A stretch of DNA of 64,000 bases from Actinomycetota bacterium (GTDB lineage: Bacteria > Actinomycetota > Acidimicrobiia > Acidimicrobiales > JAJPHD01), in NCBI GenBank assembly GCA_021325455.1, contig JAJPHD010000026.1, positions 62,001 through 126,000 on the forward strand, given 5' to 3'. Below, in pieces: positions 1-64,000 of the stretch (positions are counted from its first letter, which is position 1; each line of letters opens with the position of its first letter). The translations under genes were made by a program, and so were the position numbers. The notes beneath the pieces are model-generated. The model ran no database searches, had not been told where the DNA came from, and saw only the letters and a list, made by a program, of their open reading frames with translations.

Positions 1-8
1 GCCTAGGG

Positions 9-545
9 CTACATCTCGTCGGCTTCGTACACCCGGGCGGCGAAGCCCTCCAGGGCCTCGGCGCAGGTGGCCAGGGCGGCCTCGGCCTCCTTGGCGCCGG
101 CCGCCCCCAGGGCGTCCCTGCCCCGCACCGTCTGGAACCACCCCTGCAGCTTGGCCAGGTCCTCCTCGTTCTCCTCCAGCTCCCCGTAGGTGAAGTGGCG
201 GGCGGCGATCTCCTTCTCTATCTCCGCCAGGAAGTCGCGGCAGCGGTCCACGATCTCGGCGTACTCGTCGTCCCGGGCCGCGTTGACGGCTGCCACCATG
301 TCGGTCTGGCCGGCCAGCGCCGTTGCCGCCAGGAGCAGGCAGGAACCCCCGAGCTGCTCGATGATCTCCTTGCGCAGGGCACGCAGAGCCCTCTCGGCGG
401 CGGGGCTGGCCGGCAGGGCGGCCACCGAGCTCTGTAGGTACACGGCCCCGAGACGCTTGAGCCGCCGCCACACGGCCGCTCGCAACCGGGTGGGCTCCGA
501 CGGCACCCGGTACACCAACACCAGCCAGCGGACACGCTCGGGCAT
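9..545 (-). CDS. ChrB N-terminal-domain protein (chromate-resistance ChrB-like)
   Basis: A 178-residue soluble protein. Its start reads WLVLVYRVPSEPTRLRAAVW followed by a basic LKRLGAVYLQSSVAALP stretch. This is the pattern I associate with the ChrB N-terminal domain, found in regulators and accessory proteins of chromate resistance. The C-terminal half is charged, alanine-rich and probably helical (GELEENEEDLAKLQGW). There is no adjacent chrA transporter or ChrB C-terminal (ChrB/SodM-like) domain in view, so a role in chromate resistance is not shown. Short stand-alone versions of this domain occur in actinobacteria. ATG start. The gene is complete, with its TAG stop a few bases inside the window edge, so any downstream operon partner lies outside. 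Confidence 0.6.
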   Translation of the reverse strand: MPERVRWLVLVYRVPSEPTRLRAAVWRRLKRLGAVYLQSSVAALPASPAAERALRALRKEIIEQLGGSCLLLAATALAGQTDMVAAVNAARDDEYAEIVDRCRDFLAEIEKEIAARHFTYGELEENEEDLAKLQGWFQTVRGRDALGAAGAKEAEAALATCAEALEGFAARVYEADEM

Positions 546-625
546 GGGAGCCAGTCTGCCCTGCCGTCGAGCGCACCGGGTGGGTGGACAGGGAGGGGGC
601 GGGGCCGAGGACCGGTTTCGCCCTC

Positions 626-2263
626 CTATGCGGGCTGGAGGTCGGCCTCGAGGTAGCGCTGGCGGCAGAGCGAGCGTTGCAGCTTGCCCGACGAGGTCTT
701 GGGCAGGCTGCCCGGGCCGACCAGGACCACGTCCCGGGGCGGCAGGCCCACGCTGTGCCGGACCCGCTCGGCCACCGCCCGCCGCAGGGAGTCGGCGTCG
801 GCCTGGCGGGTCTCGGCCACCACCACGAGACCCTCACGTCCCCGGGTCCCCTCTATCCCGAAGGCGATGACGTTGCCCGCCCTCACGCCCGCCACCCCGG
901 CCACGGCCCGCTCCACGTCCTCGGGGTAGATGTTGCGGCCCCCCACGATGATCACATCCTTGGACCGACCGCACACCACGAGGTCCCCCTCGGCCATGTA
1001 GGCCAGGTCGCCGGTCCGCAGCCAACCGTCGGGCGTGAAGGCCCTGGCCGTGGCTTCCGGGTTGGCGTAGTAGCCGGGGGTAACCGAGCTCCCCCTTATC
1101 TGGAGCTCGCCCACCTCCCGCTCGCCGCGCACCCTCCCCTCGGGGTCCACGATGCGGACCTCCAGGTCCCCGATGGGCCGGCCCAGGCGGGCCAGGCGCC
1201 TGGCGACCGCCGCCCTCGGGTCGGCTGGCACCGCCAATCCCTCTTGCTCCAGGGTGGCCCGGTCCACGGCGTCGGTGGTGAGCCCGGTCCACAGCTCCGG
1301 GAAGGTGACGGCCAGGGTGGCCTCGGCCATCCCGAAGCCGCACAGGACCGAGCGGGGATCGAGGCCGTGGCGCTCGCCGGCGGCACAGAAGGCCTCGACG
1401 GCCCCCGGGTCGATGGGCTCGGCCCCGTTGAACGCCAGCCGCCAGGAGGAGAGGTCGAGGCGGTCCATGCGGGCCAGAGCCCGGGCCGCCAAGGCGTAGC
1501 CGAAGTTGGGGCCCGCCGTGCAGGTGCCCCGGTAGGCGCTCATCCACTCCACCCAGCGGGACGGGGAGGACATGAACTCCTGGGGGGTGGCCAGCACCGC
1601 CTGCCCGCCCGTGACCATCGGCACCGTGAGGCAGCCGATCAGGCCCATGTCGTGGTAGAGGGGCAGCCACGACACGGTGACGTCGTCAGGCGTCATCTTG
1701 AGGCCTTCGGCCATGGCCTCCACGTTGGCCCCGACCTGGGCGTGGGGGAGCATGACACCCTTGGGCTCGGCGGTGGACCCGCTCGTGAACTGGATGATGG
1801 CGAGGGAGCTCGCGTCGGCGGGTGGGGCCTCGAACCTCCCCGCCTGGCCTCCCGCCACGTCCTCGAAGGGGACGAGGGGCGGGTCGCCCGGGGCTGGCTC
1901 CACCACGCCGGCCAGGGCCGGGTCGACCAGGCACAGGCTGGCGTCAGAGGCCCGGAGGCGCCCGCGGGTCTGGGCCACGAACTCCTCCACTGACCCCAGC
2001 CTCATCGGAAGGGGGAGCATGACCGTGGCCGCCCCTGACAGCCAGACAGCCTGGATGGCCGTCACCAGCAAGCGCGAGGTGGGGCCCAGCAGGGCCACGC
2101 GCTCGCCCGGCCCCACCCCCCTTGCCTGCAGCCCAGCCGCCATGGCCCGCGCCTCCTCGTGGAGCTGGGCCCAGGAGAGGCTCTCCGACCTGTCGCCGGC
2201 GATGAACGTCACCCCTCCGGTCCCGCTGGCCGCCTCGATGCGCTGGGGGAGGGTCAGGCTCAT
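626..2263 (-). CDS. AMP-dependent acyl ligase (fatty acyl-AMP/acyl-CoA ligase, FAAL-like)
   Basis: A 545-residue ANL-superfamily adenylating enzyme that would activate a carboxylate, probably a fatty acid, as its acyl-AMP. The P-loop-like motif FTSGSTAEPKG is near residues 159-169, followed by SWLPLYHDMGLIG, FNGAEPI, a GMAEAT block, the TGD hinge region (LRTGDLAY) and the C-terminal catalytic lysine in PKTSSGK. The HDMG, NGAEP and AEAT wording resembles fatty acyl-AMP ligases of the FadD32 type more than ordinary acyl-CoA synthetases. No polyketide synthase or carrier protein lies next to it, so CoA or a remote carrier could be the acceptor. ATG start with no clear Shine-Dalgarno. It is divergent from the MinD-like gene across about 80 bases. 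Confidence 0.85.
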   Translation of the reverse strand: MSLTLPQRIEAASGTGGVTFIAGDRSESLSWAQLHEEARAMAAGLQARGVGPGERVALLGPTSRLLVTAIQAVWLSGAATVMLPLPMRLGSVEEFVAQTRGRLRASDASLCLVDPALAGVVEPAPGDPPLVPFEDVAGGQAGRFEAPPADASSLAIIQFTSGSTAEPKGVMLPHAQVGANVEAMAEGLKMTPDDVTVSWLPLYHDMGLIGCLTVPMVTGGQAVLATPQEFMSSPSRWVEWMSAYRGTCTAGPNFGYALAARALARMDRLDLSSWRLAFNGAEPIDPGAVEAFCAAGERHGLDPRSVLCGFGMAEATLAVTFPELWTGLTTDAVDRATLEQEGLAVPADPRAAVARRLARLGRPIGDLEVRIVDPEGRVRGEREVGELQIRGSSVTPGYYANPEATARAFTPDGWLRTGDLAYMAEGDLVVCGRSKDVIIVGGRNIYPEDVERAVAGVAGVRAGNVIAFGIEGTRGREGLVVVAETRQADADSLRRAVAERVRHSVGLPPRDVVLVGPGSLPKTSSGKLQRSLCRQRYLEADLQPA

Positions 2264-2330
2264 GCCCGTTGGACCGGGCGGGGAGGGCGGCCGTTACCGG
2301 GCCGGGACTGTCGCCCCTGTTAGGGGACGT

Positions 2331-2336
2331 TAAGCT
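2331..2336 (+). promoter_or_regulatory. Putative -10 box (TAAGCT) of the Ubl-MinD gene
   Basis: A TAnnnT hexamer ends 8 nt before the GTG start of the MinD-like gene, and no Shine-Dalgarno sequence lies in between. The spacing fits a leaderless transcript. No convincing -35 element is visible. Confidence 0.35.
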
Positions 2337-2344
2337 GCCCGCCC

Positions 2345-3856
2345 GTGGTGGGCGGGCTGGGCGAGGGCCCCGGACCGGCGCCCGGGGGCCCCGGCTCCGG
2401 GCGGGTCCTGGTGACGGTGGTGTCCCCGGTGGGGCGGTTCGACCTGGCCCTGCCCCCCGACCAGGCGGTGGGGGAGATGCTGCCCGACATCGTCCGGGCC
2501 GCAGCCGGGCCCTCCCACAGGACCAGCTGGGAGCTGAGGTCAACCGATGGGACTCCCCTCGACGCCTCGAGGTGCCTCCAGGACCATGGGGTGGGTGACG
2601 GAGCGGTGTTGTGCCTGGCGGCGACGGGAACCCCCACCTCGGCTCGCCCCGGGGTGGTCCCCGGGACGCCTGGGGGAGGGCCGGCCTCCGGGGGCGATGC
2701 CCCCCCGCCACTCGCTCCGGTGGAGTGGCCTGCGGGTCTCACGCCCCCCGGCCGAGACGTACCTGCGGTCTCCGGCGTCACCGGTATCGCCGTCCCTCGG
2801 CGAGGACCCCCTCCCGAAGGGACCCCGCCCCTCCTCCTGGAGCGGACCCTCCTGGACCGGAGCCGTGCCCTCCTGCCACCCTCCCACGGTCCCCTTCGTC
2901 GCCTGGCCATGGCCGTCGGGGCCGCCATACGGCGCCCCCCCTCAGCGGACACCCGGCCGCCGCCCGTCCCGGGATCGGCCCCCAGCCCCGCCTCGCTGAC
3001 GGTCGCCAAGCCGCCTTCGGCCCTGGCCCGGGCCCGCTTGGCCTGGAGGGCCTCGGACTACCTGGAGGAGCTCGATGCCGCCATCGCCGCCCCGCGACTG
3101 CGCCGGTGCGTGACCATCGCCGTCGTCTCGCCCAAGGGCGGGGTGGGCAAGACCACCATCACCTCCCTCCTCGGCACCCTGCTGGCTCTCCAGCGGCGGG
3201 ACCGGATCGTCGCCGTGGACACCAATCCCGACTTCGGTTCCCTGGGCCGGGTGCTCACACCCGACCACCAGCTGTTCGTGGACGACCTCCTGGTCCGGGT
3301 GGGCCAGCCGGGCCTCACCCTCACCGACCTGGACAGCCAGTTGGGCCGGGCCGTGCACGGCCTGATGGTGCTGCCCGCCCCCACCGACCCGGCCCGCATG
3401 GCCCGCCTGGACGAGGGGGCCTACAGGGCCGTGATCGACAGGCTCAAGGGCTTCGTGGGCATGGTCATCCTCGACTGCGGCACGGGCCTGCAGGAGCCGG
3501 CCGCCCGGGCCGCCCTGGCTACCTGCGACCAGATCCTCCTCGTCACCGATGCCGAGCCGGCCACGGCCAGCCTGGTGGCCGAGGCCGGGGCCCTGGTGGC
3601 CGCCAGCGGCCGGCCTATCATCGTCGTGGTGAACAAGCTGCCCACCGGGCGGTTGGGGCTGGACCTCGGAAGGCTGGGGGCCTATCTGCCCCAGGCCAGT
3701 GCCATGGTCACCCTGCCGAGCCAGCCCGAGGCGGCGGGGCGCCTGTCGGGGGGCAGCTTCGACTGGAGGGACGCCCCCGAGCCCTGGCAGAGGGCGTGCC
3801 GGGAGCTGGCGGTGATCATCACCTCGGCGTGGACGGAGCTGGGGGTCACCCTGTAG
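2345..3856 (+). CDS. MinD/ParA-type ATPase with N-terminal ubiquitin-like (YukD/EccD-type) domain
   Basis: 503 residues in three parts. Residues about 20-95 (VLVTVVSPVGRFDLALPPD..., LRSTDGTPLD, DGAVLCL) look like the ubiquitin-like domain found at the N terminus of EccD and in YukD/EsaB of type VII secretion. A proline- and arginine-rich, probably disordered linker runs to about 250. The C-terminal half is a deviant-Walker ATPase, with KGGVGKTT at about 264-271, VDTNPDFGSLG at about 293 and the switch-like LDCGTG at about 378. This layout recalls the ESX accessory ATPase EspI, which also has a long linker before a MinD domain. No other ESX component (EccC, EsxAB, mycosin) is in view. The function is unknown: an ATP-driven switch in secretion or a positioning role are both possible. 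The GTG start is preceded by a TAnnnT box, and the first codons are GTG GTG. Confidence 0.75.
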   Translation: MVGGLGEGPGPAPGGPGSGRVLVTVVSPVGRFDLALPPDQAVGEMLPDIVRAAAGPSHRTSWELRSTDGTPLDASRCLQDHGVGDGAVLCLAATGTPTSARPGVVPGTPGGGPASGGDAPPPLAPVEWPAGLTPPGRDVPAVSGVTGIAVPRRGPPPEGTPPLLLERTLLDRSRALLPPSHGPLRRLAMAVGAAIRRPPSADTRPPPVPGSAPSPASLTVAKPPSALARARLAWRASDYLEELDAAIAAPRLRRCVTIAVVSPKGGVGKTTITSLLGTLLALQRRDRIVAVDTNPDFGSLGRVLTPDHQLFVDDLLVRVGQPGLTLTDLDSQLGRAVHGLMVLPAPTDPARMARLDEGAYRAVIDRLKGFVGMVILDCGTGLQEPAARAALATCDQILLVTDAEPATASLVAEAGALVAASGRPIIVVVNKLPTGRLGLDLGRLGAYLPQASAMVTLPSQPEAAGRLSGGSFDWRDAPEPWQRACRELAVIITSAWTELGVTL

Positions 3857-3898
3857 CGCTCGTGGCCCCAAGTCCCCGTACTCCGGTTTGAGCGCCAT

Positions 3899-3914
3899 GC
3901 CGGCCAGGGCCGGC
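3899..3914 (+). terminator. Hairpin between convergent genes (possible terminator)
   Basis: GCCGGC-CAGG-GCCGGC gives a 6-bp GC stem with a 4-nt loop about 40 nt after the MinD-like stop codon. There is no T-tract, so intrinsic termination is uncertain. The rest of the 170-base convergent gap before leuS is GC-rich and shows no gene. Confidence 0.25.
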
Positions 3915-4028
3915 GTGGGGCCCCCGGTCACCCGTCCCGCTCAGGCTACGCCCGGGAGCGGAGACCAGCACGCCCGGCATCAACAGGCCCTGGCGGTGCC
4001 GGGCCTACCCGGGCCCGCCGGGCCGGGT

Positions 4029-6505
4029 TCAGGCCACCACGTTCACAAGGGTGGGCGGCCGGGCTACGACCCGGCGTGGCTCCCGCCCCCCGAGGTGGTG
4101 GGCCACCCGGGGCGAGGACAGGGCCAGGCGGACCACCTCCTCCTCGCCGGCACCGGCCGGCACCTCCAGGCGGTCCCGGACCTTGCCGTTCACCTGCACG
4201 ACCAGGGTCACCGAGGACGGACGGACCAGGTCGGGATCGGCCATCGGCCAGGGCTGGCGGTAGACGGGGCCGGCCGAGGAGCCGTGGCGGCGCTCCCAGA
4301 TCTCGGCGGCCAGGTGGGGCGCCATGGGCGAGAGGAGCAGGCACAAGGTGTCCACAGCCTCAGAGAGGGTCGCCGCCCGGGGGCCACCCTCGACGCCCAG
4401 GTAGCGGTACAAGGTATTGGTGAGCTCCATGAGGTGGGCCACGGCGGTGTTGTACGACCATCGCTCGAAGTCCGCTGTCACCGAGGCGATGGCCCGGTGC
4501 ACGGCCCGCACCACCTCCTGGTCGGCGGCCCGGGCGGCCCGGTCGGAGCCCGGCACCCCCGCCTCCCCGGTGCCCAGCCGCCAGACTCGCCCCAGCCATC
4601 GGGCGCAGCTCTCGATGATCTCGTCGGACTGCTCGTTCCAGTCCAGGTCGTCGGCCGGGGGGCCAGCGAAGAGGTGGAACAGCCTCAAGGCGTCCGCCCC
4701 GACGGTGTCGAAGTACCTCTGCGGGCCGACGAGGTTCCCCCGCGACTTGGACATGGCCCTGCCTTCCAGGCGGATCATGCCCTGGTTGAACAGGCGCTGG
4801 AAGGGCTCGCGCAGGAAGGACGGTGCGAAGCCCAGGTCGGCCAGGGCCCGGGTGAAGAACCGGGCGTACAGCAGGTGCAGGATGGCATGGGTGATGCCGC
4901 CGATGTACTGGTCGACGGGCATCCAGTGCTCGACCGCCACCCTCCCGAAGGGCTCGCTTTCCGCCCACGGGTCGCAGAAGCGCAGGAAGTACCAGGAGGA
5001 GTCGAAGAAGGTGTCGAGGGTGTCAGTCTCCCGCCGGGCCGGCCCGCCGCAGCGGGGGCAGCTCACGGACATGAACCCCTCGTGCCGGCCCAAGGGTGAC
5101 TCCCCCGTGGGGCGGAACTCCACGTCGTCGGGCAGCAGGACGGGCAGCTGGTCCTCGGGCACGGGCACCATCCCGCAGTCCCGGCACCAGATCACCGGGA
5201 TGGGGCAGCCCCAGTAGCGCTGGCGGCTCACCAGCCAATCCCTCAACCTGTAGTTCACCTTTCGCCGGCCGATCCCCTCCTGCTCCAGCCACACGCTGGC
5301 GGCTTCCTTGGCCTCCGCCACCGACAGGCCATCCATCCAGGCGCTGTTCACCTTGAGGCCCTCGCCGGAATAGGCCTCCCCCGTCCAGCCCTCGGGGGGC
5401 TCCACCGTCCGCACTATGGGCAGGCCATTGGCGGTGGCGAAGTCCCAGTCCCGCTGGTCCTCGGCCGGCACGGCCATGATGGCACCCGTGCCGTAGCCCA
5501 TGAGCACGTAGTCGGCCAGGTAGACGGGCACCGGCTGGCCGGTGAGGGGGTTCACCACGTAGCTGCCGGTGAACGCGCCCCGCTTCTCGGGAGCCTCCCC
5601 CGCCTCCAGCGTGGCCTGGCGCTCGATCTCCGACCGCCGGGCCACCATCTCCACCAGCTGGCCCACCTCCCTCTCCTGCTCGGGCAGGGTCAGCTCGCCC
5701 ACCAGGGGATGCTCGGGGGCCAGCACGGCGTAGGTCATCCCCCCGATGGTGTCGGGCCGGGTGGTGAACACCGTGACCCGCAGGTCGGGCCTTCCGTCCA
5801 CGGCCAGGTCGATCTCCACCCCCTCGGAGCGCCCGATCCAGTTGCGCTGCATGGTCTTCACGCGCTCGGGCCATTCCAGGCCGTCCAGGGCGTCCAGCAG
5901 CTCCTGGGCGTAGGCCGTTATGCGCAGGAACCACTGCTCCAGCTCCCGGCGCACCACCAGGTCACCCGAGCGCTCGCAGGTCCCATCGGCCAGCACCTGC
6001 TCGTTGGCCAGCACGGTCTGGCAACCGGGGCACCAGTTCACGGGGGCCGAAGCCCGGTAGGCAAGGCCCGCCTCCAGCATGCGCAGGAAGAAGACCTGGT
6101 TCCAGCGGATGTACTCGGGGTCGTGGCTGCGGACCACCCGCCGCCAGTCGTAGGCAGCCCCCAGGGACCGGAGGCTGGCCGTCAGCTCCCCGATCCGGGC
6201 CTCGGTGTAGACCCGGGGGTGGACCCCCGTCCTGATGGCCGAGTTCTCCGCCGGCAACCCGAAGGAGTCGAAGCCGATGGGGGACAGCACGGCGTACCCC
6301 AGCATTGTCCTCCACCTGACATTGAGGTCACCGAAGGTGTAGTTGCGGATGTGGCCCTGGGGGCCGCCCCGCTCGGGTAGGGGTACATGCACAGCACGTA
6401 GTAGGGCGGCCGGGGGTCGTCGGCCTCCACCTCCCAGGTGCCGTCCGAAGCCCACCTCTCCTGCCACTTCTTCTCTATGCCCCGTACGTCATAGGCCTCG
6501 GCCAT
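4029..6505 (-). CDS. leuS: Leucyl-tRNA synthetase, interrupted by an apparent frameshift in the HIGH motif
   Basis: Class I aminoacyl-tRNA synthetase that charges tRNA-Leu, about 825 residues once the two frames are joined. The N terminus starts at the ATG at 6505 (MAEAYDVRGIEKKWQERW) and reads to YVLCMYPYPSG, then leaves frame near 6352-6363. The other frame resumes at QGHIRNYTFGDLNVRW and continues to the stop, carrying the CP1 editing domain (TTRPDTIGG), MSKSRGN (KMSKS motif) and the anticodon-binding and C-terminal domains. LeuRS normally has four residues ending in H-x-G-H here. Restoring one base in the run of five C's (GCCCCCAG to GCCCACCAG) would give PSGAAHQGHIRNY, a normal HIGH motif. 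LeuRS is essential, so an assembly or sequencing error is most likely; a real mutation or recoding is less so. No second leuS is in the window. It is divergent from aroG. Confidence 0.9.
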
Positions 6506-6610
6506 GCCCGGATGCTAGGCGGAATCGCATCTGCCCCTCCTCCTCCCCTCCCCTCACGGGGCGGCCCGGCTGCTTGAAAACCCCGGGCCCGATCGGGGAG
6601 GCTGGGACGG

Positions 6611-7957
6611 ATGAGCGATAGCCCCTGGCACCCGGCCAGCTGGCGGGATCGCCCTGTGAGCCAGCAGCCCGAGTGGCCGGACCCGGGGGCGCTGGAAGCC
6701 GCCCTCAAGACCCTCTCGGGCCTGCCGCCGCTGGTGTTCGCCGGCGAGGCTCGCCGGCTGCGGTCCTCCCTGGCCGAGGTGGCCGCTGGACGAGCCTTCC
6801 TCCTCCAGGCCGGCGACTGCGCCGAGTCCTTCTCGGACTGGAGCGCGGACATCATCCGGGACAAGCTCAAGGTGATCCTGCAGATGGCGGTCATCCTCAC
6901 CTACGGGGGCGGGGTGCCGGTCGTCAAGGTGGGCCGCATCGCCGGCCAGTTCGCCAAGCCGCGCACCGCCGCCACCGAGAAGGCCGGAGGGGTGGAGATC
7001 CCGGCCTTCCGGGGCCACATCGTCCACGACGACGCCCCCACGGCCGAGGCCCGGGTGCCCGACCCCACCCGGATGCTCACTGCCTACCACCAGTCGGCCT
7101 CGACCCTGAACCTCCTGCGAGCCTTCACCAAGGGCGGCTTCGCCGACCTCTCCCAGGTCCACGTGTGGAACCAGGAGTTCGTGGCCCGGAGCCCCGCCGG
7201 GCGCCACTACGAGGCCCTGGCCGGGGAGATAGAGCGGGCCCTGCGCTTCATGTCCGCCTGTGGGGTCGACCTCTCGAGCGAGGGGAAGCTGCACCAGGTG
7301 GACTTCTGGACCAGCCACGAGGCCCTGCTCCTTCCCTGGGAGGAAGCCCTCACCCGCCGGGACTCCCTCACCGGGGACTGGTACGACTGCTCGGCCCATC
7401 TGCTCTGGGTAGGTGAGAGGACGAGGGGGCTGGACGGCGCCCACGTGGAGTTCCTGCGCGGCGTCCACAACCCGGTGGCTGCCAAGGTGGGGCCGGGGGC
7501 CACCCCCGCCGACGTGCTCGGCCTGTGCGAGGCCCTGAACCCCGAGCGCGTGCCCGGTCGGCTCACGCTCATCGCCCGCATGGGGGCGATGAAGGTGGGG
7601 ACCGCCCTGCCTCCGCTCCTGTCGGCGGTGGCTGACGCCGGCCATCCGGTGGTGTGGGCCTGCGACCCCATGCACGGCAACACCTTTTCCTCCGACGGCG
7701 GGCGCAAGACCCGCCGCTTCGACGACGTGATCGAGGAGATCCGGGGGTTCTTCGCCGCCCATGCCCAGGTCGGGACCTGGCCCGGGGGGGTCCATGTGGA
7801 GCTGACCGGGGACGACGTCACAGAATGCCTGGGCGGTGGGTCCGAGGTCCTGGAGGACGACCTGCCCCTCCGGTACACCACCACCTGCGATCCCCGCCTC
7901 AACGCCGGGCAGTCCCTGGATCTGGCCTTCCGGGTGGCGGAGCTGCTAAGGGCCTGA
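6611..7957 (+). CDS. aroG: 3-deoxy-D-arabino-heptulosonate 7-phosphate synthase, class II
   Basis: First enzyme of the shikimate pathway: phosphoenolpyruvate + erythrose 4-phosphate give DAHP. At 448 residues it is the usual size for the plant/actinobacterial type. Diagnostic blocks are DCAESF near the start, VVKVGRIAGQFAKPR, the RMGA segment, the metal-binding CDPMHGNT and, near the C terminus, GGVHVELTGDDVTECLGG. The ATG is preceded by GGGAGG at a slightly long spacing. It stands alone rather than in an aromatic-acid operon. Its last 12 bases overlap the convergent acyl-CoA dehydrogenase gene. Confidence 0.95.
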   Translation: MSDSPWHPASWRDRPVSQQPEWPDPGALEAALKTLSGLPPLVFAGEARRLRSSLAEVAAGRAFLLQAGDCAESFSDWSADIIRDKLKVILQMAVILTYGGGVPVVKVGRIAGQFAKPRTAATEKAGGVEIPAFRGHIVHDDAPTAEARVPDPTRMLTAYHQSASTLNLLRAFTKGGFADLSQVHVWNQEFVARSPAGRHYEALAGEIERALRFMSACGVDLSSEGKLHQVDFWTSHEALLLPWEEALTRRDSLTGDWYDCSAHLLWVGERTRGLDGAHVEFLRGVHNPVAAKVGPGATPADVLGLCEALNPERVPGRLTLIARMGAMKVGTALPPLLSAVADAGHPVVWACDPMHGNTFSSDGGRKTRRFDDVIEEIRGFFAAHAQVGTWPGGVHVELTGDDVTECLGGGSEVLEDDLPLRYTTTCDPRLNAGQSLDLAFRVAELLRA

Positions 7958-9628
7958 ACGGGCCGGGCGGGCCCGGTCGACTATCGCCCTGGTGTCCGTC
8001 CCGGGAGGCAGGGTGCCGAGGGCCCGGCCCCAGTCCCCGGCCAGCCGGGTAGCACAGAAGGCTCCCGCCACCGGGTCGGGGGCGTGGCGGACCAGCAGCG
8101 AGCCCTGGAGGCAGAGGGCCATGGCCTCCACCAGGCGCCGGGCCATGCCCACCCGGCCGGCGGCGCCGGGCAGCTCCCTCTCGAGGGAGGCGATGGCGGC
8201 GTCCAGGCACCTGTCGGCTCCGGACCCCAAGTGCACCTCGGCCAGGAAGGCGTCCAGGGTCTCCGGCTCCCGGGAGATGGCCCGGAGCACGTCCAGGCAG
8301 ATCACGTTGCCCGACCCCTCCCAGATGCCGTTGAGCGGGCTCTCGCGAAAGAGCCTGGGCATCCCGGACTCCTCTATGTACCCGTTGCCTCCCAGGCACT
8401 CCAGGGCCTCGGCCACCACCGTGGGCTGGCGCTTGCAGACCCAGTACTTGGCGACCGCCGTGGCCAGGCGGCCCAGGGAGGCCTCTTGGGCGTCGCCAGC
8501 GGCGGCCCCGTCATAGCTGCGGGCCAGGCGGGCCATGAGCACGGTGGCGGCCTCGGACTCCACGGCCAGGTCGGCTAGGACGGCCGCCATGAGGGGCTGG
8601 TCCACGAGGAGCCGGCCGAAGGCCCGACGGTGGTCGGCATGGTGTATGGCCTGGACCACGGCCTGGCGCAACCCGGCCACGGTGCCCACCACGCAGTCCA
8701 GACGGGTGTAGTTGACCATCTCGATGATGGTGGGCACCCCCCGGCCCTCCTCGCCCACCAGGCGGGCCAGGGCTCCATGCAGCTCGATCTCGCAGGAGGC
8801 GTTGGAGCGGTTGCCCAGCTTGTCCTTGATGCGCTGGAGGGCAATTCCGTTGCGGGAGCCGTCAGGAAGGACCCGGGGCAAGAGGAAGCACGAGAGGCCG
8901 CCAGGGGCCTGGGCCAGCACCAGGAAGGCGTCGCACATGGGGGCGGAGCAGAACCACTTGTGCCCGACGAGCCGGTACTCCTGGGCGCGCCCCCCGCCCG
9001 CCAAGGGCTGGGCCTGGGTGGTGTTGGCCCTCAAGTCCGATCCTCCCTGCTTCTCCGTCATGGCCATACCGCAGAGAAGGCCGGCCTTGTCGCCGGGCGG
9101 GCGCAGGGCGGGGTCGTACACGAGGGAGGTGAGACCCGGCTCCCAGGCCGCTGCCACCTCGGGCTCGGACCTGAGCGCCGGTATGGCCGAGTAGGTCATC
9201 GAGACCGGGCACCCGTGGCCCGCCTCCACCTGGCTCCACACCGCGAACTTGGCTGCCCGGGCCAGATGGGCCCCGGGGCGGGGGTGGGCCCAGGGACCGG
9301 CATGCAGGCCGTGGGACACCGCCGTCTCCATCAGCCGGTGATAGCTCGGGTGGTACTCCACCTCGTCGATGCGGTGACCGTAACGGTCGTGGGTGCGCAG
9401 CACCGGGGGGTGGGCGTTGGCCTCGTGGCCCCAGGCCATGACCTCCGCCTTCCCCGCCAGGGTCCCGAGGGCGGCGATCTCGGCGTCGGCCCAGCCGGCC
9501 CCCTCCCTGTGGACGGCCTCGACCAGGGCCCGGTCGGAGCGGTATACGTCGTAGCCGGCCAGCGGCGGTGGCTGGTTCAGGACCTCGTGGGTCGACCAGC
9601 CCGGGGCAGGGGCGGTTGGCGGGGGCAC
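7946..9628 (-). CDS. AidB-type acyl-CoA dehydrogenase family flavoprotein
   Basis: A 560-residue member of the acyl-CoA dehydrogenase superfamily. It opens THEVLNQPPPLAGYDVY, the typical start of the AidB branch, and has the FAD/substrate block CGMAMTEKQGGSDLRANTT, YTRLDCVVG, and LGGNGYIEESGMPRLFRESPLNGIWEGSGN near the C-terminal third. E. coli AidB belongs to the adaptive response to alkylation and binds DNA. The true substrate of most homologs is unknown, so I would not assume DNA repair here. The chosen GTG at 9628 has GGGAGG at about 8 nt. A longer frame runs upstream but crosses the tRNA gene and is not credible. It is convergent with aroG. Confidence 0.88.
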   Translation of the reverse strand: MPPPTAPAPGWSTHEVLNQPPPLAGYDVYRSDRALVEAVHREGAGWADAEIAALGTLAGKAEVMAWGHEANAHPPVLRTHDRYGHRIDEVEYHPSYHRLMETAVSHGLHAGPWAHPRPGAHLARAAKFAVWSQVEAGHGCPVSMTYSAIPALRSEPEVAAAWEPGLTSLVYDPALRPPGDKAGLLCGMAMTEKQGGSDLRANTTQAQPLAGGGRAQEYRLVGHKWFCSAPMCDAFLVLAQAPGGLSCFLLPRVLPDGSRNGIALQRIKDKLGNRSNASCEIELHGALARLVGEEGRGVPTIIEMVNYTRLDCVVGTVAGLRQAVVQAIHHADHRRAFGRLLVDQPLMAAVLADLAVESEAATVLMARLARSYDGAAAGDAQEASLGRLATAVAKYWVCKRQPTVVAEALECLGGNGYIEESGMPRLFRESPLNGIWEGSGNVICLDVLRAISREPETLDAFLAEVHLGSGADRCLDAAIASLERELPGAAGRVGMARRLVEAMALCLQGSLLVRHAPDPVAGAFCATRLAGDWGRALGTLPPGTDTRAIVDRARPARSGP

Positions 9629-9702
9629 GGAGCCATCCTCCCACTGGGCACCGACCTGTCGTGCGGTCCCACCCGGTCGGGCTGATAAGGTCACTACGGC
9701 TC

Positions 9703-9776
9703 GGGGGCGTAGCTCAGTTGGTAGAGCGCTTGACTGGCAGTCAAGAGGTTCGTGGGTTCGAGTCCCATCGCCTCCA
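9703..9776 (+). tRNA. tRNA-Ala(GGC)
   Basis: A cloverleaf can be drawn by hand: acceptor GGGGGCG/CGCCTCC with the alanine-identity G3:U70 wobble pair, D-stem GCTC/GAGC, anticodon stem CTTGA/TCAAG with loop CTGGCAG (anticodon GGC, reading GCC), a 6-nt variable region and T-arm GTGGG-TTCGAGT-CCCAT. The discriminator base is A. CCA is not encoded (CGA follows). A TAAGGT hexamer at 9686-9691 could be its -10 box. Confidence 0.95.
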
Positions 9777-9798
9777 CGACCACGGGCCGCAGCTCGGG

Positions 9799-9819
9799 GC
9801 GGATGGTCATGCCATCCGT
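9799..9819 (+). terminator. Hairpin downstream of tRNA-Ala
   Basis: CGGATGG-TCATG-CCATCCG forms a 7-bp stem (plus a terminal G-T pair) with a 5-nt loop about 25 nt after the tRNA. No T-tract follows. It is a plausible terminator or processing signal. The remaining bases before the amidohydrolase show no gene. Confidence 0.4.
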
Positions 9820-9968
9820 GCCGGGAGCAGGGCGGTTGCAGAGGGTCCCCGCTGGGCCACCGGCCCCCTCGAGAGTCACCGGGCCCCTTGTCCGCCCCCG
9901 GCACGCCGGCGAGTGGCGCTCCGGGGCCGGGAAGGGGCACGTGCAAGGCACAAGCAGAGAGGATCCCG

Positions 9969-11099
9969 ATGCTCGACCTGGGCCAACTCGAGCTGGTCGA
10001 CCACCATTGCCACGGTGTCGTCCGGCGTGAGCTCGGGCCGGCCGAGTTCGAGACCTACCTGAGCGAGTCCGGAGCCCCCCCGCCCGGCCTGAGCAACTTC
10101 GACACCCAGCTGGGCTTCAGCCTCCGGCGGTGGTGTGCTCCGGTCCTCGGGCTGGAGGCGCACGCCTCACCGGAGGCTTACCTTCGCCGTCGTGGCGAGC
10201 TCGGGACCGGCGAGGTGACCCGGCTCCTCCTCGGGGCATCCGGGATCACCACCTTCCTGGTGGACACCGGCTATCGGTCGCAGGAGTTGCTGAGCCCTCA
10301 GGAGCTGGCCGGGCTGGCAGGAGGATGGGCTGGAGAGGTGGTGCGCCTGGAGGCCCTGGCGGAGGAAGTGGCCGCCGCCGGCACCAGCGCCACGGGGTTC
10401 TCAGCCGCCTTCGACGATGCCCTGGACCTGGCCTGTGCCACCGCCGTGGGGCTCAAGTCGGTCGTGGCCTACCGCTACGGGCTCGATTTCGACCCCCATC
10501 CCCCCGCCCCGGTGGAGGTCGCCGCCGCCGCTGGAGAATGGCTCCGGCGGGGCGAGGGGGCCTCGGCCTTCCGCCTCGACCACCCCGTGCTGCTCCGCCA
10601 CGTAATCTGGGCGGGCGCCAACCGGGGCCTGCCGCTGCAGTTCCACGTCGGCTACGGGGACCCCGACCTGCGGCTCCATCGCTCGGACCCGGCCCTGCTC
10701 ACCGATTTCCTGGTGGCGAGCCAGCCCCTGGGCACGCCGGTCATGCTCTTGCACTGCTACCCGTACCATCGGCAGGCGGGGTACCTCGCTGCCGTATTCC
10801 CCCACGTCTACATGGATCTGGGCTTGGCCCTCAACTACGTGGGCCCTCGCGCCTCCGCCCTGTTGGCCGAGGCCCTCGAGCTGACGCCCTTCGACAAGAT
10901 GCTCTTCTCCTCGGACGCCTTCGGCCTCCCCGAGCTCTACTACCTGGGGGCCACCTCGTTCCGCCAGGGGCTGGCCGAGGTGCTCGGCTCCTGGGTGGCC
11001 GAGGGACGCTGGTCCGCAGCTGATGCCGAGCGGGTGGCGGCAACCATCGGCAGCGGGACCGCCCGGCGGCTCTATGCCACCGGGCCCCACGGGCGCTGA
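9969..11099 (+). CDS. Amidohydrolase-2 family protein (FluG/glutamine-synthetase-associated type)
   Basis: 376 residues. It has the metal-dependent hydrolase opening VDHHCHG, then GLPLQFHVGYGDPDLRL, MLLHCYPYHRQAGYLAAVFPHVY(M)D and LFSSDAFGLPELYYLG near the C terminus. This is the pattern of the amidohydrolase domain that is fused to glutamine synthetase in FluG-like proteins and also occurs alone. The expected chemistry is hydrolysis of a C-N bond or decarboxylation in a TIM barrel; the substrate is unknown. The ATG at 9969 is chosen over an upstream in-frame ATG because AGAGAGG sits at proper spacing and conserved sequence begins here. It heads a run of peptidase/amidohydrolase genes, which supports a role in amide catabolism. 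Confidence 0.8.
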   Translation: MLDLGQLELVDHHCHGVVRRELGPAEFETYLSESGAPPPGLSNFDTQLGFSLRRWCAPVLGLEAHASPEAYLRRRGELGTGEVTRLLLGASGITTFLVDTGYRSQELLSPQELAGLAGGWAGEVVRLEALAEEVAAAGTSATGFSAAFDDALDLACATAVGLKSVVAYRYGLDFDPHPPAPVEVAAAAGEWLRRGEGASAFRLDHPVLLRHVIWAGANRGLPLQFHVGYGDPDLRLHRSDPALLTDFLVASQPLGTPVMLLHCYPYHRQAGYLAAVFPHVYMDLGLALNYVGPRASALLAEALELTPFDKMLFSSDAFGLPELYYLGATSFRQGLAEVLGSWVAEGRWSAADAERVAATIGSGTARRLYATGPHGR

Positions 11100-11174
11100 C
11101 CGCCGCCGCTGCCCGGCTCCCGCTCGGCCCGGCTTCAATGCCGGAGCTGCGATGGTGGCTACATTCGTCCTCCT

Positions 11175-12275
11175 ATGGGAACCGGTCCTTACATCTTCGA
11201 CGGGCACAACGACCTGCCCTGGGCCATGCGGAACCTGTGCGACTACGACCTCGACCAGGTGGAGCTGGACGGGAACGTGCCGGACCTGCAGACCGACCTC
11301 CCCCGATTGCGCGCAGGAGGTGTCGGGGCCCAGTTCTGGTCGCTCTACGTCCCCTGCTCGCTGGCCGACGACAAGGCGGTGACGGCGACCCTGGAGCAGG
11401 TCGACTTCGTCCGGCGTTTCGCGGCCCGCTATCCCGAGCACCTGGGCCTCGCAGCCACCGCCGACGAAGTGGAGCAGGTCGCCGCCTCGGGGCGTATCGC
11501 TTGCCTCATGGGCATCGAGGGAGGCCATTCGATCGCGGGGTCTCTCGGAGCGCTACGGGCCCTTCACCACCTCGGGGCGCGCTACATGACCCTCACTCAC
11601 AATGCCAACGTCCCCTGGGCAGACTCCGCGACCGACACGCCGGCCATCGGGGGCCTCAACCACTTCGGGCTCGAGGTCGTGGCCGAGATGAACCGGATGG
11701 GGATGTTCGTGGACCTGAGCCATGTCTCGCCCGGTGTCATGCGCGATGCCCTGGACGCCAGCCGGGCCCCGGTCATCTTCAGCCACAGCAGCGCCCGGGA
11801 GCTCTGTGACAACCCACGGAACGTCCCCGACGACGTGCTGGCCCGGCTGCCTGCCAACGGCGGGGTGTGCATGGTGACGTTCGTGCCCGCCTTCGTCTCC
11901 CAGGGGGTGTCGACCTGGATGGCGGAGTGCAAGCAGGCGGTGCAGGAGGCGGGCGGCGATCCACGCAACGTCGACGAGGTGCAAGCGGTGATGAAGGAGC
12001 GTCAGGCCACCGACCCGCCGCCCCGTTGCACGGTCCAGGACGTGGCCGACCACGTCGACCATGTGCGTGCAGTGGCTGGCGTGGACCATGTGGGCCTGGG
12101 CGGGGACTACGACGGTTCGTCGAAGTTCCCCGAGGGAATGCCGGACGTCTCCTCCTATCCCCTTCTCCTCGATGTGCTGGCTGAAAGAGGCTGGTCCGCC
12201 ACCGACCTCACCAAGCTGGCCCACGCCAATGTGCTGCGGGCCATGAGGGACATGGAGGCCGTGGCCAGGAGCTAG
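11175..12275 (+). CDS. Membrane-dipeptidase family (M19) metallopeptidase
   Basis: 366 residues of the renal-dipeptidase family, dinuclear-zinc enzymes that cleave dipeptides, including ones with a C-terminal D-residue. Ligand motifs are visible in order: FDGHNDLP near residue 9, IEGGHSI near 115, LTHNANVPWADS, DLSHVS near 180, FSHSSAREL near 200 and LGGDYDG near 300. There is no signal peptide or lipid-anchor site, so it should be cytoplasmic. A TACATT box 9 nt before the ATG suggests its own promoter. With the downstream M55 D-aminopeptidase it suggests use of D-amino-acid peptides, but the substrate is not readable from sequence. Confidence 0.9.
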   Translation: MGTGPYIFDGHNDLPWAMRNLCDYDLDQVELDGNVPDLQTDLPRLRAGGVGAQFWSLYVPCSLADDKAVTATLEQVDFVRRFAARYPEHLGLAATADEVEQVAASGRIACLMGIEGGHSIAGSLGALRALHHLGARYMTLTHNANVPWADSATDTPAIGGLNHFGLEVVAEMNRMGMFVDLSHVSPGVMRDALDASRAPVIFSHSSARELCDNPRNVPDDVLARLPANGGVCMVTFVPAFVSQGVSTWMAECKQAVQEAGGDPRNVDEVQAVMKERQATDPPPRCTVQDVADHVDHVRAVAGVDHVGLGGDYDGSSKFPEGMPDVSSYPLLLDVLAERGWSATDLTKLAHANVLRAMRDMEAVARS

Positions 12276-12392
12276 CCGAGGTCGGCGCCTTCGGATCGGG
12301 TCGTCCGGGGCAGCGACCATCACGCTCTGGCACACGCACTCCGGCGAGCAGATCGAGGTCACGGTCGGCGCCGCCTCGTGCTCGACCTCTGC

Positions 12393-13235
12393 CTAGCGTC
12401 TCCCGGGAGCTCGGCCGCTGCTCTTGCGGCCGACGAGGTGAAAGGCTCGGCTGAGCTGGCGGTAGGGGTCCCGGCGGCTCGCTTCGAGCTCCACCGCTGC
12501 CGCCCCCTCCCATTCCGCCAGAGCCACCTTGGCACCGCTGAGCTCCAGCCAGTCGACGAAAAGCCAGACCCCGTACCACTCCAGCGGCTCTACACCCGAT
12601 CTGCGCATCAGGTCGCTCAGCTCGTCCACGGTGTCGGCCCGCCCTGGAACCCCCAGCACCCCGATCTCGCTCCGGGCATCGAACGAGGCCAGGGCGTCAG
12701 CCCACCGCCGCTCCATGGCTGGCCGCACCGCCATGGCTCTGGCGTTGCCCGTCATCACCGACACCACCCCTCCGCCATCGGCGCAACGGCACAGCTGGTC
12801 GAGGAGGGGCCCCGACTGGGCCAGGTAGCCGAGCACGCCGTGGCACAGCACACCGGCATAGCGCCGGCCGCCCACTGCCTCCTCGGCGTGGAGCCCGTCC
12901 GCCTCCAGCAGGCGCACCCGGCGCCGGGCCTCGGCGCTCAGCCCCTGCAGCCGCTGGCGCGCCTTGCCCAGCATCGCCGGGGAGGGATCGAGCAGGGTGA
13001 CGTCGTAGCCGGCCTGGGCCAGGGGGAACGACTGGTGGCCCGCTCCACCCCCGACATCCAGCACGGACGCCGGGGGTGGCACCAGGTGCTCCATGAGCTG
13101 ATGGTGGACCACGTAGGTGCGCACATAGCCCTTGACGGACGCATACGCCTCGTCGGCGAACTTGTCGGCCAGGCCGGCCCAAGCATCCCCGGGCACGAGC
13201 GCAATGTAACTGCCGACCGCAGACCGCGCTGGCAA
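12393..13235 (-). CDS. Class I SAM-dependent methyltransferase, CmoM/SmtA-like
   Basis: 280 residues with a Rossmann methyltransferase core: motif I VLDVGGGAGHQSFPLA near residues 57-72, the acidic strand LLDPSPAML, and GGGVVSVMTGNARA. The flanking text (LADKFADEAYASVKGYVR at the start, AVELEASRRDPYRQLSRAFHLVGRK at the end) resembles CmoM, which methyl-esterifies carboxymethoxyuridine in tRNA wobble position 34 of gammaproteobacteria. Whether an actinobacterial homolog does this is unknown, and a small-molecule methyltransferase is possible. The start is TTG, with no better alternative nearby. The gene runs against its neighbours. The 117-base gap on its 3' side holds no supported gene. Confidence 0.75.
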   Translation of the reverse strand: MPARSAVGSYIALVPGDAWAGLADKFADEAYASVKGYVRTYVVHHQLMEHLVPPPASVLDVGGGAGHQSFPLAQAGYDVTLLDPSPAMLGKARQRLQGLSAEARRRVRLLEADGLHAEEAVGGRRYAGVLCHGVLGYLAQSGPLLDQLCRCADGGGVVSVMTGNARAMAVRPAMERRWADALASFDARSEIGVLGVPGRADTVDELSDLMRRSGVEPLEWYGVWLFVDWLELSGAKVALAEWEGAAAVELEASRRDPYRQLSRAFHLVGRKSSGRAPGRR

Positions 13236-13336
13236 GGCGGGCCTAGGCTCACGCCAGAGGGTCGTCCGGCCCTCCTGCCGGGGCGTTCCGGTGTGCCCCT
13301 CCAGGCCGGCCGGACAGACGAAAGGAGGAGGAGCAC

Positions 13337-14575
13337 GTGAGCCGTACGGTCCTTTCGAACGCCGTCCTGGTGGACGGGACAGGCGGCGAGCCGGTCGAAG
13401 GTGCCCACCTGGTCGTGGAGGACGGGCGTATCGCCGACATATCCCGCCGCCAGGTGGGCGAAGCGGACCGCTCCATCGACTGCGCGGGGCGGACCGTGCT
13501 GCCGGGGCTGATCGATTGCCATGTGCACATCGGCGCCGTGGAGGAGAACATCACCGAGCAGCAGCGGCGCTATTTCGCCTCCGAGCTGGCCCTCCGGATG
13601 GGGTCCGTCCTCACCCAGATCCTCCACCAGGGGTTCACCACGGTCAGGGACGCCGGGGGCGCCGACGCCGGGTTCCGCCGGGCGATCGAAGGGGGCGTGG
13701 TGGCTGGCCCCAGGCTCCTGGTGTCGGGCCGGCCCCTGTCCCAGACCGGCGGCCACGGGGACAGCAGGCTGGCGACCGAGCCAGGCGGGGCCCCTTCTCC
13801 GAGTTGGCCCCAGGTCGGCATGGTGAAGTGGATCGCCGACGGCCCCGACGAGGTGCGCAAGGCGGTGAGGGAGAACCTCCGCCAGGGTGTCGACCAGATC
13901 AAGGTGATGGCCAGCGGGGGGGTCATGTCGCCCACCGACAAGCTCACCTCGGTCCAGTACTCCCTCGAGGAGCTGCAGGTGGCGGTGGAGACAGCGGCTG
14001 CCGCCGGGACCTACGTCCTTGCTCACGCCTACACGCCAGCGGCCATCCGCAACTGCGTGCAGGCAGGAGTACGGTCCATCGAGCACGGCAACTTCCTGGA
14101 CGCCGGCACCGCCGCCCTCATGGCCGAGCGGGGGACGTTCCTGGTGCCCACTCTGGTCACCTACGAGAAGCTGTACGAGGAAGGGGAGCGTCGCGGGTTG
14201 CCCAGGGAGAGCCTGGAGAAGGCCGCCCAGGTCTACGATGCCGGCCTGGAAGGTCTCCGCCGGGCCGAGGAAGCCGGTGTCAGGATCGCCTCCGGCTCTG
14301 ACCTTCTCGGCGGTTGGGCCGTGCACAAGGCCAGGGAGCTGCAGATAAAGGCCCAGGTGCTGGGCCCGATGGGGGCGATCGTGGCCGCCACCAGGAGCTC
14401 AGCCGAGCTGCTGGGCCTGGATGGGGAGGTGGGAACCCTGGAGGTGGGCAAGCAGGCCGACCTGCTGGTGGTGGACGGGGACCCGCTGGAGGACCTCTCC
14501 TTGCTGGCGAAGCCCAAGTGCCTGGCCGTCATCATGAAGGGCGGGGTCACCTATCGAGATGACCTGGGCAGCTGA
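13337..14575 (+). CDS. Amidohydrolase, imidazolonepropionase/Xaa-Pro-dipeptidase-like
   Basis: 412 residues. The composite layout is typical of this amidohydrolase group: a beta-sandwich N terminus, then GLIDCHVHIG near residue 60 (HxH metal site), a QIKVMASGGVMSP segment carrying the usual metal-bridging lysine region, LAHAYTP, SIEHGNFLD, the aspartate block ASGSDLLGG, and a closing sandwich strand (LEVGKQADLLVVDGDPLEDL). Relatives hydrolyse imidazolones, N-acyl amino acids or Xaa-Pro peptides. Nothing here decides which. The GTG start follows a strong AAAGGAGGAG Shine-Dalgarno. It is probably co-transcribed with the M55 gene 54 nt downstream. Confidence 0.85.
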   Translation: MSRTVLSNAVLVDGTGGEPVEGAHLVVEDGRIADISRRQVGEADRSIDCAGRTVLPGLIDCHVHIGAVEENITEQQRRYFASELALRMGSVLTQILHQGFTTVRDAGGADAGFRRAIEGGVVAGPRLLVSGRPLSQTGGHGDSRLATEPGGAPSPSWPQVGMVKWIADGPDEVRKAVRENLRQGVDQIKVMASGGVMSPTDKLTSVQYSLEELQVAVETAAAAGTYVLAHAYTPAAIRNCVQAGVRSIEHGNFLDAGTAALMAERGTFLVPTLVTYEKLYEEGERRGLPRESLEKAAQVYDAGLEGLRRAEEAGVRIASGSDLLGGWAVHKARELQIKAQVLGPMGAIVAATRSSAELLGLDGEVGTLEVGKQADLLVVDGDPLEDLSLLAKPKCLAVIMKGGVTYRDDLGS

Positions 14576-14629
14576 GGAGCGCAGCACGGACCCGCGACGG
14601 TGGGGCCGGCCCGACTCGCAGGAGCGCGC

Positions 14630-15472
14630 ATGAAGGTGCACATATCGATGGACATGGAGGGCGTGGCCGGGGTGGCAGCTGGTGCCGACACCACCCTCGG
14701 CGCCCCCCACTACGAGTACTGCCGCCGTCTCATGACCGGTGAGTGCAACGCCGCCATCGCCGGTTGCTTCGATGCGGGGGCTGCCGAGGTGGTGGTGAAC
14801 GACTCCCACGGCACCATGCTCAACCTCTTGCAGGAGGAGCTCGACGAGCGGGCCAGGGTCGTCCGGGGCAGGCCCAAGCCCCTCGGGATGATGCAGGCGC
14901 TGGACCGGGGCATGGATGCCACCTTGTTCATCGGCTACCACGCTGCTGCCGGCCATGGTGACGGGGTGCTCAACCACACGATGAGGGGGCGCGACCTCCT
15001 GAGGGTCTCCCTGAACGGCGAGATGGCCGGAGAGCTGAGGCTGAACGCCGCCATGGCAGGCTGGCACGGGGTCCCCGTGGCCCTGGTCTCGGGGGACGAC
15101 GTGGTTTGCCGAGAAGCCCGTGAGACCCTGCCCGGCACCGGAGTCGTGGAGGTGAAGGAGGCCATCGACAAGTACACCGCCTTGTCCCTCCATCCCGGCA
15201 GAGCCAGGCAAGCCATACGTCAGGGAGCGGCCTCCGCCCTCGAGCGCCTCGCCGAGATCCGGCCCTACCGGGTGGACCCTCCCTTCGCCCTCAGGATCGA
15301 GTGGAGCTCCACCAGCATTGCCTCTTGGTGTGAAGGTGTCCCCGGAGTGAAGCGGGTCTCCCCCCGGGAGGTCGAGTACGTCTCCAGCGACTATCCGGAG
15401 GTCTACCGCCTGCTCAGGGTCCTCCTGATGGTGGCCAGCGCCTCCACCGGGACGCCTCACTCCTACGACTGA
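14630..15472 (+). CDS. M55 family D-aminopeptidase (DppA-like)
   Basis: 280 residues. The zinc-binding start is MKVHISMDMEGVAGV (the DMEG signature), followed by VNDSHGTMLN near residue 60, GYHAAAGHGDGVLNHT near 105 and MAGELRLNAAMAGWHGVPVALVSGDD. These are the hallmarks of DppA, a decameric D-aminopeptidase that releases N-terminal D-residues from D-Ala-D-Ala and similar peptides. The ATG at 14630 is chosen over an upstream frame start because the DMEG strand must be N-terminal and AGGAG precedes it. Together with the M19 dipeptidase, the MFS gene and the peptide-type binding protein nearby, it points to scavenging of D-peptides or peptidoglycan-derived peptides. Confidence 0.9.
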   Translation: MKVHISMDMEGVAGVAAGADTTLGAPHYEYCRRLMTGECNAAIAGCFDAGAAEVVVNDSHGTMLNLLQEELDERARVVRGRPKPLGMMQALDRGMDATLFIGYHAAAGHGDGVLNHTMRGRDLLRVSLNGEMAGELRLNAAMAGWHGVPVALVSGDDVVCREARETLPGTGVVEVKEAIDKYTALSLHPGRARQAIRQGAASALERLAEIRPYRVDPPFALRIEWSSTSIASWCEGVPGVKRVSPREVEYVSSDYPEVYRLLRVLLMVASASTGTPHSYD

Positions 15473-15497
15473 GTGGGGGATCCATGCCCCGCCACGT

Positions 15498-16994
15498 CTA
15501 GGAAGGGCCGACGGCGGGAGGGGGGAAGGCCGGGGTCCCGGCGGGAGGGCCCCGGTGGCCGGAGCCGGTGGCGAACCCCTTGTGCTCGAAGAGGTCGATG
15601 ACCTCGTCCACCGGCAGGCCCTTGGTCTCGGGCAGGAACAGGGCCACGAAGACCAGGGCTGCGACCGACAGGGCGGCGAAGCACACCATGACCCAGGCCA
15701 ACCCGATCGTCTTCTGCCAGGCCGGGAAGACCTCGATGATGACGAAGTTGGCCACCCAGTCGGCTATGGCCCCTATGGCCGCGGCCCGGCCCCGGACGGC
15801 GGTGGGGAAGACTTCGCCCTGGATCAGCCAACCGGTGCCGCCGACCCCGATGGCGAAGGAGGCGATGAACAGGTCGAGCCCGATCATGAGCACGATGATC
15901 TTGGGCAGCCCGGCCGCGAAGGCAAGCCCCCCTGCGCCCATCAGCATGAAGGCCGTCATGCCCAGGTAGCCGCCGAGGGCCAGCGGCCTCCGTCCCCGGC
16001 CGTCGATGAGTCGGAAGGCGAAATAGGTGGCCACCACGTTCACCGCACCCATGATCGCCGTCACCTCCACGCCGGCAATGGCAGCTGACACGGCGCTCGC
16101 CCCGGGCCCGTGGAAGTAGGGAGAGAGGATGTGCGGTCCGTAGTAGAAGGGGATGTTGATGCCGGTGATCTGCTGGAATATGAAGAAGACGCAGACCACG
16201 ACCAAGGCTCGCTTGACCCCGTAGGTCCACGAGGTCTGCTGCTTCTCGGAGCGTTGGCTCTCCTGGCGCACGAGCTGGTCGGCAGTCTGGCGCACCTGCT
16301 CCTCGGTGACGTCCAGCTCGAGCATGGCCAGGGACCTGCGAGCCTTGTCGAACTGCCCCTGGCGCATCAGCCACCTGGGGGACTCGGGCATCTTGGTCCG
16401 CAGCGCCAGCCCGATGACTGCCGGGATGGCCCCGAGGCCCAGCATGAGCCTCCAGTCTGCACCGGTGGCCGAGTGGGGAGCGGCCGAGAGGATGATGATG
16501 GCGACGATGTAGGAGGCGAGGATCCCGATCGTGATCATCCACTGCTGGATGATGCTCAGGGCTCCCCGCCTGCCCCGGGGGGCGAACTCGGCTATGTAGG
16601 CGGTGGCGATGGCCGAGTCGGCCCCGACGGCCAGGCCGATGAGGGTGCGGGAGGCGAGGAGCATGTCGGCGTTGACCGTGAGCGCGGACAGGATGGCCCC
16701 GACGGCGTAGATGAGGGCGTCGGCGATCAGCAGCGACTTGCGCCCGAACCTGTCGGTCAGGGGCCCGGCGATGAGGGCGCCCACCGCGGCCCCGATGGAT
16801 GCCCCGGCCACCAGGTAACCCGTGGCGAAGCTGGACAGGTGGTAGGGGATGAAGCCCAGGGCCGAGCCGATGTCGGAGGTGTCGTAGCCGAACAGGAAAC
16901 CCCCGATGCAGGCCAGAAGGGCGAGGTACCAGTAGAAGGAAGTCGGGGGGCGGCTGTCGAGGTTCTCGAGTACCCCCGGTGCGACCTCGCTCAT
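15498..16994 (-). CDS. MFS transporter, sugar-porter (SP) family
   Basis: 498 residues with about 12 hydrophobic segments. SP-family signatures are present: GFLFGYDTSDIGSAL in the first helix, DRFGRK between helices 2 and 3, PESPRWLM before the central loop, GRGRRPL in the second half and PETKG at the end. SP proteins are usually proton symporters for sugars but also carry organic acids, and this branch's cargo is unknown. The ATG at 16994 has AGAGGAGG upstream. The longer upstream frame lacks a membrane-protein character. It lies downstream of the binding-protein/hyu genes on the same strand with a 164-base gap that holds no gene. Confidence 0.88.
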   Translation of the reverse strand: MSEVAPGVLENLDSRPPTSFYWYLALLACIGGFLFGYDTSDIGSALGFIPYHLSSFATGYLVAGASIGAAVGALIAGPLTDRFGRKSLLIADALIYAVGAILSALTVNADMLLASRTLIGLAVGADSAIATAYIAEFAPRGRRGALSIIQQWMITIGILASYIVAIIILSAAPHSATGADWRLMLGLGAIPAVIGLALRTKMPESPRWLMRQGQFDKARRSLAMLELDVTEEQVRQTADQLVRQESQRSEKQQTSWTYGVKRALVVVCVFFIFQQITGINIPFYYGPHILSPYFHGPGASAVSAAIAGVEVTAIMGAVNVVATYFAFRLIDGRGRRPLALGGYLGMTAFMLMGAGGLAFAAGLPKIIVLMIGLDLFIASFAIGVGGTGWLIQGEVFPTAVRGRAAAIGAIADWVANFVIIEVFPAWQKTIGLAWVMVCFAALSVAALVFVALFLPETKGLPVDEVIDLFEHKGFATGSGHRGPPAGTPAFPPPAVGPS

Positions 16995-17158
16995 GACTCG
17001 GCCTCCTCTCACGCTGGGGTGCTCATCACAGCGCGCCCGGCCCCCCGTGTCAATCCGTGCCCCGGCCAAGTCAGTGCCGAGGGAGCTAGCCGATCGTGCG
17101 CTCAAGAGTCAGCGTCGTGGCCGAGCTCCTGCCTCTCCCCCCGCCTTTCGACAGCTGC

Positions 17159-18997
17159 TCAGCCGGCCCTCCACAGCTCGGGGTAGATGTTGAGCGAGGG
17201 GTCCTGGGGCAGCACCCCTGAGATCCCGGTCTTGTAGGCCGTGATCTGGTAGGCGGGTGTGGGGAGGTAGAGGACCGGGAGGTCCTTCTCAAGATAGGTC
17301 TCGTATTGCCGCATGGGCCCCAGCCCCGGCTGGGTCAAGGTGGCCTGGATGAGGCGGTCGGCCCGGGGGTTGCTGTAGCCACCGGCGTTGCCCGACCCGC
17401 CAGTCTTGAACAGCTCCTCCCCCGACGGGTACGGGTAGTACTCCCAGCCGGAATCGGCCACGAGCTGCCACCCGCAGGTGCCCGGCTTGGCCGGGTTGCA
17501 GCCGTAGACCGTGCTCGTCACGTCGGTGAAGGGGGCCTGGCGCAGGCCGACCTGGATCCCGGCCGAAGCAAAGGACGACTTGATGGCTTGCATCTCGTCG
17601 TTCACGTCCACGTTGCCCGTGTAGTAGAGCAGGGTGAGGGAAAGGCGGGCGCCAGCCCTGATCCCCGGTCCGCACTTCCCCGCTCCGGTCCCAGGGCGCG
17701 CGCACGTCGTCACCCCGCTCGGCCGCACCGTCCATCCATGGCTGGCAAGGAGCCGGCGGGCCCGTCCCACACTGTAGGGGTAAGGGTTGGCCCTCTCCTG
17801 GGGGGCTATGAAGGGGTTGGCCACCGTTGTCGGGATGGGCCCATAGGTCGGCTTGGCGTAGCCCTTGTAGACCTGGCGGATGTAGGCGGACTGGTCTATG
17901 AGGCTCTGCATGGCCTGGCGCACGTACAGCTGCTTGAAGATGGGGCCCGCCGTAGGGTTCCGGAAGTTGATGAACAAGAAGTTCACGTTCCACTGCCACC
18001 AGGGGGCGATCTTGTAGCCCTGTGCCTCCAGGGCCGGGATGGCCGACATGTCGGAGGGCGGGACGTACCCCACGTCCAGGCTCCCCGCCTTGAGGGCGGT
18101 GAACTCGGCGGAATTGCTGGTGTAGGGCATCTCCACGACCCGCTTCACCTGTCCGCTCCGAGGACCCGGGTAGCGCGGGTTGCGGACCAGGGTGGTCTGA
18201 CCCGTCCCGGTGTTGTAGGACTGGAGGATCCAAGGCCCGTCGTCCACCTTCCACAGGGGGTTCGAGCCGTAGGTGGAGGTGTCCCGGGACTGGGCATTGA
18301 GGAACTTGTAGACGCGCCTGGCCCCGGCAGGCGTCATGTCGTAGTTGCCCACCGGGGAGGAGGTGGACACCTTGTCCCAGACATGCTGGGGCAGGGGGAA
18401 GATCTGGGCCATCTCGTCCTGCAGCAGCCAGTTCAGGTTGTAGCGGCGCTTGAAGACGATCGTGAAGCTGGTCTTGCTCGTGTACGCGATCGACTTGATG
18501 ATGTCGGGCCAGGCTCCGGGGACATAGACCCCCCAGTCCTGCTTGTTCGCCTCCAGGAGGTTCATCCAGAACTCGACGTCCCGGGTGGTGACCGGCTTGC
18601 CGTCCGACCACACCCAGGGCTTGAGCCGTACCTTGGCCACGGTGTCGCCGGCGGGGTTCACCGAGAACCGGGGCTTGTAGGCCAGGCTCTGCTGGGGGTT
18701 GAAGTTGGTGGTGGTGCCCACCCGCCCGAACCAGAAGAGCGGCCGGTAGGTGATCCACTCGAACTCGTCCTCGTTGACCAGCGTGAAGTAGGCCGCGCTC
18801 ACCAGGGGCAGGATGTAGGTGGGGGTGTTGCCCGGCTGGAGGGCAAAGGTGGCCGTCCCCCCCTTGAAGACGCTCGCCGCTTCGGCCCTGGTGGATGCCG
18901 TGTGCCCGGACTTGGCGCCCCCGCAAGCCGACAGGGCCACCAGTGCGGCGGCCGCCGGCACCATCGTCAGCCTCCGCCACCACCTCGATCTGGTCAT
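17159..18997 (-). CDS. ABC transporter substrate-binding lipoprotein, family 5 (peptide/nickel type)
   Basis: 612 residues. The lipoprotein signal is basic residues, a hydrophobic core and the lipobox LSAC at about residues 22-25, so it should be a lipid-anchored extracellular binding protein. The body matches SBP_bac_5: WSDGKPVTTRDVEFWMN near 130, FKRRYNLNWLLQDEMAQIFPLP, VRQAMQSLIDQSAYIRQVYKGYAKPTYGPIP and YSNPRADRLI near the end. Such proteins bind oligopeptides, opines or other amides for an ABC importer. No permease or ATPase gene is in the window, so it must work with a remote importer, a shared one, or in another role. It is only 19 nt downstream of the hyu-like operon, which suggests co-transcription and a shared substrate. 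Confidence 0.9.
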   Translation of the reverse strand: MTRSRWWRRLTMVPAAAALVALSACGGAKSGHTASTRAEAASVFKGGTATFALQPGNTPTYILPLVSAAYFTLVNEDEFEWITYRPLFWFGRVGTTTNFNPQQSLAYKPRFSVNPAGDTVAKVRLKPWVWSDGKPVTTRDVEFWMNLLEANKQDWGVYVPGAWPDIIKSIAYTSKTSFTIVFKRRYNLNWLLQDEMAQIFPLPQHVWDKVSTSSPVGNYDMTPAGARRVYKFLNAQSRDTSTYGSNPLWKVDDGPWILQSYNTGTGQTTLVRNPRYPGPRSGQVKRVVEMPYTSNSAEFTALKAGSLDVGYVPPSDMSAIPALEAQGYKIAPWWQWNVNFLFINFRNPTAGPIFKQLYVRQAMQSLIDQSAYIRQVYKGYAKPTYGPIPTTVANPFIAPQERANPYPYSVGRARRLLASHGWTVRPSGVTTCARPGTGAGKCGPGIRAGARLSLTLLYYTGNVDVNDEMQAIKSSFASAGIQVGLRQAPFTDVTSTVYGCNPAKPGTCGWQLVADSGWEYYPYPSGEELFKTGGSGNAGGYSNPRADRLIQATLTQPGLGPMRQYETYLEKDLPVLYLPTPAYQITAYKTGISGVLPQDPSLNIYPELWRAG

Positions 18998-19016
18998 GGT
19001 CTGCCTCCGTCCTCTC

Positions 19017-20579
19017 CTAGAGCCCTCCGAGCGAGCCTGCGGCCTTGACCCGGATGCGTACCGCCTGGGTGGTCAGGTAGGCGAGGGGAACCTCCTCCAT
19101 CTCGACCACGCTCACGGTGTCGAGCTCCGCCCCGGCGGCCACCGCCCGCTCCGTAGCGTCCTCACAGGCCTCTCTCAGAGCCGCCTCCCTGCCCCCCGCG
19201 CCCAGGTGGAAGATCCGGTCCACCTGCCCGCTCACCGAGGCGATGGCGGCCCCGATGGCATTGGCCACGTCGAAGTCGTGGGGACGGGTGATCGCGCTCA
19301 CACCCGGTATCTGCTCGGGGATCAGTACGCTCCCTCCCCCCACCGCTATCAGGGGACGATCGCCCTTGGACGTCTTGATCCTGTCGACAGCATCGGCCAG
19401 CATGAAGTCCACCCGCTGCAGGGCCTCAGTCAGGACCCGCCGTCGGTTCTCGGGCAACGGCTTGCTGCCCAGCCGCACCCGCCCCCCGGCCACGGCAGCG
19501 TCTGTGAGGGTGGGGGTGCGCCCCCCGAAGACCAGGGCCTCCTCCTGCAGGCGGTACCCGACGCTCTGCGGGCCCACCTGGACCCGGCCGTCAGGCCCGG
19601 CGGCCACGACCGTTCCTCCGCCGAGGGCCAAGGTGATGAGGTCGGGCATACGGAAGTTGGTCCGGATCCCCCCTATCTCCACGCCCTGGGAGGACTCCCG
19701 GGGAAAGCCGTTGGCGACCACCCCCACATCGGTAGACGTCCCGCCCACGTCCACCACGAGGGCGTCGTCCACCCCCGCCAGGAAGGCCGCCCCCCGGATG
19801 CTGTTGGCCGGCCCGCTGCCGATCGTGAACACGGGGTACTGCAGGGCATAGTCCAAGGCCATGAGCGTTCCGTCGTTCTGGGCGAAGTAGGTGACGGGAT
19901 TGAGTCCGTGGGCCGAGAGCGAGCGCTCGAGGGCGGCGATGACGTCCCTCGCCACCCGGCCCAGGGCGGCGTTGAGCACGGTGGCGTTCTCCCGCTCCAG
20001 CAGGCCGATGGACCCCACCCGGTGGCTGAGGGACACGGGCACATCCCCCAGCTCCTTGCGGACGACCTCCTCAGCCATGAGCTCATGGTCGGGGAGGACG
20101 GGGGCGAACACGCTGGCGATCGCCACCCCTTCCGCCCGCTCGCCCACCCGGGCGAGGAACCGGGCCACCCCATCGTGGTCGAAGGGGGCCAGCTCCCGGC
20201 CATCCAGCTCGATACCCCCTCCCACGATGGCCTCCCCCACCGAGACCGCCTGGCGCAGGTCGGCGGGCCAGCCGAACAGCGGGCGCACGGCATGGGTGGC
20301 CGGGCTCCCGATCCGGATGACGGCCACGCGCTGGAGATTGCGCCGCTCCAGGACGGCATTGGTGGCATGAGTCGTCCCGAGCATCAGGTGGGTCACCCGG
20401 CTCCGGTCGATCCCCGACTCACCGAGGGCTACTCCGATCGCCCTGCCTATGCCATCGGCCACCTCCGGGCTGGTGGGCACCTTGGCCTTGGCCACCAGGG
20501 TGTCGTCTCGGTCCAGGACCACGGCATCGGTGTTGGTCCCTCCGACATCCACCCCGATCCGGTGATCAAGCGGTGGCAT
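19017..20579 (-). CDS. Hydantoinase/oxoprolinase family protein, HyuA-like (short form)
   Basis: 520 residues of the ASKHA-fold hydantoinase A/oxoprolinase family. Nucleotide-site motifs are visible: IGVDVGGTNTDAVVLD at the N terminus, LGTTHATNAVL, and DVGGTSTDVGVV mid-protein, with GPANSIRGAAFLAG between them. These enzymes couple ATP hydrolysis to opening of cyclic amides (hydantoin, 5-oxoproline) or to carboxylation of ketones. This copy is shorter than the 691-residue HyuA upstream and lacks its C-terminal extension. The ATG at 20579 is chosen because it overlaps the DUF917 stop region by 14 nt, indicating translational coupling. HyuA-short plus DUF917 is a recurring pair in bacteria (and is fused in fungi, from memory). 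Confidence 0.85.
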   Translation of the reverse strand: MPPLDHRIGVDVGGTNTDAVVLDRDDTLVAKAKVPTSPEVADGIGRAIGVALGESGIDRSRVTHLMLGTTHATNAVLERRNLQRVAVIRIGSPATHAVRPLFGWPADLRQAVSVGEAIVGGGIELDGRELAPFDHDGVARFLARVGERAEGVAIASVFAPVLPDHELMAEEVVRKELGDVPVSLSHRVGSIGLLERENATVLNAALGRVARDVIAALERSLSAHGLNPVTYFAQNDGTLMALDYALQYPVFTIGSGPANSIRGAAFLAGVDDALVVDVGGTSTDVGVVANGFPRESSQGVEIGGIRTNFRMPDLITLALGGGTVVAAGPDGRVQVGPQSVGYRLQEEALVFGGRTPTLTDAAVAGGRVRLGSKPLPENRRRVLTEALQRVDFMLADAVDRIKTSKGDRPLIAVGGGSVLIPEQIPGVSAITRPHDFDVANAIGAAIASVSGQVDRIFHLGAGGREAALREACEDATERAVAAGAELDTVSVVEMEEVPLAYLTTQAVRIRVKAAGSLGGL

Positions 20580-21648
20580 CGGCCAGCTCCTCCACGGGCA
20601 CGTAGTCGATGTCATAGCCAAAGGCTCGGGGCCCCACCATCTCCAAGCCCGACGGGCTCCGCCAGATCGGGTCGCAGGGGAAGGCGACCACCGTGACCCG
20701 CTGGCCGTAGCGGACCCTCTCGGTGGCTATGGCATCGGCCGTCTCGCTGTCGACCACCGATATGAGGTCGGGTACCGAGGCCAGCATCCGTCCTGCCTCC
20801 AGGGCGATCAGGTTCTCGTTCTGGATCTCCAGGCGCAGGAGCCGGCCGGTATCCCCGGCCAGTCCCTCGATGACCACCGACCCCCGCACGAATCCTCTGG
20901 TGGTCCTGCGCTCCACGTCGGAGACCTTGCCCTCGATCAGGCGGAAGGCTCCCACCGCACCCACCAGCGCCTCGACGGGGTCGTGCTCGGCCTCCCGGAC
21001 CGCCCTTCCCACCTCGATGGCCCGGGAGAGGGAACCCTGCACCGTGGCCCCGGCTGCCTCGGCCACCGTCAGGCAGTACTCGGCCGAGGCGGCCGAGCCG
21101 CCCAGCTCCACCGCCGCTGCCCGGGCCAGGCGCTCCATCCAGCGCCCGTCGAGGGGTCGGAACACGATCAGGTTGCCCCTCTCATCGGTCATCACCCCCG
21201 GGCTGGGCGAGATGCCGGCCAGGTGCATGGTGACCTGGGGCACCTCGGGGAAAGCCCGCCCCATGCCGTCAGCGTCCACCAGAGGCAGTCCCATCCGGGC
21301 ACTCCAGGCGATGGGCAGCAGCCCGTTTGAGCCCCCCAGCTCGGCGCACATGAGGGCCACCACAGGGCGGCCCCACAGCCTCTCCACCTCGTCCCGCAGG
21401 CGACGGCCCTCCTCCCCGTTCTCGAACTTCTCGATGTGGACGGTGGGCGCCCCGATCATGCCGCACGGCATGAGCAGGCCTTCGGCGGGAAGCTCGTCAA
21501 GTCCCATGAGCGGCACCGGGCCGAAGTCCTCCACCGCCTGAAGAGCCATCAAAAGCCCGATGGCCGGGTCCCCACCCCCACCGGTGCCGAACACCGAGCA
21601 TCCGAGGGCCAGAGCCGGAAGCGTGGATGCGTCCAGCGAGAGCCTCAT
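20566..21648 (-). CDS. DUF917 family protein (S-methyl-thiohydantoin-desulfurase-type domain)
   Basis: 360 residues. The start region SLDASTLPALALGCSVFGTGGGGDP is the usual opening of DUF917 proteins, followed by GMIGAPTVHIEK and a C-terminal half ending FGYDIDYVPVEEL. The family is now labelled after an S-methyl-thiohydantoin desulfurase, which would fit its hydantoinase neighbours, but I cannot tell whether this member has that activity. The ATG at 21648 overlaps the hyuB stop in the form ATGA, so I prefer it to an in-frame start three codons upstream. It is the third gene of the four-gene overlapping operon. Confidence 0.82.
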   Translation of the reverse strand: MRLSLDASTLPALALGCSVFGTGGGGDPAIGLLMALQAVEDFGPVPLMGLDELPAEGLLMPCGMIGAPTVHIEKFENGEEGRRLRDEVERLWGRPVVALMCAELGGSNGLLPIAWSARMGLPLVDADGMGRAFPEVPQVTMHLAGISPSPGVMTDERGNLIVFRPLDGRWMERLARAAAVELGGSAASAEYCLTVAEAAGATVQGSLSRAIEVGRAVREAEHDPVEALVGAVGAFRLIEGKVSDVERRTTRGFVRGSVVIEGLAGDTGRLLRLEIQNENLIALEAGRMLASVPDLISVVDSETADAIATERVRYGQRVTVVAFPCDPIWRSPSGLEMVGPRAFGYDIDYVPVEELADATA

Positions 21649-23336
21649 CCGTCCCACCCGTACACGTGACGAGCCTCCTCCTCGGTGACGAGGCCATCGG
21701 CCAGGTCTTCGGCAACAAGGGACCGCGGGCGGCTCAAGGGATCCCCGTAACCCCCTCCCGTCCCGGTCACCAGGCGCACCAGGTCCCCCCGGCGGAGGGC
21801 CATGCGGGCCACCTTCCCGAAGCGCCTTGGCTCCGATCCGTCGGCCGGCACCACCTCCACGTAGTTGCAGGAGCCGGCCCGCCCGCCGGCCACCCCCCAG
21901 GGGGGGAACCGGTGGCGGCCGAAGGCAACCGTGAGCAAGGCCTGGTCAGAGAGGACCCGGTACTCGCGCCGGAGGCCCCGTCCGCCCCGGTGGTGCCCCG
22001 CCCCCGCCCCCTCCACCACGTCCAGGCCGAACCGCTCGACCAGTATCCCGTAGCGCTGCTCGGCCACCTCCACCGGGATCACATACGTCTCCCCGTCCCC
22101 CACCGATACGAGGCCATGCTGGCCGTCAGCCGTTCCTGTTGCCCCCCAACCACCCGCCTGGGGCTCGACCAGCAAGGCGGGCTCCCCGGTGTCGGGATGC
22201 TCGAGGGCCACGCTGGTAGAGCAGACCGAGAGGAAGCTGCCGGCCGGCAGGAGGTCGGGGTAGGCGGGGGCCAAGGCCTTCCAGACCAGGTCGGTCGCCA
22301 TCTCCGTGGCCTCGAAGTAGGCGGCCACGGCGGCAGGGCGCTCGGCAGTGAACACCGTGCCCGACGGGCAGACCACGCTGAGGGGCCGGAACCAGCCGTC
22401 GTTGGCCGGCTCTTGCGGGTCGGTCAGCGCCTTGTAGACCGTTCGCACCCCCGATACGAGGCCACTTCTCGAGCAGTTGACCGGTCCTGGGACCTGGGGA
22501 TGGCTGCCTGAGAAGTCGCAGCGGACGCCTGACCCGTCCACCTCGACGCGGACCCGGACCGGGAAGGGGCCGTGGCCGAGGCCGTCGTCGTCGATCCCGT
22601 CCTCGGCCTCGAACACGCCCGGGCGCAACCGGCCAAGGGCCACCCGGGCCAGGTGCTCCCCGCGGTCCAGGGCCTGGCCCATGGCCCCCGTCACCACCTC
22701 GGTGCCGTAGCGCCGGCACAGCTCCAGGAGGCGGCGCTCGGCGACCTCCAGGCAGGCGACGTGGGCCCGCAGGTCACCTTCGACCATGTCGGGCAGTCGG
22801 CTGTTGGCCCTGATCACTGCCAACAGGTCCCGGTCCCATTCACCCCCCCTCACCACCCGGACGAAGGGGAGTTGCAATCCCTCTTGGAACACCTCGGTTG
22901 AATCAGCGGTCCACGAGCCCGGGTCCTTGCCGCCCACCTCCGTGAAATGCCCCTTGGCGGCGGCCAGGCCCACCAGGTGGTCTCCGAAGAACACGGGGCG
23001 CACCACGGCCACGTCGGACAGGTGGGTCCCCCCACCCGTATAGGGGTCGTTGGCTGCCACGACGTCACCGGGCCGGAGGTCGGGGGACCGTTGCAGGGCC
23101 TCTCTCACCACCTCGCCGAGGGGGCCGAGGAACCCAGCCACCCCGTTCCCCTGGCAGACAAGCTCGCCGCGGGCGTCCGTGAGGCCCACGGCGAAGTCGA
23201 GCACCTCGTAGACGACCGGGCTCTGCGAGGTTCGCTGCAGGGACACGAACATCTCGTCGGCGATCGCAAGGAAAGCCTCCCGGAGCACGTCGGCCGTGAA
23301 CCGGTCCGGGGAGGGGGCTTCCCATGCCATCCTCAC
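21645..23336 (-). CDS. hyuB: Hydantoinase B/oxoprolinase family protein
   Basis: 563 residues that match HyuB throughout: FLAIADEMFVSLQRTSQSPVVYEVLDFAVGL at the start, GDVVAANDPYTGGGTHLSDVAVV, KGHFTEVGG, FDFSGSHPQ-type text (CDFSGSHPQVPGPVN), VEPQAGGWGATGTADGQ and a glycine-rich C terminus (TGTGGGYGDPLSRP). HyuB pairs with HyuA to make the ATP-dependent cyclic-amidase or carboxylase complex. The start overlaps the hyuA stop (GTGA), with an ATG two codons further in as an alternative. The length is normal for the family. Together with hyuA it forms a complete HyuAB pair; the following HyuA-short/DUF917 pair may act on the same substrate class. Confidence 0.92.
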   Translation of the reverse strand: MRMAWEAPSPDRFTADVLREAFLAIADEMFVSLQRTSQSPVVYEVLDFAVGLTDARGELVCQGNGVAGFLGPLGEVVREALQRSPDLRPGDVVAANDPYTGGGTHLSDVAVVRPVFFGDHLVGLAAAKGHFTEVGGKDPGSWTADSTEVFQEGLQLPFVRVVRGGEWDRDLLAVIRANSRLPDMVEGDLRAHVACLEVAERRLLELCRRYGTEVVTGAMGQALDRGEHLARVALGRLRPGVFEAEDGIDDDGLGHGPFPVRVRVEVDGSGVRCDFSGSHPQVPGPVNCSRSGLVSGVRTVYKALTDPQEPANDGWFRPLSVVCPSGTVFTAERPAAVAAYFEATEMATDLVWKALAPAYPDLLPAGSFLSVCSTSVALEHPDTGEPALLVEPQAGGWGATGTADGQHGLVSVGDGETYVIPVEVAEQRYGILVERFGLDVVEGAGAGHHRGGRGLRREYRVLSDQALLTVAFGRHRFPPWGVAGGRAGSCNYVEVVPADGSEPRRFGKVARMALRRGDLVRLVTGTGGGYGDPLSRPRSLVAEDLADGLVTEEEARHVYGWDG

Positions 23337-25408
23337 GCCTCCTCCAGGATGAGGTTGCCGTCGGGGTCAGCCCAGGCCCGCTGCCCCGGAAGGACAAGGG
23401 TGGTAGCGGCCGGCTCCTCCACGATGCACGGCCCCTGCAGCTCCCTCCCGGGCTCCAGCCCTGATCTCCCCAGCACGGCCACCTCGACCACGCCGCCTTG
23501 CTGGTCGAGGTCCACCACCCGCCTGTCCTCGGCCGGCTCACCGACCCCTTCCTGGAGCGCCTGTCGCGAGGCGCCCCAAGGCACGGGATCGGCGGGCGCG
23601 GTCGCCGACACCCGCGCTCCCACCATCTCCAGGGGGACTCCGGGGAGCTCGAGGGCATAAGCCTGGCGGGAGGTGCGGTCGAAGTCCTCCCGCAGGCCGC
23701 TGACCAGAGCCTCCCCCTCGACCCCCGGACGGAGCGGGATCTCCAACGTGTGCTCCTGGCCCAGGTAGCGCAGCTCGACGTGGCGCTCCAGCGAGGCACC
23801 CGTGCCGGCGGCTCCCAGCTCCTCCAGGGCCTCCGTGTCCAGGGAGGCCATCAGGTCCTGGAGGGGCCCCGGCGCCAGCCGCCCCACCCGGGTCCGCACG
23901 GCGTCAGCTCGCAGCCCTCCGGCCAGCATGCCGAAGGCCGAGAAGTGGCCCGGGCCGGGAGGGACCGCCACCCGGGGGATCCCGAGATCCCGGGCGAGCA
24001 GGGCAGCGTGGAGCGGGCCGGCACCCCCGTGGGCGACCAGGGTGAAGCGCCGGGGGTCATGCCCCCGCCGGAGGGTCACGAGGCGGAGGGCCCGGGTCAT
24101 CTGGGCCACCGCCACCCTGAGCACCCCCCGGGCCGCCTCGCCGGCCCCGACCCCCATCTGCTGACCCAGACGGGCCAGGGCCTCCTCAGCCGCCTGCAGG
24201 TCCAGGCCCATGGCACCGCCCAGGAAGTAGAGGGGATCGAGCCGGCCGGTCAGCAGGTTGGCGTCGGTGAGGGTTGGGGCGGTCCCACCCCGCCCATAGC
24301 AAGCCGGGCCAGGGTCGGCCCCGGCGCTGGAAGGGCCGACGTGCAGCCCAGCGGCGGGGTCCACCCAGGCCACCGAGCCTCCCCCCGCCCCGATCTCGAC
24401 TATGTCCACGATCGGGGCCTGCACCGGGTAGCCGGCGCTGAGCGGGCTGGCCTCGATCCGGTATCCGCGCTCCACCCGCACCCCGCCGCCCAGGACGGCC
24501 GAGGTCTTGGCCGTCGTGCCGCCGATGTCGAGGGACAGGATGTCCCCTGCGCCCATCCGTTTCCCCAGCTGTGCGGAGGCCACCACGCCCGCCACCGGTC
24601 CCGACTCGAGCAGACGGATGGGGTTGGCCCTCGCCCTGTCGAACGAGCACACCCCTCCGTTGGAGCTCATGGCATAGCTGGGGGCCGCCACTCCCTCGGC
24701 CCGCAGGCGCCTGGCCAGGGAGCCCAGGTACGTCGAGACCACGGGTTGGGCGTAGGCGGAGAGCACGGTGGTGCTGGCCCTCTCGTACTCCCGCCACTGC
24801 CCGCTCACCTGGTGGGACGCCAGGACGGGGACATCGAGGCGCTCCCGGAGAAGGGCCGCGGCCCGGGCCTCGTGCCGGGGATTGGCCCAGGAGTGGAGGA
24901 AGCACACCGCCACCGCCTCGACGCCCGCTGCCCGGATGGGCTCCACCAGCTCCTCCACCGCCCGGTCCTCCAGGGGCTGGAGGACCCGGCCCCGGTAGGA
25001 GATCCGCTCGGCCACCTCGTAGCAGAGACGGCGGGGGACCAGAGGCCGGGGCTTGCGATAGGCCAGGTTGTACAGGTCGGGGCGGTTGGCTCGCCCGATC
25101 TCCAGCAGGTCACGGAAGCCCTCGGTGGTGACAAGGGCTGTCCGGGCCCCCCGGCGCTCCGTGATGGCGTTGATCACGACCGTGGTCCCGTGCACGAAGA
25201 CCGAGACCGTGCTGGCCGGAAGGCCGGCCACCTTCAACGCCGCCATGACGCCGTCCTCCAAGCCCCCCGGGGTGGTGTCGGCCTTGGAGCGGGCCACGCG
25301 GGCAGAGCGCCCCTCTCCTACCACGGCGACGAGGTCGGTGAAGGTCCCCCCGATGTCGACCGCCAGCCGGCACCGCTCTCCTCTGGGCCCGGCGGCAGTG
25401 TCCTTCAC
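23333..25408 (-). CDS. hyuA: Hydantoinase A/oxoprolinase family protein
   Basis: 691 residues, full length for HyuA. N-terminal LAVDIGGTFTDLVAV, VFVHGTTVVINAITER and a long DLYNLAYRKPRPLVPR segment mark the Hydant_A_N domain. LSLDIGGTTAKTSAVLGG, IVDIVEIGAGGGSVAWVD and LVAHGGAGPLHA mark the main domain, and a C-terminal beta domain ends near LEEA. Together with HyuB it would hydrolyse a 5-membered cyclic amide or imide at the expense of ATP. GTG start, with a GGAGG rather far (about 15 nt) upstream. First gene of the operon, divergent from the PucR-type regulator with a 15-bp palindrome in the shared region. Confidence 0.92.
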   Translation of the reverse strand: MKDTAAGPRGERCRLAVDIGGTFTDLVAVVGEGRSARVARSKADTTPGGLEDGVMAALKVAGLPASTVSVFVHGTTVVINAITERRGARTALVTTEGFRDLLEIGRANRPDLYNLAYRKPRPLVPRRLCYEVAERISYRGRVLQPLEDRAVEELVEPIRAAGVEAVAVCFLHSWANPRHEARAAALLRERLDVPVLASHQVSGQWREYERASTTVLSAYAQPVVSTYLGSLARRLRAEGVAAPSYAMSSNGGVCSFDRARANPIRLLESGPVAGVVASAQLGKRMGAGDILSLDIGGTTAKTSAVLGGGVRVERGYRIEASPLSAGYPVQAPIVDIVEIGAGGGSVAWVDPAAGLHVGPSSAGADPGPACYGRGGTAPTLTDANLLTGRLDPLYFLGGAMGLDLQAAEEALARLGQQMGVGAGEAARGVLRVAVAQMTRALRLVTLRRGHDPRRFTLVAHGGAGPLHAALLARDLGIPRVAVPPGPGHFSAFGMLAGGLRADAVRTRVGRLAPGPLQDLMASLDTEALEELGAAGTGASLERHVELRYLGQEHTLEIPLRPGVEGEALVSGLREDFDRTSRQAYALELPGVPLEMVGARVSATAPADPVPWGASRQALQEGVGEPAEDRRVVDLDQQGGVVEVAVLGRSGLEPGRELQGPCIVEEPAATTLVLPGQRAWADPDGNLILEEA

Positions 25409-25474
25409 CCCATGATCATCTTCCCTCCTGCCCCAGACGGGAATGGGCGGATCATACGAAGGTTGGCCCTCTCA

Positions 25475-25489
25475 TGTGCAGATGGCACA
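25475..25489. promoter_or_regulatory. Palindrome TGTGC-N5-GCACA between hyuA and the PucR gene (candidate operator)
   Basis: TGTGCAGATGGCACA has two perfect 5-bp arms around a 5-bp centre. It lies in the divergent intergenic region, about 65 bp upstream of hyuA and 9 bp before the preferred GTG of the regulator. Arms one helical turn apart (10 bp centre to centre) suit a dimeric helix-turn-helix protein, so autoregulation plus control of hyu is a reasonable inference. A single copy in a GC-rich genome could be chance. Confidence 0.45.
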
Positions 25490-25497
25490 CTGCAGGG

Positions 25498-26985
25498 GTG
25501 GCCACAGTCGACGAGCTCGTGGGGGCGGCTTCCCTGGCCGGCCTGGCCCGGGTCACCCCCTGGGGCGGCGGCCGGGAGGTCACCAGGGTGAGCCTGGCCG
25601 AGAGCTTTGACGAGCTGGCCGGCTGCGAGGCCTCCTCCCTGGTGCTCCTGACCCGAACCTGCTCGACCCAGGCCACCGACTACCGGATCGACATGGCCCT
25701 GCGGAGCGCCGGGGCGAGAGGAGCCAGCGCCGTGGCCGCCGTCCTGCCCTCTCGCTGGCGGCCACCCACGACGGCCTCGGACATCGCCCGGCGCTGCGAC
25801 CTGGCCCTCGTATGGGTTCCCCAGGGGACGGACCTCGCTTGGCTCATCCAGGCCATGGCGAAGGAGCTGGCCGGCGGCCCGGGGGCGGCGTTGGAGCGGG
25901 CCCGGGCCGCCCTGGCCGCCCTGGAGAGCGCCGAGGCGGAAGGGGCAGGGCCCGGGGACCTGGCTCGTGTGGCCGGGCTGGCGCTGGGCGTGAGGATCGA
26001 GTGGCCCGGCGACGGGGAGCTGGCGGTGCCAGTCATGGCCGGAGGTCACCCTCAGGGTTACCTCGCCGCCACCGGCGTGGGTGGTGACCTGGCCACGGCC
26101 ACCATGCTTGTGCTCCACGCCGCGGCGGGAGCGGCCTCGCGCCGGCTCGCCGCCATCCAGCGGGAGCGGGAGATCCCCACCCGCTCCCGAGGCGAGCTGG
26201 TGAGCGCCCTCCTCGTCTCCGACCCGACCAGGCGGGAGGAGATGCTCGCCGAGGCCCGCCGCCTGGGCATCCCGGTGGACGGCTGGCACGTTGCCGTGCA
26301 CCTGGAGCTGTCAGCTGGTGCCACCGAGGACGAGATCGGGCGGTTCGAGCTGGTGGAGGCGGCCGGCCAGGTGGCCCTCCAGGCCTGCCAGGCAAGCGGA
26401 GGCAACTGGTTCCTCACCCGCTCGGGCCCGGATGTGGTGCTGGTGCGGATGGCCTTGGGCGCCCCCGATCCGCAAACCGCCACCCGGGTGATGCGCAGCG
26501 TAGGCCTGGCGCTGCAGCGCATCGAGGAGCGCTTCCCCCAGGCAGGGGCCCGGGCCGGCGTCGGCGGAGCTCACGATGGGGCGCTCGGGCTAAGGGCTTC
26601 GGTCACCGAGGCCAGGGCGGTGCTGGCCGCAGCCCGGGCGGCGGGACGGGCTGCCCCGGTGGTGGCCTTCGATGCCTTCGGGATAGAGCGCACCCTCGTC
26701 GAGTGGTACGCATCGGACACAGCTCGCCGGGCGGTGCGGGACCAGCTCGGGCCCCTCGAGGCCCTGGGGGGAGCCAGGGCGGAGTCAGCCATACTCACCC
26801 TCAAGACCTACCTGGACGAGCAGGGCTCGACAGTCCGCACGGCAAGGGCCCTCCACCTGCACCGCAACGCCGTCACCCGCCGCCTGGCCCGGATCACTGC
26901 CCTGCTCGGGACCGACCTCTCCGACCCCGACCAGCGCCTGGCCCTGCAGCTGGCCTGCCGGGCCCGCCTGTTGGGCCAGGCCTAG
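25498..26985 (+). CDS. PucR-family transcriptional regulator
   Basis: About 495 residues. The N-terminal part (VATVDELVGAASLAGLARVTPWGGG) is the PucR sensor-like domain, the middle (about 230-370) resembles the GGDEF-like CdaR segment, and the C terminus carries the PucR helix-turn-helix (LKTYLDEQGSTVRTARALHLHRNAVTRRLARI). PucR-type regulators control purine, allantoin, hydantoin and amino-acid catabolism, which fits the divergent hyu operon. I prefer the GTG at 25498 because the ATG at 25474 would place a palindromic operator-like sequence inside the gene and the family's start pattern begins at the GTG. The ribosome site is weak in both cases. Confidence 0.88.
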   Translation: MATVDELVGAASLAGLARVTPWGGGREVTRVSLAESFDELAGCEASSLVLLTRTCSTQATDYRIDMALRSAGARGASAVAAVLPSRWRPPTTASDIARRCDLALVWVPQGTDLAWLIQAMAKELAGGPGAALERARAALAALESAEAEGAGPGDLARVAGLALGVRIEWPGDGELAVPVMAGGHPQGYLAATGVGGDLATATMLVLHAAAGAASRRLAAIQREREIPTRSRGELVSALLVSDPTRREEMLAEARRLGIPVDGWHVAVHLELSAGATEDEIGRFELVEAAGQVALQACQASGGNWFLTRSGPDVVLVRMALGAPDPQTATRVMRSVGLALQRIEERFPQAGARAGVGGAHDGALGLRASVTEARAVLAAARAAGRAAPVVAFDAFGIERTLVEWYASDTARRAVRDQLGPLEALGGARAESAILTLKTYLDEQGSTVRTARALHLHRNAVTRRLARITALLGTDLSDPDQRLALQLACRARLLGQA

Positions 26986-27055
26986 GCGGGCCGTCCTGGG
27001 CCCCTCCCGAACGGCACCCACCTCAATCCCCCTGGACTTGCCCCTGGCCGAGACC

Positions 27056-27124
27056 CTTGAGCTATGCTCCCCCCGCCTGTCCCGGGCCTGGGAACCGGGA
27101 GGCGAAAAAGCAGGGGGTCTCAAG
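27056..27124 (+). promoter_or_regulatory. Highly structured 5' leader abutting the start codon (possible RNA switch)
   Basis: Four nested helices can be drawn by hand: CTTGAG (27056-27061) with CTCAAG (27119-27124); CCCCC (27069-27073) with GGGGG (27113-27117); CGCC (27074-27077) with GGCG (27101-27104); TCCCGG (27080-27085) with CCGGGA (27095-27100), capped by a 9-nt loop. A-rich AAAAAGCA lies unpaired between them, and its AGCA could instead pair with TGCT at 27065-27068. The outer helix touches the ATG and the GGGGG strand is the only ribosome-site-like sequence, so folding should block translation. I could not match it to a known riboswitch consensus. A protein-binding leader or chance GC pairing are alternatives. 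Confidence 0.45.
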
Positions 27125-29437
27125 ATGCGCATCACGCTGCGGCGCAGGCTGACAGGGGCGTGGGTGATGGCCTTGGGGGTGGGGCTGGTGGCCGCCGTGC
27201 CTGCCCAGCTGGGGTCACCGAGAGCCTCCGCCGCCCCCCGGCCGTCGACCTCTCTAGCGGCCACCTCCACCACCACCTCGTCCCCCAGCCCCCCGGTCTT
27301 CGGCCACGAGACCGTCGTCGACGCCCAGCGCATTACGGGGGAGCCCAGCCTCTCCATCTCCCCCACCCTCAACGCGCAGGGCTACCACGAGATCTACGTG
27401 AGCACGCCCAACGGCTTCCTCACCACCGAGAGCTTCGTGTGGCGCTCGGACGACGGGGGCCAGAGCTTCCACCTGGTGCCCGGGAACCAGCCCCCCGCCG
27501 GCAAGCCGCTCGTCACCTGTCCCGGCGGGGGCGACAGCAACATCGTGAACGACACCGCCGGCAACCTCTACTTCAGTGACCTCCAGGGCCTCACGGACGT
27601 GAGCGACTCGGTGTCCACCAACGAAGGCAAGACCTGGGTCACCACCTGCAACCAGGCCAACTCGACGGTCACCGACCGGCCCTGGCTGTCCACCTACAAG
27701 GACCCTCTCACCACGGGGAGGGAGTACATGACGGTGGACAACGTGGCCCAGTGCACGGTGAACTGCGGCCTGGGCCAGGCCGGCTCCAACATCGTGGGCC
27801 TCACCTGGGCCGGGGGCGCGGCGGCCCAGGCCCAGGTCTTCGAGCCCCTCCCCGACCAGCAGGTCGAGCCGGACGGGATCATCGGGGGGACCGTGGTCAA
27901 CCAGAGCAACGGCGACCTCTACCTGGTCCACAGCGGCTACACCAACGACAAGGGCCAGATCATCGGCGGCTCGGACGCCAACGGCAACGACAACGCCGTC
28001 ATCGTGGACCGCTTCCCGGGCGGCTACGACCAGGCCACCCCCACCCCGATCCCGCCCACCAGCATCTCGCTGTGCAAGCCCTACAACTCCACCGGCCCCT
28101 GCTACAGCGAGACGGCGTTCCACGCCCCCATCACCTCCTCGGGGCTGAGCACGGTCACGGTGGGCCAGGACTTCACCCCCATGGCCATCGACAAGGCGGG
28201 CAACATCTATGTGACCTGGGCCCAGGCCCCGGTCAACTCGTCGGGGATCATCGACGGGCCCAGCACCATCTACCTCGCCGTGTCCTCTAACGGCGGGGCC
28301 ACGTGGAGCAAGCCCATCGACGTGAGCGGCCACGTGTCGGGCCTCGAGACCAACGTGTTCCCCTGGGTGGCGGCAGGCAAGGACGGAGCCGTGGACGTGG
28401 CCTGGTACGGGACCAAGACCCTGGGGGACTGCTCCTCCACGGCCGGGTGCGGCTCGGGCAGCATCACCGCCAGCTGGAACGTCTACCTGGCCGAGTCGCT
28501 GAACGCAGTGGTGAACGGGAAGCCGAACAGCTCCCCCGCCTTTGCCACCACCAAGGTCACCGAGTACCCCAACCATTACGGCTCCATCTGCACTTTCGGG
28601 ATCTCCTGCTCGACCGGTGGTGACCGGGGCCTGCTGGACTTCATCCAGGTCCAGGTGGAGCCCAGCGGCGCCGCCGCCGTGGTCTGGGCCGACTCGGCCA
28701 ACCAGGACGGGGTGGGGGGCACCTCCTCGGCCACCATCGGCTTCGCCCAGCAGGTGGGCGGGACGGGCCTGTACGGCACCACCGTCTCGGGGCCCAAGCC
28801 CCAGGCCCAGTGCGGCAAGGGGTCGCCCGACGCCTACTTCTCCGGCGACAGCTTGCAGAACCCGGCCCCTGCCCAGTTCAAGATCCAGTACGTCTGCGTG
28901 TCGGGGCCCAATGCCAACGACGACTACATCTTCCACATCAAGGTGGACAGCCTGTCGAGCCTCAGCGTGCCGCCCACCCTCACCACCGACGGCGACACGG
29001 ATGCGGTGTGGCTGGTCCGCTGGGAATGGCCGACGCGCCCTGCCTACCTCAGCTTCTCGGACCAGGGCCAGGTGCCCTACGTGGCCATGGAGAAGGACGC
29101 CACGAGCACCACGCCCATCTTCTATGCCGGCAAGAGCTCGACTATCTCGGGCGGGCCGCTGGGCAAGCAGGGGTTCTTCCTCACCTACCCCTCCCCGGGG
29201 CCGAACAGCCCGCCCCCGCCCAACGGGCCCCACTACGTGAAGGGCACGTATACCGCCAAGGGCCTCATAACCCTGACGGTGCCGGCCGCCTACGTTGGCA
29301 ACTGGACCAAGCCTCCCCAGTACCGGCCCTTCTACAGCGTGACGGGCATCACCGCCGCCCAGAACCAACCCTCCTCGACCGGCAACGCCGTCTTCGACCA
29401 GATAGACGCCACGGCCCCCTTCGACTACACGCCCTGA
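27125..29437 (+). CDS. Secreted sialidase-like (Asp-box) beta-propeller protein
   Basis: 770 residues. Signal peptide: RRRLTGAWVMALGVGLVAAVPA followed by an ASA-type cleavage site near residue 37, so it should be exported by Sec. A Ser/Thr/Pro-rich linker follows. Three Asp-box motifs of the form S-x-D/N-x-G-x-x-W/F are visible (SDDGGQSF near 98, STNEGKTW, SSNGGATW), which mark BNR/sialidase-type propeller blades. Cysteine pairs (CTVNCG, CSSTAGC, CTFGISC) suggest disulfides in an extracellular protein. I see no sialidase FRIP motif or arginine triad, so glycosidase activity is not supported. A surface or matrix sugar-binding or processing role is inference. The ATG at 27125 is chosen because the signal peptide starts there. 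It overlaps the convergent glcF by 13 bases. Confidence 0.75.
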   Translation: MRITLRRRLTGAWVMALGVGLVAAVPAQLGSPRASAAPRPSTSLAATSTTTSSPSPPVFGHETVVDAQRITGEPSLSISPTLNAQGYHEIYVSTPNGFLTTESFVWRSDDGGQSFHLVPGNQPPAGKPLVTCPGGGDSNIVNDTAGNLYFSDLQGLTDVSDSVSTNEGKTWVTTCNQANSTVTDRPWLSTYKDPLTTGREYMTVDNVAQCTVNCGLGQAGSNIVGLTWAGGAAAQAQVFEPLPDQQVEPDGIIGGTVVNQSNGDLYLVHSGYTNDKGQIIGGSDANGNDNAVIVDRFPGGYDQATPTPIPPTSISLCKPYNSTGPCYSETAFHAPITSSGLSTVTVGQDFTPMAIDKAGNIYVTWAQAPVNSSGIIDGPSTIYLAVSSNGGATWSKPIDVSGHVSGLETNVFPWVAAGKDGAVDVAWYGTKTLGDCSSTAGCGSGSITASWNVYLAESLNAVVNGKPNSSPAFATTKVTEYPNHYGSICTFGISCSTGGDRGLLDFIQVQVEPSGAAAVVWADSANQDGVGGTSSATIGFAQQVGGTGLYGTTVSGPKPQAQCGKGSPDAYFSGDSLQNPAPAQFKIQYVCVSGPNANDDYIFHIKVDSLSSLSVPPTLTTDGDTDAVWLVRWEWPTRPAYLSFSDQGQVPYVAMEKDATSTTPIFYAGKSSTISGGPLGKQGFFLTYPSPGPNSPPPPNGPHYVKGTYTAKGLITLTVPAAYVGNWTKPPQYRPFYSVTGITAAQNQPSSTGNAVFDQIDATAPFDYTP

Positions 29438-30816
29438 GCGCCGGCGAGGCTGGGACGCCCCCTCAGGGAGGCGTCCAGCACCTCCACGGGATGGAAGACG
29501 GGCACCCCGGGGCCGAGGAACCTCCTGAGCTGCAGGTTGCAGCCCGGGTTGGCTGTGACCACCGCCTCCACCCCGGCGGCTCGGACCAGGTCGGCCTTGT
29601 GCCGCCCCAGCTCCTCACCGGCCTCCGGCTGCACCAGGTTGTAGATCCCTGCCGAGCCGCAGCACTGGTCGTCCCCCAGCTCCACCACCTCCAGCCCCGG
29701 GACCGAGGCCAGAACCTGGCGGGGCTGGGACCGGACCCCCTGGGCATGGGAGAGGTGGCAGGCATCGTGGTAGGCGACCCGGGCCCGCACGGGATGGCGC
29801 CGGGCCCTCGGTTCCAAGCCGGCCAGCACCTCGGTCACGTCGCGGGCCTTCCCGGCCAGCCCTGACGCCCGCCCCGCATACCCGGGGTCATCGGCCAGCA
29901 GCCGCCCGTAGTCCTTGAGGGTGGAGCCGCAACCGGCGGCGTTCACCACGACGTCGTCCAACTCCCACCCCTCGAAGGCATCGACCAGGGCCCGGGCCGA
30001 GCGCAGGGCCGAGGCCTCCCGCCCCGCATGGACCATGAGAGCTCCGCAGCATCCCTGGGGGCGAGGGACCACCACCTCGCAGCCTTCGGCCACCAGCACC
30101 CGCACCGTCGCCCAGTTGACCTGGGCGAAGAACCCCCGCTGGATGCAGCCGGCGACCAGCCCCACCCGACGGCGGGGCGCGCCGTGCGGGCCCACCTGCC
30201 TGGGGAGGGGCCGAGCCACGGCCCCGAGGGAGACCGGGGGCATCAGGCCGTCGAGGGCCCGCAGGGCCTCCCGCCACCTCCCCATCCGGCCCGGCAGCCG
30301 GTCGGGCCACCTCCTGGCGTGCAGGGCCCCCGCCAGCCCTGACCGCTGGTACGCCCATGCCGCCACGGCCGCCACCCGCACCCGGCCCGGATGGGGGAAG
30401 ACGGCGAACAGCGCCTCCCGATAGGCCCTCTCCAGCGGGCCCCGGCGGTGGAGGCGCTCGATCTGGGCCCGGGTGGCCTCTATGAGCTCGTCGTAGCGAA
30501 CCCCTGATGGGCAGGCCGACATGCAGGCCATGCAGCCCAGGCAGGCATCCATATGGCGGACGAAGACGTCGTCGAGGGCTATGTGGCCCTCCAGGGCCTC
30601 CTTCATGAGGAGTATCCGGCCCCGGGGGGAGTCCATCTCCTCCCCCCACAGCCCATAGGTGGGGCAGGCGGGCAGGCAGAACCCGCAGTGCACGCACTCC
30701 TCCACGCGCCGGCGGGAGGGGGGGTGGTGGCCGTCGAAGGCCCCATGGCCTGTGCCGGCGGGTGAGTGGGCAACCGGGGCCTCGGGCACGGGTCCTCTTT
30801 CGCTCATCCCCGTCAT
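29425..30816 (-). CDS. glcF: Glycolate oxidase iron-sulfur subunit
   Basis: About 463 residues. Two 4Fe-4S ferredoxin motifs sit near the N terminus (CVHCGFCLPACP and CLGCMACMSACP), then two CCG domains (GCCGALMVHAG and CCGSAGIYN) typical of heterodisulfide-reductase-like electron carriers. With GlcD and GlcE it oxidises glycolate (or lactate-type 2-hydroxy acids) to glyoxylate and passes electrons to quinone. The third gene of glcDEF; the ATG at 30816 overlaps the glcE stop as ATGA. An ATG three codons further in is an alternative. Confidence 0.92.
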   Translation of the reverse strand: MTGMSERGPVPEAPVAHSPAGTGHGAFDGHHPPSRRRVEECVHCGFCLPACPTYGLWGEEMDSPRGRILLMKEALEGHIALDDVFVRHMDACLGCMACMSACPSGVRYDELIEATRAQIERLHRRGPLERAYREALFAVFPHPGRVRVAAVAAWAYQRSGLAGALHARRWPDRLPGRMGRWREALRALDGLMPPVSLGAVARPLPRQVGPHGAPRRRVGLVAGCIQRGFFAQVNWATVRVLVAEGCEVVVPRPQGCCGALMVHAGREASALRSARALVDAFEGWELDDVVVNAAGCGSTLKDYGRLLADDPGYAGRASGLAGKARDVTEVLAGLEPRARRHPVRARVAYHDACHLSHAQGVRSQPRQVLASVPGLEVVELGDDQCCGSAGIYNLVQPEAGEELGRHKADLVRAAGVEAVVTANPGCNLQLRRFLGPGVPVFHPVEVLDASLRGRPSLAGAQGV

Positions 30817-32009
30817 AGCCACCAGGGGGAGAACCGGCCCCGGCCCAGGCGGTGACCGGGGTCCATCTGGTCCTTGACCCGGCCCATGACCTCGACGGCC
30901 GAGGGCGGGGGCCCGAGCAGGTCGGCCACCTCCTCCAGGCCCGGCGGATGGCGGCGGACCACCACCGTGCCCCCCAGGCGCTGGACGGCACGGCGCCAGG
31001 CGGAGATGAAGCCCGCATGCGCCCCCAGGTCCTCGGCCCGCAGGCGGGCGGTGTGCAGGCCGAGGCCCGCCCGGCTGACCAGGTCGGCTGCCACGCCCAC
31101 CTCGCCGGCGGCCCGGTCCGACGCCTCGGCCACCTCGGCCAGCTGGCTGGGGAGCGAGGTGGCCACGGCCAGGGTGTCACCCTCCTCACCGGCCTCGATC
31201 CGGGCCAGCTCCTCCCAGGCCCGGGCCTCCTCCTCCCCCTCCAGGACCGCAGATGGTGCCGAGCCCTCGGCAGCCAGGGACCTCACTTCCTCCACCTGCG
31301 ACCGTACGCCGCCCGCCGACCCCTCGATCCTCACCCACAGGGCGCCGCCGGCCCAGTCCAGGGCGCTGGCCACGACCGGGGCGGCCAGGAGGCCCACGAC
31401 AAGCGGGGTGGCCTCCGTCGGGGTGGCGGGGATCCGCACCGTGGCACTGTGGGCGTCCAGGGGGTGGAGGCGCAATGAGACCTCGGTGACCAGGGCCAGG
31501 GTGCCCTGGGACCCGCACAGGAGCTTGGCCAGGTCGTAGCCGGCCACGTTCTTTATGACCTGGCCGCCGGAGCGGGCCACGGTGCCGTCGGGAAGGACCA
31601 TGGTAACCCCGATGACCAGGTCCCGCAGCGACCCGTAGCGATGGCGGCGGGGGCCGGCCTCGCCCGTCGCCAGCAGGCCCCCCACCGTGGCCCCCCGCGG
31701 CTGGCTGGGAGGGTCCAGAGCCAGCCATTGTCCGGCGCCCGCCAGCCGCTCCTGCAGACGGCTCAAGGCCATGCCGGCACCCACCACGGCCGTCAGGTCG
31801 CCGGCGTTGTGGGCCACCAGGGCATCCAGGCCGGTCGTGTCCACGACGAGATCGGGGGCTGGGGCCAGCGGGGGACCCCAGTCCTGCTTGGTGCCCCCTG
31901 CCCGTATGGACACCAGCTGGCCGGCTGCGGTCGAGGAGGCCATGGCTTCATGGGCCTGGGCCAGGTCGGCAGGCCGGACGACCTGGACCGCCCCGCCCCC
32001 CCTTACCAC
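30813..32009 (-). CDS. glcE: Glycolate oxidase FAD-binding subunit
   Basis: 398 residues with a PCMH-type FAD domain: VSIRAGGTKQDWG, LTAVVGAGMALSRLQERLAGAGQWLALDPP, ATVGGLLATGEAGPRRHRYGSLRDLVIGVTMVLPDG and KNVAGYDLAKLLCGSQGTLALVTEVSLRLHP. It is shorter than GlcD and lacks GlcD's C-terminal oxidase signature, as expected for GlcE. A longer open frame continues upstream but only as a shadow of glcD. The GTG at 32009 overlaps the glcD stop by 7 nt. Second subunit of the GlcDEF complex. Confidence 0.9.
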   Translation of the reverse strand: MVRGGGAVQVVRPADLAQAHEAMASSTAAGQLVSIRAGGTKQDWGPPLAPAPDLVVDTTGLDALVAHNAGDLTAVVGAGMALSRLQERLAGAGQWLALDPPSQPRGATVGGLLATGEAGPRRHRYGSLRDLVIGVTMVLPDGTVARSGGQVIKNVAGYDLAKLLCGSQGTLALVTEVSLRLHPLDAHSATVRIPATPTEATPLVVGLLAAPVVASALDWAGGALWVRIEGSAGGVRSQVEEVRSLAAEGSAPSAVLEGEEEARAWEELARIEAGEEGDTLAVATSLPSQLAEVAEASDRAAGEVGVAADLVSRAGLGLHTARLRAEDLGAHAGFISAWRRAVQRLGGTVVVRRHPPGLEEVADLLGPPPSAVEVMGRVKDQMDPGHRLGRGRFSPWWL

Positions 32010-33460
32010 CGTTCCGCCACCCCGGCCAGCTCCAGGGGATGGGGCCGATAGGGGCCGATGACCTCCCCGCACAGGCGGGGGGTGGGGAACACCTTGCCGG
32101 GGTTGCAGATGCCCGCCGGGTCGAAGGCGGCCCGCACCCGGGCCATCACGGCCAGGTCGTCCTCGGAGAACATCTTGGGCATGGAGCAGGCCTTGTCCAC
32201 CCCCACGCCGTGCTCGCCGGTGATGGAGCCACCCGCATCGACGCACAGCTCCACGATCCTGGTGGCGAGCTCCTCGGCCCGCTCCGGCTCGCCGGGCCGG
32301 TCAGGGTCATAGAGCACGAGGGGGTGGAGGTTGCCGTCACCGGCGTGGAACACGTTGGCCACCCGCAGGCCCGCCTCCGACGCCAGGTGGGCGATGCGGG
32401 CCAGCACCGGGCCCAGGGCGGTGCGCGGTATGACCCCGTCCTGCACGAAGTAGCCCGGGCTCAGCCGCCCCATGGCGGCGAAGGCGGCCTTGCGGCCCTT
32501 CCAAATGAGGGCCCTCTCGTCCTCGCTACCGGCCACCCTCACCCTGGTGGCCCCCGCCCCCCGGCAGATGGCCTCCACCTCACCGAAGCGTCCCAGGCAC
32601 TCCTCCCTGGGCCCGTCCAGCTCCACCACCAGGGCGGCTCCCGCATCCAGGGAATAGCCGGCGCCGGTAGCCGCCTCGCAGGCCTGGATGGCCAGGTTGT
32701 CCAGCATCTCGACGGCGGCGGGGACGATGCCCGAGGCGATGATCCCGCTCACCGCCTCGCCCGCCGTGCTGGGATCGGGGAAGTCGGCAACCAGGGTGGC
32801 CACCGCCTCGGGAAGGCGGAGGAGCCGCACCGTCACCCGGGTGGCGATGCCCAGCGTGCCCTCGGAGCCCACGAACACCCCCCGCAGGTCGTAGCCGGGA
32901 GGATCCAGCGTCCGGCCTCCCAGCTCGACCACGCTGCCGTCGGGCAGCACCACCTCCAGGCCGAGCACGTGGTGGGTGGTGAAACCGTACTTGAGGCAGT
33001 GGGCCCCTCCCGAGTTCTCCGCCACGTTCCCGCCCACCGAGCAGACCACCTGGCTCGAGGGGTCGGGGGCATAGTAGAGGTGGTGGGCGGCCACCGCCTT
33101 GGACATGGCCAGGTTGGTCACCCCGGGCTCCACCACCATGCGCTGGTTGACGGGGTCCACCTCCAGGATGCGCCTCATGCGGGACAAGACGATGAGGACA
33201 CCCTCGGCATGGGGGAGCGCCCCCCCGGACAGCCCGGTCCCCGAGCCCCTGGCCACGAAGGGGACTCCCCGCGCCGAGCAGGCCCTCACCGCCGATGCCA
33301 CCCCTTCGGTGGAGGTGGGCAGGACCACGAGCCCCGGGGTGGTGCGGTAGCCCGCCAGCCCGTCACAGCTGTAGGTGGCCAGCTCAGCCGGGTCGGTGAC
33401 CACGGCGTCAGGGGGGAGGACCCGGGCCAGCTCGGCCTTGACCTCCTCCAGGGCACCCAC
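32003..33460 (-). CDS. glcD: Glycolate oxidase subunit, FAD-linked
   Basis: 485 residues. Catalytic FAD subunit: the PCMH domain GVPFVARGSGTGLSGGALPH, VVEPGVTNLAMSKAV, SVGGNVAENSGGAHCLKYGFTTHHVLGLEVVLPDGS, then the C-terminal FAD-oxidase domain with VFHAGDGNLHPLVLYDP and GGSITGEHGVGVDK. It oxidises glycolate, probably in photorespiration-like or 2-hydroxy-acid catabolism. The GTG start has no Shine-Dalgarno but has a TAGTCT box 6 nt upstream, so the operon transcript may be leaderless. A palindrome sits directly behind that box. Confidence 0.93.
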   Translation of the reverse strand: MGALEEVKAELARVLPPDAVVTDPAELATYSCDGLAGYRTTPGLVVLPTSTEGVASAVRACSARGVPFVARGSGTGLSGGALPHAEGVLIVLSRMRRILEVDPVNQRMVVEPGVTNLAMSKAVAAHHLYYAPDPSSQVVCSVGGNVAENSGGAHCLKYGFTTHHVLGLEVVLPDGSVVELGGRTLDPPGYDLRGVFVGSEGTLGIATRVTVRLLRLPEAVATLVADFPDPSTAGEAVSGIIASGIVPAAVEMLDNLAIQACEAATGAGYSLDAGAALVVELDGPREECLGRFGEVEAICRGAGATRVRVAGSEDERALIWKGRKAAFAAMGRLSPGYFVQDGVIPRTALGPVLARIAHLASEAGLRVANVFHAGDGNLHPLVLYDPDRPGEPERAEELATRIVELCVDAGGSITGEHGVGVDKACSMPKMFSEDDLAVMARVRAAFDPAGICNPGKVFPTPRLCGEVIGPYRPHPLELAGVAERW

Positions 33461-33466
33461 GACTGG

Positions 33467-33472
33467 AGACTA
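33467..33472 (-). promoter_or_regulatory. Putative -10 box (TAGTCT) of the glcDEF operon
   Basis: Reads TAGTCT on the minus strand, ending 6 nt before the glcD GTG. Transcription would start at or next to the start codon. No clear -35 is seen; the upstream spacer is occupied by the palindrome described separately. Confidence 0.4.
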
Positions 33473-33473
33473 C

Positions 33474-33487
33474 CCACCGTTCGGTGG
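33474..33487. promoter_or_regulatory. Perfect palindrome CCACCG-TT-CGGTGG overlapping the glc core promoter
   Basis: Two perfect 6-bp arms with a 2-bp centre lie one base upstream of the putative -10 box of glcDEF. A second inverted repeat, GGCCGCC at 33486-33492 with GGCGGCC at 33500-33506, follows at once. A protein bound here would block RNA polymerase, so a repressor responsive to glycolate or glyoxylate is a fair guess. No regulator gene is adjacent. Confidence 0.45.
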
Positions 33488-33602
33488 CCGCCTCCCACCG
33501 GCGGCCCACCCCCTGGATGAGGGCTGCGGCAGGGCGCGCTCGCGAACCTGCGCCGGAACATCTAGCCTAGGAGCAGCATCCTTGGCGAAGAAGGAGTTGC
33601 CC

Positions 33603-33836
33603 ATGCTCTTGGGCTTGCTCGAAGGCTACGACATCTTGATCGTCATCGGCGTCATCGTCCTCCTCTTCGGGGGCAGCCAGCTGCCCAAGCTGGCCCGCTC
33701 CCTCGGGTCGGCGTCTCACGAGTTCCGCAAGGGAGTCGAGGAGGGCCAGCAGGAAAAGATGGCGGAGAAGGTGGCGGAGAAGGTCGCCGACAAGGTGACC
33801 GAGTCCCGGGAGACACCCGGTAGCCAGGCCAGCTGA
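33603..33836 (+). CDS. tatA: Sec-independent protein translocase subunit TatA
   Basis: 77 residues. One N-terminal membrane helix (YDILIVIGVIVLLFGGSQLPKLARSLG) with the FG hinge and the amphipathic helix that follows are the TatA pattern. The C-terminal tail carries near-repeats EKVAEKVADKV, an unusually regular charged helix. The protein would multimerise to form the twin-arginine translocation pore. The ATG has AAGGAG at about 9 nt and a TAGCCT box about 34 nt upstream, giving a normal leader. tatB and tatC are not nearby. TatA and TatB are hard to separate at this length, but the short tail favours TatA. Confidence 0.88.
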   Translation: MLLGLLEGYDILIVIGVIVLLFGGSQLPKLARSLGSASHEFRKGVEEGQQEKMAEKVAEKVADKVTESRETPGSQAS

Positions 33837-33918
33837 CAGCCGGCGGGGGGGCAGCGGGCGCCTCCGGGTCGGCCTGCACCAGGCAGCCGAGTACGCCCTG
33901 GCCTTCCTGATCGCCGAG

Positions 33919-34521
33919 GTGGCCGTGCACCTGACCGGTCCCATGGAGTGGGTCCTGGTCGCCGTTGCCGGTGCCTTGGCCATCCTGGCCGCCTCCACCC
34001 GGGGACCCCTCGGCGCCTTGCGGGCGCTTTCCTTCCGGAGCCACCGGCTGCTCGACCCTGCCCTGGCCCTGGCCACAGCCCTCTCCCCCCTGGCTGTCAT
34101 GCACCATCTCGGCCTGGGGGGGGTCCTGGTGGCCGAGGCGGCAGCGGCGGGGCTCGGGTACCTGGCCCTCCGGGAGACGGGACGCCGGCCGGTGGCCGTG
34201 GCGGCCCGTCCGGCAGGACGGCACCCGGGCTCCCCGGCCGTTGCGAGCCTCGGCCTCCCCCCTCTCCCGGCGTCCTCCGCCTGGGACGCAGACGACCGGC
34301 CCGGCGAGGAGCCGGGGGCCGGGCGGCCCCTTCCCGGGGGTGGCCGGCCCACACCCCAGGGGAGGAGCGGGGGGAGCCCGGAGCGGGTGGCCCGGGCCGC
34401 GGGCCGGGCCGCGGGCAAGGCCCGGGAGGGGGCGCTGGAGGGCACCGACCGCCTCCTCACCAAGGGGGCCCGCCGGTTGGGCGGGATGGTGGGGCGGAGG
34501 AGGCAACGCCGCCACGGCTGA
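33919..34521 (+). CDS. Hypothetical membrane protein (start uncertain)
   Basis: 200 residues from the GTG used here. The N-terminal half has two or three hydrophobic stretches (VLVAVAGALAILAAS, ALALATALSPLAVM, GVLVAEAAAAGLGYLAL). The C-terminal half is Arg/Gly/Pro-rich and ends basic (GRRRQRRHG). Protein-like sequence (LRVGLHQAAEYALAFLIAEV) continues in frame about 25 codons upstream to just after tatA but contains no ATG, GTG or TTG; the real start may be a CTG at 33874, or a base may be missing. I recognise no family with confidence. Next is ctaC on the same strand, about 75 nt away. Confidence 0.5.
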   Translation: MAVHLTGPMEWVLVAVAGALAILAASTRGPLGALRALSFRSHRLLDPALALATALSPLAVMHHLGLGGVLVAEAAAAGLGYLALRETGRRPVAVAARPAGRHPGSPAVASLGLPPLPASSAWDADDRPGEEPGAGRPLPGGGRPTPQGRSGGSPERVARAAGRAAGKAREGALEGTDRLLTKGARRLGGMVGRRRQRRHG

Positions 34522-34581
34522 TGGGCTGGCGGTGGCCCGAAGGTGACGGCCGCCGACTTCGAATCTCTCCTGAGACTTGGC

Positions 34582-34587
34582 TAGATT
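34582..34587 (+). promoter_or_regulatory. Putative -10 box (TAGATT) of the ctaC-ctaD-ctaF operon
   Basis: TAGATT ends 8 nt before the ctaC ATG. TTCGAA at 34558-34563 lies 18 nt upstream as a weak -35. There is no Shine-Dalgarno between box and ATG, consistent with a leaderless transcript. Confidence 0.4.
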
Positions 34588-34595
34588 CGCCCCCG

Positions 34596-35495
34596 ATGAC
34601 CAGCGACCAGCCGCAACCGCCGGCGGGCCCGGCCCCCACCCCCGGCTCGGGCCGGCGGGCCCGGCTCCTCGGCATGGCCCTGCTGGCCCTGGTCGCTGCC
34701 CTGGTGCTGGGGGGCTGCAACCTCCCCACCTTCGGGACCTACACGCCCATCACCAAGCAGGAGCAGGACGCCTACAGCCTCTACCAGGGTCTCACCATCG
34801 CGGCCATGGTGGTGGGGGGCATCGTGTGGGGCCTCATCATCTGGTGCCTGCTGCGCTACCGCCGGACCAAGCGCCAGGCCGAGACGGGCGAGCTGCCCAA
34901 GCAGACCCGCTACAACATCAAATGGGAGGCGGTCTACACCATCACCCCCATCCTCATGGTGATCGGCATCTTCGTCTACACCGTGATCGCCGAGGACGCC
35001 GCCGACCAGGTCGTGAGGCACCCCAACGTCACCGTGGACGTGTCTGCCTTCCAGTGGGGATGGCAGTTCAACTACCCGGTCGGTGGGGGCAAGGTCATCC
35101 AGGTCCTGCCCAAGCGGGCCCCCACCCCTTCGCCCAGCCAGGCCAACCAGGGGGAGCAGGCCCTGGCCAGCCCGGTCGAGTACCCGATCATGGTGCTGCC
35201 TGTCAACAAGACCGCCCACATCAACCTGGTCTCCAACGACGTGGTGCACGGCTTCTACGTGCCCGCCTTCGAGTTCAGCCGCTACGCCCAGCCCGGGGTG
35301 ACCAACCAGTTCGACTTCACCCCCACCAGGACGGGGTTCTTCCCCGGCCGCTGCACACAGTTCTGCGGGCTGTACCACACTGAGATGCTGTTCTGGGTGA
35401 AGGTGGTCTCCCAGTCCGCCTACCACCACTGGGTGGCCAGCGGTGGCAAGTCGATACCCACCAACACGACCGGAAAGGGCCTGCCCGAAGGATGA
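34596..35495 (+). CDS. ctaC: Cytochrome c oxidase subunit II (aa3 type), lipoprotein form
   Basis: 299 residues. The N-terminal signal ends in an LGGC lipobox, so the protein is lipid-anchored as in other actinobacteria. Two membrane helices follow ([25 protein letters not shown] and [23 protein letters not shown]), then the extracellular cupredoxin domain. The binuclear CuA site is complete: the upstream ligand region VHGFYVPAF and the loop [14 protein letters not shown] with C-x3-C, His and Met. The aromatic electron-entry patch FQWGWQFNY is present. It takes electrons from the bc complex's cytochrome c. The first gene of ctaC-ctaD-ctaF; the stop overlaps the ctaD ATG (ATGA). Confidence 0.95.
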
Positions 35496-37177
35496 CCCTC
35501 CTCGACGAAGCCGCCGCCCTTCATCTCCCCGTGCACGAGGAGGAGGAGGAGCTACCTCCCGGGCTCCTCAAGTGGTTCACCAGCACCGACCACAAGTCGA
35601 TCGGCAAGAGCTACCTGTACACCTCCATGGTGTTCTTCTTCATGGCCGGCCTCATGGCCATGATGATCCGCACCCAGCTGATCCAGCCCGACACCGGCTT
35701 CTTCGACCAGGCGACGTACAACGAGCTGTTCACCATGCACGGCAGCTTGATGATGTACCTCTTCGCCGGTCCCTTCGCCTTCGGCGGCTTCGCCAACCTG
35801 ATCATCCCCCTCCAGATCGGGGCGCCGGACATGGCGTTCCCCCGCCTCAACCTCCTCTCCTACTGGCTCTACGCCGCGGGCGGGGTCATCATGATCTCGG
35901 GCTTCTTCGTCCAGGGCGGGGCGGCCGAGTTCGGCTGGGTGGCCTATGCCCCCCTGTCGAGTGCCACCAACAGCCCCGGGGCTGGCCCCGACCTGTGGAT
36001 CGCCGCCCTGATACTCACGGGGTTCTCGGCCATCTTCACCGGGGTGAACCTCGTCACGACCATCTTCTACCTGCGGGCCCCCGGCATGACCATGTTCCGG
36101 ATGCCCATCTTCACCTGGAACATGCTGGTGACGGCCATCCTGATCCTGATCGCCTTCCCGGTCCTCACCAGCGCCCTGGTCATGCTGTACTGCGACAGGC
36201 ACTTCGGCGCCCACTTCTTCACGGTGTCGGGCGGCGGTGTTCCTATCCTCTGGCAGCACCTGTTCTGGTACTTCGGGCACCCCGAGGTCTACATCCTGGC
36301 CCTGCCGTACTTCGGGATCGTGACCGAGATACTGCCGGTCTTCTCCCGCAAGCCCGTCTTCGGCTACAAGGGGCTGGTCTTTGCCACCCTGGCCATAGCC
36401 GGCCTGTCCACCAGCGTGTGGGCCCACCACATGTTCACCACCGGCGTGGTGCTGCTCCCCTTCTTCTCGGGCATGTCCTACCTGATCGCCGTGCCCACGG
36501 GGATCAAGTTCTTCGCCTGGATCGGCTCCATGTGGAAGGGCCAGATCACCCTGGAGACCCCGATGATGTTCGCCATCGGGTTCCTGTTCGTGTTCCTCCT
36601 GGGCGGCCTCTCCGGGGTGCTCCTCGCCTCCCCCCCCATCGACTTCTTCGTGCACGACACCTACTACGTGGTGGCCCACTTCCACGAGGTGCTGATAGGC
36701 ACTGCCGTGCTGGGCGGCTTCGCTGGCTACTACTACTGGTACCCCAAGTTCACGGGCCGGATGCTGCGCAGCCGCCTGGGCCAGATCCACTGCGTGCTGC
36801 TGATCATCGGCTTCATCCTCCAGACCATGCCCCAGTACGTGCTGGGCCTCTACGGCATGGCCCGGCGCATCGCCACCTACACCCCGGCGGACCACTGGAC
36901 CACCCTCAACGTCCTGTCCAGCGCCGGGGCGTACCTGATCGGGGTCTCCTTCCTGTTCTTCCTCGTCAACCAGTGGATCTCCTGGCGGCGCCCCATACCC
37001 GCCGGTGACAACCCCTGGGACGGGCACGCCCTGGAGTGGGCCACCAGCTCGCCCCCACCGCACCACAACTTCCACTTCCTTCCCCCCATCCGCTCCGAGC
37101 GTCCCACCTGGGACATGAACCACGGCGAGCCGGCCCGGGTGGACGTGGCCGGTCCCACGGGGGTGACCGTGCGGTGA
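35492..37177 (+). CDS. ctaD: Cytochrome c oxidase subunit I
   Basis: 561 residues, about 12 membrane helices. Heme a/a3 and CuB ligands are visible: [12 protein letters not shown] (low-spin heme His), [11 protein letters not shown] (CuB His and cross-linked Tyr), AHHMFTTG (CuB His pair) and [11 protein letters not shown] (heme a3 and heme a His). This is the catalytic oxygen-reducing, proton-pumping subunit. The N-terminal tail carries an acidic EEEEELPPG run. It overlaps ctaC and ctaF by 4 nt each. Confidence 0.97.
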
Positions 37178-37623
37178 GCATGAGGAGCCTCATGGCCAAG
37201 GCGGTGGGGACCTCCAAGGGGACCGGTGGGTTTCGCAGCGAGGCTCTCCTCTTCCTCGGCACCGCCGCCTTCTTCGCCATCGTCCTGGGCGTCTACTGGT
37301 TCAGCAGTTACGAGGACGGGGGCTCCCTCCTCCTGCTGTTCACGGTGTGCCTGGGCCTCCTGCCCGGCAGCTACCTGTTCTGGTGGTCCCGGCGCATGCG
37401 GCCTCGGCCCGAGGACCGCCCTGCCGCCACCCTGGAGGAGGGGGCGGGCACCGTGAACTCCTTCCCCGACCGGAGCGTGTGGCCCCTCACCGTGGGCGTG
37501 TCCATGGGTTTCGTGGCCCTCGCCTTGGCCTTCGGCCCCTGGCTGGCGGTCATAGGAGGGGTGGTGGCCATCATCTCGTTCGTGGGCGTGATCGCCGAGA
37601 GCCGGCGGGGCGGGGTCGTCTAG
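37174..37623 (+). CDS. ctaF: Cytochrome c oxidase subunit IV, actinobacterial CtaF type
   Basis: 149 residues with four membrane helices ([79 protein letters not shown]). Size, topology and position after ctaD fit the small accessory subunit IV of actinobacterial aa3 oxidase, though sequence motifs are few. The GTG at 37174 overlaps the ctaD stop as GTGA; an ATG two codons later is also possible. Confidence 0.8.
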
Positions 37624-37637
37624 CCCCACGACGGGGC
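37623..37637 (+). terminator. Hairpin at the end of the ctaCDF operon
   Basis: GCCCC-ACGAC-GGGGC gives a 5-bp GC stem that starts on the last base of the ctaF stop codon. No T-tract. It lies between two convergent operons and could serve either. Confidence 0.3.
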
Positions 37638-37672
37638 CAGGGGCCTGAGGGCCGGGGCGAAGCAGCCCGCTC

Positions 37673-39508
37673 CTACCTGATCGACAGGGCCAGTGCTCCT
37701 CCTATGACGGCCAGGCCCAGCACGATCCAGGTCACGTAGTCGGTGACCACCCCGCTCTGGAAGCGCCGGATCGGGCCTACCAGGCCCAGACCGGGTTCGA
37801 GCCCCCTCCGCAGCAACGGCAGGCGCCGCCAGTAGAGAGAGACGAGCGCCAGCACGGCCGCCCCGGCCGCCGACCCCACCCCGGTGGCGACGTCGGCGAT
37901 GGTGATGCCCGTGGGCTCGGGGGGCTGAGGTGCCTGGGCGTGCAGCACCCGGGCCCCGGAGAGGACGGTGGCGTTGTACGCCCCCTGGTCCTGGAACCGG
38001 ACCGCCGCCGCCTGCACCACCGAGCCCAGGTGGGGCAGCAGGCCCACGGCCACCGCCAGGGCTACCAGGACGAGGGGGGGCAGGACCATAGAAAGGGGCG
38101 TCCGGCCCCGGCCCTCCTCGGTCTCGGAGTGCTCCTCGGAGGCCTCGGCCGCCATGCGGGGGTCCTCGGACGGGGCGTCCCCCAGGCCCCAGAAGACCCC
38201 TCCCCCGGCCCGCAGCACGGCCCCCCCGACCAGGATGGACGTGATGATGAGCACGGCGGTGACCCAGGCCATCCCGTGGCTGTAACCGCTCTCCTCGATG
38301 TAGCCCTTGCCCAGGTAGGTGGCGAAGGGCGGTAGGTCGGCCAGGCCCAGGCCGGCCAGGATGTACACCGCCCCGGTGACCGGCAGGCGCCGGCCCCGCC
38401 CGTGCAGCCAGGTCTCGTTGATCGATCTCAGGCGATGCAGCACGATCCCGGTGCAGAGGAAGAGAGCCCCCTTCACCAGGCCGTGGCCCACCACGTAGAT
38501 GGCCGCCCCGGCCAGGCCCAGGGGGGTGAGCAGGGCCACACCCATCAGGAACATGCCGGCGTGGCTGATGGTGGAGAAGGCGAGGATCCGCTTCAGGTGG
38601 CGCTGCCGGAAGCAGAACAGGGCCCCCACCACGGCCGTGGCTGCCCCCAGGGCCAGGAGGGTGGAGCTGATGGCTCCCCGGTGACCCAGGGCGGAGCCGA
38701 ACATCGACCAGTACACCCTGGCCACCCCGTACAGGCCCAGCTCAACCATGGCGCCGGAGAACAGCACGCACACCGGGCTCGGGGCCACCGCCTCGGCGTC
38801 GGCGGTCCAGAAGTGGAAGGGGACGATGGAGGCCTTGACGAGGAGGCCCACGACTATGAGCACGAAGGACACCACCACCAGCCCGTCGGGGCGGTGGCCG
38901 GCCAGGGCCCGGCCTACCTGGGCCATGTTGAGGGCCCCGGTCCGGCCATAGACCAAGGCGATGCCGGCCAGGGACAGGTAGGCCCCCACGCTGTTGGTGA
39001 TGGCGAAGTTGAGGGCCCCCTGGAGGGGCCCCCGCTCCTCGGTCCGGTAGGCCGTGAGGGCATAGGCGGCCACCCCCATCACCTCGAAGAAGACGAACAG
39101 GTCGAACACGTCGCCGGTGAGGCAGAACCCGGCCATGCCGGCCAGGAAGACCAGCATGAGGGCGTGGTAGAAGGTGGACACCCGCTCGAAGTAACGCCAC
39201 GAGAAGACCATCGCCGCCGTCACGAGGAGGCCGGCGAAGGCAGCCAGCCCCGCGCTCAGAGGGCTGGCTACGAAGTCAATCCCGAGCGCCACCCCGTGGG
39301 CGGGCCGGAAGCCGCCGAACCAGTACACCTGGGCGCTGCCCGCCCCCACCGTGAGGGCCATGAGCATGGCCGTGACCGCCGCCGCGGTGAGGATGGCCAG
39401 CCCGTCCAGGGCCCAGCGGTTACGGCGCTGGAACGCGGCGCTGGCGGCCGACAGCCCGGCCGCCACCAGGAGGGGGACGGCCACGGCCAGAGGGAGGAGG
39501 GTGCGCAC
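37673..39508 (-). CDS. mnhD: Mrp/Mnh cation:proton antiporter subunit D (NuoN/MrpD-like)
   Basis: 611 residues, about 14-16 membrane helices. It is the only large antiporter-type subunit in the cluster. FDLFVFFEVMGVAAYALTAYR carries the conserved membrane Glu of complex-I-like antiporter subunits, followed by ALNFAITNSVGAYLSLAGIALVYGRTG, VGLLVKASIVPFHFWTADAEAVAPSPVCVLFSGAMVELGLYGVAR (conserved Lys and TM8 region), and HLKRILAFSTISHAGMFLMG. It ends about 100 residues longer than typical MrpD, with an extra loop and terminal helices. It would translocate H+ against Na+ or K+ with the small Mnh subunits. Last gene of the bc-mnh unit, 21 nt after mnhC. Confidence 0.88.
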   Translation of the reverse strand: MRTLLPLAVAVPLLVAAGLSAASAAFQRRNRWALDGLAILTAAAVTAMLMALTVGAGSAQVYWFGGFRPAHGVALGIDFVASPLSAGLAAFAGLLVTAAMVFSWRYFERVSTFYHALMLVFLAGMAGFCLTGDVFDLFVFFEVMGVAAYALTAYRTEERGPLQGALNFAITNSVGAYLSLAGIALVYGRTGALNMAQVGRALAGHRPDGLVVVSFVLIVVGLLVKASIVPFHFWTADAEAVAPSPVCVLFSGAMVELGLYGVARVYWSMFGSALGHRGAISSTLLALGAATAVVGALFCFRQRHLKRILAFSTISHAGMFLMGVALLTPLGLAGAAIYVVGHGLVKGALFLCTGIVLHRLRSINETWLHGRGRRLPVTGAVYILAGLGLADLPPFATYLGKGYIEESGYSHGMAWVTAVLIITSILVGGAVLRAGGGVFWGLGDAPSEDPRMAAEASEEHSETEEGRGRTPLSMVLPPLVLVALAVAVGLLPHLGSVVQAAAVRFQDQGAYNATVLSGARVLHAQAPQPPEPTGITIADVATGVGSAAGAAVLALVSLYWRRLPLLRRGLEPGLGLVGPIRRFQSGVVTDYVTWIVLGLAVIGGALALSIR

Positions 39509-39529
39509 GCCGGCGAGGAGAGGAGCGGC

Positions 39530-39874
39530 TCAGCCCTGGAGCTGGCGGAGGTCCTCTGGGTCCAGGGTGCCGAAGCGCTTGTGGGCCTGCACGGCCAGGG
39601 CCAGCAGCAGGGCCGACACCGCCGCCTCCACCACCACGTCGGTGAGGGCCAGGGCCTGCACGACGGGGTCCACGGCCGGTGTGGACCGAGGGATGTCGGA
39701 GAAGAAGGGGGCCGCCGCCCCCGCCTTGTAGCCCACGCCCAGCAGCAGCACGTAGGTGGAGGACTGGACCACGGCCAGGCAGATGATGAGGTGGACGAGG
39801 TGGCGGCTGGTGACTATCCCGTACAGGCCCACGGCCAGGATCCAGGCCACGACGATGAAGGGGAAGATCTGCAT
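39530..39874 (-). CDS. mnhC: Mrp/Mnh antiporter subunit C (NuoK-like)
   Basis: 114 residues, three membrane helices (IFPFIVVAWILAVGLYGIVTSR, LVHLIICLAVVQSSTYVLLLGVGY, ALALTDVVVEAAVSALLLALAVQ). The last helix, PVVQALALTDVVVEAAVSALLLALAV, is the NuoK/MrpC signature. Its ATG shares one base with the stop of the upstream B-subunit gene (TGATG), so translation should be coupled. Confidence 0.9.
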   Translation of the reverse strand: MQIFPFIVVAWILAVGLYGIVTSRHLVHLIICLAVVQSSTYVLLLGVGYKAGAAAPFFSDIPRSTPAVDPVVQALALTDVVVEAAVSALLLALAVQAHKRFGTLDPEDLRQLQG

Positions 39875-40629
39875 CAATGCCTCCGGACGATCAGGGTCTG
39901 CTCCAGGAACTCGCTGGCCACCACGACGAAGGCCGCCGTCACCTCGATGCCCACGAAGAAGCTGATGAGGGCGATGGTCCCCGCCGAGTCCACCTCCCCC
40001 GGCATGTGCCCCAGGGGCAGGACGTTGGCCAGGAAGGCCGCCCCCACCCCCAGGGCGGAGATGCCGATGATGGCGAAGCTGGCCGCCCCCACCGCCTCCA
40101 CCGCGTCGGCGAGGGGGACGGGGCTGATCCTCTTCAGGGCCAGGAACTCGCCTGCCAGGTAGATCATGGCGAAGGCCGTGGCCAGGATCACCCCGCCCTG
40201 GAACCCGCCTCCGGGGCTCACCTGGCCGTGAGACACGATGTACCAGCCGACCACGACCGTGGGGCCGGTGAAGGTGATGGCCGCCACCCGCACGGCCTCG
40301 CTGGTGCCGGGGTCGGTGCGATCCCTGGCTTCGTCCACGGCGGAACGCTCCCTCTCCTCCCGCAGGTGGCGCAGGACCACGCCCATGCCCGTGGCCGCCG
40401 CGAACAGGATGAACTCCTCCCCCAGGGTGTCCATGGCGCGGTAGTCGAAGTTCACCGCCGACACGATGTCGGTGGCGTGGGTCTGGCGTATCCCTATGGC
40501 GTTGAGCACGTCGCCGTAGGGCCCCGGGTAGTGGCCGAACCCGGGCAGGCCCACCAGCCCCCACAGGAAGAAGGCCAGGACGGCTGCCATACCGGCCAGG
40601 AAGACCCCGCGGCGCACCCCCGGGGTCAC
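39874..40629 (-). CDS. mnhB: Fused MbhE-like domain + Mrp/Mnh antiporter subunit B
   Basis: 251 residues. The first 90 or so (N-terminal helix, then SAVNFDYRAMDTLGEEFILFAAATGMGVVLR) match the MbhE domain, normally the C-terminal end of MrpA. The rest is MrpB: FTGPTVVVGWYIVSHGQVSPGGGFQGGVILATAFAMIYLAG and a final helix GTIALISFFVGIEVTAAFVVVASEF. So the piece usually attached to MrpA is fused here to MrpB, while the NuoL-like body of MrpA is absent. GTG start overlapping the preceding gene (GTGA). Confidence 0.85.
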   Translation of the reverse strand: MTPGVRRGVFLAGMAAVLAFFLWGLVGLPGFGHYPGPYGDVLNAIGIRQTHATDIVSAVNFDYRAMDTLGEEFILFAAATGMGVVLRHLREERERSAVDEARDRTDPGTSEAVRVAAITFTGPTVVVGWYIVSHGQVSPGGGFQGGVILATAFAMIYLAGEFLALKRISPVPLADAVEAVGAASFAIIGISALGVGAAFLANVLPLGHMPGEVDSAGTIALISFFVGIEVTAAFVVVASEFLEQTLIVRRH

Positions 40630-40880
40630 TCCTCTTGCCTCCTCACCTTGGCCAGGGTGAGGAGGAACAGGATCGGCAGGATCACCGCCCCTACCGTCAG
40701 CTGGGAGAGGGCCACGTCCGGCGCCTGGAAGGCGAAGAACAGCACCGCCAGCAGCAGCCCGTACACGCTGAGCAGCACGACCTGGCGGGAGGGCTGGCGC
40801 ATGAGGACCACCGCCGTGGCGCCGGCGGCGACCAGCACCAGTATGGCCGCCTGCAGGGCGGTCGTGCCCGGAGGAGTCAC
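40626..40880 (-). CDS. MbhD-type (DUF4040) antiporter subunit
   Basis: 84 residues, three membrane helices; VLLSVYGLLLAVLFFAFQAPDVALSQLTVGAVILPILFLL is the diagnostic MbhD/MrpA-C block (NuoJ-like). In standard seven-subunit Mrp it forms part of MrpA; here it is free-standing, as in archaeal Mbh/Mbx-type clusters. GTG start with GGAG close upstream. Confidence 0.85.
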   Translation of the reverse strand: MTPPGTTALQAAILVLVAAGATAVVLMRQPSRQVVLLSVYGLLLAVLFFAFQAPDVALSQLTVGAVILPILFLLTLAKVRRQEE

Positions 40881-40922
40881 CGCCGGCTCGCCTGGTCCCG
40901 CCGCTGGGTGGGCACGGCCCGG

Positions 40923-41267
40923 CTACCCGGTCTCCTCGGGACCGGGATCACCCTCGCCGGCCAGGAGGCGCCAGTTGCCCCGCTCCCGGATGGCGGCGGC
41001 CCGGGCCGTGGCATGGGTGAGGACGGGGCCCGACAGCACCACGAAGAGCAGCGCCAGCCACGTCTCGGTGGTGTTCTCCGAGTACCCCTTTTGCACCAGC
41101 ACGGCCAGGGCCACCAGCACCGGTGCCACCAGCGTGGCCAGGCCCACGTAGTGCAGCTTCTGGTAGGCGTCCTCCATCACCGCCACCCCAAGGGTGGAGC
41201 CCAGCACCACCACCACGGCCAGGGCCAGGAGGGCGTCAGCCACCACGTCCTTGACGAGCACCGTCAC
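40923..41267 (-). CDS. mnhG: Mrp/Mnh antiporter subunit G
   Basis: 114 residues, three helices: VVADALLALAVVVVLGSTLGVAVMEDAYQKLHYVGLATLVAPVLVALAVL, where the EDAYQKLHYVGLAT motif (usually DxYxRLH) is characteristic of MrpG. GTG start. The soluble C-terminal tail (RERGNWRLLAGEGDPGPEETG) is acidic. Confidence 0.9.
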   Translation of the reverse strand: MTVLVKDVVADALLALAVVVVLGSTLGVAVMEDAYQKLHYVGLATLVAPVLVALAVLVQKGYSENTTETWLALLFVVLSGPVLTHATARAAAIRERGNWRLLAGEGDPGPEETG

Positions 41268-41290
41268 TTCCTCCCCTCACCCGCCCCCGC

Positions 41291-41542
41291 TCAAAGCCAA
41301 CGCTCCAGGGCGCGCAGGAAGACCAGGCCGCTCCCCAGCAGCAAGACGGCCACCACCACGGCCAGCTCGAACTCGCCCGGGCGGCCGAAGCCCTCCGACA
41401 GCATGATGAGGACCATCACCACGACGGCCCCCACCACCTGTAGGGCCATCACCGCCTCGATCAGCTTGCCCCGCCACAGGACCGCACCGAGGGGGAGGGT
41501 GCAGGCCAGCATGGCGATGGAGGCGGCGACGAACCCGGTCAT
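41291..41542 (-). CDS. mnhF: Mrp/Mnh antiporter subunit F
   Basis: 83 residues, three helices. It matches MrpF in size and order in the operon (KLIEAVMALQVVGAVVVMVLIMLSEGF, where MrpF usually has DR-x-A-x-x). The ATG overlaps the mnhE stop by 4 nt. Part of the small-subunit block that anchors the antiporter. Confidence 0.85.
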   Translation of the reverse strand: MTGFVAASIAMLACTLPLGAVLWRGKLIEAVMALQVVGAVVVMVLIMLSEGFGRPGEFELAVVVAVLLLGSGLVFLRALERWL

Positions 41543-42045
41543 CCCGCCCCGCTCCGGTCCGCCCTCTCCCCCCTGACAACCAGGTGGTGGACCACCGCCA
41601 CCTCCCGCTCCCGGTCGATACCGAGCACGAACGTTCCCGGAGGCGCCGACCGCCCCATCACGATGAGCACCCTCCTGCTAGCTCCTTCGGCCGAGTCCTG
41701 CCCCCACGGTGTCGGCACCTCCCGGAACCCGCTGGGGGGCTGCTCCCCCCGCGCCAGCCGGCGCCACAGTACGCCTAGGAGCAGGACGGTGTCCCTGGCC
41801 ACCTGCACCGGCAGGCCCAGGGCGGGGGCCACCCACTCGATGCGGGGGCGGAAGCGCGAGCCCACCTGGTACTGGACCAGCTCGGCCAGGAAGGCCCCCA
41901 GGGCGGAGGCGCCCGCCCCGGCCAGGAGCTCGGCCAGGGCAATGGAGTCGTCGAGCAGCACCCACAGCGCCATGAGCACGGCCCACCACACCACCCATGA
42001 CCCCACCCGCCGGGCCAGTGGGCCCCGACCGGCCACCTCCGCCAC
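41539..42045 (-). CDS. mnhE: Mrp/Mnh antiporter subunit E
   Basis: 168 residues. Two N-terminal helices, then a cytoplasmic domain typical of MrpE (WVAPALGLPVQVARDTVLLLGVLWRR; TFVLGIDREREVAVVHHLVV). The first mnh gene in the run, starting 21 nt after the qcrB stop with no obvious promoter, so it is probably read through from the bc genes. Confidence 0.85.
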   Translation of the reverse strand: MAEVAGRGPLARRVGSWVVWWAVLMALWVLLDDSIALAELLAGAGASALGAFLAELVQYQVGSRFRPRIEWVAPALGLPVQVARDTVLLLGVLWRRLARGEQPPSGFREVPTPWGQDSAEGASRRVLIVMGRSAPPGTFVLGIDREREVAVVHHLVVRGERADRSGAG

Positions 42046-42066
42046 GGCCGGCAGCTCCCGGGCCGG

Positions 42067-43782
42067 CTAGCCGCCAGCCGCCGGGCCGCCCGCTCCACCC
42101 CCGGGTGGGCCGCCGTCCCCGGACCCGCCTCCCGGGCCGCCGTCGGCACCGCCGTTCCGGGGCCGCCGGGAGCGCAGCCCGCCAAGGCCCCCGTTGCCCC
42201 CGGGACGAAGCAGGTCCCGAAGAGAGGGCCGGGGTGCGGGCTGGCGGGGGGCCTGCAGCACCCCGGACTCGGAGAGGGCCGGGGACCCGTCCCCGCCCAC
42301 CCTGATCACCTGGCGGCCCACCCCCCGGGAGAGGTCGGCCCTCGGAACCGGCATCGGCTCCAGCTCTATGTGCTCGTCCCCCGGACGCGGGTCGGACTCC
42401 CGCAGGACGTACCCGCCGCTGGCGCTGCGCATGATAATGCTGGCCCGGGGACGGCGGCCCGCCACCGGGATGCGCTGCGCCTCCTTGCACAGCCACCAGG
42501 CCAGGTAACCGGTGGCGATGGGTGCGAACACCAGGATCATGCGCAGCGACCACAGGACGGCGTTGAGCGAGACCGAGAAGAAGTTGGCCAGCAGGTCGGT
42601 GGCGCTGCCCAGCAGCAGGACCGCATAGAAGGTGAACACGGCCACCCCTATGGCGGTGCGGACCGGCCGGTCCCGTGGCCGCTCCAGGAGATGATGGCTG
42701 CGGAGGTTGTCCTTGGTGAACTTGGCCTCCAGCCACGGCCAGGCCATGAGGAAGGGCACCGTGATGCCGGGGAGGAAGATGGCGGGGAAGAACAGGTTGG
42801 GGATCATGTGGCCCTGCATGTTCACTTCCCACGAGGGCATGAGCCGCAAGGCGCCGTCGAGCCAACCCATGTACCAGTCGGGCTGCACCAGGTAGGGGAC
42901 CTTGTAGGGGATGTAGGGCCCGTAGAGCCAGATGGGGTTGATCTGGGCCAGCCCGCCCAGGGCGGCTATCACCCCCCACACCATCAGCTGGAGGCCCACG
43001 CTCTTGAAGGCGAAGATGGGCCAGACCGGCGAGCCCACGACGTTGCGCTCGGTGGCCCCCTTCCCTGGCCACTGGGTGTGCTTCTGGTGCCAGATGAGGG
43101 CCAGGTGGGCCCCCAGGAGGCCGGCGATGACGCCGGGCAGGAGGAGGATGTGGACCACGTAGAGCCGCCCGTCCCAGACCGTGCCCGGGTAGTTGCCCCC
43201 GAAGATGAAGAAGGCGAGGTAGGAGCCGACGACCGGGATGGCCTCGATGACCGAGAACATGATCCGCACCCCGGTGCCCGAGATGAGGTCGTCAGGGAGC
43301 GAGTAGCCGATGTACCCGTTGATGAGAGACGTGAAGAGGAGCAGCACCCCGATGACCCAGTTGATCTCCCGGGGCCGGCGGAAGGCGCCGGTGAAGAAGA
43401 TGCGGGCCATGTGCACGACGATGGCGGCAATGAAGATGTCCGCCGCCCAGTGGTGCATCTGGCGGATGACGAGGGCCGCCCGCACGTAGAGGCTCATGTT
43501 GACCGTCGAGGCGTAGGCGTCGGTCACGACCTGGCCGTCGAGCGGCTTGTAGGGCCCGTTGTAGATGTGGGTGCTGAGGGAGGGGTTGAAGTAGAAGGTC
43601 AGGTAGATCCCGGTCAGGATCAGGATGATGAAGGAGTAGAGGGCGACCTCCCCCATCATGAAGGTCCAGTGGTCGGGGAAGATCTTGTTGAGCGCCTTGG
43701 ACACCCAGTGGGCGGCGCCCAGGCGGTCGTCCCCCCAGCGGGCCAGGCGCCCGCCCTGCTGGAGCATCTGCTCGGGCATCAT
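42067..43782 (-). CDS. qcrB: Menaquinol-cytochrome c reductase cytochrome b subunit
   Basis: 571 residues. The two b-heme ligand helices are clear (RQMHHWAADIFIAAIVVHMARIFF; VVHILLLPGVIAGLLGAHLALIWHQKH), with GFSLPDDLI-type text as GYSLPDDLISGTG at the quinol site. Eight or so helices end near residue 435. It then carries an about 130-residue Pro/Gly/Arg-rich tail ending in glycine-rich repeats, longer than I expect for QcrB and probably cytoplasmic and disordered. The ATG overlaps the qcrA stop. Confidence 0.95.
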   Translation of the reverse strand: MMPEQMLQQGGRLARWGDDRLGAAHWVSKALNKIFPDHWTFMMGEVALYSFIILILTGIYLTFYFNPSLSTHIYNGPYKPLDGQVVTDAYASTVNMSLYVRAALVIRQMHHWAADIFIAAIVVHMARIFFTGAFRRPREINWVIGVLLLFTSLINGYIGYSLPDDLISGTGVRIMFSVIEAIPVVGSYLAFFIFGGNYPGTVWDGRLYVVHILLLPGVIAGLLGAHLALIWHQKHTQWPGKGATERNVVGSPVWPIFAFKSVGLQLMVWGVIAALGGLAQINPIWLYGPYIPYKVPYLVQPDWYMGWLDGALRLMPSWEVNMQGHMIPNLFFPAIFLPGITVPFLMAWPWLEAKFTKDNLRSHHLLERPRDRPVRTAIGVAVFTFYAVLLLGSATDLLANFFSVSLNAVLWSLRMILVFAPIATGYLAWWLCKEAQRIPVAGRRPRASIIMRSASGGYVLRESDPRPGDEHIELEPMPVPRADLSRGVGRQVIRVGGDGSPALSESGVLQAPRQPAPRPSLRDLLRPGGNGGLGGLRSRRPRNGGADGGPGGGSGDGGPPGGGAGGPAAGG

Positions 43783-44762
43783 GACCGGTAACCACCCTTG
43801 GGGTAGGCGCCCCTCTCCCAGAAGCCGGGGCCGATGGGCTCCAGGAAGCCGTGCTGGGAGCGCAGGTTGCCCTTGCTGTCGACCATGAGAGCCAGTTGCG
43901 GGAGCGGCCTCGGTGCCGGGCCGAAGATCGGGAAGGCCCCGATCAGGATGTCGAAGAGGGACTGGTGGCAGGGGCAGAGCAGCTGCTGGGTCTGCGCTTC
44001 ATACAGGGAGACCGGGCAGCCGGCATGAGTGCAGACCTTGGAGAAGGCGAAGTAGCCGTCGGGGGTCCAGCTGGCCGGGCCCTGCCTGGTGGGCAGGGGC
44101 TCGGCAGCCACGTGGATGAGGATCACCTGGTCTATGGCCTGAGCGTTGGGATCGGTCTCGAACCCCGCCGGGAACACCGTCATGTAGGAGCCCACGTCCA
44201 TGTCGGCCACGTTCACCGGGCTCCCGTCCTCTCTCACCACCAGGGTCCCCTTGCCCCAGTTGGTCTTGAACAGGGTCAGCTTGGGCTGGGGGCCGAGGGA
44301 CCGGAGGGGGAAGATCAAGACGGCGCTGAAGGCGGCCCCGGCCATGCCGAGGAGGCCCAGGAGGAAGGGTCGGCGGCCCACGATGACCGCCCCCCGCCCG
44401 AAGGAGCCGATGAAGCTGCGCCGGTCCTCGGGGTTGCTCTCCAGGTCCTCCCGCCCTTCGTACTCCCGGTCCTCGACGAAGGGCCCCCTCGGCATCAGGT
44501 ACTTGCCCCACGAGATCATCCCCGCCCCCAGGCAGGCCAGGGCGAAGCCCAGGAAGCCGCCCTCCAGCTGGGGCTGGCCCCCCACCGAGTACGTGGTGGC
44601 GAGGGCCACGGTGGAAAGGAAGCTCAGGGAGAACAGGACCCCTACCAGCACCTCGGCCTGCCAGGGGTGGCGTACGCCCGGCAGCAGGCGGGGGTCGTCC
44701 TCCGGGAAGGGGGGGAGGTCGGGCTCCTGGGCCTGGACCGGGTGGCGGGTGTGCTCGCTCAT
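43779..44762 (-). CDS. qcrA: Menaquinol-cytochrome c reductase Rieske iron-sulfur subunit
   Basis: 327 residues in the long actinobacterial form: three N-terminal membrane helices (VLVGVLFSLSFLSTVALATTY, GFLGFALACLGAGMISWG, FLLGLLGMAGAAFSAVLIFPL) and a periplasm-side Rieske domain. The 2Fe-2S ligands are CTHAGC and CPCHQS near the C terminus. It moves electrons from menaquinol to the diheme cytochrome QcrC. ATG start, 16 nt after qcrC. Confidence 0.95.
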   Translation of the reverse strand: MSEHTRHPVQAQEPDLPPFPEDDPRLLPGVRHPWQAEVLVGVLFSLSFLSTVALATTYSVGGQPQLEGGFLGFALACLGAGMISWGKYLMPRGPFVEDREYEGREDLESNPEDRRSFIGSFGRGAVIVGRRPFLLGLLGMAGAAFSAVLIFPLRSLGPQPKLTLFKTNWGKGTLVVREDGSPVNVADMDVGSYMTVFPAGFETDPNAQAIDQVILIHVAAEPLPTRQGPASWTPDGYFAFSKVCTHAGCPVSLYEAQTQQLLCPCHQSLFDILIGAFPIFGPAPRPLPQLALMVDSKGNLRSQHGFLEPIGPGFWERGAYPKGGYRS

Positions 44763-44778
44763 CTTCCCGTCTCCGCCG

Positions 44779-45777
44779 TCATGCCTTGGCCCTGTCGCCG
44801 ATCCACCAGAGGAGGCCCAGCATGGCCCCCAGCCCGCCGAATATGGCCACGAAGCCCTCGGTGATGGGCCCGACGTGGGCTAGCCCGTCCCCTCCCTTGT
44901 CGTAGGGGTGCTGGATGCCTCCCTTGGTCACGTAGTAGGCGATGTCGGTGGCCTGCTCCTGGTCGAGCTGGAGGGGGCTGAACCGGGGCATGTTCCCGGG
45001 GCCGGTCCTCATGGCCTCCAGCACCTCCCGGGGCGTCACCGGCCCCTGGCCCCCGTCGGACTTGAGCAGGCCCGTCGGCCCCCCGTAGAGGGAGGGGGCG
45101 TAGAGGCCGTTGGAAAGGGCGTCCCCCACCCCCGTGACGGCGTGGCAGCCAGCGCAGTTGGTGACGAAGAGGGAGAAGCCGGCCCCCATGTTGGCGTTCT
45201 TGAAGTCCACGTTGGGGATCCCGGGGCCCCCGGGGCTCAGGGAGGTGACGTACTTCACGATGTCGCGGATCTGGGTGCGGTCGAAGCGAGGCTGCTTGAT
45301 CACGGCCTGGGCGGTGGGGAAGGCGAGGGGCATCCGCCCCGTGGACAGCCAGAAGTCGACGGTGGCGGCACCGACGCCCTGCAGGTTGGGGGCCCGGGCC
45401 GAGCCCTCGGCGTCCACCCCGTGGCAGGAGGCGCAGTTCTCCTGGAAGAGCAGGCGGCCCTTGCCGAGGTTGGCCGTGGCCAGGGAGACCGTGGTGGGCG
45501 GGGAGACACCGGTGGTGGTGGTGACGGCGGGCTCGATCTGGGTTGGCGTGGGTGAGGGGAGAGTGGTGGGCTCCCCCTTGTAGAGGGTGGTGGGGGGAGC
45601 CGGCACGGTGACCTGCGAGGTGGTGGTGGCGCCCTTGGCGGACGCCGCCTTCGCGGAGGCGGGGCGCGCCGCGTAGCGCACCTGGGCCCGGGCGGGCGCC
45701 GAGGCGAAGAAGGACACGCCCACGGCGGCCACGAAGGCCACGAGGAGGATGGGAAGGGCGAGCAGGCGGCTACGCAC
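44779..45777 (-). CDS. qcrC: Diheme cytochrome c subunit of the bc complex
   Basis: 332 residues. Signal/anchor region LLALPILLVAFVAAVGVSFFASAPARA, a long Pro/Thr-rich linker (TTTSQVTVPAPPTTLYKGEPTTLPSP), then two cytochrome c domains with heme sites CASCH and CAGCH, and a C-terminal membrane anchor (EGFVAIFGGLGAMLGLLWWIG). This diheme QcrC is the actinobacterial substitute for soluble cytochrome c and wires bc to aa3 in a supercomplex. The GTG at 45777 has GAGGA upstream. The longer upstream frame overlaps ctaE and is a shadow. Confidence 0.94.
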   Translation of the reverse strand: MRSRLLALPILLVAFVAAVGVSFFASAPARAQVRYAARPASAKAASAKGATTTSQVTVPAPPTTLYKGEPTTLPSPTPTQIEPAVTTTTGVSPPTTVSLATANLGKGRLLFQENCASCHGVDAEGSARAPNLQGVGAATVDFWLSTGRMPLAFPTAQAVIKQPRFDRTQIRDIVKYVTSLSPGGPGIPNVDFKNANMGAGFSLFVTNCAGCHAVTGVGDALSNGLYAPSLYGGPTGLLKSDGGQGPVTPREVLEAMRTGPGNMPRFSPLQLDQEQATDIAYYVTKGGIQHPYDKGGDGLAHVGPITEGFVAIFGGLGAMLGLLWWIGDRAKA

Positions 45778-45785
45778 GGGGGTCC

Positions 45786-46376
45786 TCAGTGCACCAGGAA
45801 GATCGTGCTGTACAGACCGATCCAGACCACGTCGACGAAGTGCCAGTAGTACGAGACGGCCTGGAAGACCTGGCGCTCCCCTGGGTCCCCGGGCTGGCCG
45901 ACCATCCGGCCCATCAGCCCGATCATCGCCACCAGGCCCAGGATCACGTGCAGGCCGTGGATGCCCGTCATGACGAAGAAGAGGGAGGCAAAGGCGTCGG
46001 TGGAGGCCGAGTACGGGACTATCAGCCAGTCCGCCGCCTGGCCCAGCACGAAGGCCCCGCCCAGCAGGAAGCTGAGGACCACCCACCAGCGGGCGGCGGT
46101 CCGCCGGCCGTGCTCCTCGTTCCACACCCCCGCCTGCATGGTGAAGCTGGAGAGCACGAGGATGAAGGTGAAGATGGCTTCCTCGATGGTGTCGGTGTGG
46201 TCCCCGGGCGGGGGCCAGGTCACCGCGTGGGCCCGGATCGTGTAGTAGGCGGCGAACAGGCCGCTGAAGAACATGAGCTCCGAGCCGAGCCAGATCATCA
46301 CGCCAACGCTCAGCAGGTTGGGGCGCTGGGGCCGGGCCGGTTCGACCCCCTGCTGGACGGCGATCGCCTGGGTCAT
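45786..46376 (-). CDS. ctaE: Cytochrome c oxidase subunit III
   Basis: 196 residues, five helices: VGVMIWLGSELMFFSGLFAAYYTIR, AIFTFILVLSSFTMQAGVW, WWVVLSFLLGGAFVLGQAADWL, FFVMTGIHGLHVILGLVAMIGL, YYWHFVDVVWIGLYSTIFLV. The E and H residues of the heme-copper subunit III core (SELMFFSG, GxHGxH, WHFVD) are present. First gene of the apparent ctaE-qcrCAB-mnh unit, with only 8 nt between it and qcrC. Confidence 0.95.
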   Translation of the reverse strand: MTQAIAVQQGVEPARPQRPNLLSVGVMIWLGSELMFFSGLFAAYYTIRAHAVTWPPPGDHTDTIEEAIFTFILVLSSFTMQAGVWNEEHGRRTAARWWVVLSFLLGGAFVLGQAADWLIVPYSASTDAFASLFFVMTGIHGLHVILGLVAMIGLMGRMVGQPGDPGERQVFQAVSYYWHFVDVVWIGLYSTIFLVH

Positions 46377-46385
46377 CGGGGACAG

Positions 46386-46391
46386 TTTCTA
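46386..46391 (-). promoter_or_regulatory. Putative -10 box (TAGAAA) upstream of ctaE
   Basis: Minus-strand TAGAAA lies 9 nt before the ctaE ATG, with GTGAAC about 18 nt further upstream as a possible -35. It would start the ctaE-qcrCAB-mnh transcript in the 81-base gap after pdxH. Confidence 0.35.
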
Positions 46392-46425
46392 GTCGAGAGT
46401 CCCACCGGCGTTCACATCGGCGGGA

Positions 46426-46441
46426 GCGCCGTTCCCGGCGC
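46426..46441 (-). terminator. Hairpin after pdxH
   Basis: GCGCC-GGGAAC-GGCGC on the minus strand forms a 5-bp GC stem 17 nt after the pdxH stop. There is no T-tract. It would separate the helD-pdxH transcript from ctaE. Confidence 0.35.
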
Positions 46442-46457
46442 CGCCCTCCTCGGGCGC

Positions 46458-47078
46458 CTAAGGCGCCAGACGCTCCAGCCGCCAGGTGGCCCCCTGCCTG
46501 GTCCAGCGCAGGCGGTCGTGCAGGCGGTTGGGGCGGCCCTGCCAGCACTCGACCACCTCGGCCTCCAGGCGGTAGCCGCCCCACCAGGGAGGCAGCGGCA
46601 CCTCCTCCCCGGTGAAGCGCTGCTCCATCTCGGCGAACCTGTCCTCCAGGGCGCCCCTGGACGCCACCACCTGGCTCTGGTGGGACGCCCAGGCAGCCAG
46701 CTGGCTCCCCCGCGGCCTGGTGGCGAAATAGGCCGCCGAGTCCTGCTCCGAGAGCCTCTCGACCCCCCCGGTGACCCGGACCTGGCGCTGCAGCTGCTGC
46801 CAGTGCAGGATGGCCGCCGCCCTGGGGTTGGCAGCCAGCTCCCGGCCCTTGGCGCTGTCACGGTTCGTGTAGAAGACCAGCCCCCTTTGGTCCACCCCCT
46901 TCACCAGCACCATGCGGGCCGAGGGCCGGCCGTCGGGGGTGGCGGTAGCAAGGGCCATGGCGTCGGGCTGGAGCACCCCCGCCGCCACGGCGTCAGCCAG
47001 CCAGCGCCGCACCTGGTCCAGGGGATCACCGGCCACTGCTGCCTCGTCCAGGACCCGGCCGCCCTCGGTCCCGCCCAC
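46458..47078 (-). CDS. pdxH: Pyridoxamine/pyridoxine 5'-phosphate oxidase
   Basis: 206 residues of the FMN split-barrel PNPOx family: MALATATPDGRPSARMVLVKGVDQRGLVFYTNRDSAKGRELAANPRAAAILHWQQLQRQVRVTG contains the FMN contacts RMVLVK and YTN. SQLAAWASHQSQVV and the C-terminal dimerisation text NRLHDRLRWTRQ complete the family pattern. It makes pyridoxal phosphate. I chose the GTG at 47078, just after the helicase stop; the open frame extends 14 codons further into that gene. Confidence 0.9.
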   Translation of the reverse strand: MGGTEGGRVLDEAAVAGDPLDQVRRWLADAVAAGVLQPDAMALATATPDGRPSARMVLVKGVDQRGLVFYTNRDSAKGRELAANPRAAAILHWQQLQRQVRVTGGVERLSEQDSAAYFATRPRGSQLAAWASHQSQVVASRGALEDRFAEMEQRFTGEEVPLPPWWGGYRLEAEVVECWQGRPNRLHDRLRWTRQGATWRLERLAP

Positions 47079-47079
47079 T

Positions 47080-49185
47080 TCAGGCCGCCTCGGCAAGGGG
47101 CAGGGGCAGGGGGCGGGCATGGACCACCGTGAGCCGGCGGGTAGGCCGGGTGAGGGCCACGTAGAGAGAGCGCAGGCTGCCTGCCTCCTCCACGATCTGG
47201 GCGGGCTCGACGACGATGACGGCGTCGAACTCCAGCCCCTTCACGGACTCCACGGAGAGGACCGTCACCGGCGCCTCCAGGCTCTCGGCCCCCAACCGCG
47301 AAGGCAGGCCCCCCTCCAGCGCCTCCCGCAGCTCGCCCACCCTCGACCGGCTGCCCACCACCGCCAGCGTGCCGGGTCGGACCGCCTCGAGCTCCTGGCG
47401 GGCCCGGGCCGCCACCTCGTCGACCAGCGAGGCGCCTGGGACGGCCACCACCGCCGGCGGGAAGGACGTGGAGCGGACCGACCGGGGCGGGCGGAGGCCC
47501 GGGGCGGCGGCGGCCAGCACCGGGGCGGCCAGCTCCATGACCTCGGCCGGCGTTCGGTAGTTGACGCTGAGCTCGGCACGCCGCACCGGCCGCCCGGGAG
47601 CCAGGACCCGGGTCAGGTCCTCCCAGCGGCGGGCGGCATGAGGCCCGGTGGCCTGGGCCAGGTCCCCCACCACGGTCATGGAGCCCGACAGGGAACGCCG
47701 GGCCAGCATGCGCAGCTGCATGGGAGACAGGTCCTGGGCCTCGTCCACCACGATGTGCCCGTAGCTGCGGGGCCCGGCGTCCCCTGAGCGGCGCCGGGTG
47801 GGCCCCAGGAGGACCTGGGCCTCGTCCAGCAGGGGGATGTCGGCCCGGGTCCAGGGGATGTCGGCCAGCGTGGCGGCCCGAGGACGATGGAGAGCGGCCT
47901 GCTCGGCCGGGTCGAGGATGCCCTGGCCGGCCCGGGCCAGCAAGGGTGGTGCCCCGTACAGGTCGTGCAGCAGCTCCTCGGGGCGCAGCCGCGGCCACAT
48001 ACGGTCCAATGCCTCCACCACCTCCGGCGCCCGGCTCAGCTCGGCGGCCAGCTCCGCCTCCGCACCCCCCTGCCCGGGGACCCCGGCCAGGCGATGGGCC
48101 CGCCCCACCTGGGCCGCCAGCCGGGCCGTGACCTGGGCCGCCACCGCCTGGCGGCGCCCGTTGTGGGTACCGGGGCGGCGCTTGGTGGCGGCCACGATCC
48201 GGCGCAGCTCGTCCCGGCTCAACCTCAGCACCTCGGCCCCCCAGGCCACCACCAGGTCATGGCGGAGGGGGCGCTGGCGGCACCGCACGGCGGCCGCCAC
48301 CACCTGGGCCATCCGCTCCTCGCCCTTCAGGCGGGCGAGGGAGCGGTCCTCTTCGGCCCGGGGTCGGGCGTCGGGGTACAGGGCTTCGACCGTGGTGGAA
48401 GCCACCCCGTTCTCCCCCAGGGAAGGCAGGACCTGCTCGATGTAGCGAAGGTAGAGGGGGTTGGGCCCGACCACCAGCACCCCCTGTTGCTCCAGGGGGA
48501 AGCGGTAGGTGTAGAGCAGGTAGGCAGCACGGTGCAGCGCCACCACGGTCTTGCCCGTGCCTGGTCCCCCCTGCACCACGAGGAGGCCGGGCAAGGGGGC
48601 CCGGATGATCTCGTCCTGCTCCTTCTGGATGGTCGCCACGATGTCCCGCAGGTGTGCTGACCGGGACCGTTCCATGGCTGCCAGCAGGGCCCCGGAGACC
48701 TCGGGCCCTTCCTCCCCATGGGCCCCCTCCGGCAGGCTGAAGACCTCGTCCTCGATCCCCACCAGCTTGCGGCCCTCGCTGGCGAAGTGCCGCCGGCGCC
48801 ACAGCCCCATGGGGTCGCGATAGGTGGCCCGGTAGAAGGGCTCGGCCACCGGGGCCCGCCAGTCCACCACCAAGGGCTCGAGGTCTGGTCCGGACACGGC
48901 CAGGCGGCCGATGTGGTAGCTGGCGCCCCCACCGCCTCCGTCGCCGGGCAGGAGGTCTATGCGGCCGAAGCAGAGAGGCTGGTCCCCGATGTCCAGTTGC
49001 TCCAGGCGGTGGAGGCTGGTGCGCACCAGGACGTCACGCTCCTCCCTGGCCTGGGGGGTCCCTCCCCGGCCCTGGTCGAGGACCGAGACCATGAGCGCAC
49101 GGGCCGCCTGCCGGCTGGCCTCCAACTGCTCGTAGGCCAGGTCGATGTGGGCCTGCTCAGCTTCAAGGTCGGGGTGGTCTACCAC
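47080..49185 (-). CDS. UvrD/HelD-like superfamily 1 helicase (RNA polymerase-associated type)
   Basis: 701 residues. Walker A is VQGGPGTGKTVVALHRAAYLLYTYR near residue 230, DEAQDLSPMQ is Walker B, with the QATG and NYRTPAEVM helicase blocks and a C-terminal SVKGLEFDAVIVVE and LYVALTRPTRRL (motifs V and VI). An N-terminal coiled region (DLEAEQAHIDLAYEQLEASRQAARAL) and insert (YHIGRLAVSGPDLEPLVVDWRAPVAEPFYRATYRDP) are typical of HelD, which removes stalled RNA polymerase and in some actinobacteria (HelR) gives rifamycin tolerance. The GTG at 49185 has GGAGG five bases upstream; the longer frame starts at a TTG with no site. Followed directly by pdxH. Confidence 0.85.
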   Translation of the reverse strand: MVDHPDLEAEQAHIDLAYEQLEASRQAARALMVSVLDQGRGGTPQAREERDVLVRTSLHRLEQLDIGDQPLCFGRIDLLPGDGGGGGASYHIGRLAVSGPDLEPLVVDWRAPVAEPFYRATYRDPMGLWRRRHFASEGRKLVGIEDEVFSLPEGAHGEEGPEVSGALLAAMERSRSAHLRDIVATIQKEQDEIIRAPLPGLLVVQGGPGTGKTVVALHRAAYLLYTYRFPLEQQGVLVVGPNPLYLRYIEQVLPSLGENGVASTTVEALYPDARPRAEEDRSLARLKGEERMAQVVAAAVRCRQRPLRHDLVVAWGAEVLRLSRDELRRIVAATKRRPGTHNGRRQAVAAQVTARLAAQVGRAHRLAGVPGQGGAEAELAAELSRAPEVVEALDRMWPRLRPEELLHDLYGAPPLLARAGQGILDPAEQAALHRPRAATLADIPWTRADIPLLDEAQVLLGPTRRRSGDAGPRSYGHIVVDEAQDLSPMQLRMLARRSLSGSMTVVGDLAQATGPHAARRWEDLTRVLAPGRPVRRAELSVNYRTPAEVMELAAPVLAAAAPGLRPPRSVRSTSFPPAVVAVPGASLVDEVAARARQELEAVRPGTLAVVGSRSRVGELREALEGGLPSRLGAESLEAPVTVLSVESVKGLEFDAVIVVEPAQIVEEAGSLRSLYVALTRPTRRLTVVHARPLPLPLAEAA

Positions 49186-49297
49186 GACGTCCTCCAGTGG
49201 GCCAAGAAGGAGGATCGAGCATAGGGGCCGGGAGGGCGCCTCCGGGCTCGAGGACAAGGGGTGTCAGAACCGCCCCCGGCGGGGAAAATGACGTGCC

Positions 49298-49534
49298 ATG
49301 AAGGGCTGGGTGGTCGTGAGCGTGCCGGCGATAGTGCTGGCTGCCATAGCGACCCTGGTGCTGGCGCTGGCACGGGTGGAGCGCATGATGGACACCATCC
49401 CCAGCCCCCCCAGGGCGCCCGAGGAGGTCGTGCCTGCCCCCAGGGCGCCGGCGCCGGAGGAGGTCGTCCCTGCCCCCGAGCCTGCCCCCACCCCGCCGGC
49501 GGGAGTGCTGGTGGCCCTCGACCTCAACCGCTGA
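49298..49534 (+). CDS. Small single-span membrane protein with Pro-rich repeat tail
   Basis: 78 residues. An N-terminal hydrophobic helix (VVVSVPAIVLAAIATLVLALA) is followed by a tail with two near-repeats PxxAPEEVVPAP, encoded by an imperfect direct repeat of about 35 bp. It could be a real membrane anchor or a spurious frame. Third-position GC is high, as in neighbours, which favours coding, but the reverse strand is also open. There is no strong ribosome site. Its 3' end overlaps the next gene by 11 bases. Confidence 0.4.
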   Translation: MKGWVVVSVPAIVLAAIATLVLALARVERMMDTIPSPPRAPEEVVPAPRAPAPEEVVPAPEPAPTPPAGVLVALDLNR

Positions 49535-51140
49535 CCAGTCTGAAGGCCGCCCGGCGCAGGGGGGCAGCCACCAGCCGGCTGGCTCCCTGGCGGTCGCGCA
49601 GGGCGGCCCGGGCGGCGTTGGCTCCGCAGGCTCCGTGGACCCCGCCTCCGGGGTGGGTCGAGGACGAGGCGAGGTAGAGGCCCTCCACCGGCGTGTCAGG
49701 TCCCGCCAGGCCCGGTCCCGGGCGGAGGACCACCTGCTGGTGGATGGCCGCCGTGCCCCCGTTGATGGCCCCCCCCACCAGGCTGGCGTCGTGGGCCTCC
49801 AGGCCGGCAGGGGTGAGGACGTGGCGGGCCAGCACCCGGGCGCCGAAGCCGGGGGCGAAGCGCTCGACCTGAGCCTCGATGCGGGCTGCCATCAGCTGCG
49901 CCTCTGACTCGTCCCAGGCGCCGGTGATGCCCTCCCCTCCCTCGTCCGCCTTGACCCGCCTCGGGACGTGGCAGTAGGCCCAGACCACCTCCGTGCCGGC
50001 CGGGGACCTCGAGGCGTCGGAGGTCGTCATCTGGCCCAGCACCACGAAGGGCCGGGCAGGCACCCGCCCCATGGCCAGGGCCGACGAGCACTCGGTCATC
50101 TCGTCCAGGCTGGCTGCCAGGTGGACGGTCCCTGCCCTCCCGGTGGCGGCGCTGGCCCACGGGATGCCCCCCTCGACCGCCCAGTCCACCTTGAGGGTGG
50201 CATGGTCCCACTGGAACCGGCGCATGTCGTCCCGGAGCCGGGAAGGGAGGTGCTCCCACCCCACCATCCCGCCGTAGAGGCGGGGGGCTGCCACGTCGGC
50301 CAGCACGGCCCGTGCGGCTGGCACCTCCTCGCCGGCGGCGGTCACTACCCCCCTGGCCCGGCCGCCGCGCACCACCACGGAGCGGACCTCGGTGCCGTAG
50401 CGCACCTGCCCGCGGCGCCGTTCGAGCCGGCGAGCCAGGGCCCAGGCCAGCTGGCCCGCTCCGCCCCTCGGGACCGGGAAGCCGACCTCCTGGGCCAGCA
50501 TGGCCAGCAGCCACCCGTAGGCCGAGCTGCCCGGGGACTCGGGGGCCAGGTCGGTGTGGAGGGCGCAACCGGCGAGCAGCAGCGGGGCAGGACCACCGAA
50601 CTCCTCCTCGGCCAGGCGGCGGACAGGGACCAGGAGGAAACGGGCCATCCGCACCGCCCCCCCCGGGCCCAGCCTCCAGGCCAGGCGGGCCCCGGGCCCC
50701 AGGGGCGGGAAGGGGCCCAGGACGGCACCCAGGAGCTGGCGGCCGGCTTGCTGCCACAGCCCGTAGAGGTTCTTCCAGGCCCGGCCGTCGCCGGGAGCCA
50801 GGGCCTCCAGGCCCTCAGCCGTCTCCTCGACCTCCCTGGCCAGCACGGCTGCCTCCCCGCCCGGGAGGGGGTGGGCCAGCACGGCGGGGGCATGGCACCA
50901 CTCGAGCCCGTGCTCCTCCAGGTCCAGGGCCGCTATGTGGGGGGAGGCCGCCGCCAGGGGGTAGAAGGCGCTGCAGACGTCGGCCACATAGCCTTCCCCC
51001 AGGTAGCCGGCACTGGCCACCGCCCCCCCGGGGTGGTCCTGCTGCTCCAGCACGAGGACCTCCCAGCCGGCGTCGGCCAGCAGGTTGGCGGCAACCAGGC
51101 CGTTGGGCCCGGCCCCGACCACCACGGCATCGGGGGGCAC
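49524..51140 (-). CDS. FAD-dependent oxidoreductase, phytoene-desaturase family
   Basis: 538 residues. The N-terminal dinucleotide fold is [30 protein letters not shown], followed by the GG doublet (HPGGAVAS), and a C-terminal FAD contact block [28 protein letters not shown]. This is the pattern of CrtI-like and related amine-oxidase-fold proteins. No carotenoid genes lie nearby, so the substrate is open. GTG start with no Shine-Dalgarno; a TAGACC hexamer 7 nt upstream may be a weak promoter box. Divergent from hemE. Confidence 0.8.
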
Positions 51141-51226
51141 CGGAGTGGGTCTAGCCGGAGAGCGCCGGGCGTGCGGCCCGGGCGATGGTGGGCGGCGCCG
51201 TTGGGGGCAAGGAGGGCTGTTTCGCC

Positions 51227-51232
51227 TAGCTT
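51227..51232 (+). promoter_or_regulatory. Putative -10 box (TAGCTT) upstream of hemE
   Basis: TAGCTT sits 2 nt before the first in-frame GTG and 8 nt before the second. The latter spacing suits a leaderless start, which is why I place hemE at 51241. Confidence 0.35.
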
Positions 51233-51240
51233 CGGTGGTC

Positions 51241-52281
51241 GTGGCCCAGACCCTCGAGGGATCTCCCTTCCTGCTGGCCTGCCGGGGACAGCCGGCGGAC
51301 CCCGTCCCGGTGTGGTTCATGCGCCAGGCCGGCCGGTCCCTGCCCGAGTACCGGGCCGTGCGGGGGTCGGGCAGCATCCTGGAGGCCGTGGCCCGTCCCG
51401 AGCTGGCCGCCGAGCTGACCCTGCAGCCGGTGCGCCGGTACGGGGTGGACGCGGCCATCCTGTACTCGGACATCATCGTCCCCCTGGCGGCCGTGGGGTT
51501 CGGCATCGAGGTCGTGGCCGGCCACGGCCCCGTGGTGGCCCGTCCCTTCTCGTCCTCCGCCGACCTGGCCCGCCTGCGGGCACTGGAGCCCGAGGAGGAC
51601 ATGCCCTTCGTGCTGGAGACGGTGGCGATCCTGGCCAGGGAGCTCGAGGTGCCCCTCATCGGTTTCGCCGGGGCCCCCTTCACGCTGGCCAGCTACCTCA
51701 TAGAGGGTGGGCCTTCCCGGACCTGGGCCCGCACCAAGGCCCTCATGCACACCGACCCCGGCCTGTGGCGTGCCCTGATGGAGGCCCTGGCCGCACTGTC
51801 CCTGACCAGCCTGCGGGCCCAGGTCCAGGCAGGGGCGGCGGCGGTGCAGCTCTTCGACTCCTGGGTGGGGACCCTCTCGCCCCGCGACTACCGCGATCTG
51901 GTGCTCCCGGCCACCCGCCGGGTGCTGGAAGGCCTCGCCGACCTGGGGGTCCCGCGGATCCTCTTCGGCGTGGGCACGGGCGAGCTGCTGGAGCTCATGG
52001 CCGGGGCGGGTGCCGATGTGGTCGGGGTCGACTGGAGGGTGCCGCTGGACCGGGCCCGCCGGCGCCTGGGGCCCGACCTGGCCGTGCAGGGCAACCTGGA
52101 CCCGGCGGTCTGCCTGGCCCCCTGGCCGGTGGTGGCGGCCCAGTCGCGGGCGGTGCTGGCCGAGGCCGGGGCCCAGCCCGGCCACATCTTCAACCTGCGC
52201 CACGGGGTGCTACCCGAGACGGACCCGGACATCCTGGCCCGCCTGGTTGACCTGGTGCACGAGGAGGGGGGCAGGCCATGA
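51241..52281 (+). CDS. hemE: Uroporphyrinogen decarboxylase
   Basis: 346 residues. The substrate-binding start [16 protein letters not shown], the catalytic [12 protein letters not shown] region, [44 protein letters not shown] and the closing [13 protein letters not shown] are all present. It converts uroporphyrinogen III to coproporphyrinogen III. The two in-frame GTG codons at 51235 and 51241 are both possible starts. The stop overlaps the hemH ATG, so the two are translationally coupled. Confidence 0.95.
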
Positions 52282-53228
52282 GCTCCCCGGTGGGCGTCCT
52301 CGTCATGTCCTACGGCACCCCGGCCACCCCGGACCAGATCGAGGCCTACTACATCCATGTGAGGGGGGGCCGCCCCCCGTCACCCGAGCAACTGGCCGAC
52401 CTGCGCCGGCGCTACGAGGCCATCGGCGGGGTGTCCCCCCTCGCCCAGCGCACGAGGGAGCAGGCTGACGGCCTGGGGCGTGCCCTGGGGGAGGGTTACC
52501 AGGTGTTCCTCGGGGCCAAGCATGCTCCGCCCTTCATCGAGGACGGGGTGAGGGCCATGGCCGAGGCCGGCGTGGAACGGGCCGTGGCCCTGGTCCTGGC
52601 CCCCCACTATTCGGCCCTCAGCGTGGGCGAGTACCTGGAGCGGGTGCGCCGGGCCGCCCCGCCCGGCATGGAGGTGGCCGGCGTGGAGAGCTGGCACCTG
52701 GAGGAGGGGCTCATCGGCCTCCTGGCCGACCGGGTGACCTCGGCCCTGGCCCAGGTGGGCGGGGAGGCCGAGGTGCTGGTCACGGCCCACAGCCTTCCCC
52801 GGCGCGTGCTCGACATGGGCGACCCTTACCCCGCCCAGCTGCGGGAGACGGCCGAGGCCGTGTGCTCGCGGGCCGGGGTGGGGAGGTGGCGCCTGGCCTG
52901 GCAGAGCGCGGGACGCACCCCCGAGCCCTGGCTGGGCCCGGACATCCTGGAGGTCATCCGCCAGGTGGCCGCCGAGGGCGCCAGAGCCGTGGTCGTCTGC
53001 CCGGCCGGCTTCGTCTCCGACCATCTGGAGGTCCTGTACGACGTGGACGTGGAGGCCCGCCAGGTGGCGGCCGAGGCGGGCCTGGCGCTCGCCCGCACCC
53101 AGTCCCTCAACGACGATCCCCGCTTCCTGGCCGTGCTGGCCGAGGTGGTGAGGCGGGCGGCCGGTTCCCTCCCCTCTTCGCCCCCCGCTCCCGACGAGCA
53201 TCGAGCTGCCGGCGGTCCCGGTGGTTGA
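52278..53228 (+). CDS. hemH: Ferrochelatase (probably coproporphyrin type)
   Basis: 316 residues. The start [48 protein letters not shown], the [17 protein letters not shown] block carrying the conserved His and Sx[12 protein letters not shown] and [18 protein letters not shown] are ferrochelatase signatures. In actinobacteria this enzyme (CpfC) inserts iron into coproporphyrin III, with ChdC finishing heme; no chdC is in the window. It shares 8 bases with hemY. Confidence 0.92.
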
Positions 53229-54660
53229 CGGGCGGGTGGCGGTGGTGGGGGGAGGTATCGCCGGCCTGGCAGCGGCGCTGGATTTGGCCTCGACCCCCGG
53301 CTTGGAGGTCAGGGTGCTCGAAGCCTCTCCCCGATGGGGGGGCAAGATCCTGACCCGCCCCTTTGGCGGCGACGGCCTGGCCGTCGAGGCGGGGCCGGAC
53401 TCCTTCCTGGCCAGGGTCCCCGAGGGGGTGGACCTGTGCCGGCGCCTGGGACTGGAGGGCGAGCTGGTGGCTCCGGCGACGGGGCGGGCCTTCGTCTGGT
53501 CCCGGGGCCGGCCCAGGCCCCTCCCGGCCGGCCTGGTGCTGGGGGTCCCGACACGCCTCGGCCCCGTGGCCCGCTCGGGCATCGTCTCCTCCGCCGGGGC
53601 GGCCAGGGCGGCCCTGGACCTGGTCCTGCCCGCATGGTGGGGAGGAGGAGCGCCCACGCCCGGCGACCGGGCAGTGGGCCGGGTCGTGCGGGCCCGCCTG
53701 GGGGGAGAGGTGCACGACCGCCTCGTCGACCCTCTCCTCGGTGGCATCAACGCCGGGCGTACCGACCACCTCAGCATGGCCGCGGTCGCCCCCCAGCTCG
53801 ACGCCGCGGCCAGGCGCTCCCGGAGCCTGATGCTCGGGCTCCGCGCCAGCGCCGGAGGTGGCCCCCCGGCGGGGGGGAACGGCGCCCGCCCCGTCTTCCT
53901 CACCCACCCTGGCGGGCTCAGCCGGGTGGTAGAACGGCTCACCGAGGAGCTGGACGCCCTGGGGGTGAGCCTGCTCACCCGGACGCCGGTCTCCAGCCTG
54001 ACCCCGGAAAGGGGGGGGCGCTGGGCCCTCGGTCACGCCGGGGGCCCCACGGTGGCCGACGCGGTGGTGCTGGCCGTCCCCTCACCCGTGGCCGCCGACC
54101 TGCTGGCGGCGGTGGCCCCCGAGGCGGCCGGGCTGCTCCGGGAGGTGCCCTACGCCTCGGTGGCCCTGGCCACCTTGAGCTACCCACCCGGTGCCGTCCC
54201 CTTCCCGCTGGAGGGCAGCGGCCTCCTCGTCCCCGCCGTCGAGGGCCGGCTCATGACGGCGTGCACGTGGCTGTCGAGCAAGTGGGCCCACCTCTCCCGC
54301 CAGGACCGGGTGCTGCTGCGGGTGTCGATGGGGCGCATGGGTGACGACCGGCCCGGGGCCCTTGACGACCAGGAACTGGTGGCAGCGGCGCACTCCGAGC
54401 TGGCGGCCACCCTGGGCCTGGGAGGGCCCGGCCCCTCCGAGTGGAGGGTGGACCGCTGGCCTGCCTCCTTCCCGCAGTACGAGGTGGGCCACCTGGACCG
54501 GATGGAGGCCGTGGAGGCTGCTCTCGGCCCCGGGCTCATCCTCGCCGGTGCCGCCTACCGGGGCCTCGGGATCTCCTCCTGCATCGCCCAGGGCCGAAGG
54601 GCGGCGGCCGGGGCCAGGCAGCACCTGCTTCCTGGAGCCGCCCTCCATGGGGGAGGATAA
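53221..54660 (+). CDS. hemY: Coproporphyrinogen III/protoporphyrinogen oxidase (HemY/CgoX)
   Basis: 479 residues. N-terminal FAD motif VAVVGGGIAGLAAALDL, an RWGGKI FAD-clamp, GPDSFL, and C-terminal YEVGHLDRM plus LAGAAYRGLGISSCIAQGRRAA are typical of HemY/CgoX. It probably oxidises coproporphyrinogen III to coproporphyrin III, the step before the hemH product. GTG start inside the end of hemH. hemE-hemH-hemY are a single transcription unit. Confidence 0.92.
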   Translation: MVDGRVAVVGGGIAGLAAALDLASTPGLEVRVLEASPRWGGKILTRPFGGDGLAVEAGPDSFLARVPEGVDLCRRLGLEGELVAPATGRAFVWSRGRPRPLPAGLVLGVPTRLGPVARSGIVSSAGAARAALDLVLPAWWGGGAPTPGDRAVGRVVRARLGGEVHDRLVDPLLGGINAGRTDHLSMAAVAPQLDAAARRSRSLMLGLRASAGGGPPAGGNGARPVFLTHPGGLSRVVERLTEELDALGVSLLTRTPVSSLTPERGGRWALGHAGGPTVADAVVLAVPSPVAADLLAAVAPEAAGLLREVPYASVALATLSYPPGAVPFPLEGSGLLVPAVEGRLMTACTWLSSKWAHLSRQDRVLLRVSMGRMGDDRPGALDDQELVAAAHSELAATLGLGGPGPSEWRVDRWPASFPQYEVGHLDRMEAVEAALGPGLILAGAAYRGLGISSCIAQGRRAAAGARQHLLPGAALHGGG

Positions 54661-54664
54661 GGGC

Positions 54665-55489
54665 ATGCCCCGGTCCATCTGGAGCGGCACGATCAGCTTC
54701 GGGCTGGTGAACATCCCGGTGAAGCTGGTCACTGCCGTACGCAAGCAGGACGTCCGCTTCCACCAGCTGCACGCCAAGGACCATGTGCGTATACAGCAAC
54801 GCCGGGTGTGTCCCCAGGACGGCGAAGAGGTGGCCTGGGAGGACCTGGTGAAGGGCTACGAGATAGCCCCTGGCCAGTACGTGGTCATAGAGCCCGAGGA
54901 GCTCGAGGCTCTCGACCCCGAGGCCACCCATACCGTGGACATCGAGGACTTCGTGTCCCTCGACCAGATCGACCCCCTCTACTACGACTCCTCCTACTAC
55001 CTGGTGCCGGACCAGGCCGGGACCAAGGCCTACCGTCTCCTCCTCGACGTGATGAACGAGACGGGCCGGGTCGCCATCGGCAAGGTGGTCCTGCGCACCA
55101 AGCAGTACCTGTGCGCCATCCGCCCCGTCGACGGGGCCCTCGCCCTTTCCACCATGAACTTCGACGACGAGGTGGTCCACCGGGAGGACCTGGAGGGCCT
55201 GCCCGGGCCAGAGGTGTCCACCTCCGAGCGGGAGCTGCGCCTGGCCAACCAGCTGGTCGAGGCCATGAGCACCGACTTCGACCCCTCCAAGTACCAGGAC
55301 ACCCACCGCCAGGCAGTGCTGGAGCTGATCGAGGCCAAGGCGGCCGGACAGGAGGTCGTGACCGAGCCGGCCCGTCCGGCGGCTCCGGTCATCGACCTCA
55401 TGGAGGCCCTGGAGGCCAGCCTGTCCCGGGACGAGGAGGACAAGACGGGGCGCGCACCGGGCAGGCGGGGGAGGGCGTCGGCCGGGTGA
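54665..55489 (+). CDS. ku: Bacterial Ku, non-homologous end-joining protein
   Basis: 274 residues. The opening MPRSIWSGTISFGLVNIPVKLVTAV and the ring-forming beta-barrel core (VSLDQIDPLYYDSSYYLVPD, ALRPVDGAL-type text as AIRPVDGALALSTMNFDDEV) are the Ku pattern. The C-terminal tail is basic and short. Ku dimers bind DNA ends and recruit LigD, which is not in the window. The ATG follows GGGAGG at about 9 nt. It sits 4 nt after hemY and overlaps lnt. Confidence 0.95.
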   Translation: MPRSIWSGTISFGLVNIPVKLVTAVRKQDVRFHQLHAKDHVRIQQRRVCPQDGEEVAWEDLVKGYEIAPGQYVVIEPEELEALDPEATHTVDIEDFVSLDQIDPLYYDSSYYLVPDQAGTKAYRLLLDVMNETGRVAIGKVVLRTKQYLCAIRPVDGALALSTMNFDDEVVHREDLEGLPGPEVSTSERELRLANQLVEAMSTDFDPSKYQDTHRQAVLELIEAKAAGQEVVTEPARPAAPVIDLMEALEASLSRDEEDKTGRAPGRRGRASAG

Positions 55490-57129
55490 CCGCCCCCCGC
55501 CTGGCCTCCCCCCCACGGGGCCAGGGGACCGGCGGAGCCTCTCACCGCCTGGTCCCCCGGAGGGGCCGGGTGGCAGTGCCATCGCTGCTGTCAGGCCTGC
55601 TGGTGGCGGCCAGCGTCCCCCCCTGGGGGCAGTGGTGGGCGGCCTTCCTCGGGCTCGGCCTCCTGGCCTGGCTCCTGCCCCGGTTGCGGGCCAGAGGGAG
55701 GCTGCTGGCGGGGCTGCTCTTCGGGATCGGGCTGTTCGGCCCCACGCTCGAGTGGGTGACGAGCTTCAACGCCGCCGGCTACGGCGCCCTGGTGCTGGTG
55801 GAGTCGGGATTCTACGTGCTGGCCTTCGGCCTCGTGCCCCGTGACCGGGGACGGGAGCCCCAGGGGGGGAGGCGGGTGCCCCGCTGGGGCTGGGCTCCTG
55901 CCTTCCCGGCCGTCGTCACCCTGGCCCAGGAGGCGCGCAGCGTGTGGCCCTTCGGCGGCTTCCCCATGGGCGGCATCGCCCTCGGCCAGGCGGGCGGGCC
56001 CCTCCTCGCGGCCGCCCGGGTCGGGGGTCCCCTGCTGGTCACGGGCCTGGCTGCGATGGGCGGGGTGGGCCTGGCGGAGCTCGGCCGCGCCGGTGAGGCC
56101 TGGTGGCGGGCGCGCCAGGGGGCCCCAGGGTCGGGCAGGGGGGCGGCGGGCGGCGGGCGGCGGAGGGGGATGGGCGCCGGTCACCTGCTGTCGGCCGGCC
56201 TGGCTGCGGCCATCGTGGCCGGCGCTGTGGCCGGTGGCACGGTCGCCCCCGACGGGGGGCCACCGGTAGGCCGCCTGCGGGTGGGGCTGGTGCAGGGCGG
56301 GGGACCCCGGGGGCTGCGCGCCATCGACGTCAACCCCGCCATCATCTACCACGCCCAGCTCGCCGCCACCCACCGGTTGCACCCCCCCCTGGGCCTGGTG
56401 CTGTGGCCCGAGGACGTGATCTCCCTCCCGGGCCCCATCCTGGGCTCCCCCACCGCCCGGCAGGTGGGCGACCTGGCCCGGTCGCTGCACGCCACCCTCG
56501 TGGCCGGGGTGACGGAGCTGGTGGGGGCCACCCGGTTCACCAACAAGGCCGTCGCCTGGAACCCCCGGGGGAGGATCATCGGCTGGTACGAGAAGGTCCA
56601 CCGGGTGCCCTTCGGCGAGTACGTCCCGTTCCGCTCGGTCCTCAAGCACATCGTCAACCTGAGCGACGTCCCGAGGGACGCCATCCCCGGCCACGGCCCC
56701 GGGCTGCTCAGGACGCCGGCCGGCCCTCTCGGGGTCATGATCTCTTACGAGGTCTTCTTCGCCTCCCGGGCCCGGGCGGCCGTGCTCGCCGGCGGCCAGC
56801 TGCTGGTCGTCCCCACCAACACCTCCTCCTACGCCTCCGACCTGGTGCCCAAGGAGGAGGTGGCGGCGGACAAGCTGCGGGCCGTGGAGGAGGGCCGGGA
56901 GCTGGTGCAGGCCTCCCCCGTCGGGTACTCGACGGTCGTGACCCGCCACGGGGCCGTGGTGAGGCGATCCCGCCTGGGACCCCGGCAGGTGATCGAAGCC
57001 GAGGTGACCAGGAGGCGGGGCCTCACCCTGTACGCCCGGGGCGGGGACCTCCCTGAGCTGGCCCTGGCCGGGGCCCTGCTGATCGTGGGCTGGGTGCTGG
57101 GTGGTCGGCGGGAGCGGGCACCGGGCTAG
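55486..57129 (+). CDS. lnt: Apolipoprotein N-acyltransferase-like protein with Ser in place of the catalytic Cys
   Basis: 547 residues: about seven membrane helices, then a nitrilase-type CN-hydrolase domain. Lnt adds the third acyl chain to lipoproteins. Of the expected Glu-Lys-Cys triad, E309 (LWPEDVIS) and K370 (YEKVHRVPFGEYVPFR) are in place, but the nucleophile position reads MISYEVFF: residue 420 is Ser (TCT) where Lnt has Cys-Tyr/Phe-Glu. TCT is also a rare codon here, and TGT would restore Cys by one change. It could be inactive, a serine variant with other chemistry, or carry a sequencing error. GTG start overlaps the ku stop (GTGA). Confidence 0.82.
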   Translation: MTAPRLASPPRGQGTGGASHRLVPRRGRVAVPSLLSGLLVAASVPPWGQWWAAFLGLGLLAWLLPRLRARGRLLAGLLFGIGLFGPTLEWVTSFNAAGYGALVLVESGFYVLAFGLVPRDRGREPQGGRRVPRWGWAPAFPAVVTLAQEARSVWPFGGFPMGGIALGQAGGPLLAAARVGGPLLVTGLAAMGGVGLAELGRAGEAWWRARQGAPGSGRGAAGGGRRRGMGAGHLLSAGLAAAIVAGAVAGGTVAPDGGPPVGRLRVGLVQGGGPRGLRAIDVNPAIIYHAQLAATHRLHPPLGLVLWPEDVISLPGPILGSPTARQVGDLARSLHATLVAGVTELVGATRFTNKAVAWNPRGRIIGWYEKVHRVPFGEYVPFRSVLKHIVNLSDVPRDAIPGHGPGLLRTPAGPLGVMISYEVFFASRARAAVLAGGQLLVVPTNTSSYASDLVPKEEVAADKLRAVEEGRELVQASPVGYSTVVTRHGAVVRRSRLGPRQVIEAEVTRRRGLTLYARGGDLPELALAGALLIVGWVLGGRRERAPG

Positions 57130-57154
57130 GCAGGGCCGACGGAGCCATGGCCCC

Positions 57155-58171
57155 CTATCCCTTGTCGGCCACCCCTGCCGAGTCGAAGGTCGCCATCTCC
57201 CCCAGGATCCTGGCCGCCGCCTGCAGGATGGGAACCGCCAGGCAGGCGCCCGTCCCTTCCCCCAGACGAAGGTCCAGGTCGAGCAGGGGGACCAGGCCCA
57301 GCCGCTCCAGCACCACCGTGGCTCCCGGCTCGCTCGAGCGGTGCCCGGCCACGCAATATCCCCTGCTCTCAGGGACCAGGTGAGCGGCCACGAGGGCGGC
57401 CGCGCAGGCGATGACCCCGTCGATCACCACCGGCACGCCCCCCGCCGCCCCCCCCACGATGAAGCCGGCCAGGGCCCCGATCTCGAGGCCCCCCACCTCG
57501 GCCAGGGCACCCAGCGGATCCTGTGGCCCGGCTCCGGAGCGGGCCAGGGCCCGCTGCACGACGGACACCTTGGTCTCCCAGGCCTCCTCGCTGATACCCG
57601 TCCCCCGCCCGGTGACCCGGCGGGCGGGCTCCCCGGTGAGGGCGGCTATGAGGGCGGCCGACGGGGTGGTGTTGCCGATACCCATGTCCCCCGTGACGAG
57701 GCAGCGCGCCCCGCCCTCCACCAGCTCCGCCGCCACCCGGGCCCCCACGTCCAGGGCCTGGATCGCCTCGGCCCGGGACATGGCCGGCCCCTCGGCCAGG
57801 TTGGCCGTACCGGGGCGGACCTTGGCCAGGAGCAGGCCTGACCCTCGCCCCTCGCCCGTCCCGGAGGAGACCGAGGGACCGACCAGATGGCTGAGGTCGC
57901 CAGCCACCCCCACGTCCACCACCGTCACCGAGGCCCCCACCTGACGGGCCAGCACGTTGATGGCCGCCCCCCCAGCCGAGAAGTTGGCCACCATCTGGGC
58001 CGTCACCTCGACCGGCCAGGGGGAGACGCCCTCCGCCAGTACGCCGTGGTCGCCGGCGAACACGGCCACCGCCACCGGGGCCGGAACGGGCGGAGGGCAG
58101 GTGCCGGCGATGGCAGCGAGGCGGGCCCCCAGGTCCTCCACTCGCCCGAGGGAACGGCGGGGCTTGGTCAA
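57155..58171 (-). CDS. cobT: Nicotinate-nucleotide-dimethylbenzimidazole phosphoribosyltransferase
   Basis: 338 residues. It makes alpha-ribazole phosphate for the lower ligand of cobalamin. VAVFAGDHGVLAEGVSPWPVEVTAQMVANFSAGGAAINVLARQ, GDMGIGNTTPSAAL, GLEIGALAGFIVGGAAGGVPVVIDG and the C-terminal catalytic Glu in RLGEGTGACLAVP are all there. The only possible start is TTG at 58171, yet CobT-like sequence (LPDEAAAAAAAARQDRL) continues in frame upstream to at least 58219 with no ATG, GTG or TTG, so the N terminus may be damaged or the start unusual. Other cobalamin genes are not nearby. Confidence 0.88.
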   Translation of the reverse strand: MTKPRRSLGRVEDLGARLAAIAGTCPPPVPAPVAVAVFAGDHGVLAEGVSPWPVEVTAQMVANFSAGGAAINVLARQVGASVTVVDVGVAGDLSHLVGPSVSSGTGEGRGSGLLLAKVRPGTANLAEGPAMSRAEAIQALDVGARVAAELVEGGARCLVTGDMGIGNTTPSAALIAALTGEPARRVTGRGTGISEEAWETKVSVVQRALARSGAGPQDPLGALAEVGGLEIGALAGFIVGGAAGGVPVVIDGVIACAAALVAAHLVPESRGYCVAGHRSSEPGATVVLERLGLVPLLDLDLRLGEGTGACLAVPILQAAARILGEMATFDSAGVADKG

Positions 58172-58347
58172 CCGGTCCTGACGGGCGGCCGCGGCCGCAG
58201 CGGCCGCCTCGTCAGGAAGCCGGACCTGGGCGGCGGCGGCCCGGAAGCCGCCCGCCGTCGATCCTGCCCTGAGGCGCCCGGGAAGGGGCGAGCCTTCCTC
58301 CCTGGCCTGTGCCTCCCTAGCCTGTCCCTGTGTCGTCCTGAGATTCT

Positions 58348-58884
58348 CTACGCCGACTGGCGGGTGAGGCCAATCCGGTCCCCCCGCCCGTCTGGCAGGT
58401 CATCCCCTTCGGCCACCACCGGCGCCCCTCTGTCCACGAAGAGCAACTGGTTGAACACGATGAACTTGCCCACCCACAGGATCCCGTAGGCGGTGAGGCT
58501 GAACACGTTCACCACCACGGACGCCCACAGGTGGGGCAGGCCGGCACCTTGGGCTATGTGGGCCCCGAGGCCGGCCATGCCCGTCGAGAAGGCCAGGCCT
58601 ATGAAGGAGATGGTCCAGAAGGGCACCACCTCCTTCCACAGGTGCGACTTCCCGCCCTTCCCCCAGGCCCATCGCCGGTTGAGGTTGTAGGACGGGATGG
58701 TGGCAACGGCTGTGGCGAGAATGTTGCACTCCATGGCCGGGGCGATGCGGCCCACCCCGAAGGTGAGGAACAGCACCGTCTGGGCCACCGCGATCGATAT
58801 CAACGACACGGTCGAGTACTTGACCGCCTTGCGGCCAGTGGGAGTGCGTGCGAGGGCGAGCAACCTGCGGGCCAGGGCAATCAT
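58348..58884 (-). CDS. GtrA-like membrane protein
   Basis: 178 residues, four membrane helices. KAVKYSTVSLISIAVAQTVLFLTFGVG and ECNILATAVATIPSYNLNRRWAWG are the GtrA pattern (the family flips polyprenyl-linked sugars or assists glycosyltransferases). The C-terminal tail (VAEGDDLPDGRGDRIG) is soluble. The longer frame upstream is unlikely; the ATG at 58884 has a TAACCT box 7 nt upstream. The 176-base gap between it and cobT carries the unexplained cobT-like extension. Confidence 0.85.
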   Translation of the reverse strand: MIALARRLLALARTPTGRKAVKYSTVSLISIAVAQTVLFLTFGVGRIAPAMECNILATAVATIPSYNLNRRWAWGKGGKSHLWKEVVPFWTISFIGLAFSTGMAGLGAHIAQGAGLPHLWASVVVNVFSLTAYGILWVGKFIVFNQLLFVDRGAPVVAEGDDLPDGRGDRIGLTRQSA

Positions 58885-58891
58885 TACGATT

Positions 58892-58897
58892 AGGTTA
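58892..58897 (-). promoter_or_regulatory. Putative -10 box (TAACCT) of the GtrA gene
   Basis: Minus-strand TAACCT ends 7 nt before the ATG, with no ribosome site in between. The spacing suits a leaderless transcript. Confidence 0.4.
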
Positions 58898-58980
58898 CCC
58901 TCGATCGGACCGGAGCAAGCGGTCAGGGGCCATGAGTTCTTCTCGAAGGAGACGGCCCCGGCTCTGGCAGGATGGCCCCC

Positions 58981-59856
58981 ATGAGCTCCCCCCTGCACGA
59001 CCTGCTCGACCTGCTCGACCTCGAGCCCGTCGAGGTGGACATCTTCAGGGGATGGAGCCCGGACGAGAAGCGCCAAAGGGTCTTCGGCGGGCAGGTGGCC
59101 GGCCAGGCTCTGGTCGCCGCGGGGCGGACGGTGGAGCAAGGACGCCTGGTCCACTCCCTCCATTCCTACTTCCTGCGCCCCGGGGACCCGAGCCGGCCCA
59201 TTCTCTACGAGGTGGACCGGATCCGGGACGGCCGCTCGTTCACCACCAGGAGGGTGGTGGCCATCCAGGGGGGCCAGGCCATCTTCAACCTGTCGGCCTC
59301 GTTCCAGGTCACCGAGCCGGGTATCGACCACCAGCTGCCCATGCCGGAGGCGCCCGACCCGGAGAGCCTGCCGACCTTCGCCGAGCGAATGGCGCCCTGG
59401 CGCGAGGAGCTGGGCGAGTGGTACACGCGTCCCCGGCCCATCGACCAGCGTTATGTCGACGATCCCCCCCAGACCGGGGGCGGCCCTCGCCCTCCCCACC
59501 AGCAGGTCTGGATCAAGGCCGACGGCCCCCTGCCCGACGACCCCTTGGTGCACGCCTGTGTGGTCGCCTACGCCTCGGACATGTCGGTCCTGGACTCGGT
59601 CATGCTCCCCCACGACCTGAGCTGGTTCGACCCCCGGGTGAAGGGGGCCAGCCTCGACCACGCCATGTGGTTCCACCGGCCCTTCCGGGCCGACGATTGG
59701 CTGCTCTACGACCAGGACAGCCCGTCTGCCTCGGGGGCAAGGGGCCTGGCCAGGGGGTCCATCTTCACCAGGACAGGGGCGCTGGCCGTCACGGTGGTCC
59801 AGGAGGGCCTCATCCGGCTGGTGGGTGAGCGCTCACCCGGCGCCGCCCAGAGGTGA
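58981..59856 (+). CDS. tesB: Acyl-CoA thioesterase II (TesB-like)
   Basis: 291 residues in a double-hotdog layout. The opening DLLDLLDLEPVEVDIFRGWSPDE, RVFGGQVAGQALVAAGRTV, LHSYFLRPGDPSRPILYEVDRIRDGRSFTTRRVVAIQ, and in the second half YASDMSVLDSVMLPHD and SLDHAMWFHRPFRADDWLLYDQDSP match TesB, which hydrolyses acyl-CoA to free acid and CoA. An in-frame ATG three codons earlier is equally possible. It converges on gltA with only three bases between the stops. Confidence 0.92.
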   Translation: MSSPLHDLLDLLDLEPVEVDIFRGWSPDEKRQRVFGGQVAGQALVAAGRTVEQGRLVHSLHSYFLRPGDPSRPILYEVDRIRDGRSFTTRRVVAIQGGQAIFNLSASFQVTEPGIDHQLPMPEAPDPESLPTFAERMAPWREELGEWYTRPRPIDQRYVDDPPQTGGGPRPPHQQVWIKADGPLPDDPLVHACVVAYASDMSVLDSVMLPHDLSWFDPRVKGASLDHAMWFHRPFRADDWLLYDQDSPSASGARGLARGSIFTRTGALAVTVVQEGLIRLVGERSPGAAQR

Positions 59857-59859
59857 TGC

Positions 59860-61134
59860 CTAGGCCGAGCGCTCCTTGAGGGGGACGTACTGGCGCTCCC
59901 CCTCACCCACGTAGAGCTGGCGGGGCCGGAAGATCTTGCTGTCCTGCTCCACCATCTCCTCCCACTGGGCCAGCCACCCCGCCGTGCGGGCGATGGCGAA
60001 GAGGACCGGGAAGATGTCCACCGGGAAGCCCATGGCCTGGTAGATGAGCCCCGAGTAAAAGTCCACGTTGGGGTAGAGCTTGCGGGAGGTGAAGTACTCG
60101 TCCTTGAGGGCCACCTCCTCGAGCTTGAGGGCGATGTCGAGGAGAGGGTTCTTGCCCGTCACCTCGAACACCTCCTCCGCCGTGCGCTTGATGATCTTGG
60201 CCCTCGGGTCGTAGTTCTTGTAGACACGGTGGCCGAAGCCCTGGAGGCGGCCGTGGCCCTCCTTCACCGACCTCACGAAGGCGTCGACGTTGTCGATGGA
60301 GCCGATCTCGGTGAGCATGCGGATCACCGCCTCGTTGGCCCCCCCGTGGCGGGGCCCGTAGAGGGCGGCGCAGGCCGCGGCGCAGGCCGAGTACGGGTCC
60401 GCATGGGCCGAGCCCACCACCCGCATGGCGGTCGAGGAGCAGTTCTGCTCGTGGTCGGCATGGAGGATGAACAAGATGTCGAGGGCCCGTGACAGGGCCG
60501 GGTGGGCCTCGAAGCGGGGCTCGGCCACCTTCCACATCATGGAGAGGAAGTTGGGGGCGAACTCCAGGGAGTTGTCCGGATAGACGAAGGGCATTCCCAC
60601 GCTGAAGCGGTGCGCCGCCGCCGCCAGGGTCGGCATCTTGGCGATGAGGCGGATGATCTGCTTGCGCCGGTTGGCGGGGTCCTCGATGTGCTTGGCCTCC
60701 GGGTAGAAGGTCGACAGGGCGGCCACCGCCGACACCAGGATGCCCATGGGATGGGCGTCGTAGTGGAAGCCCTCGAGGAAGCGCTTGCGCATGTTCTCGT
60801 GGATGAAGGTGTGGTACGTGATGTCGTGGCGCCACTCCTCCAGCTGGTCCTGGGTGGGCAGCTCGCCCCAAATGAGCAGGTAGGCCACCTCGAGGAAGGT
60901 GGACTGCTCGGCCAGCTCCTGGATCGGGTACCCCCGGTAGCGCAGGATGCCGTTGGCGCCGTCGATGTAGGTGATGCTGCTGGCCGCGTCGGCAGTGGAG
61001 AGGAAGCCGGGGTCGAAGAACCAGATACCGGGCAGCAGCTTGGACCACTCGGAGGCGGCCACGCCCCCGTCCTTGATGGGGACCTCCAGGGACTGGCCGG
61101 TGCGGTTGTCGGTGATCGTGATGCTCTCGGCCAC
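59860..61134 (-). CDS. gltA: Citrate synthase
   Basis: 424 residues, hexameric (type II) length. The N terminus (ITITDNRTGQSLEVPIKDG) is the actinobacterial form. Active-site histidines sit in ILHADHEQNCS and GFGHRVYKNYDPRAKIIK, and the catalytic Asp in the KLYPNVDFYSG block. It condenses acetyl-CoA and oxaloacetate. GTG start with AGGAGG at 8 nt. The 85 bases upstream, before the GNAT gene, should hold its promoter, but I cannot place the boxes. Confidence 0.96.
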   Translation of the reverse strand: MAESITITDNRTGQSLEVPIKDGGVAASEWSKLLPGIWFFDPGFLSTADAASSITYIDGANGILRYRGYPIQELAEQSTFLEVAYLLIWGELPTQDQLEEWRHDITYHTFIHENMRKRFLEGFHYDAHPMGILVSAVAALSTFYPEAKHIEDPANRRKQIIRLIAKMPTLAAAAHRFSVGMPFVYPDNSLEFAPNFLSMMWKVAEPRFEAHPALSRALDILFILHADHEQNCSSTAMRVVGSAHADPYSACAAACAALYGPRHGGANEAVIRMLTEIGSIDNVDAFVRSVKEGHGRLQGFGHRVYKNYDPRAKIIKRTAEEVFEVTGKNPLLDIALKLEEVALKDEYFTSRKLYPNVDFYSGLIYQAMGFPVDIFPVLFAIARTAGWLAQWEEMVEQDSKIFRPRQLYVGEGERQYVPLKERSA

Positions 61135-61219
61135 TTACCTCTCCTCCTAAAGCGACCCTGCGCCTTGTCTCGCTTCTACCCTTTGCGAAGCCATCCTACG
61201 ACGGCCCGGCCGCCAAGCT

Positions 61220-61678
61220 TCAGCCGAGGTCCAGGCGGTACAGGTTGGTCTCCCGGAGCCGGAACCCGAGGCGCTGGTACAGACGGTTGGCTGCCTCCCG
61301 GGAGGGCCGCGACGTCAGGTCCACGGTCCGGGCCCCTGCCTCCCGGGCCCGCTCCACGGCGGCCAGGGTCAGCGCCTCTCCCACTCCCCTCCCTCGCCGG
61401 GCCTGGTCCACCACCACGTCCTCGATCCAGGCCCTCACCCCGGTCGGTATACGGAACAGCACCAAGGTGAGGGTCCCCACCACTGCCCCCCCGGCCCCGT
61501 CCCTCGCCACGAGGAGCCGGACCGCCTCCGAAGCCACCATCTCGGCCAGCTCCTCGCCCCCTGGGACGGAGGCCGACGAGGAGAGCTGGGGAACCAGCCG
61601 GGCGAAGGCCGAGAGCAGCTCGTCATCCACCTTCGTGGCTTCTTCCACGAGCGGGGCCGCCCCAGCCGTATCCGCCAT
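61220..61678 (-). CDS. GNAT-family N-acetyltransferase
   Basis: 152 residues. The acetyl-CoA loop is VVDQARRGRGVGEALTLAAVERAREAGARTVDLTSRPSREAANRLYQRLGF, the standard GNAT motif A and B. The substrate cannot be told from sequence. The first 45 residues (AGAAPLVEEATKVDDELLSAFARLVPQLS) match the domain's usual N-terminal half. ATG with GGGAGG upstream. Same strand as gltA but with an 85-base gap. Confidence 0.85.
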   Translation of the reverse strand: MADTAGAAPLVEEATKVDDELLSAFARLVPQLSSSASVPGGEELAEMVASEAVRLLVARDGAGGAVVGTLTLVLFRIPTGVRAWIEDVVVDQARRGRGVGEALTLAAVERAREAGARTVDLTSRPSREAANRLYQRLGFRLRETNLYRLDLG

Positions 61679-61716
61679 CAGGACCTCCCGGTTCGCCTTG
61701 GGCCGGACGGCGGGAG

Positions 61717-61722
61717 TGTAGT
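61717..61722 (+). promoter_or_regulatory. Putative -10 box (TGTAGT) of the SDR gene
   Basis: TGTAGT matches four of six TATAAT positions and lies 6 nt before the ATG, with no Shine-Dalgarno in the gap. It fits the leaderless pattern seen at several genes in the window. Confidence 0.35.
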
Positions 61723-61728
61723 GGGGCC

Positions 61729-62538
61729 ATGCGCATCAAAGGAGCGAGGATCGTGGTGACCGGCGCCTCGTCCGGCATCGGGCGAGACGCCGCCGTCCGG
61801 CTGGCCAGGCGAGGGGCCACGGTGTGGGCGGTGGCCCGCCGCCAGGACCGGCTGGAGGAGCTGGCCCGGGAGCAGGAGGGGATAGTCCCCTACCCCGCCG
61901 ACGTCGGCAACGACGCTGACCGGGCGGCCCTGGTCGAGGCCGTGGGCAGGGACGGGCCGCTGGACGTCCTCGTCAACAACGCCGGGGTGGGGTGGATGGG
62001 CCTGGTGGAGGACATGCCCTCCGCCGAGGTGCGCAGGCTGTTCGAGGTGAACGTCCTCGGACTCATCGACCTCACCCAGCGGGTGCTCCCCTGCATGCTG
62101 GAGCGCCGCCGGGGCCACATCGTGAACGTGGGCTCGGCCGGGGGCTGGGTGGCCGTGCCCCCGATCACCGTCTACTCGGCGACCAAGTTCGCCGTGGCCG
62201 GGTTCACCGAGGGGCTGCGAAGAGAGCTGCAGGGAAGGGGCGTGTCCGTTGGCCTCATCAGCCCCGGCCCGCTGGCCACGGAGTTCCAGGTCCGGGCTGC
62301 TCCCTCCCCCGGTCCCCAGGGCATCCTGGCGGGGGGCAGCCCCCTCCCGGGGTCGCTGGCCGGCCGGGCCATCGTCCGCTCCATCCAGCTGGCGGGGGTG
62401 CCCGGATGGGACACCATTGCCGTCCCCCGCCTCATGGGCCTCGGCCGGCTGGGGGCTCTGCCCGTGATCGACCGCCTGGTGGACATGGGGGCTCTGGTGT
62501 CCCGGGGGCCGGGGCTCCCTCACGGACGGGGCCGGTAG
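61729..62538 (+). CDS. Short-chain dehydrogenase/reductase
   Basis: 269 residues of the classical SDR family. Cofactor site TGASSGIGR near residues 11-19, NNAG near 84, catalytic Ser region GSAGGW and the Y-x-x-x-K pair YSATK near 149-153. Arg38/Arg39 after the second strand (AVARRQDR) hints at NADP. The C-terminal tail has an extra RLMGLGRLGALPVIDRLVDMGALV segment, perhaps membrane-associated. Substrate unknown. ATG with a TGTAGT box 6 nt upstream. Confidence 0.9.
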   Translation: MRIKGARIVVTGASSGIGRDAAVRLARRGATVWAVARRQDRLEELAREQEGIVPYPADVGNDADRAALVEAVGRDGPLDVLVNNAGVGWMGLVEDMPSAEVRRLFEVNVLGLIDLTQRVLPCMLERRRGHIVNVGSAGGWVAVPPITVYSATKFAVAGFTEGLRRELQGRGVSVGLISPGPLATEFQVRAAPSPGPQGILAGGSPLPGSLAGRAIVRSIQLAGVPGWDTIAVPRLMGLGRLGALPVIDRLVDMGALVSRGPGLPHGRGR

Positions 62539-62560
62539 CGCCGCTGGCCGGGGGCGCCGG

Positions 62561-62566
62561 TAGCCT
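62561..62566 (+). promoter_or_regulatory. Putative -10 box (TAGCCT) of the PAC2 gene
   Basis: TAGCCT ends 6 nt before the GTG start of the PAC2 gene and there is no ribosome site. It is the clearest leaderless-like arrangement in the window together with the glcD one. Confidence 0.4.
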
Positions 62567-62572
62567 GGCGGG

Positions 62573-63436
62573 GTGGACCCTCTGCGCTGGCACCGCCGCC
62601 CCAGGCTCCGCCGACCGGTCCTGGTGGCGGCTTTCGCCGGCTGGAACGACGCTGCCGATGCCGCCACCTCGGCCGTCGACTACCTGGTGCGGTCGTGGGG
62701 GGCCCGGCCCTTCGCGGAGATCGACCCCGAGGAGTTCTTCGACTTCACCGTCTCCCGCCCCCAGGTGAAGGTCGAGGACGGGGACACCCGACGGCTCGAG
62801 TGGCCCACCACCGTCCTGTCGGCTGCCCCCGTGCCCGGCAGGCGCCAGGACGTGGTCTTCCTGCGGGGGACGGAGCCCGGGCTGCGGTGGAGGACCTTCT
62901 GCCAGACCGTGGTGGGCGTGGCCTCGGAGCTCCAGGTGGAGATGATGGTGGGCCTGGGGGCCCTCTTGGCCGACGTGCCCCACACCCGTCCGGTCAAGGT
63001 CACAGGCACCGCCATGGACCCCGAGCTGGTGAAGCGGCTGGACCTCCGCCGGTCGCGCTACGAGGGGCCGACCGGCATCCTCGGTGTGCTCCACGACGCC
63101 TTCGCCACCGCGGGCATCCCGTCCGCCTCGCTGTGGGCCAGCGTGCCCCACTACGTGGCCCAGAGCCCGTCCCCCAAGGCCACCCTGGCCCTCGTGGAGC
63201 GCACCGCCGGCCTCCTCGGGACCCGGGTCGAGACCATGGACCTCGAGGTGGCCTCCTCGGCCTACGAGAGGCAGGTGAACGAGCTGGTGGCCGCCGACGA
63301 GGACGCCGCCGCCTACGTAGCCCGCCTGGAGGAGGTGGGCGACGACGAGGACGAGGACCTCGGCGAGGGGCTCGTGTCGGGCGCCAAGCTGGCCGACGAG
63401 GCGGCCCGCTTCCTGCGCGAGCAGCGGGGGGAGTGA
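62573..63436 (+). CDS. PAC2 family protein
   Basis: 287 residues. The opening RRPVLVAAFAGWNDAADAATSAVDYLVRSWGARPFAEIDPEEFFDF and VGLGALLADVPHTRPVKVTGTA plus GPTGILGVLHDAFATAGIPSASLWASVPHYVAQSPSPKATLALVERTA are the PAC2 domain pattern. In eukaryotes PAC2 helps assemble the proteasome; the role in actinobacteria is unknown. The C-terminal tail is acidic. GTG start. Its stop overlaps the next start (GTGA). Confidence 0.9.
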   Translation: MDPLRWHRRPRLRRPVLVAAFAGWNDAADAATSAVDYLVRSWGARPFAEIDPEEFFDFTVSRPQVKVEDGDTRRLEWPTTVLSAAPVPGRRQDVVFLRGTEPGLRWRTFCQTVVGVASELQVEMMVGLGALLADVPHTRPVKVTGTAMDPELVKRLDLRRSRYEGPTGILGVLHDAFATAGIPSASLWASVPHYVAQSPSPKATLALVERTAGLLGTRVETMDLEVASSAYERQVNELVAADEDAAAYVARLEEVGDDEDEDLGEGLVSGAKLADEAARFLREQRGE

Positions 63437-64000
63437 CCACGGCGCTCTCGGCACCCGTCCGGGCCGTCGTGCTCGACCTGGGGGGAGTCCTGGTGGACTG
63501 GAACCCGAGGCACCTCTACCGGCGGATCTTCGCCGGCGAGGAGGGCGCCATGGAGCGCTTCCTCTCCACCATCTGCACCCCGGAGTGGAACCTGGAGCTG
63601 GACCGGGGCCGGCCCATGGCCGAGGCGGTGGAGGAGCTGGCCGAGCGCCACCCAGAGCACGCCGCTTCCATCCGGGCCTACCGCGAGCGCTGGGTGGAGA
63701 TGGTGGCCGGGCCCCTGCCCGGGATGCCCGAGCTGGTGGACGACCTCCGCTCCGCCGGGCTCGCCACCTACATCCTCACCAACTCCCCGGGCCAGGCCTT
63801 TCCCAAGGCCTGCCGGGCCCAGCCCTTCCTCCAGTCCTTCGACGGGGCCCTGGTATCGGGCGACCTCGGGATCGTCAAGCCCGACCCGGCCATCTTCCGT
63901 GCCCTGGTGGCCAAGTTCGACCTGGAGCCCGCCGCCACCGTCTTCGTGGACGATGTCGAGGCCAACGTGTCCGGCGCCAGGGCATGCGGGCTCCAGGCCC
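63433..64000 (+). CDS. HAD-superfamily hydrolase, truncated by the window end
   Basis: At least 189 residues are visible and the frame is open at the window edge. HAD motif I is VVLDLGGVLVDWNPRHLY (nucleophile Asp), motif II is YILTNSPGQ, motif III is GIVKPDPAIF and motif IV FVDDVEANV, so all four catalytic motifs are within the window. The subfamily resembles HAD-IA (epoxide hydrolase N-domain/haloacid-dehalogenase type). The natural reaction is unknown. GTG start overlaps the PAC2 stop; too short for the frame track only because it is open-ended. Confidence 0.88.
   Translation, partial: MTTALSAPVRAVVLDLGGVLVDWNPRHLYRRIFAGEEGAMERFLSTICTPEWNLELDRGRPMAEAVEELAERHPEHAASIRAYRERWVEMVAGPLPGMPELVDDLRSAGLATYILTNSPGQAFPKACRAQPFLQSFDGALVSGDLGIVKPDPAIFRALVAKFDLEPAATVFVDDVEANVSGARACGLQA

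Follow-up and report, generated by a model that had tools for sequence, protein, structure and literature searches.

The enzymes that hydrolyze cyclic dipeptides in soil bacteria were still unclear in 2013, when a study included Rhizobium, Leifsonia, and Microbacterium among the active genera (PMC3852281), and we found no later identification of such hydrolases in the open-access literature that we searched. A survey of the regions around cyclodipeptide-oxidase-like genes reported enrichment of DUF917, hydantoin racemases, Opp/Dpp transporters, and peptidases (PMC11055893). Among ATP-dependent cyclic-amide hydrolases, the caprolactamase subunit CapB carries a vicinal cysteine pair (PMC8453981), and for peptide uptake, the DppBCDF permease of Pseudomonas aeruginosa is common to the binding proteins DppA1-A5 (PMC4206461). 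No joint reaction of DUF917 and a short HyuA was established in the literature that we found.

Here we analyzed an acidimicrobial locus with members of several of these families, located at positions 9969-26985 of a 64,000-nucleotide stretch of DNA (the window). The initial annotation had read all genes in these 17 kb as one pathway, in which a cyclic amide is imported and opened and the linear or D-configured product is then broken down.

Results

Gene calls and family searches resolved positions 9969-26985 into two adjoining gene blocks, a peptide-breaking block on the left and a compact DUF917/hyu operon on the right. The gene content initially described was borne out: every family named was recovered by family search at about the expected coordinates, with coding-type GC3 and clear family matches. 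The left block comprises:

9969-11099, plus strand: Amidohydro_2 protein (PF04909, 47 bits, cut-off 26)
11175-12275, plus strand: M19 dipeptidase (Peptidase_M19, 371 bits)
12393-13235, minus strand: methyltransferase (Methyltransf_12)
13337-14575, plus strand: Xaa-Pro-dipeptidase-like amidohydrolase (Amidohydro_1, 166 bits)
14600-15472, plus strand: M55 D-aminopeptidase, likely start ATG 14630 (Peptidase_M55, PF04951, 329 bits)

The Amidohydro_2 gene lies 75 nt before the M19 gene and the Xaa-Pro-dipeptidase-like amidohydrolase gene 24 nt before M55, while the methyltransferase gene sits between the M19 gene and this second amidohydrolase, splitting the block. Residues D8, E10, H60, and H104 are in place in M55, which belongs to family PF04951 and scored below the curated DppA equivalog (212 bits, cut-off 430). 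The second amidohydrolase reached 306 bits against NF051886 (cut-off 500), and the methyltransferase 81 against a CmoM-like model (cut-off 366). Two details had been missed in the initial annotation, namely this minus-strand methyltransferase and a later likely start of the MFS gene.

A tRNA-Ala(GGC) at 9703-9777, the only hit of a structured RNA scan, was considered as the insertion site of a mobile island. This was rejected, as no second copy of the tRNA 3'-end with fewer than 5 mismatches in 20 was present in the window and no integrase occurred among the genes scanned. A promoter and terminator scan returned nothing above chance.

The right block comprises:

15498-16994 (ORF to 17105), minus strand: MFS sugar-porter-type carrier (Sugar_tr/MFS, 322 bits; TIGR00879, 303 bits, cut-off 238)
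17159-18997, minus strand: SBP_bac_5 binding lipoprotein (SBP_bac_5, 148 bits; lipobox LSAC)
19017-20621, minus strand: short hyuA, HyuA2 (N-terminal domain and 176 of the 291 positions of Hydantoinase_A)
20566-21657, minus strand: DUF917/S-Me-THD-like (PF06032 and PF20906, 172.6 and 238 bits, cut-off 27 each)
21645-23336, minus strand: hyuB, metal-binding hydrolase subunit (Hydantoinase_B, 541 bits)
23333-25408, minus strand: long hyuA, ATP-binding subunit (Hydantoinase_A and Hydant_A_N, 298 and 170 bits)
25474-26985, plus strand: PucR-type regulator, divergent from the operon (Pfam HTH_30 and GGDEF_2)

Leftward from the divergent PucR gene, the operon runs in the order long hyuA, hyuB, DUF917, short hyuA, and SBP. 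The proposed hyuA-hyuB-DUF917-hyuA operon with its regulator is real and near-contiguous, with overlaps of 4 nt (long hyuA/hyuB), 13 nt (hyuB/DUF917), and 56 nt (DUF917/short hyuA, as ORF) and a gap of 19 nt before the SBP gene, and this right half recurs in relatives. The regulator scored 21 bits against the PucR sensor domain, below the cut-off of 33.5, and a PucR homologue was found in 21 of 27 actinobacterial DUF917 neighborhoods. With its likely start at ATG 16994, after GAGAGGAGG and 164 nt downstream of the SBP stop, the MFS gene is therefore only loosely attached to the operon; TTGACA lies in the gap, and the gene probably has its own promoter. None of the related loci had a homologue of this MFS gene close to DUF917. 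The idea that SBP and MFS form a recurring transport pair without a permease was rejected as well, given this likely promoter and the lack of such an MFS gene in any other SBP paralogue region examined.

Long HyuA matched the N-methylhydantoinase 7HK5 with 379 bits and the caprolactamase CapA 6YRA with 336 bits, and has both phosphate loops (DIGGTFTD and DIGGT) and the GxxPGP adenosine motif as GADPGP. In HyuB, D47, H105, D108, and H130 correspond to the CapB metal ligands D41, H99, D102, and H124 (D-H-D-H site). The residues typical of ATP-dependent cyclic-amide hydrolases are thus conserved in long HyuA and HyuB, and ring opening is predicted. Short HyuA keeps both DxGGT phosphate loops, lacks Hydant_A_C, and has the adenosine motif replaced by a GPxSVGY-type sequence, as in 52 of 52 homologues; its use of ATP is uncertain because this motif is absent. 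The NCBIfam caprolactamase scan, which covered HyuB and short HyuA, gave 243 bits for HyuB against the CapB model and 101 for short HyuA (cut-off 1000). These two proteins fell under every curated equivalog cut-off, so any substrate assigned to them is putative.

The DUF917 gene is the sole PF06032 match in its genome and belongs to a family that Pfam now names S-Me-THD-like. A structure search recovered the uncharacterized protein 2O3I as the only relative, and the fold therefore yields no mechanism. Residues E76, E106, N111, D128, R134, N282, Q319, and R320 of DUF917 are invariant. DUF917 and short HyuA were adjacent in 57 of 57 related loci, and their gene order differs between Actinobacteria and Rhizobiales. 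Culturable carriers include Actinomadura mexicana (locus L069) and a Kaistia species (loci L031 and L047). Three architectures were distinguished: an Opp-type importer with PucR, as in the window; an M19 dipeptidase with PucR, in other Acidimicrobiia; and a hydantoin racemase with another ABC importer, in Rhizobiales. Clustering with DUF917 was seen in 12 loci for SBP_bac_5 and in 9 for Opp permease; Opp permease genes come after the binding protein gene in relatives, and the full series of SBP, OppB, OppC, and two ATPases was confirmed by Pfam in locus L067. An M19 gene directly follows DUF917-hyuA2 in eight clustered Acidimicrobiia-type loci and in genomes G055, G058, G097, and G099. Such DUF917-linked M19 genes share 28-37% identity with the M19 gene in the window and accompany a different DUF917 clade; the nearest homologue of the window M19 within the order (61%, genome G090) is away from DUF917. 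Asp/Glu/hydantoin racemase was present in 25 Rhizobiales loci, where a nitroreductase-family gene also occurs; no nitroreductase match, such as CDOA/CDOB-type genes would give, occurred among the proteins scanned at 7946-37177. The hyuA-hyuB genes are optional, as G091 and L013 have DUF917-hyuA2 without them, and in G091 a 61% SBP homologue follows hyuA2.

No OppB-type permease was found near the SBP gene of the window, the nearest on its contig being ~147 kb away. Genome-wide, we counted 30 SBP_bac_5 binding proteins and 4 OppB-type permeases, an imbalance that represents a separate feature of this acidimicrobial lineage.

Discussion

Our results somewhat favor a reading in which the 17 kb hold two separate units, the right one taking up a small peptide-like ring and opening it at the expense of ATP, with a hydantoin or a cyclic dipeptide as the putative substrate. 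The two blocks are apparently unrelated, and the operon centered on DUF917 and short HyuA probably opens small ring-shaped, peptide-like molecules. The import and cyclic-amide opening that had been proposed are the best explanation for the right half, where relatives have importer neighbors and long HyuA and HyuB belong to a ring-hydrolase family, and lack support for the 17 kb as a whole. In the proposed mechanism, PucR would sense the substrate or product, and on the outside of the cell the lipoprotein would bind a small ring derived from a peptide and pass it to one of the few Opp-type permeases of the genome. Inside the cell, HyuA-type subunits would phosphorylate the ring carbonyl for activation, and HyuB (in the second pair, probably DUF917) would finish the opening, giving an N-carbamoyl amino acid or a dipeptide in linear form. 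The left unit, with M19, the Xaa-Pro-like amidohydrolase, and M55, may serve general peptide and D-peptide scavenging, be next door by chance, and at most finish a breakdown begun by the right unit.

The neighbors in relatives fit hydantoins, cyclic dipeptides, and other small amides equally well. A possible, less probable alternative is that the operon acts in purine and pyrimidine catabolism, on rings of hydantoin, allantoin, or pyrimidine origin, yielding N-carbamoyl amino acids with no peptide link. The PucR-type regulator, the racemase of the Rhizobiales version, and N-methylhydantoinase as the closest solved relative of HyuAB are consistent with this; however, the SBP_bac_5/Opp importer and the M19 dipeptidase neighbors in two actinobacterial architectures argue against it, and no N-carbamoylase or allantoinase gene was recognized within the 17-kb island.

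We consider it unlikely that long HyuA-HyuB is a caprolactamase-like lactamase or another ATP-dependent ring hydrolase with a substrate unrelated to that of the DUF917 pair. The match to the CapB model and the several DUF917 operons without hyuAB point in that direction, but the score is far from the caprolactamase cut-off and HyuB shows no CapB-type vicinal cysteine pair (PMC8453981) at the aligned position. A bolder and quite doubtful reading would make DUF917 and short HyuA the two subunits of a nucleotide-dependent ring hydrolase, with DUF917 standing in for HyuB, and the long-missing bacterial opener of cyclic dipeptides (diketopiperazines), feeding M19-type dipeptidases.

It is improbable that DUF917 is a thiohydantoin or S-methyl-thiohydantoin desulfurase of an ergothioneine-type degradation, with HyuAB opening the resulting hydantoin. 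The Pfam name and weak matches to the NCBIfam desulfurase models would suggest it, but DUF917 scored 98 and 85 bits against NF058532 and NF058529 (cut-offs 450 and 440), so that thiohydantoin desulfuration has no family-level support; no urocanase-like hydratase gene was recognized within the 17-kb island, and the open-access literature offered nothing useful on thiohydantoin desulfurase.

Least probable is the single 17-kb pathway, which we reject on the neighborhood data: although all genes lie within 17 kb and dipeptides could be substrates of M55, M19, and the amidohydrolases, the genes part company in related DUF917 loci, with neither M55 nor the first amidohydrolase near DUF917 in any of 57 loci and the second amidohydrolase near it in 2, and the two blocks lie on opposite strands with the methyltransferase gene intervening. 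Four other genomes of the order had Amidohydro_2 homologues, none near DUF917. The closest relative with both M55 and DUF917 has the two on different contigs, an arrangement seen in G091 with one M55 copy ~36-40 kb from either contig end, and G081 has M55 and both amidohydrolases spread over three contigs. Elsewhere, the genes beside M55 encode an S66 LD-carboxypeptidase or an SBP or, as judged by eye, asparaginase-type or xanthine-dehydrogenase-type proteins.

DUF917 and short HyuA emerge as a widespread, strictly paired system of Actinobacteria and Rhizobiales, which the neighborhood data narrow to small peptide-derived rings. Given that the genera active on cyclic dipeptides in the 2013 study are close to groups carrying this pair, the cyclic-dipeptide question is directly testable.

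Comparison With Known Systems

The left block has the families and main metal ligands of D-aminopeptidase DppA (MEROPS M55) and renal-type dipeptidase (M19), but its M55 is unlinked to DUF917 in relatives and its M19 belongs to a subgroup distant from the DUF917-linked ones. As with DppBCDF and DppA1-A5, binding proteins outnumber permeases, here 30 to 4. The DUF917 gene falls in the same protein family (PF06032) as the thiohydantoin desulfurases, yet it scores 4-5 times below their curated cut-offs and is paired with short HyuA. DUF917 with peptide importers, hydantoin racemases, and peptidases is common to our loci and the clusters around cyclodipeptide-oxidase-like genes (PMC11055893), whereas the cluster in the window has no recognized nitroreductase/CDO gene and adds long hyuA-hyuB. 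Finally, long HyuA and HyuB share full-length matches and ATP and metal motifs with the ATP-dependent hydantoinases, 5-oxoprolinases, and caprolactamases (HyuAB, CapAB 6YRA, and N-methylhydantoinase 7HK5), while here a second, shorter HyuA and DUF917 stand in the same operon.

Gene organization of the region

The host genome comprises 28 contigs and 2.95 Mb at 96% completeness. All genes named in the initial annotation were found with strong family matches. The minus-strand operon spans 25408 to 17159, and the surrounding genes are arranged as follows.

Genes of the operon and of the left block, with strand and spacing
Long hyuA, minus strand, first gene of the operon; overlaps hyuB by 4 nt
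hyuB, minus strand; overlaps the DUF917 gene by 13 nt
DUF917 gene, minus strand; 56-nt ORF overlap with short hyuA
20621-19017, minus strand, short hyuA (hyuA2); 19-nt gap to the SBP_bac_5 gene
17159-18997, minus strand, SBP_bac_5 lipoprotein gene, last of the operon
PucR-type gene, divergent from the operon, 65 nt upstream
MFS gene, 3' of the SBP gene in the same direction; likely start ATG 16994 behind GAGAGGAGG
Amidohydro_2 and M19 dipeptidase genes, plus strand, 75 nt between them
Methyltransferase gene, minus strand, between M19 and the next amidohydrolase
Xaa-Pro-dipeptidase-like amidohydrolase and M55 D-aminopeptidase genes, plus strand, 24 nt between them

Given that 164 nt containing a TTGACA hexamer separate the SBP gene from the likely MFS start, the MFS gene may be transcribed separately from the operon; its product exceeded the sugar-porter cut-off. 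Adjoining the island are three glycolate oxidase subunit-like genes (two FAD-binding, one iron-sulfur; 29425-33460). The product encoded at 27038-29437 is 800 residues long and begins with a signal-like N-terminus; its only domain match was one sub-threshold BNR repeat.

DUF917 and HyuA2 as a conserved pair

Searching the DUF917 protein against 84,980 species genomes yielded 57 loci, and a short-HyuA gene adjoined DUF917 in all 57, in a scan biased to kin of the window's DUF917 subfamily. Given that loci were retrieved with DUF917 peptides alone, this pairing is not a selection effect. Because it is universal, it is reasonable to infer a putative two-subunit enzyme, with HyuA2 as the activating subunit and DUF917 as the partner replacing HyuB.

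Clustering and Pfam labelling of all genes within 9 kb resolved three architectures. Architecture A, to which most actinomycete loci and the window operon belong, has a divergent PucR gene beside DUF917-hyuA2-SBP_bac_5-OppB; in one locus (L067), Pfam matches also confirmed OppC and two ATPases. Architecture B (Acidimicrobiia and relatives) consists of DUF917-hyuA2-M19 dipeptidase-PucR, often followed by a sugar-type binding protein (Peripla_BP_4 in L025-L036, where most copies came from Acidimicrobiia MAGs and four loci carried a DAO-type FAD oxidoreductase gene). The eight clustered M19-bearing loci represent related MAGs rather than eight independent events, and M19 occurred at the same spacing in G055, G058, G097 and G099, four more genomes that belong to two other families. 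Architecture C (Rhizobiales) brings together a hydantoin racemase gene, the permease and binding-protein genes of a different ABC importer, and hyuA2-DUF917-DUF917, along with a gene for a MalT-like regulator and a nitroreductase-family gene in divergent orientation; the cluster was uniform across L031-L066, with two tandem DUF917 genes throughout and the nitroreductase-family gene in many. One DUF917-hyuA2 locus (L023) lay in a MAG labelled Bifidobacterium breve, resembled freshwater Actinobacteria, and is probably on a misbinned contig.

The short HyuA lacks the C-terminal domain; both phosphate loops were invariant in the DUF917-linked family, while the adenosine motif was replaced in 52/52 aligned homologues. 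Its model (mean pLDDT 88) best matched the alpha subunits of N-methylhydantoinase, acetophenone carboxylase and acetone carboxylase. The DUF917 model (mean pLDDT 94) had the uncharacterised 2O3I as its sole structural match, and invariant residues include E76, E106, N111, D128, R134, E175, E281, N282, Q319 and R320. Long HyuA kept both phosphate loops and the adenosine motif, and HyuB had four metal ligands corresponding to those that are mutation-sensitive in caprolactamase (PMC8453981).

The Opp-type importer of architecture A and the dipeptidase of architecture B suggest a small molecule derived from peptides and a dipeptide-like product, and the racemase of architecture C, together with hydantoinase-type subunits, suggests hydantoin or a comparable ring. 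In a 2024 survey (PMC11055893), these families were also enriched near cyclodipeptide-oxidase-like genes, and DUF917 was proposed to act as a hydantoinase. Based on these neighbours and this survey, cyclic dipeptides are a live but unproven candidate substrate.

Distribution and separation from the left block

The window DUF917 fell in an actinomycete clade (support 100/100) with L013, L014, L015 and G091, a genome of the same order, apart from the clade-B copies of its own class. Only 9/118 sampled genomes of the order had any DUF917 match, and this patchiness suggests spread by horizontal transfer. The long hyuA-hyuB pair, also present in L014, L015, L018 and L067, is an optional addition, given that the G091 operon has PucR, DUF917, hyuA2 and SBP (61% to the window SBP) without it.

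The initial annotation had proposed one 17-kb pathway of cyclic amide import, opening and product cleavage. This proposal failed the test that the initial annotation itself had set, co-occurrence of the genes in relatives. M55 is rare in the class (6/395 genomes at E below 1e-40), and none of the M55 loci examined lay near DUF917. G091 has DUF917 on contig 50 and M55 copies on contigs 80 and 94; in G081, M55 and the two amidohydrolases (AH1, AH2) occupied three contigs. The closest M19 relative (G090, 61%) had no DUF917 neighbour. Elsewhere, M55 adjoined S66 LD-carboxypeptidase and SBP genes in G091 (L108, S66 Pfam-confirmed), and the second M55 copy of the window's genome (L106, contig 10) lay in a region with SBP and, by eye, an S66-like gene, which suggests cell-wall peptide reuse. 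Other M55 neighbours, also identified by eye, were an asparaginase-type gene (G227) and xanthine-dehydrogenase-type genes (G210, G165).

Binding proteins and permeases

In the window's genome, SBP_bac_5 genes above the Pfam cut-off number 30, the window copy (17159-18997) included, against only 4 OppB-type permeases. Five of these genes have such a permease within 5 kb, and the other 25 have none at that distance. Thirteen other genomes of the order had 2-17 SBP_bac_5 genes versus 1-7 permeases (5 to 3 in G032, 17 to 5 in G091). Several binding proteins sharing one permease have a smaller-scale precedent (PMC4206461), compared with which the binding-protein surplus is larger here, at 30 to 4.

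Follow-up and report, generated by a model that had tools for sequence, protein, structure and literature searches.

A MrpA-less Mrp-type gene cluster behind ctaE-qcrCAB in an Acidimicrobiales genome looks like a lineage-specific placement

The 64,000-nucleotide stretch analysed here (the window, part of contig JAJPHD010000026.1 of an Actinomycetota bacterium in the order Acidimicrobiales) carries eleven genes on the minus strand at 46376-37673, namely ctaE-qcrC-qcrA-qcrB and then seven Mrp-type genes (Table 1). All eleven genes that a sequence-only reading had placed there on one strand were recovered by HMM family matches, and its description of close spacing was borne out as well: from ctaE to mnhD (5′ to 3′) the intergenic gaps are 8, 16, −4, 21, −4, 23, 42, −4, −1 and 21 nt, with three overlaps of 4 nt, one of 1 nt and a largest gap of 42 nt. 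The ctaE-qcrCAB genes and the seven Mrp genes form a tight same-strand unit, which faces ctaC-ctaD-ctaF as had been noted, the convergent ctaF and mnhD stop codons lying 49 nt apart. The Mrp genes are not embedded in the bc operon, as that reading had it, but appended 3′ of qcrB at the end of the unit. The respiratory part keeps the actinobacterial ctaE-qcrCAB order, with QcrB and QcrC scoring above the curated cut-offs and QcrA below its own. The C-terminal tail of QcrB is Gly/Pro-rich.

Table 1. Genes and junction of the ctaE-qcrCAB-Mrp unit and of the facing cta genes, with the family matches that identify them
Feature	Position	Strand	Evidence
ctaE, cytochrome c oxidase subunit III, first gene of the unit	45786..46376	-	Pfam COX3, 7.1e-22
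qcrC, diheme cytochrome c subunit of the bcc complex	44779..45777	-	NCBIfam bc1_QcrC_actin, 209.7 bits (cut-off 200)
qcrA, Rieske subunit	43779..44762	-	NCBIfam bc1_QcrA_actin, 1.1e-72, 245 bits, below curated cut-off of 275; Pfam Rieske
qcrB, cytochrome b subunit	42067..43782	-	NCBIfam bc1_QcrB_actin, 596.8 bits (cut-off 500)
qcrB-mnhE junction, 21 nt	42046..42066	-	Neither promoter nor terminator signal beyond chance
mnhE/mrpE-like subunit	41539..42045	-	Pfam MNHE, 37.7 bits (cut-off 27)
mnhF/mrpF-like subunit	41291..41542	-	Pfam MrpF_PhaF, 23.0 bits, slightly below cut-off of 23.3; place in cluster
mnhG/mrpG-like subunit	40923..41267	-	Pfam PhaG_MnhG_YufB, 49.7 bits
MbhD-like subunit	40626..40880	-	Pfam MbhD, 65.6 bits; alignment with chains of MBS and MBH and with MrpA C-termini
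MbhE-like and MnhB/MrpB-like domain fusion	39874..40629	-	Pfam MnhB, 72.1 bits; weak MbhE, 20 bits, below cut-off of 27
mnhC/mrpC-like subunit	39530..39874	-	Pfam Oxidored_q2, 69.3 bits
mnhD/mrpD-like antiporter subunit	37673..39508	-	Pfam Proton_antipo_M, 173 bits
ctaC-ctaD-ctaF, convergent to mnhD	34596..37623	+	Pfam COX2, COX1, Cyt_c_ox_IV
ctaC	34596..35495	+	
ctaD	35492..37177	+	
ctaF	37174..37623	+	

By its gene content, the cluster is assigned to the group 3, MrpA-less Mrp systems. The set of mnhE, mnhF, mnhG, an MbhD-like gene, an MbhE+MnhB fusion, mnhC and mnhD, without mnhA, is the Mbh-type set; subunits E, F, G, B, C and D and the MbhD and MbhE domains are all present, the MrpF and MbhE matches being those below curated cut-offs. 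In a profile search mnhE was the sole MNHE match in the genome, and the MbhD-like subunit corresponds to a portion of the C-terminal domain of MrpA. The C-terminus of MnhC resembles MbhG/MbsG (6u8y_G, 3.1e-20; 6cfw_G, 2e-15), and the nearest solved chains to MnhD, the only antiporter subunit (Proton_antipo_M) encoded in the cluster, are MbsH, MbhH and MrpD. The HMM search detected no mrpA with an N-terminal NuoL-like domain in the operon, which sets it apart from group 1 and 2 Mrp, and the genes at 37673-49257 include no hydrogenase-type redox gene, which sets it apart from the MBH/MBS type. Genome-wide, six Proton_antipo_M matches were obtained: three in the nuo cluster (contig C14), two in a cluster on contig C28 and MnhD itself. 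The C28 cluster also has NuoH-like and 49-kDa/30-kDa-like genes; their family matches and positions mark it as either hydrogenase-4-like or complex I-like. An MrpA-like partner was not found in this genome, which is rated 96% complete. Complex I and the hydrogenase-like cluster were considered as the hidden partner and set aside: both lie elsewhere in the genome and nothing ties either to the mnh genes.

The qcrB/mnhE junction, where a promoter or terminator would have spoken against the single unit proposed by the sequence-only reading, was scanned for both. No promoter-like site appeared across 36000-48000 and no terminator-like site at 42046-42066; the 12-kb region held seven terminator-like matches (consensus matches only) versus 2.5 expected, none of them at the junction, in a scan that would miss actinomycete terminators without a T run. 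A G+C-rich hairpin, also without a T run, spans the qcrB stop and the mnhE start, and was dropped as a terminator or attenuator because shuffled sequences fold nearly as well (z −0.82; 38 of 200 shuffles equally stable). Since a lone TATCAT hexamer occurs inside qcrB at 42436, ∼390 nt ahead of mnhE, an internal promoter may exist there. Given a 21-nt gap in which no sign of a promoter, terminator or fold exceeds chance, ctaE-qcrCAB and the Mrp genes are probably expressed as one transcript, as judged from spacing and absent signals. Of the earlier proposal of a single unit joining respiration and Mrp, the tight unit and the probable common transcript stand, while the suggested physical or regulatory link is not supported.

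Residues of the predicted proton and cation paths were read from tblastn alignments of the window proteins to 28 other loci; only loci with an aligned residue at a site were counted there, so that n ranges from 13 to 28. MnhD keeps E142, K225 and K401, which we take to be the TM5 Glu, TM7 Lys and TM12 Lys of the proton path, and its homologues have E142 in 26/27, K225 in 27/28 and K401 in 22/27 cases. For MrpD itself, the available part of PMC5703873 names E137 and K219 as proton-path residues. In the motif around E256, a site occupied by Lys in MbsH, MbhH and Dietzia MrpD in the alignments, the window has Glu, as do 18/28 homologues, and Lys occurs in 0/28. Cation-path residues have been proposed for the Anoxybacillus Mrp and MBH (PMC7419157, available sections), and were mapped by counting along alignments of the MbhD-like and MnhC proteins. 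The MrpA E706 site corresponds to G64 in the window (Glu in 0/23 homologues), MbhD E69 to Q60 (Glu in 6/23), MbhG D37 to Q37 (Gln in 22/24, His in 2/24, Asp in 0/24) and MrpC H37/H40 to S38/Y41 (Tyr in 20/24). The MrpF D35 site corresponds to Q35 (Glu in 10/13, Asp in 0/13), the motif being matched by eye to a primer sequence printed in the accessible text of PMC7419157; a search of MnhF against solved structures returned only chance matches to designed proteins and no MrpF chain. The equivalents of D792 and E796, mapped through a motif in the MrpA C-terminus, are D67 and E71 of the fusion protein, kept in 23/23. The published MbhG pair D37/H41 was among the cation-coordinating sites scored, and most of the published residues are replaced in the window. 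Because these residues are mostly replaced, although those of the proton path are kept, the Na+(K+)/H+ exchange named in the sequence-only reading can be followed only in part: the cluster is likely a proton-linked carrier, and Na+ or K+ as the exchanged cation is an assumption.

To see how the cluster is placed elsewhere, MnhD searches covered three overlapping, evenly drawn genome sets (order, 298; class, 395; phylum, 396) and a set of named genomes. The named set was limited to the 80 best out of at least 594 relatives; six of these were used (L071-L076, L073 being the same genome as G196), the others being distant. At a threshold of E 1e-75 or better (at least 40% identity in the named set), which misses more distant members, 28 other carriers were obtained (7 + 2 + 14 + 5). 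Their neighbouring genes vary from genome to genome, and none of the 28 has qcr or cta genes beside the Mrp cluster in the fetched neighbourhoods, in which the contig ends inside the cluster in 7/28 and the 5′ side is visible in 21, two of them over only 0.8-1.7 kb. qcrB was found in 24 of the 25 carriers searched (G343 gave no match, that of G872 was weak at 30% identity, and G777, G758 and G849 stood outside the search) and always lay on another contig or >100 kb from the cluster (24/24), the nearest on the same contig being that of G650 at ∼122 kb. Stand-alone MrpA-less Mrp modules with replaced cation ligands are scattered over Actinomycetota.

The converse view was taken from qcrB, which was sought in 148 relatives; 73 matched at E 1e-120, and 20 loci were fetched and compared with the window genes. 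The ctaE-qcrC-qcrA-qcrB block is present in 20/20; hemH- or hemY-like genes lie beyond its other end in 19/20, and a UvrD-like helicase gene is present in 13/20. The cta genes converge on qcrB in five loci (L237, L241, L242, L252 and L253, L237 without a ctaD match), follow qcrB in the same direction in another five (L243, L244, L245, L249 and L251) and lie outside the visible stretch in the remaining 10/20. An mnh cluster behind qcrB was seen in 0/19 relatives with the 3′ side visible, the 20th (L239) ending in qcrB; it was likewise absent from the qcr loci of the seven carriers of the order, among which the G259 contig ends right behind qcrB. At L256, nuo genes with weak MnhD matches lie on the opposite strand ∼2 kb from qcrB. 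In ten loci (L164 and L165 of two carriers, and eight from the fetched 20) the genes in or close to the slot 3′ of qcrB are unrelated ones, encoding an MFS transporter, an amidohydrolase, a TrwC relaxase, an aconitase, an NAD-dependent epimerase, an HpcH/HpaI aldolase (aldolase/citrate lyase), an ABC transporter, a phytanoyl-CoA dioxygenase, a TIG-domain protein and a nucleotidyl transferase. In G136 (L158) the same convergent order is found with the qcrB and ctaF matches ∼134 nt apart, and in G048 (L242) the two matches touch; judged by gene order, these two represent the empty form of the window's arrangement. Because relatives carry differing unrelated genes or none in this slot, the place behind qcrB changes freely within the order.

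The two gene sets also seem to differ in history. In the MnhD tree the window groups with G934, G935, G259 and G289 (five rows, 100/100), G934 and G935 being named Pseudonocardiales MAGs, whereas in the QcrB tree the window groups with G259 and G197 (100/100), and G934 and G935 with Pseudonocardia asaccharolytica (100/100). Across genomes, MnhD and QcrB identities to the window are uncorrelated (Spearman 0.11, n=22). This tree conflict, together with the uncorrelated identities, points to horizontal transfer and fits a horizontal spread of the Mrp cluster. For part of the pattern, vertical descent followed by relocation is possible, since G259, whose Mrp cluster lies away from its qcr genes, is a near neighbour of the window in the MnhD and QcrB trees alike.

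Taken together, we consider it highly probable that a mobile, MrpA-less group 3 Mrp cluster has settled behind qcrB in the window's lineage, where it is probably co-transcribed and would make a complex of its own, separate from bcc-aa3. The cluster would have come to rest where the qcr and cta operons converge, in a spot that holds unrelated genes or none in relatives, and would now probably be read together with ctaE-qcrCAB; the Mnh proteins would most likely form their own membrane complex, independent of bcc-aa3, and this complex would most likely exchange protons for a cation via MnhD. Gene content, spacing, non-conservation, tree conflict and residues are the basis of this explanation. 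The genomes compared all belong to families other than that of the window, and in its own family or genus the arrangement may have a function not shared elsewhere.

A second explanation, which we regard as rather improbable, is that the cluster has been selected behind qcrB so that ion exchange tracks respiration through shared expression, with no physical contact. It would account for the tight spacing and the likely single transcript, and bc-type respiratory and Mrp gene sets both act on the proton gradient; against it, the linkage recurs in 0/28 other carriers and 0/19 qcr loci with the 3′ side visible, and relatives fill the slot behind qcrB with unrelated genes. The same survey bears on the suggestion of the sequence-only reading that respiration and cation homeostasis are linked physically or by regulation; this suggestion is left unsupported because the linkage is conserved in none of the genomes surveyed, all outside the window's own family.

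Far less probable is a physical coupling, with the bcc complex as the missing energy-input module of the MrpA-less Mrp and the whole acting as a redox-driven ion pump. The lack of an MrpA-like partner among the six antiporter-type matches would suit such a pump, as would the stand-alone Mrp of Pyrococcus furiosus, likewise without an energy-input module (PMC8415708, available part), and MBH and MBS, in which such modules are joined to redox enzymes; against this, the cluster stands without qcr linkage in 28/28 other carriers, no contact subunit or fusion gene bridges the Mrp and bc sets, and a genome 96% complete may hold an unseen partner. Scarcely credible is an assembly artefact joining unrelated stretches at the qcrB-mnhE or mnhD-ctaF boundary, since, although the assembly has 28 contigs and the junction is absent from the relatives examined, the two boundaries leave the flanking genes intact, with spacings of 21 and 49 nt, and lie within a contig of 471 kb whose outer genes (cta, qcr, ctaE, pdxH, UvrD-like, hemH and hemY) match relatives.

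The linkage is thus more readily read as a placement particular to this lineage than as an ion pump coupled to respiration. For a functional link, a tight operon in a single genome offers weak evidence when 28 carriers and 20 qcr neighbourhoods show that linkage nowhere else, and very little speaks for a physical one. The qcr-Mrp linkage is itself of little weight and the Mrp cluster may matter more, as MrpA-less modules lend themselves to testing how large a part of the Mrp machinery ion exchange requires and which cation, if any, moves.

Compared with the actinobacterial ctaE-qcrCAB operon of the bcc-aa3 supercomplex, the window has the same four genes in the same order and adds seven Mrp genes behind qcrB; no description of Mrp genes in a qcr operon was recognised in the literature searched, which mostly excluded subscription papers. 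The group 1 and 2 Mrp Na+/H+ antiporters (Bacillus, Anoxybacillus, Dietzia) share homologous E, F, G, B, C and D subunits and MrpA C-terminal domains, whereas the window lacks the MrpA N-terminal antiporter domain and replaces the MrpD lysine near E256 and the equivalents of MrpF D35, MrpA E706 and MrpC H37/H40. The Mrp modules of MBH and MBS, which exemplify the attachment of Mrp modules to redox enzymes (PMC7419157 and PMC8415708, available sections), have their subunit set in common with the window cluster and provide the solved structures nearest to its MnhC and MnhD; MBS subunit E is an MbhE+MrpB fusion of the same type (PMC8415708, as far as accessible), but no subunit of a hydrogenase or a sulfane reductase is encoded in the window cluster. 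The stand-alone group 3 Mrp of P. furiosus, mrpEFGBB'CD, is described in the accessible portion of PMC8415708 as lacking MrpA and an energy-input module, its driving force not being known. The window cluster differs from it in being bacterial, in its place behind qcrB and in having the published cation-coordinating residues mostly replaced; moreover, P. furiosus fuses MbhD to MbhE (same source, same portion), whereas the window has a free-standing MbhD-like gene and joins MbhE to MrpB. With P. furiosus taken from that text, the two agree in having no MrpA, one MrpD and no redox module of their own, and their genes follow one order, in which E, F and G precede the MbhD/MbhE/MrpB domains and C and D come last.

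Comparison of the window with the qcr loci of 20 relatives (L237-L256) revealed that the cta/qcr block, flanked on one side by hemH or hemY, is kept among relatives within the order, and that the gene content of the slot 3′ of qcrB, occupied by the mnh genes in the window, varies among genomes. In L240 (G021), a TrwC relaxase gene lies directly 3′ of qcrB and an additional gene on this side resembles a coupling protein as judged by eye, suggesting that the slot behind qcrB is a landing place for mobile elements. The pyridoxamine phosphate oxidase and UvrD-like helicase genes preceding ctaE in the window are also found as a pair ahead of ctaE in L237, L238 and L239.

Complex I and bc genes are neighbours in one relative (G119), where the nuo genes occupy the strand opposite qcrB and end ~2 kb away from it. 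The window's own genome carries, besides its nuo cluster, a second one of complex I-like or hydrogenase-4-like type at L263 (G000:C28:20001-40000).

Coordinates of the features, by window or locus
Feature	Location	Position
Compared cta/qcr region	window	33948-54660
Pyridoxamine phosphate oxidase and UvrD-like helicase genes	window	46458-49257
MnhF	window	41291-41542
MnhD, apparently split	L193 (G615)	8134-9968
nuo genes	L256 (G119)	1-9550
Two antiporter-type subunits, NuoH-like, 49-kDa/30-kDa-like	L263 (G000)	about 7280-14816

Among the Mrp-type subunits, MnhD of the G615 Mrp cluster appears split into two pieces in different frames, possibly by a frameshift or an assembly error. The window's MnhF has Gln35, a site occupied by Glu in 10 of the 13 homologues read and by Asp in MrpF.
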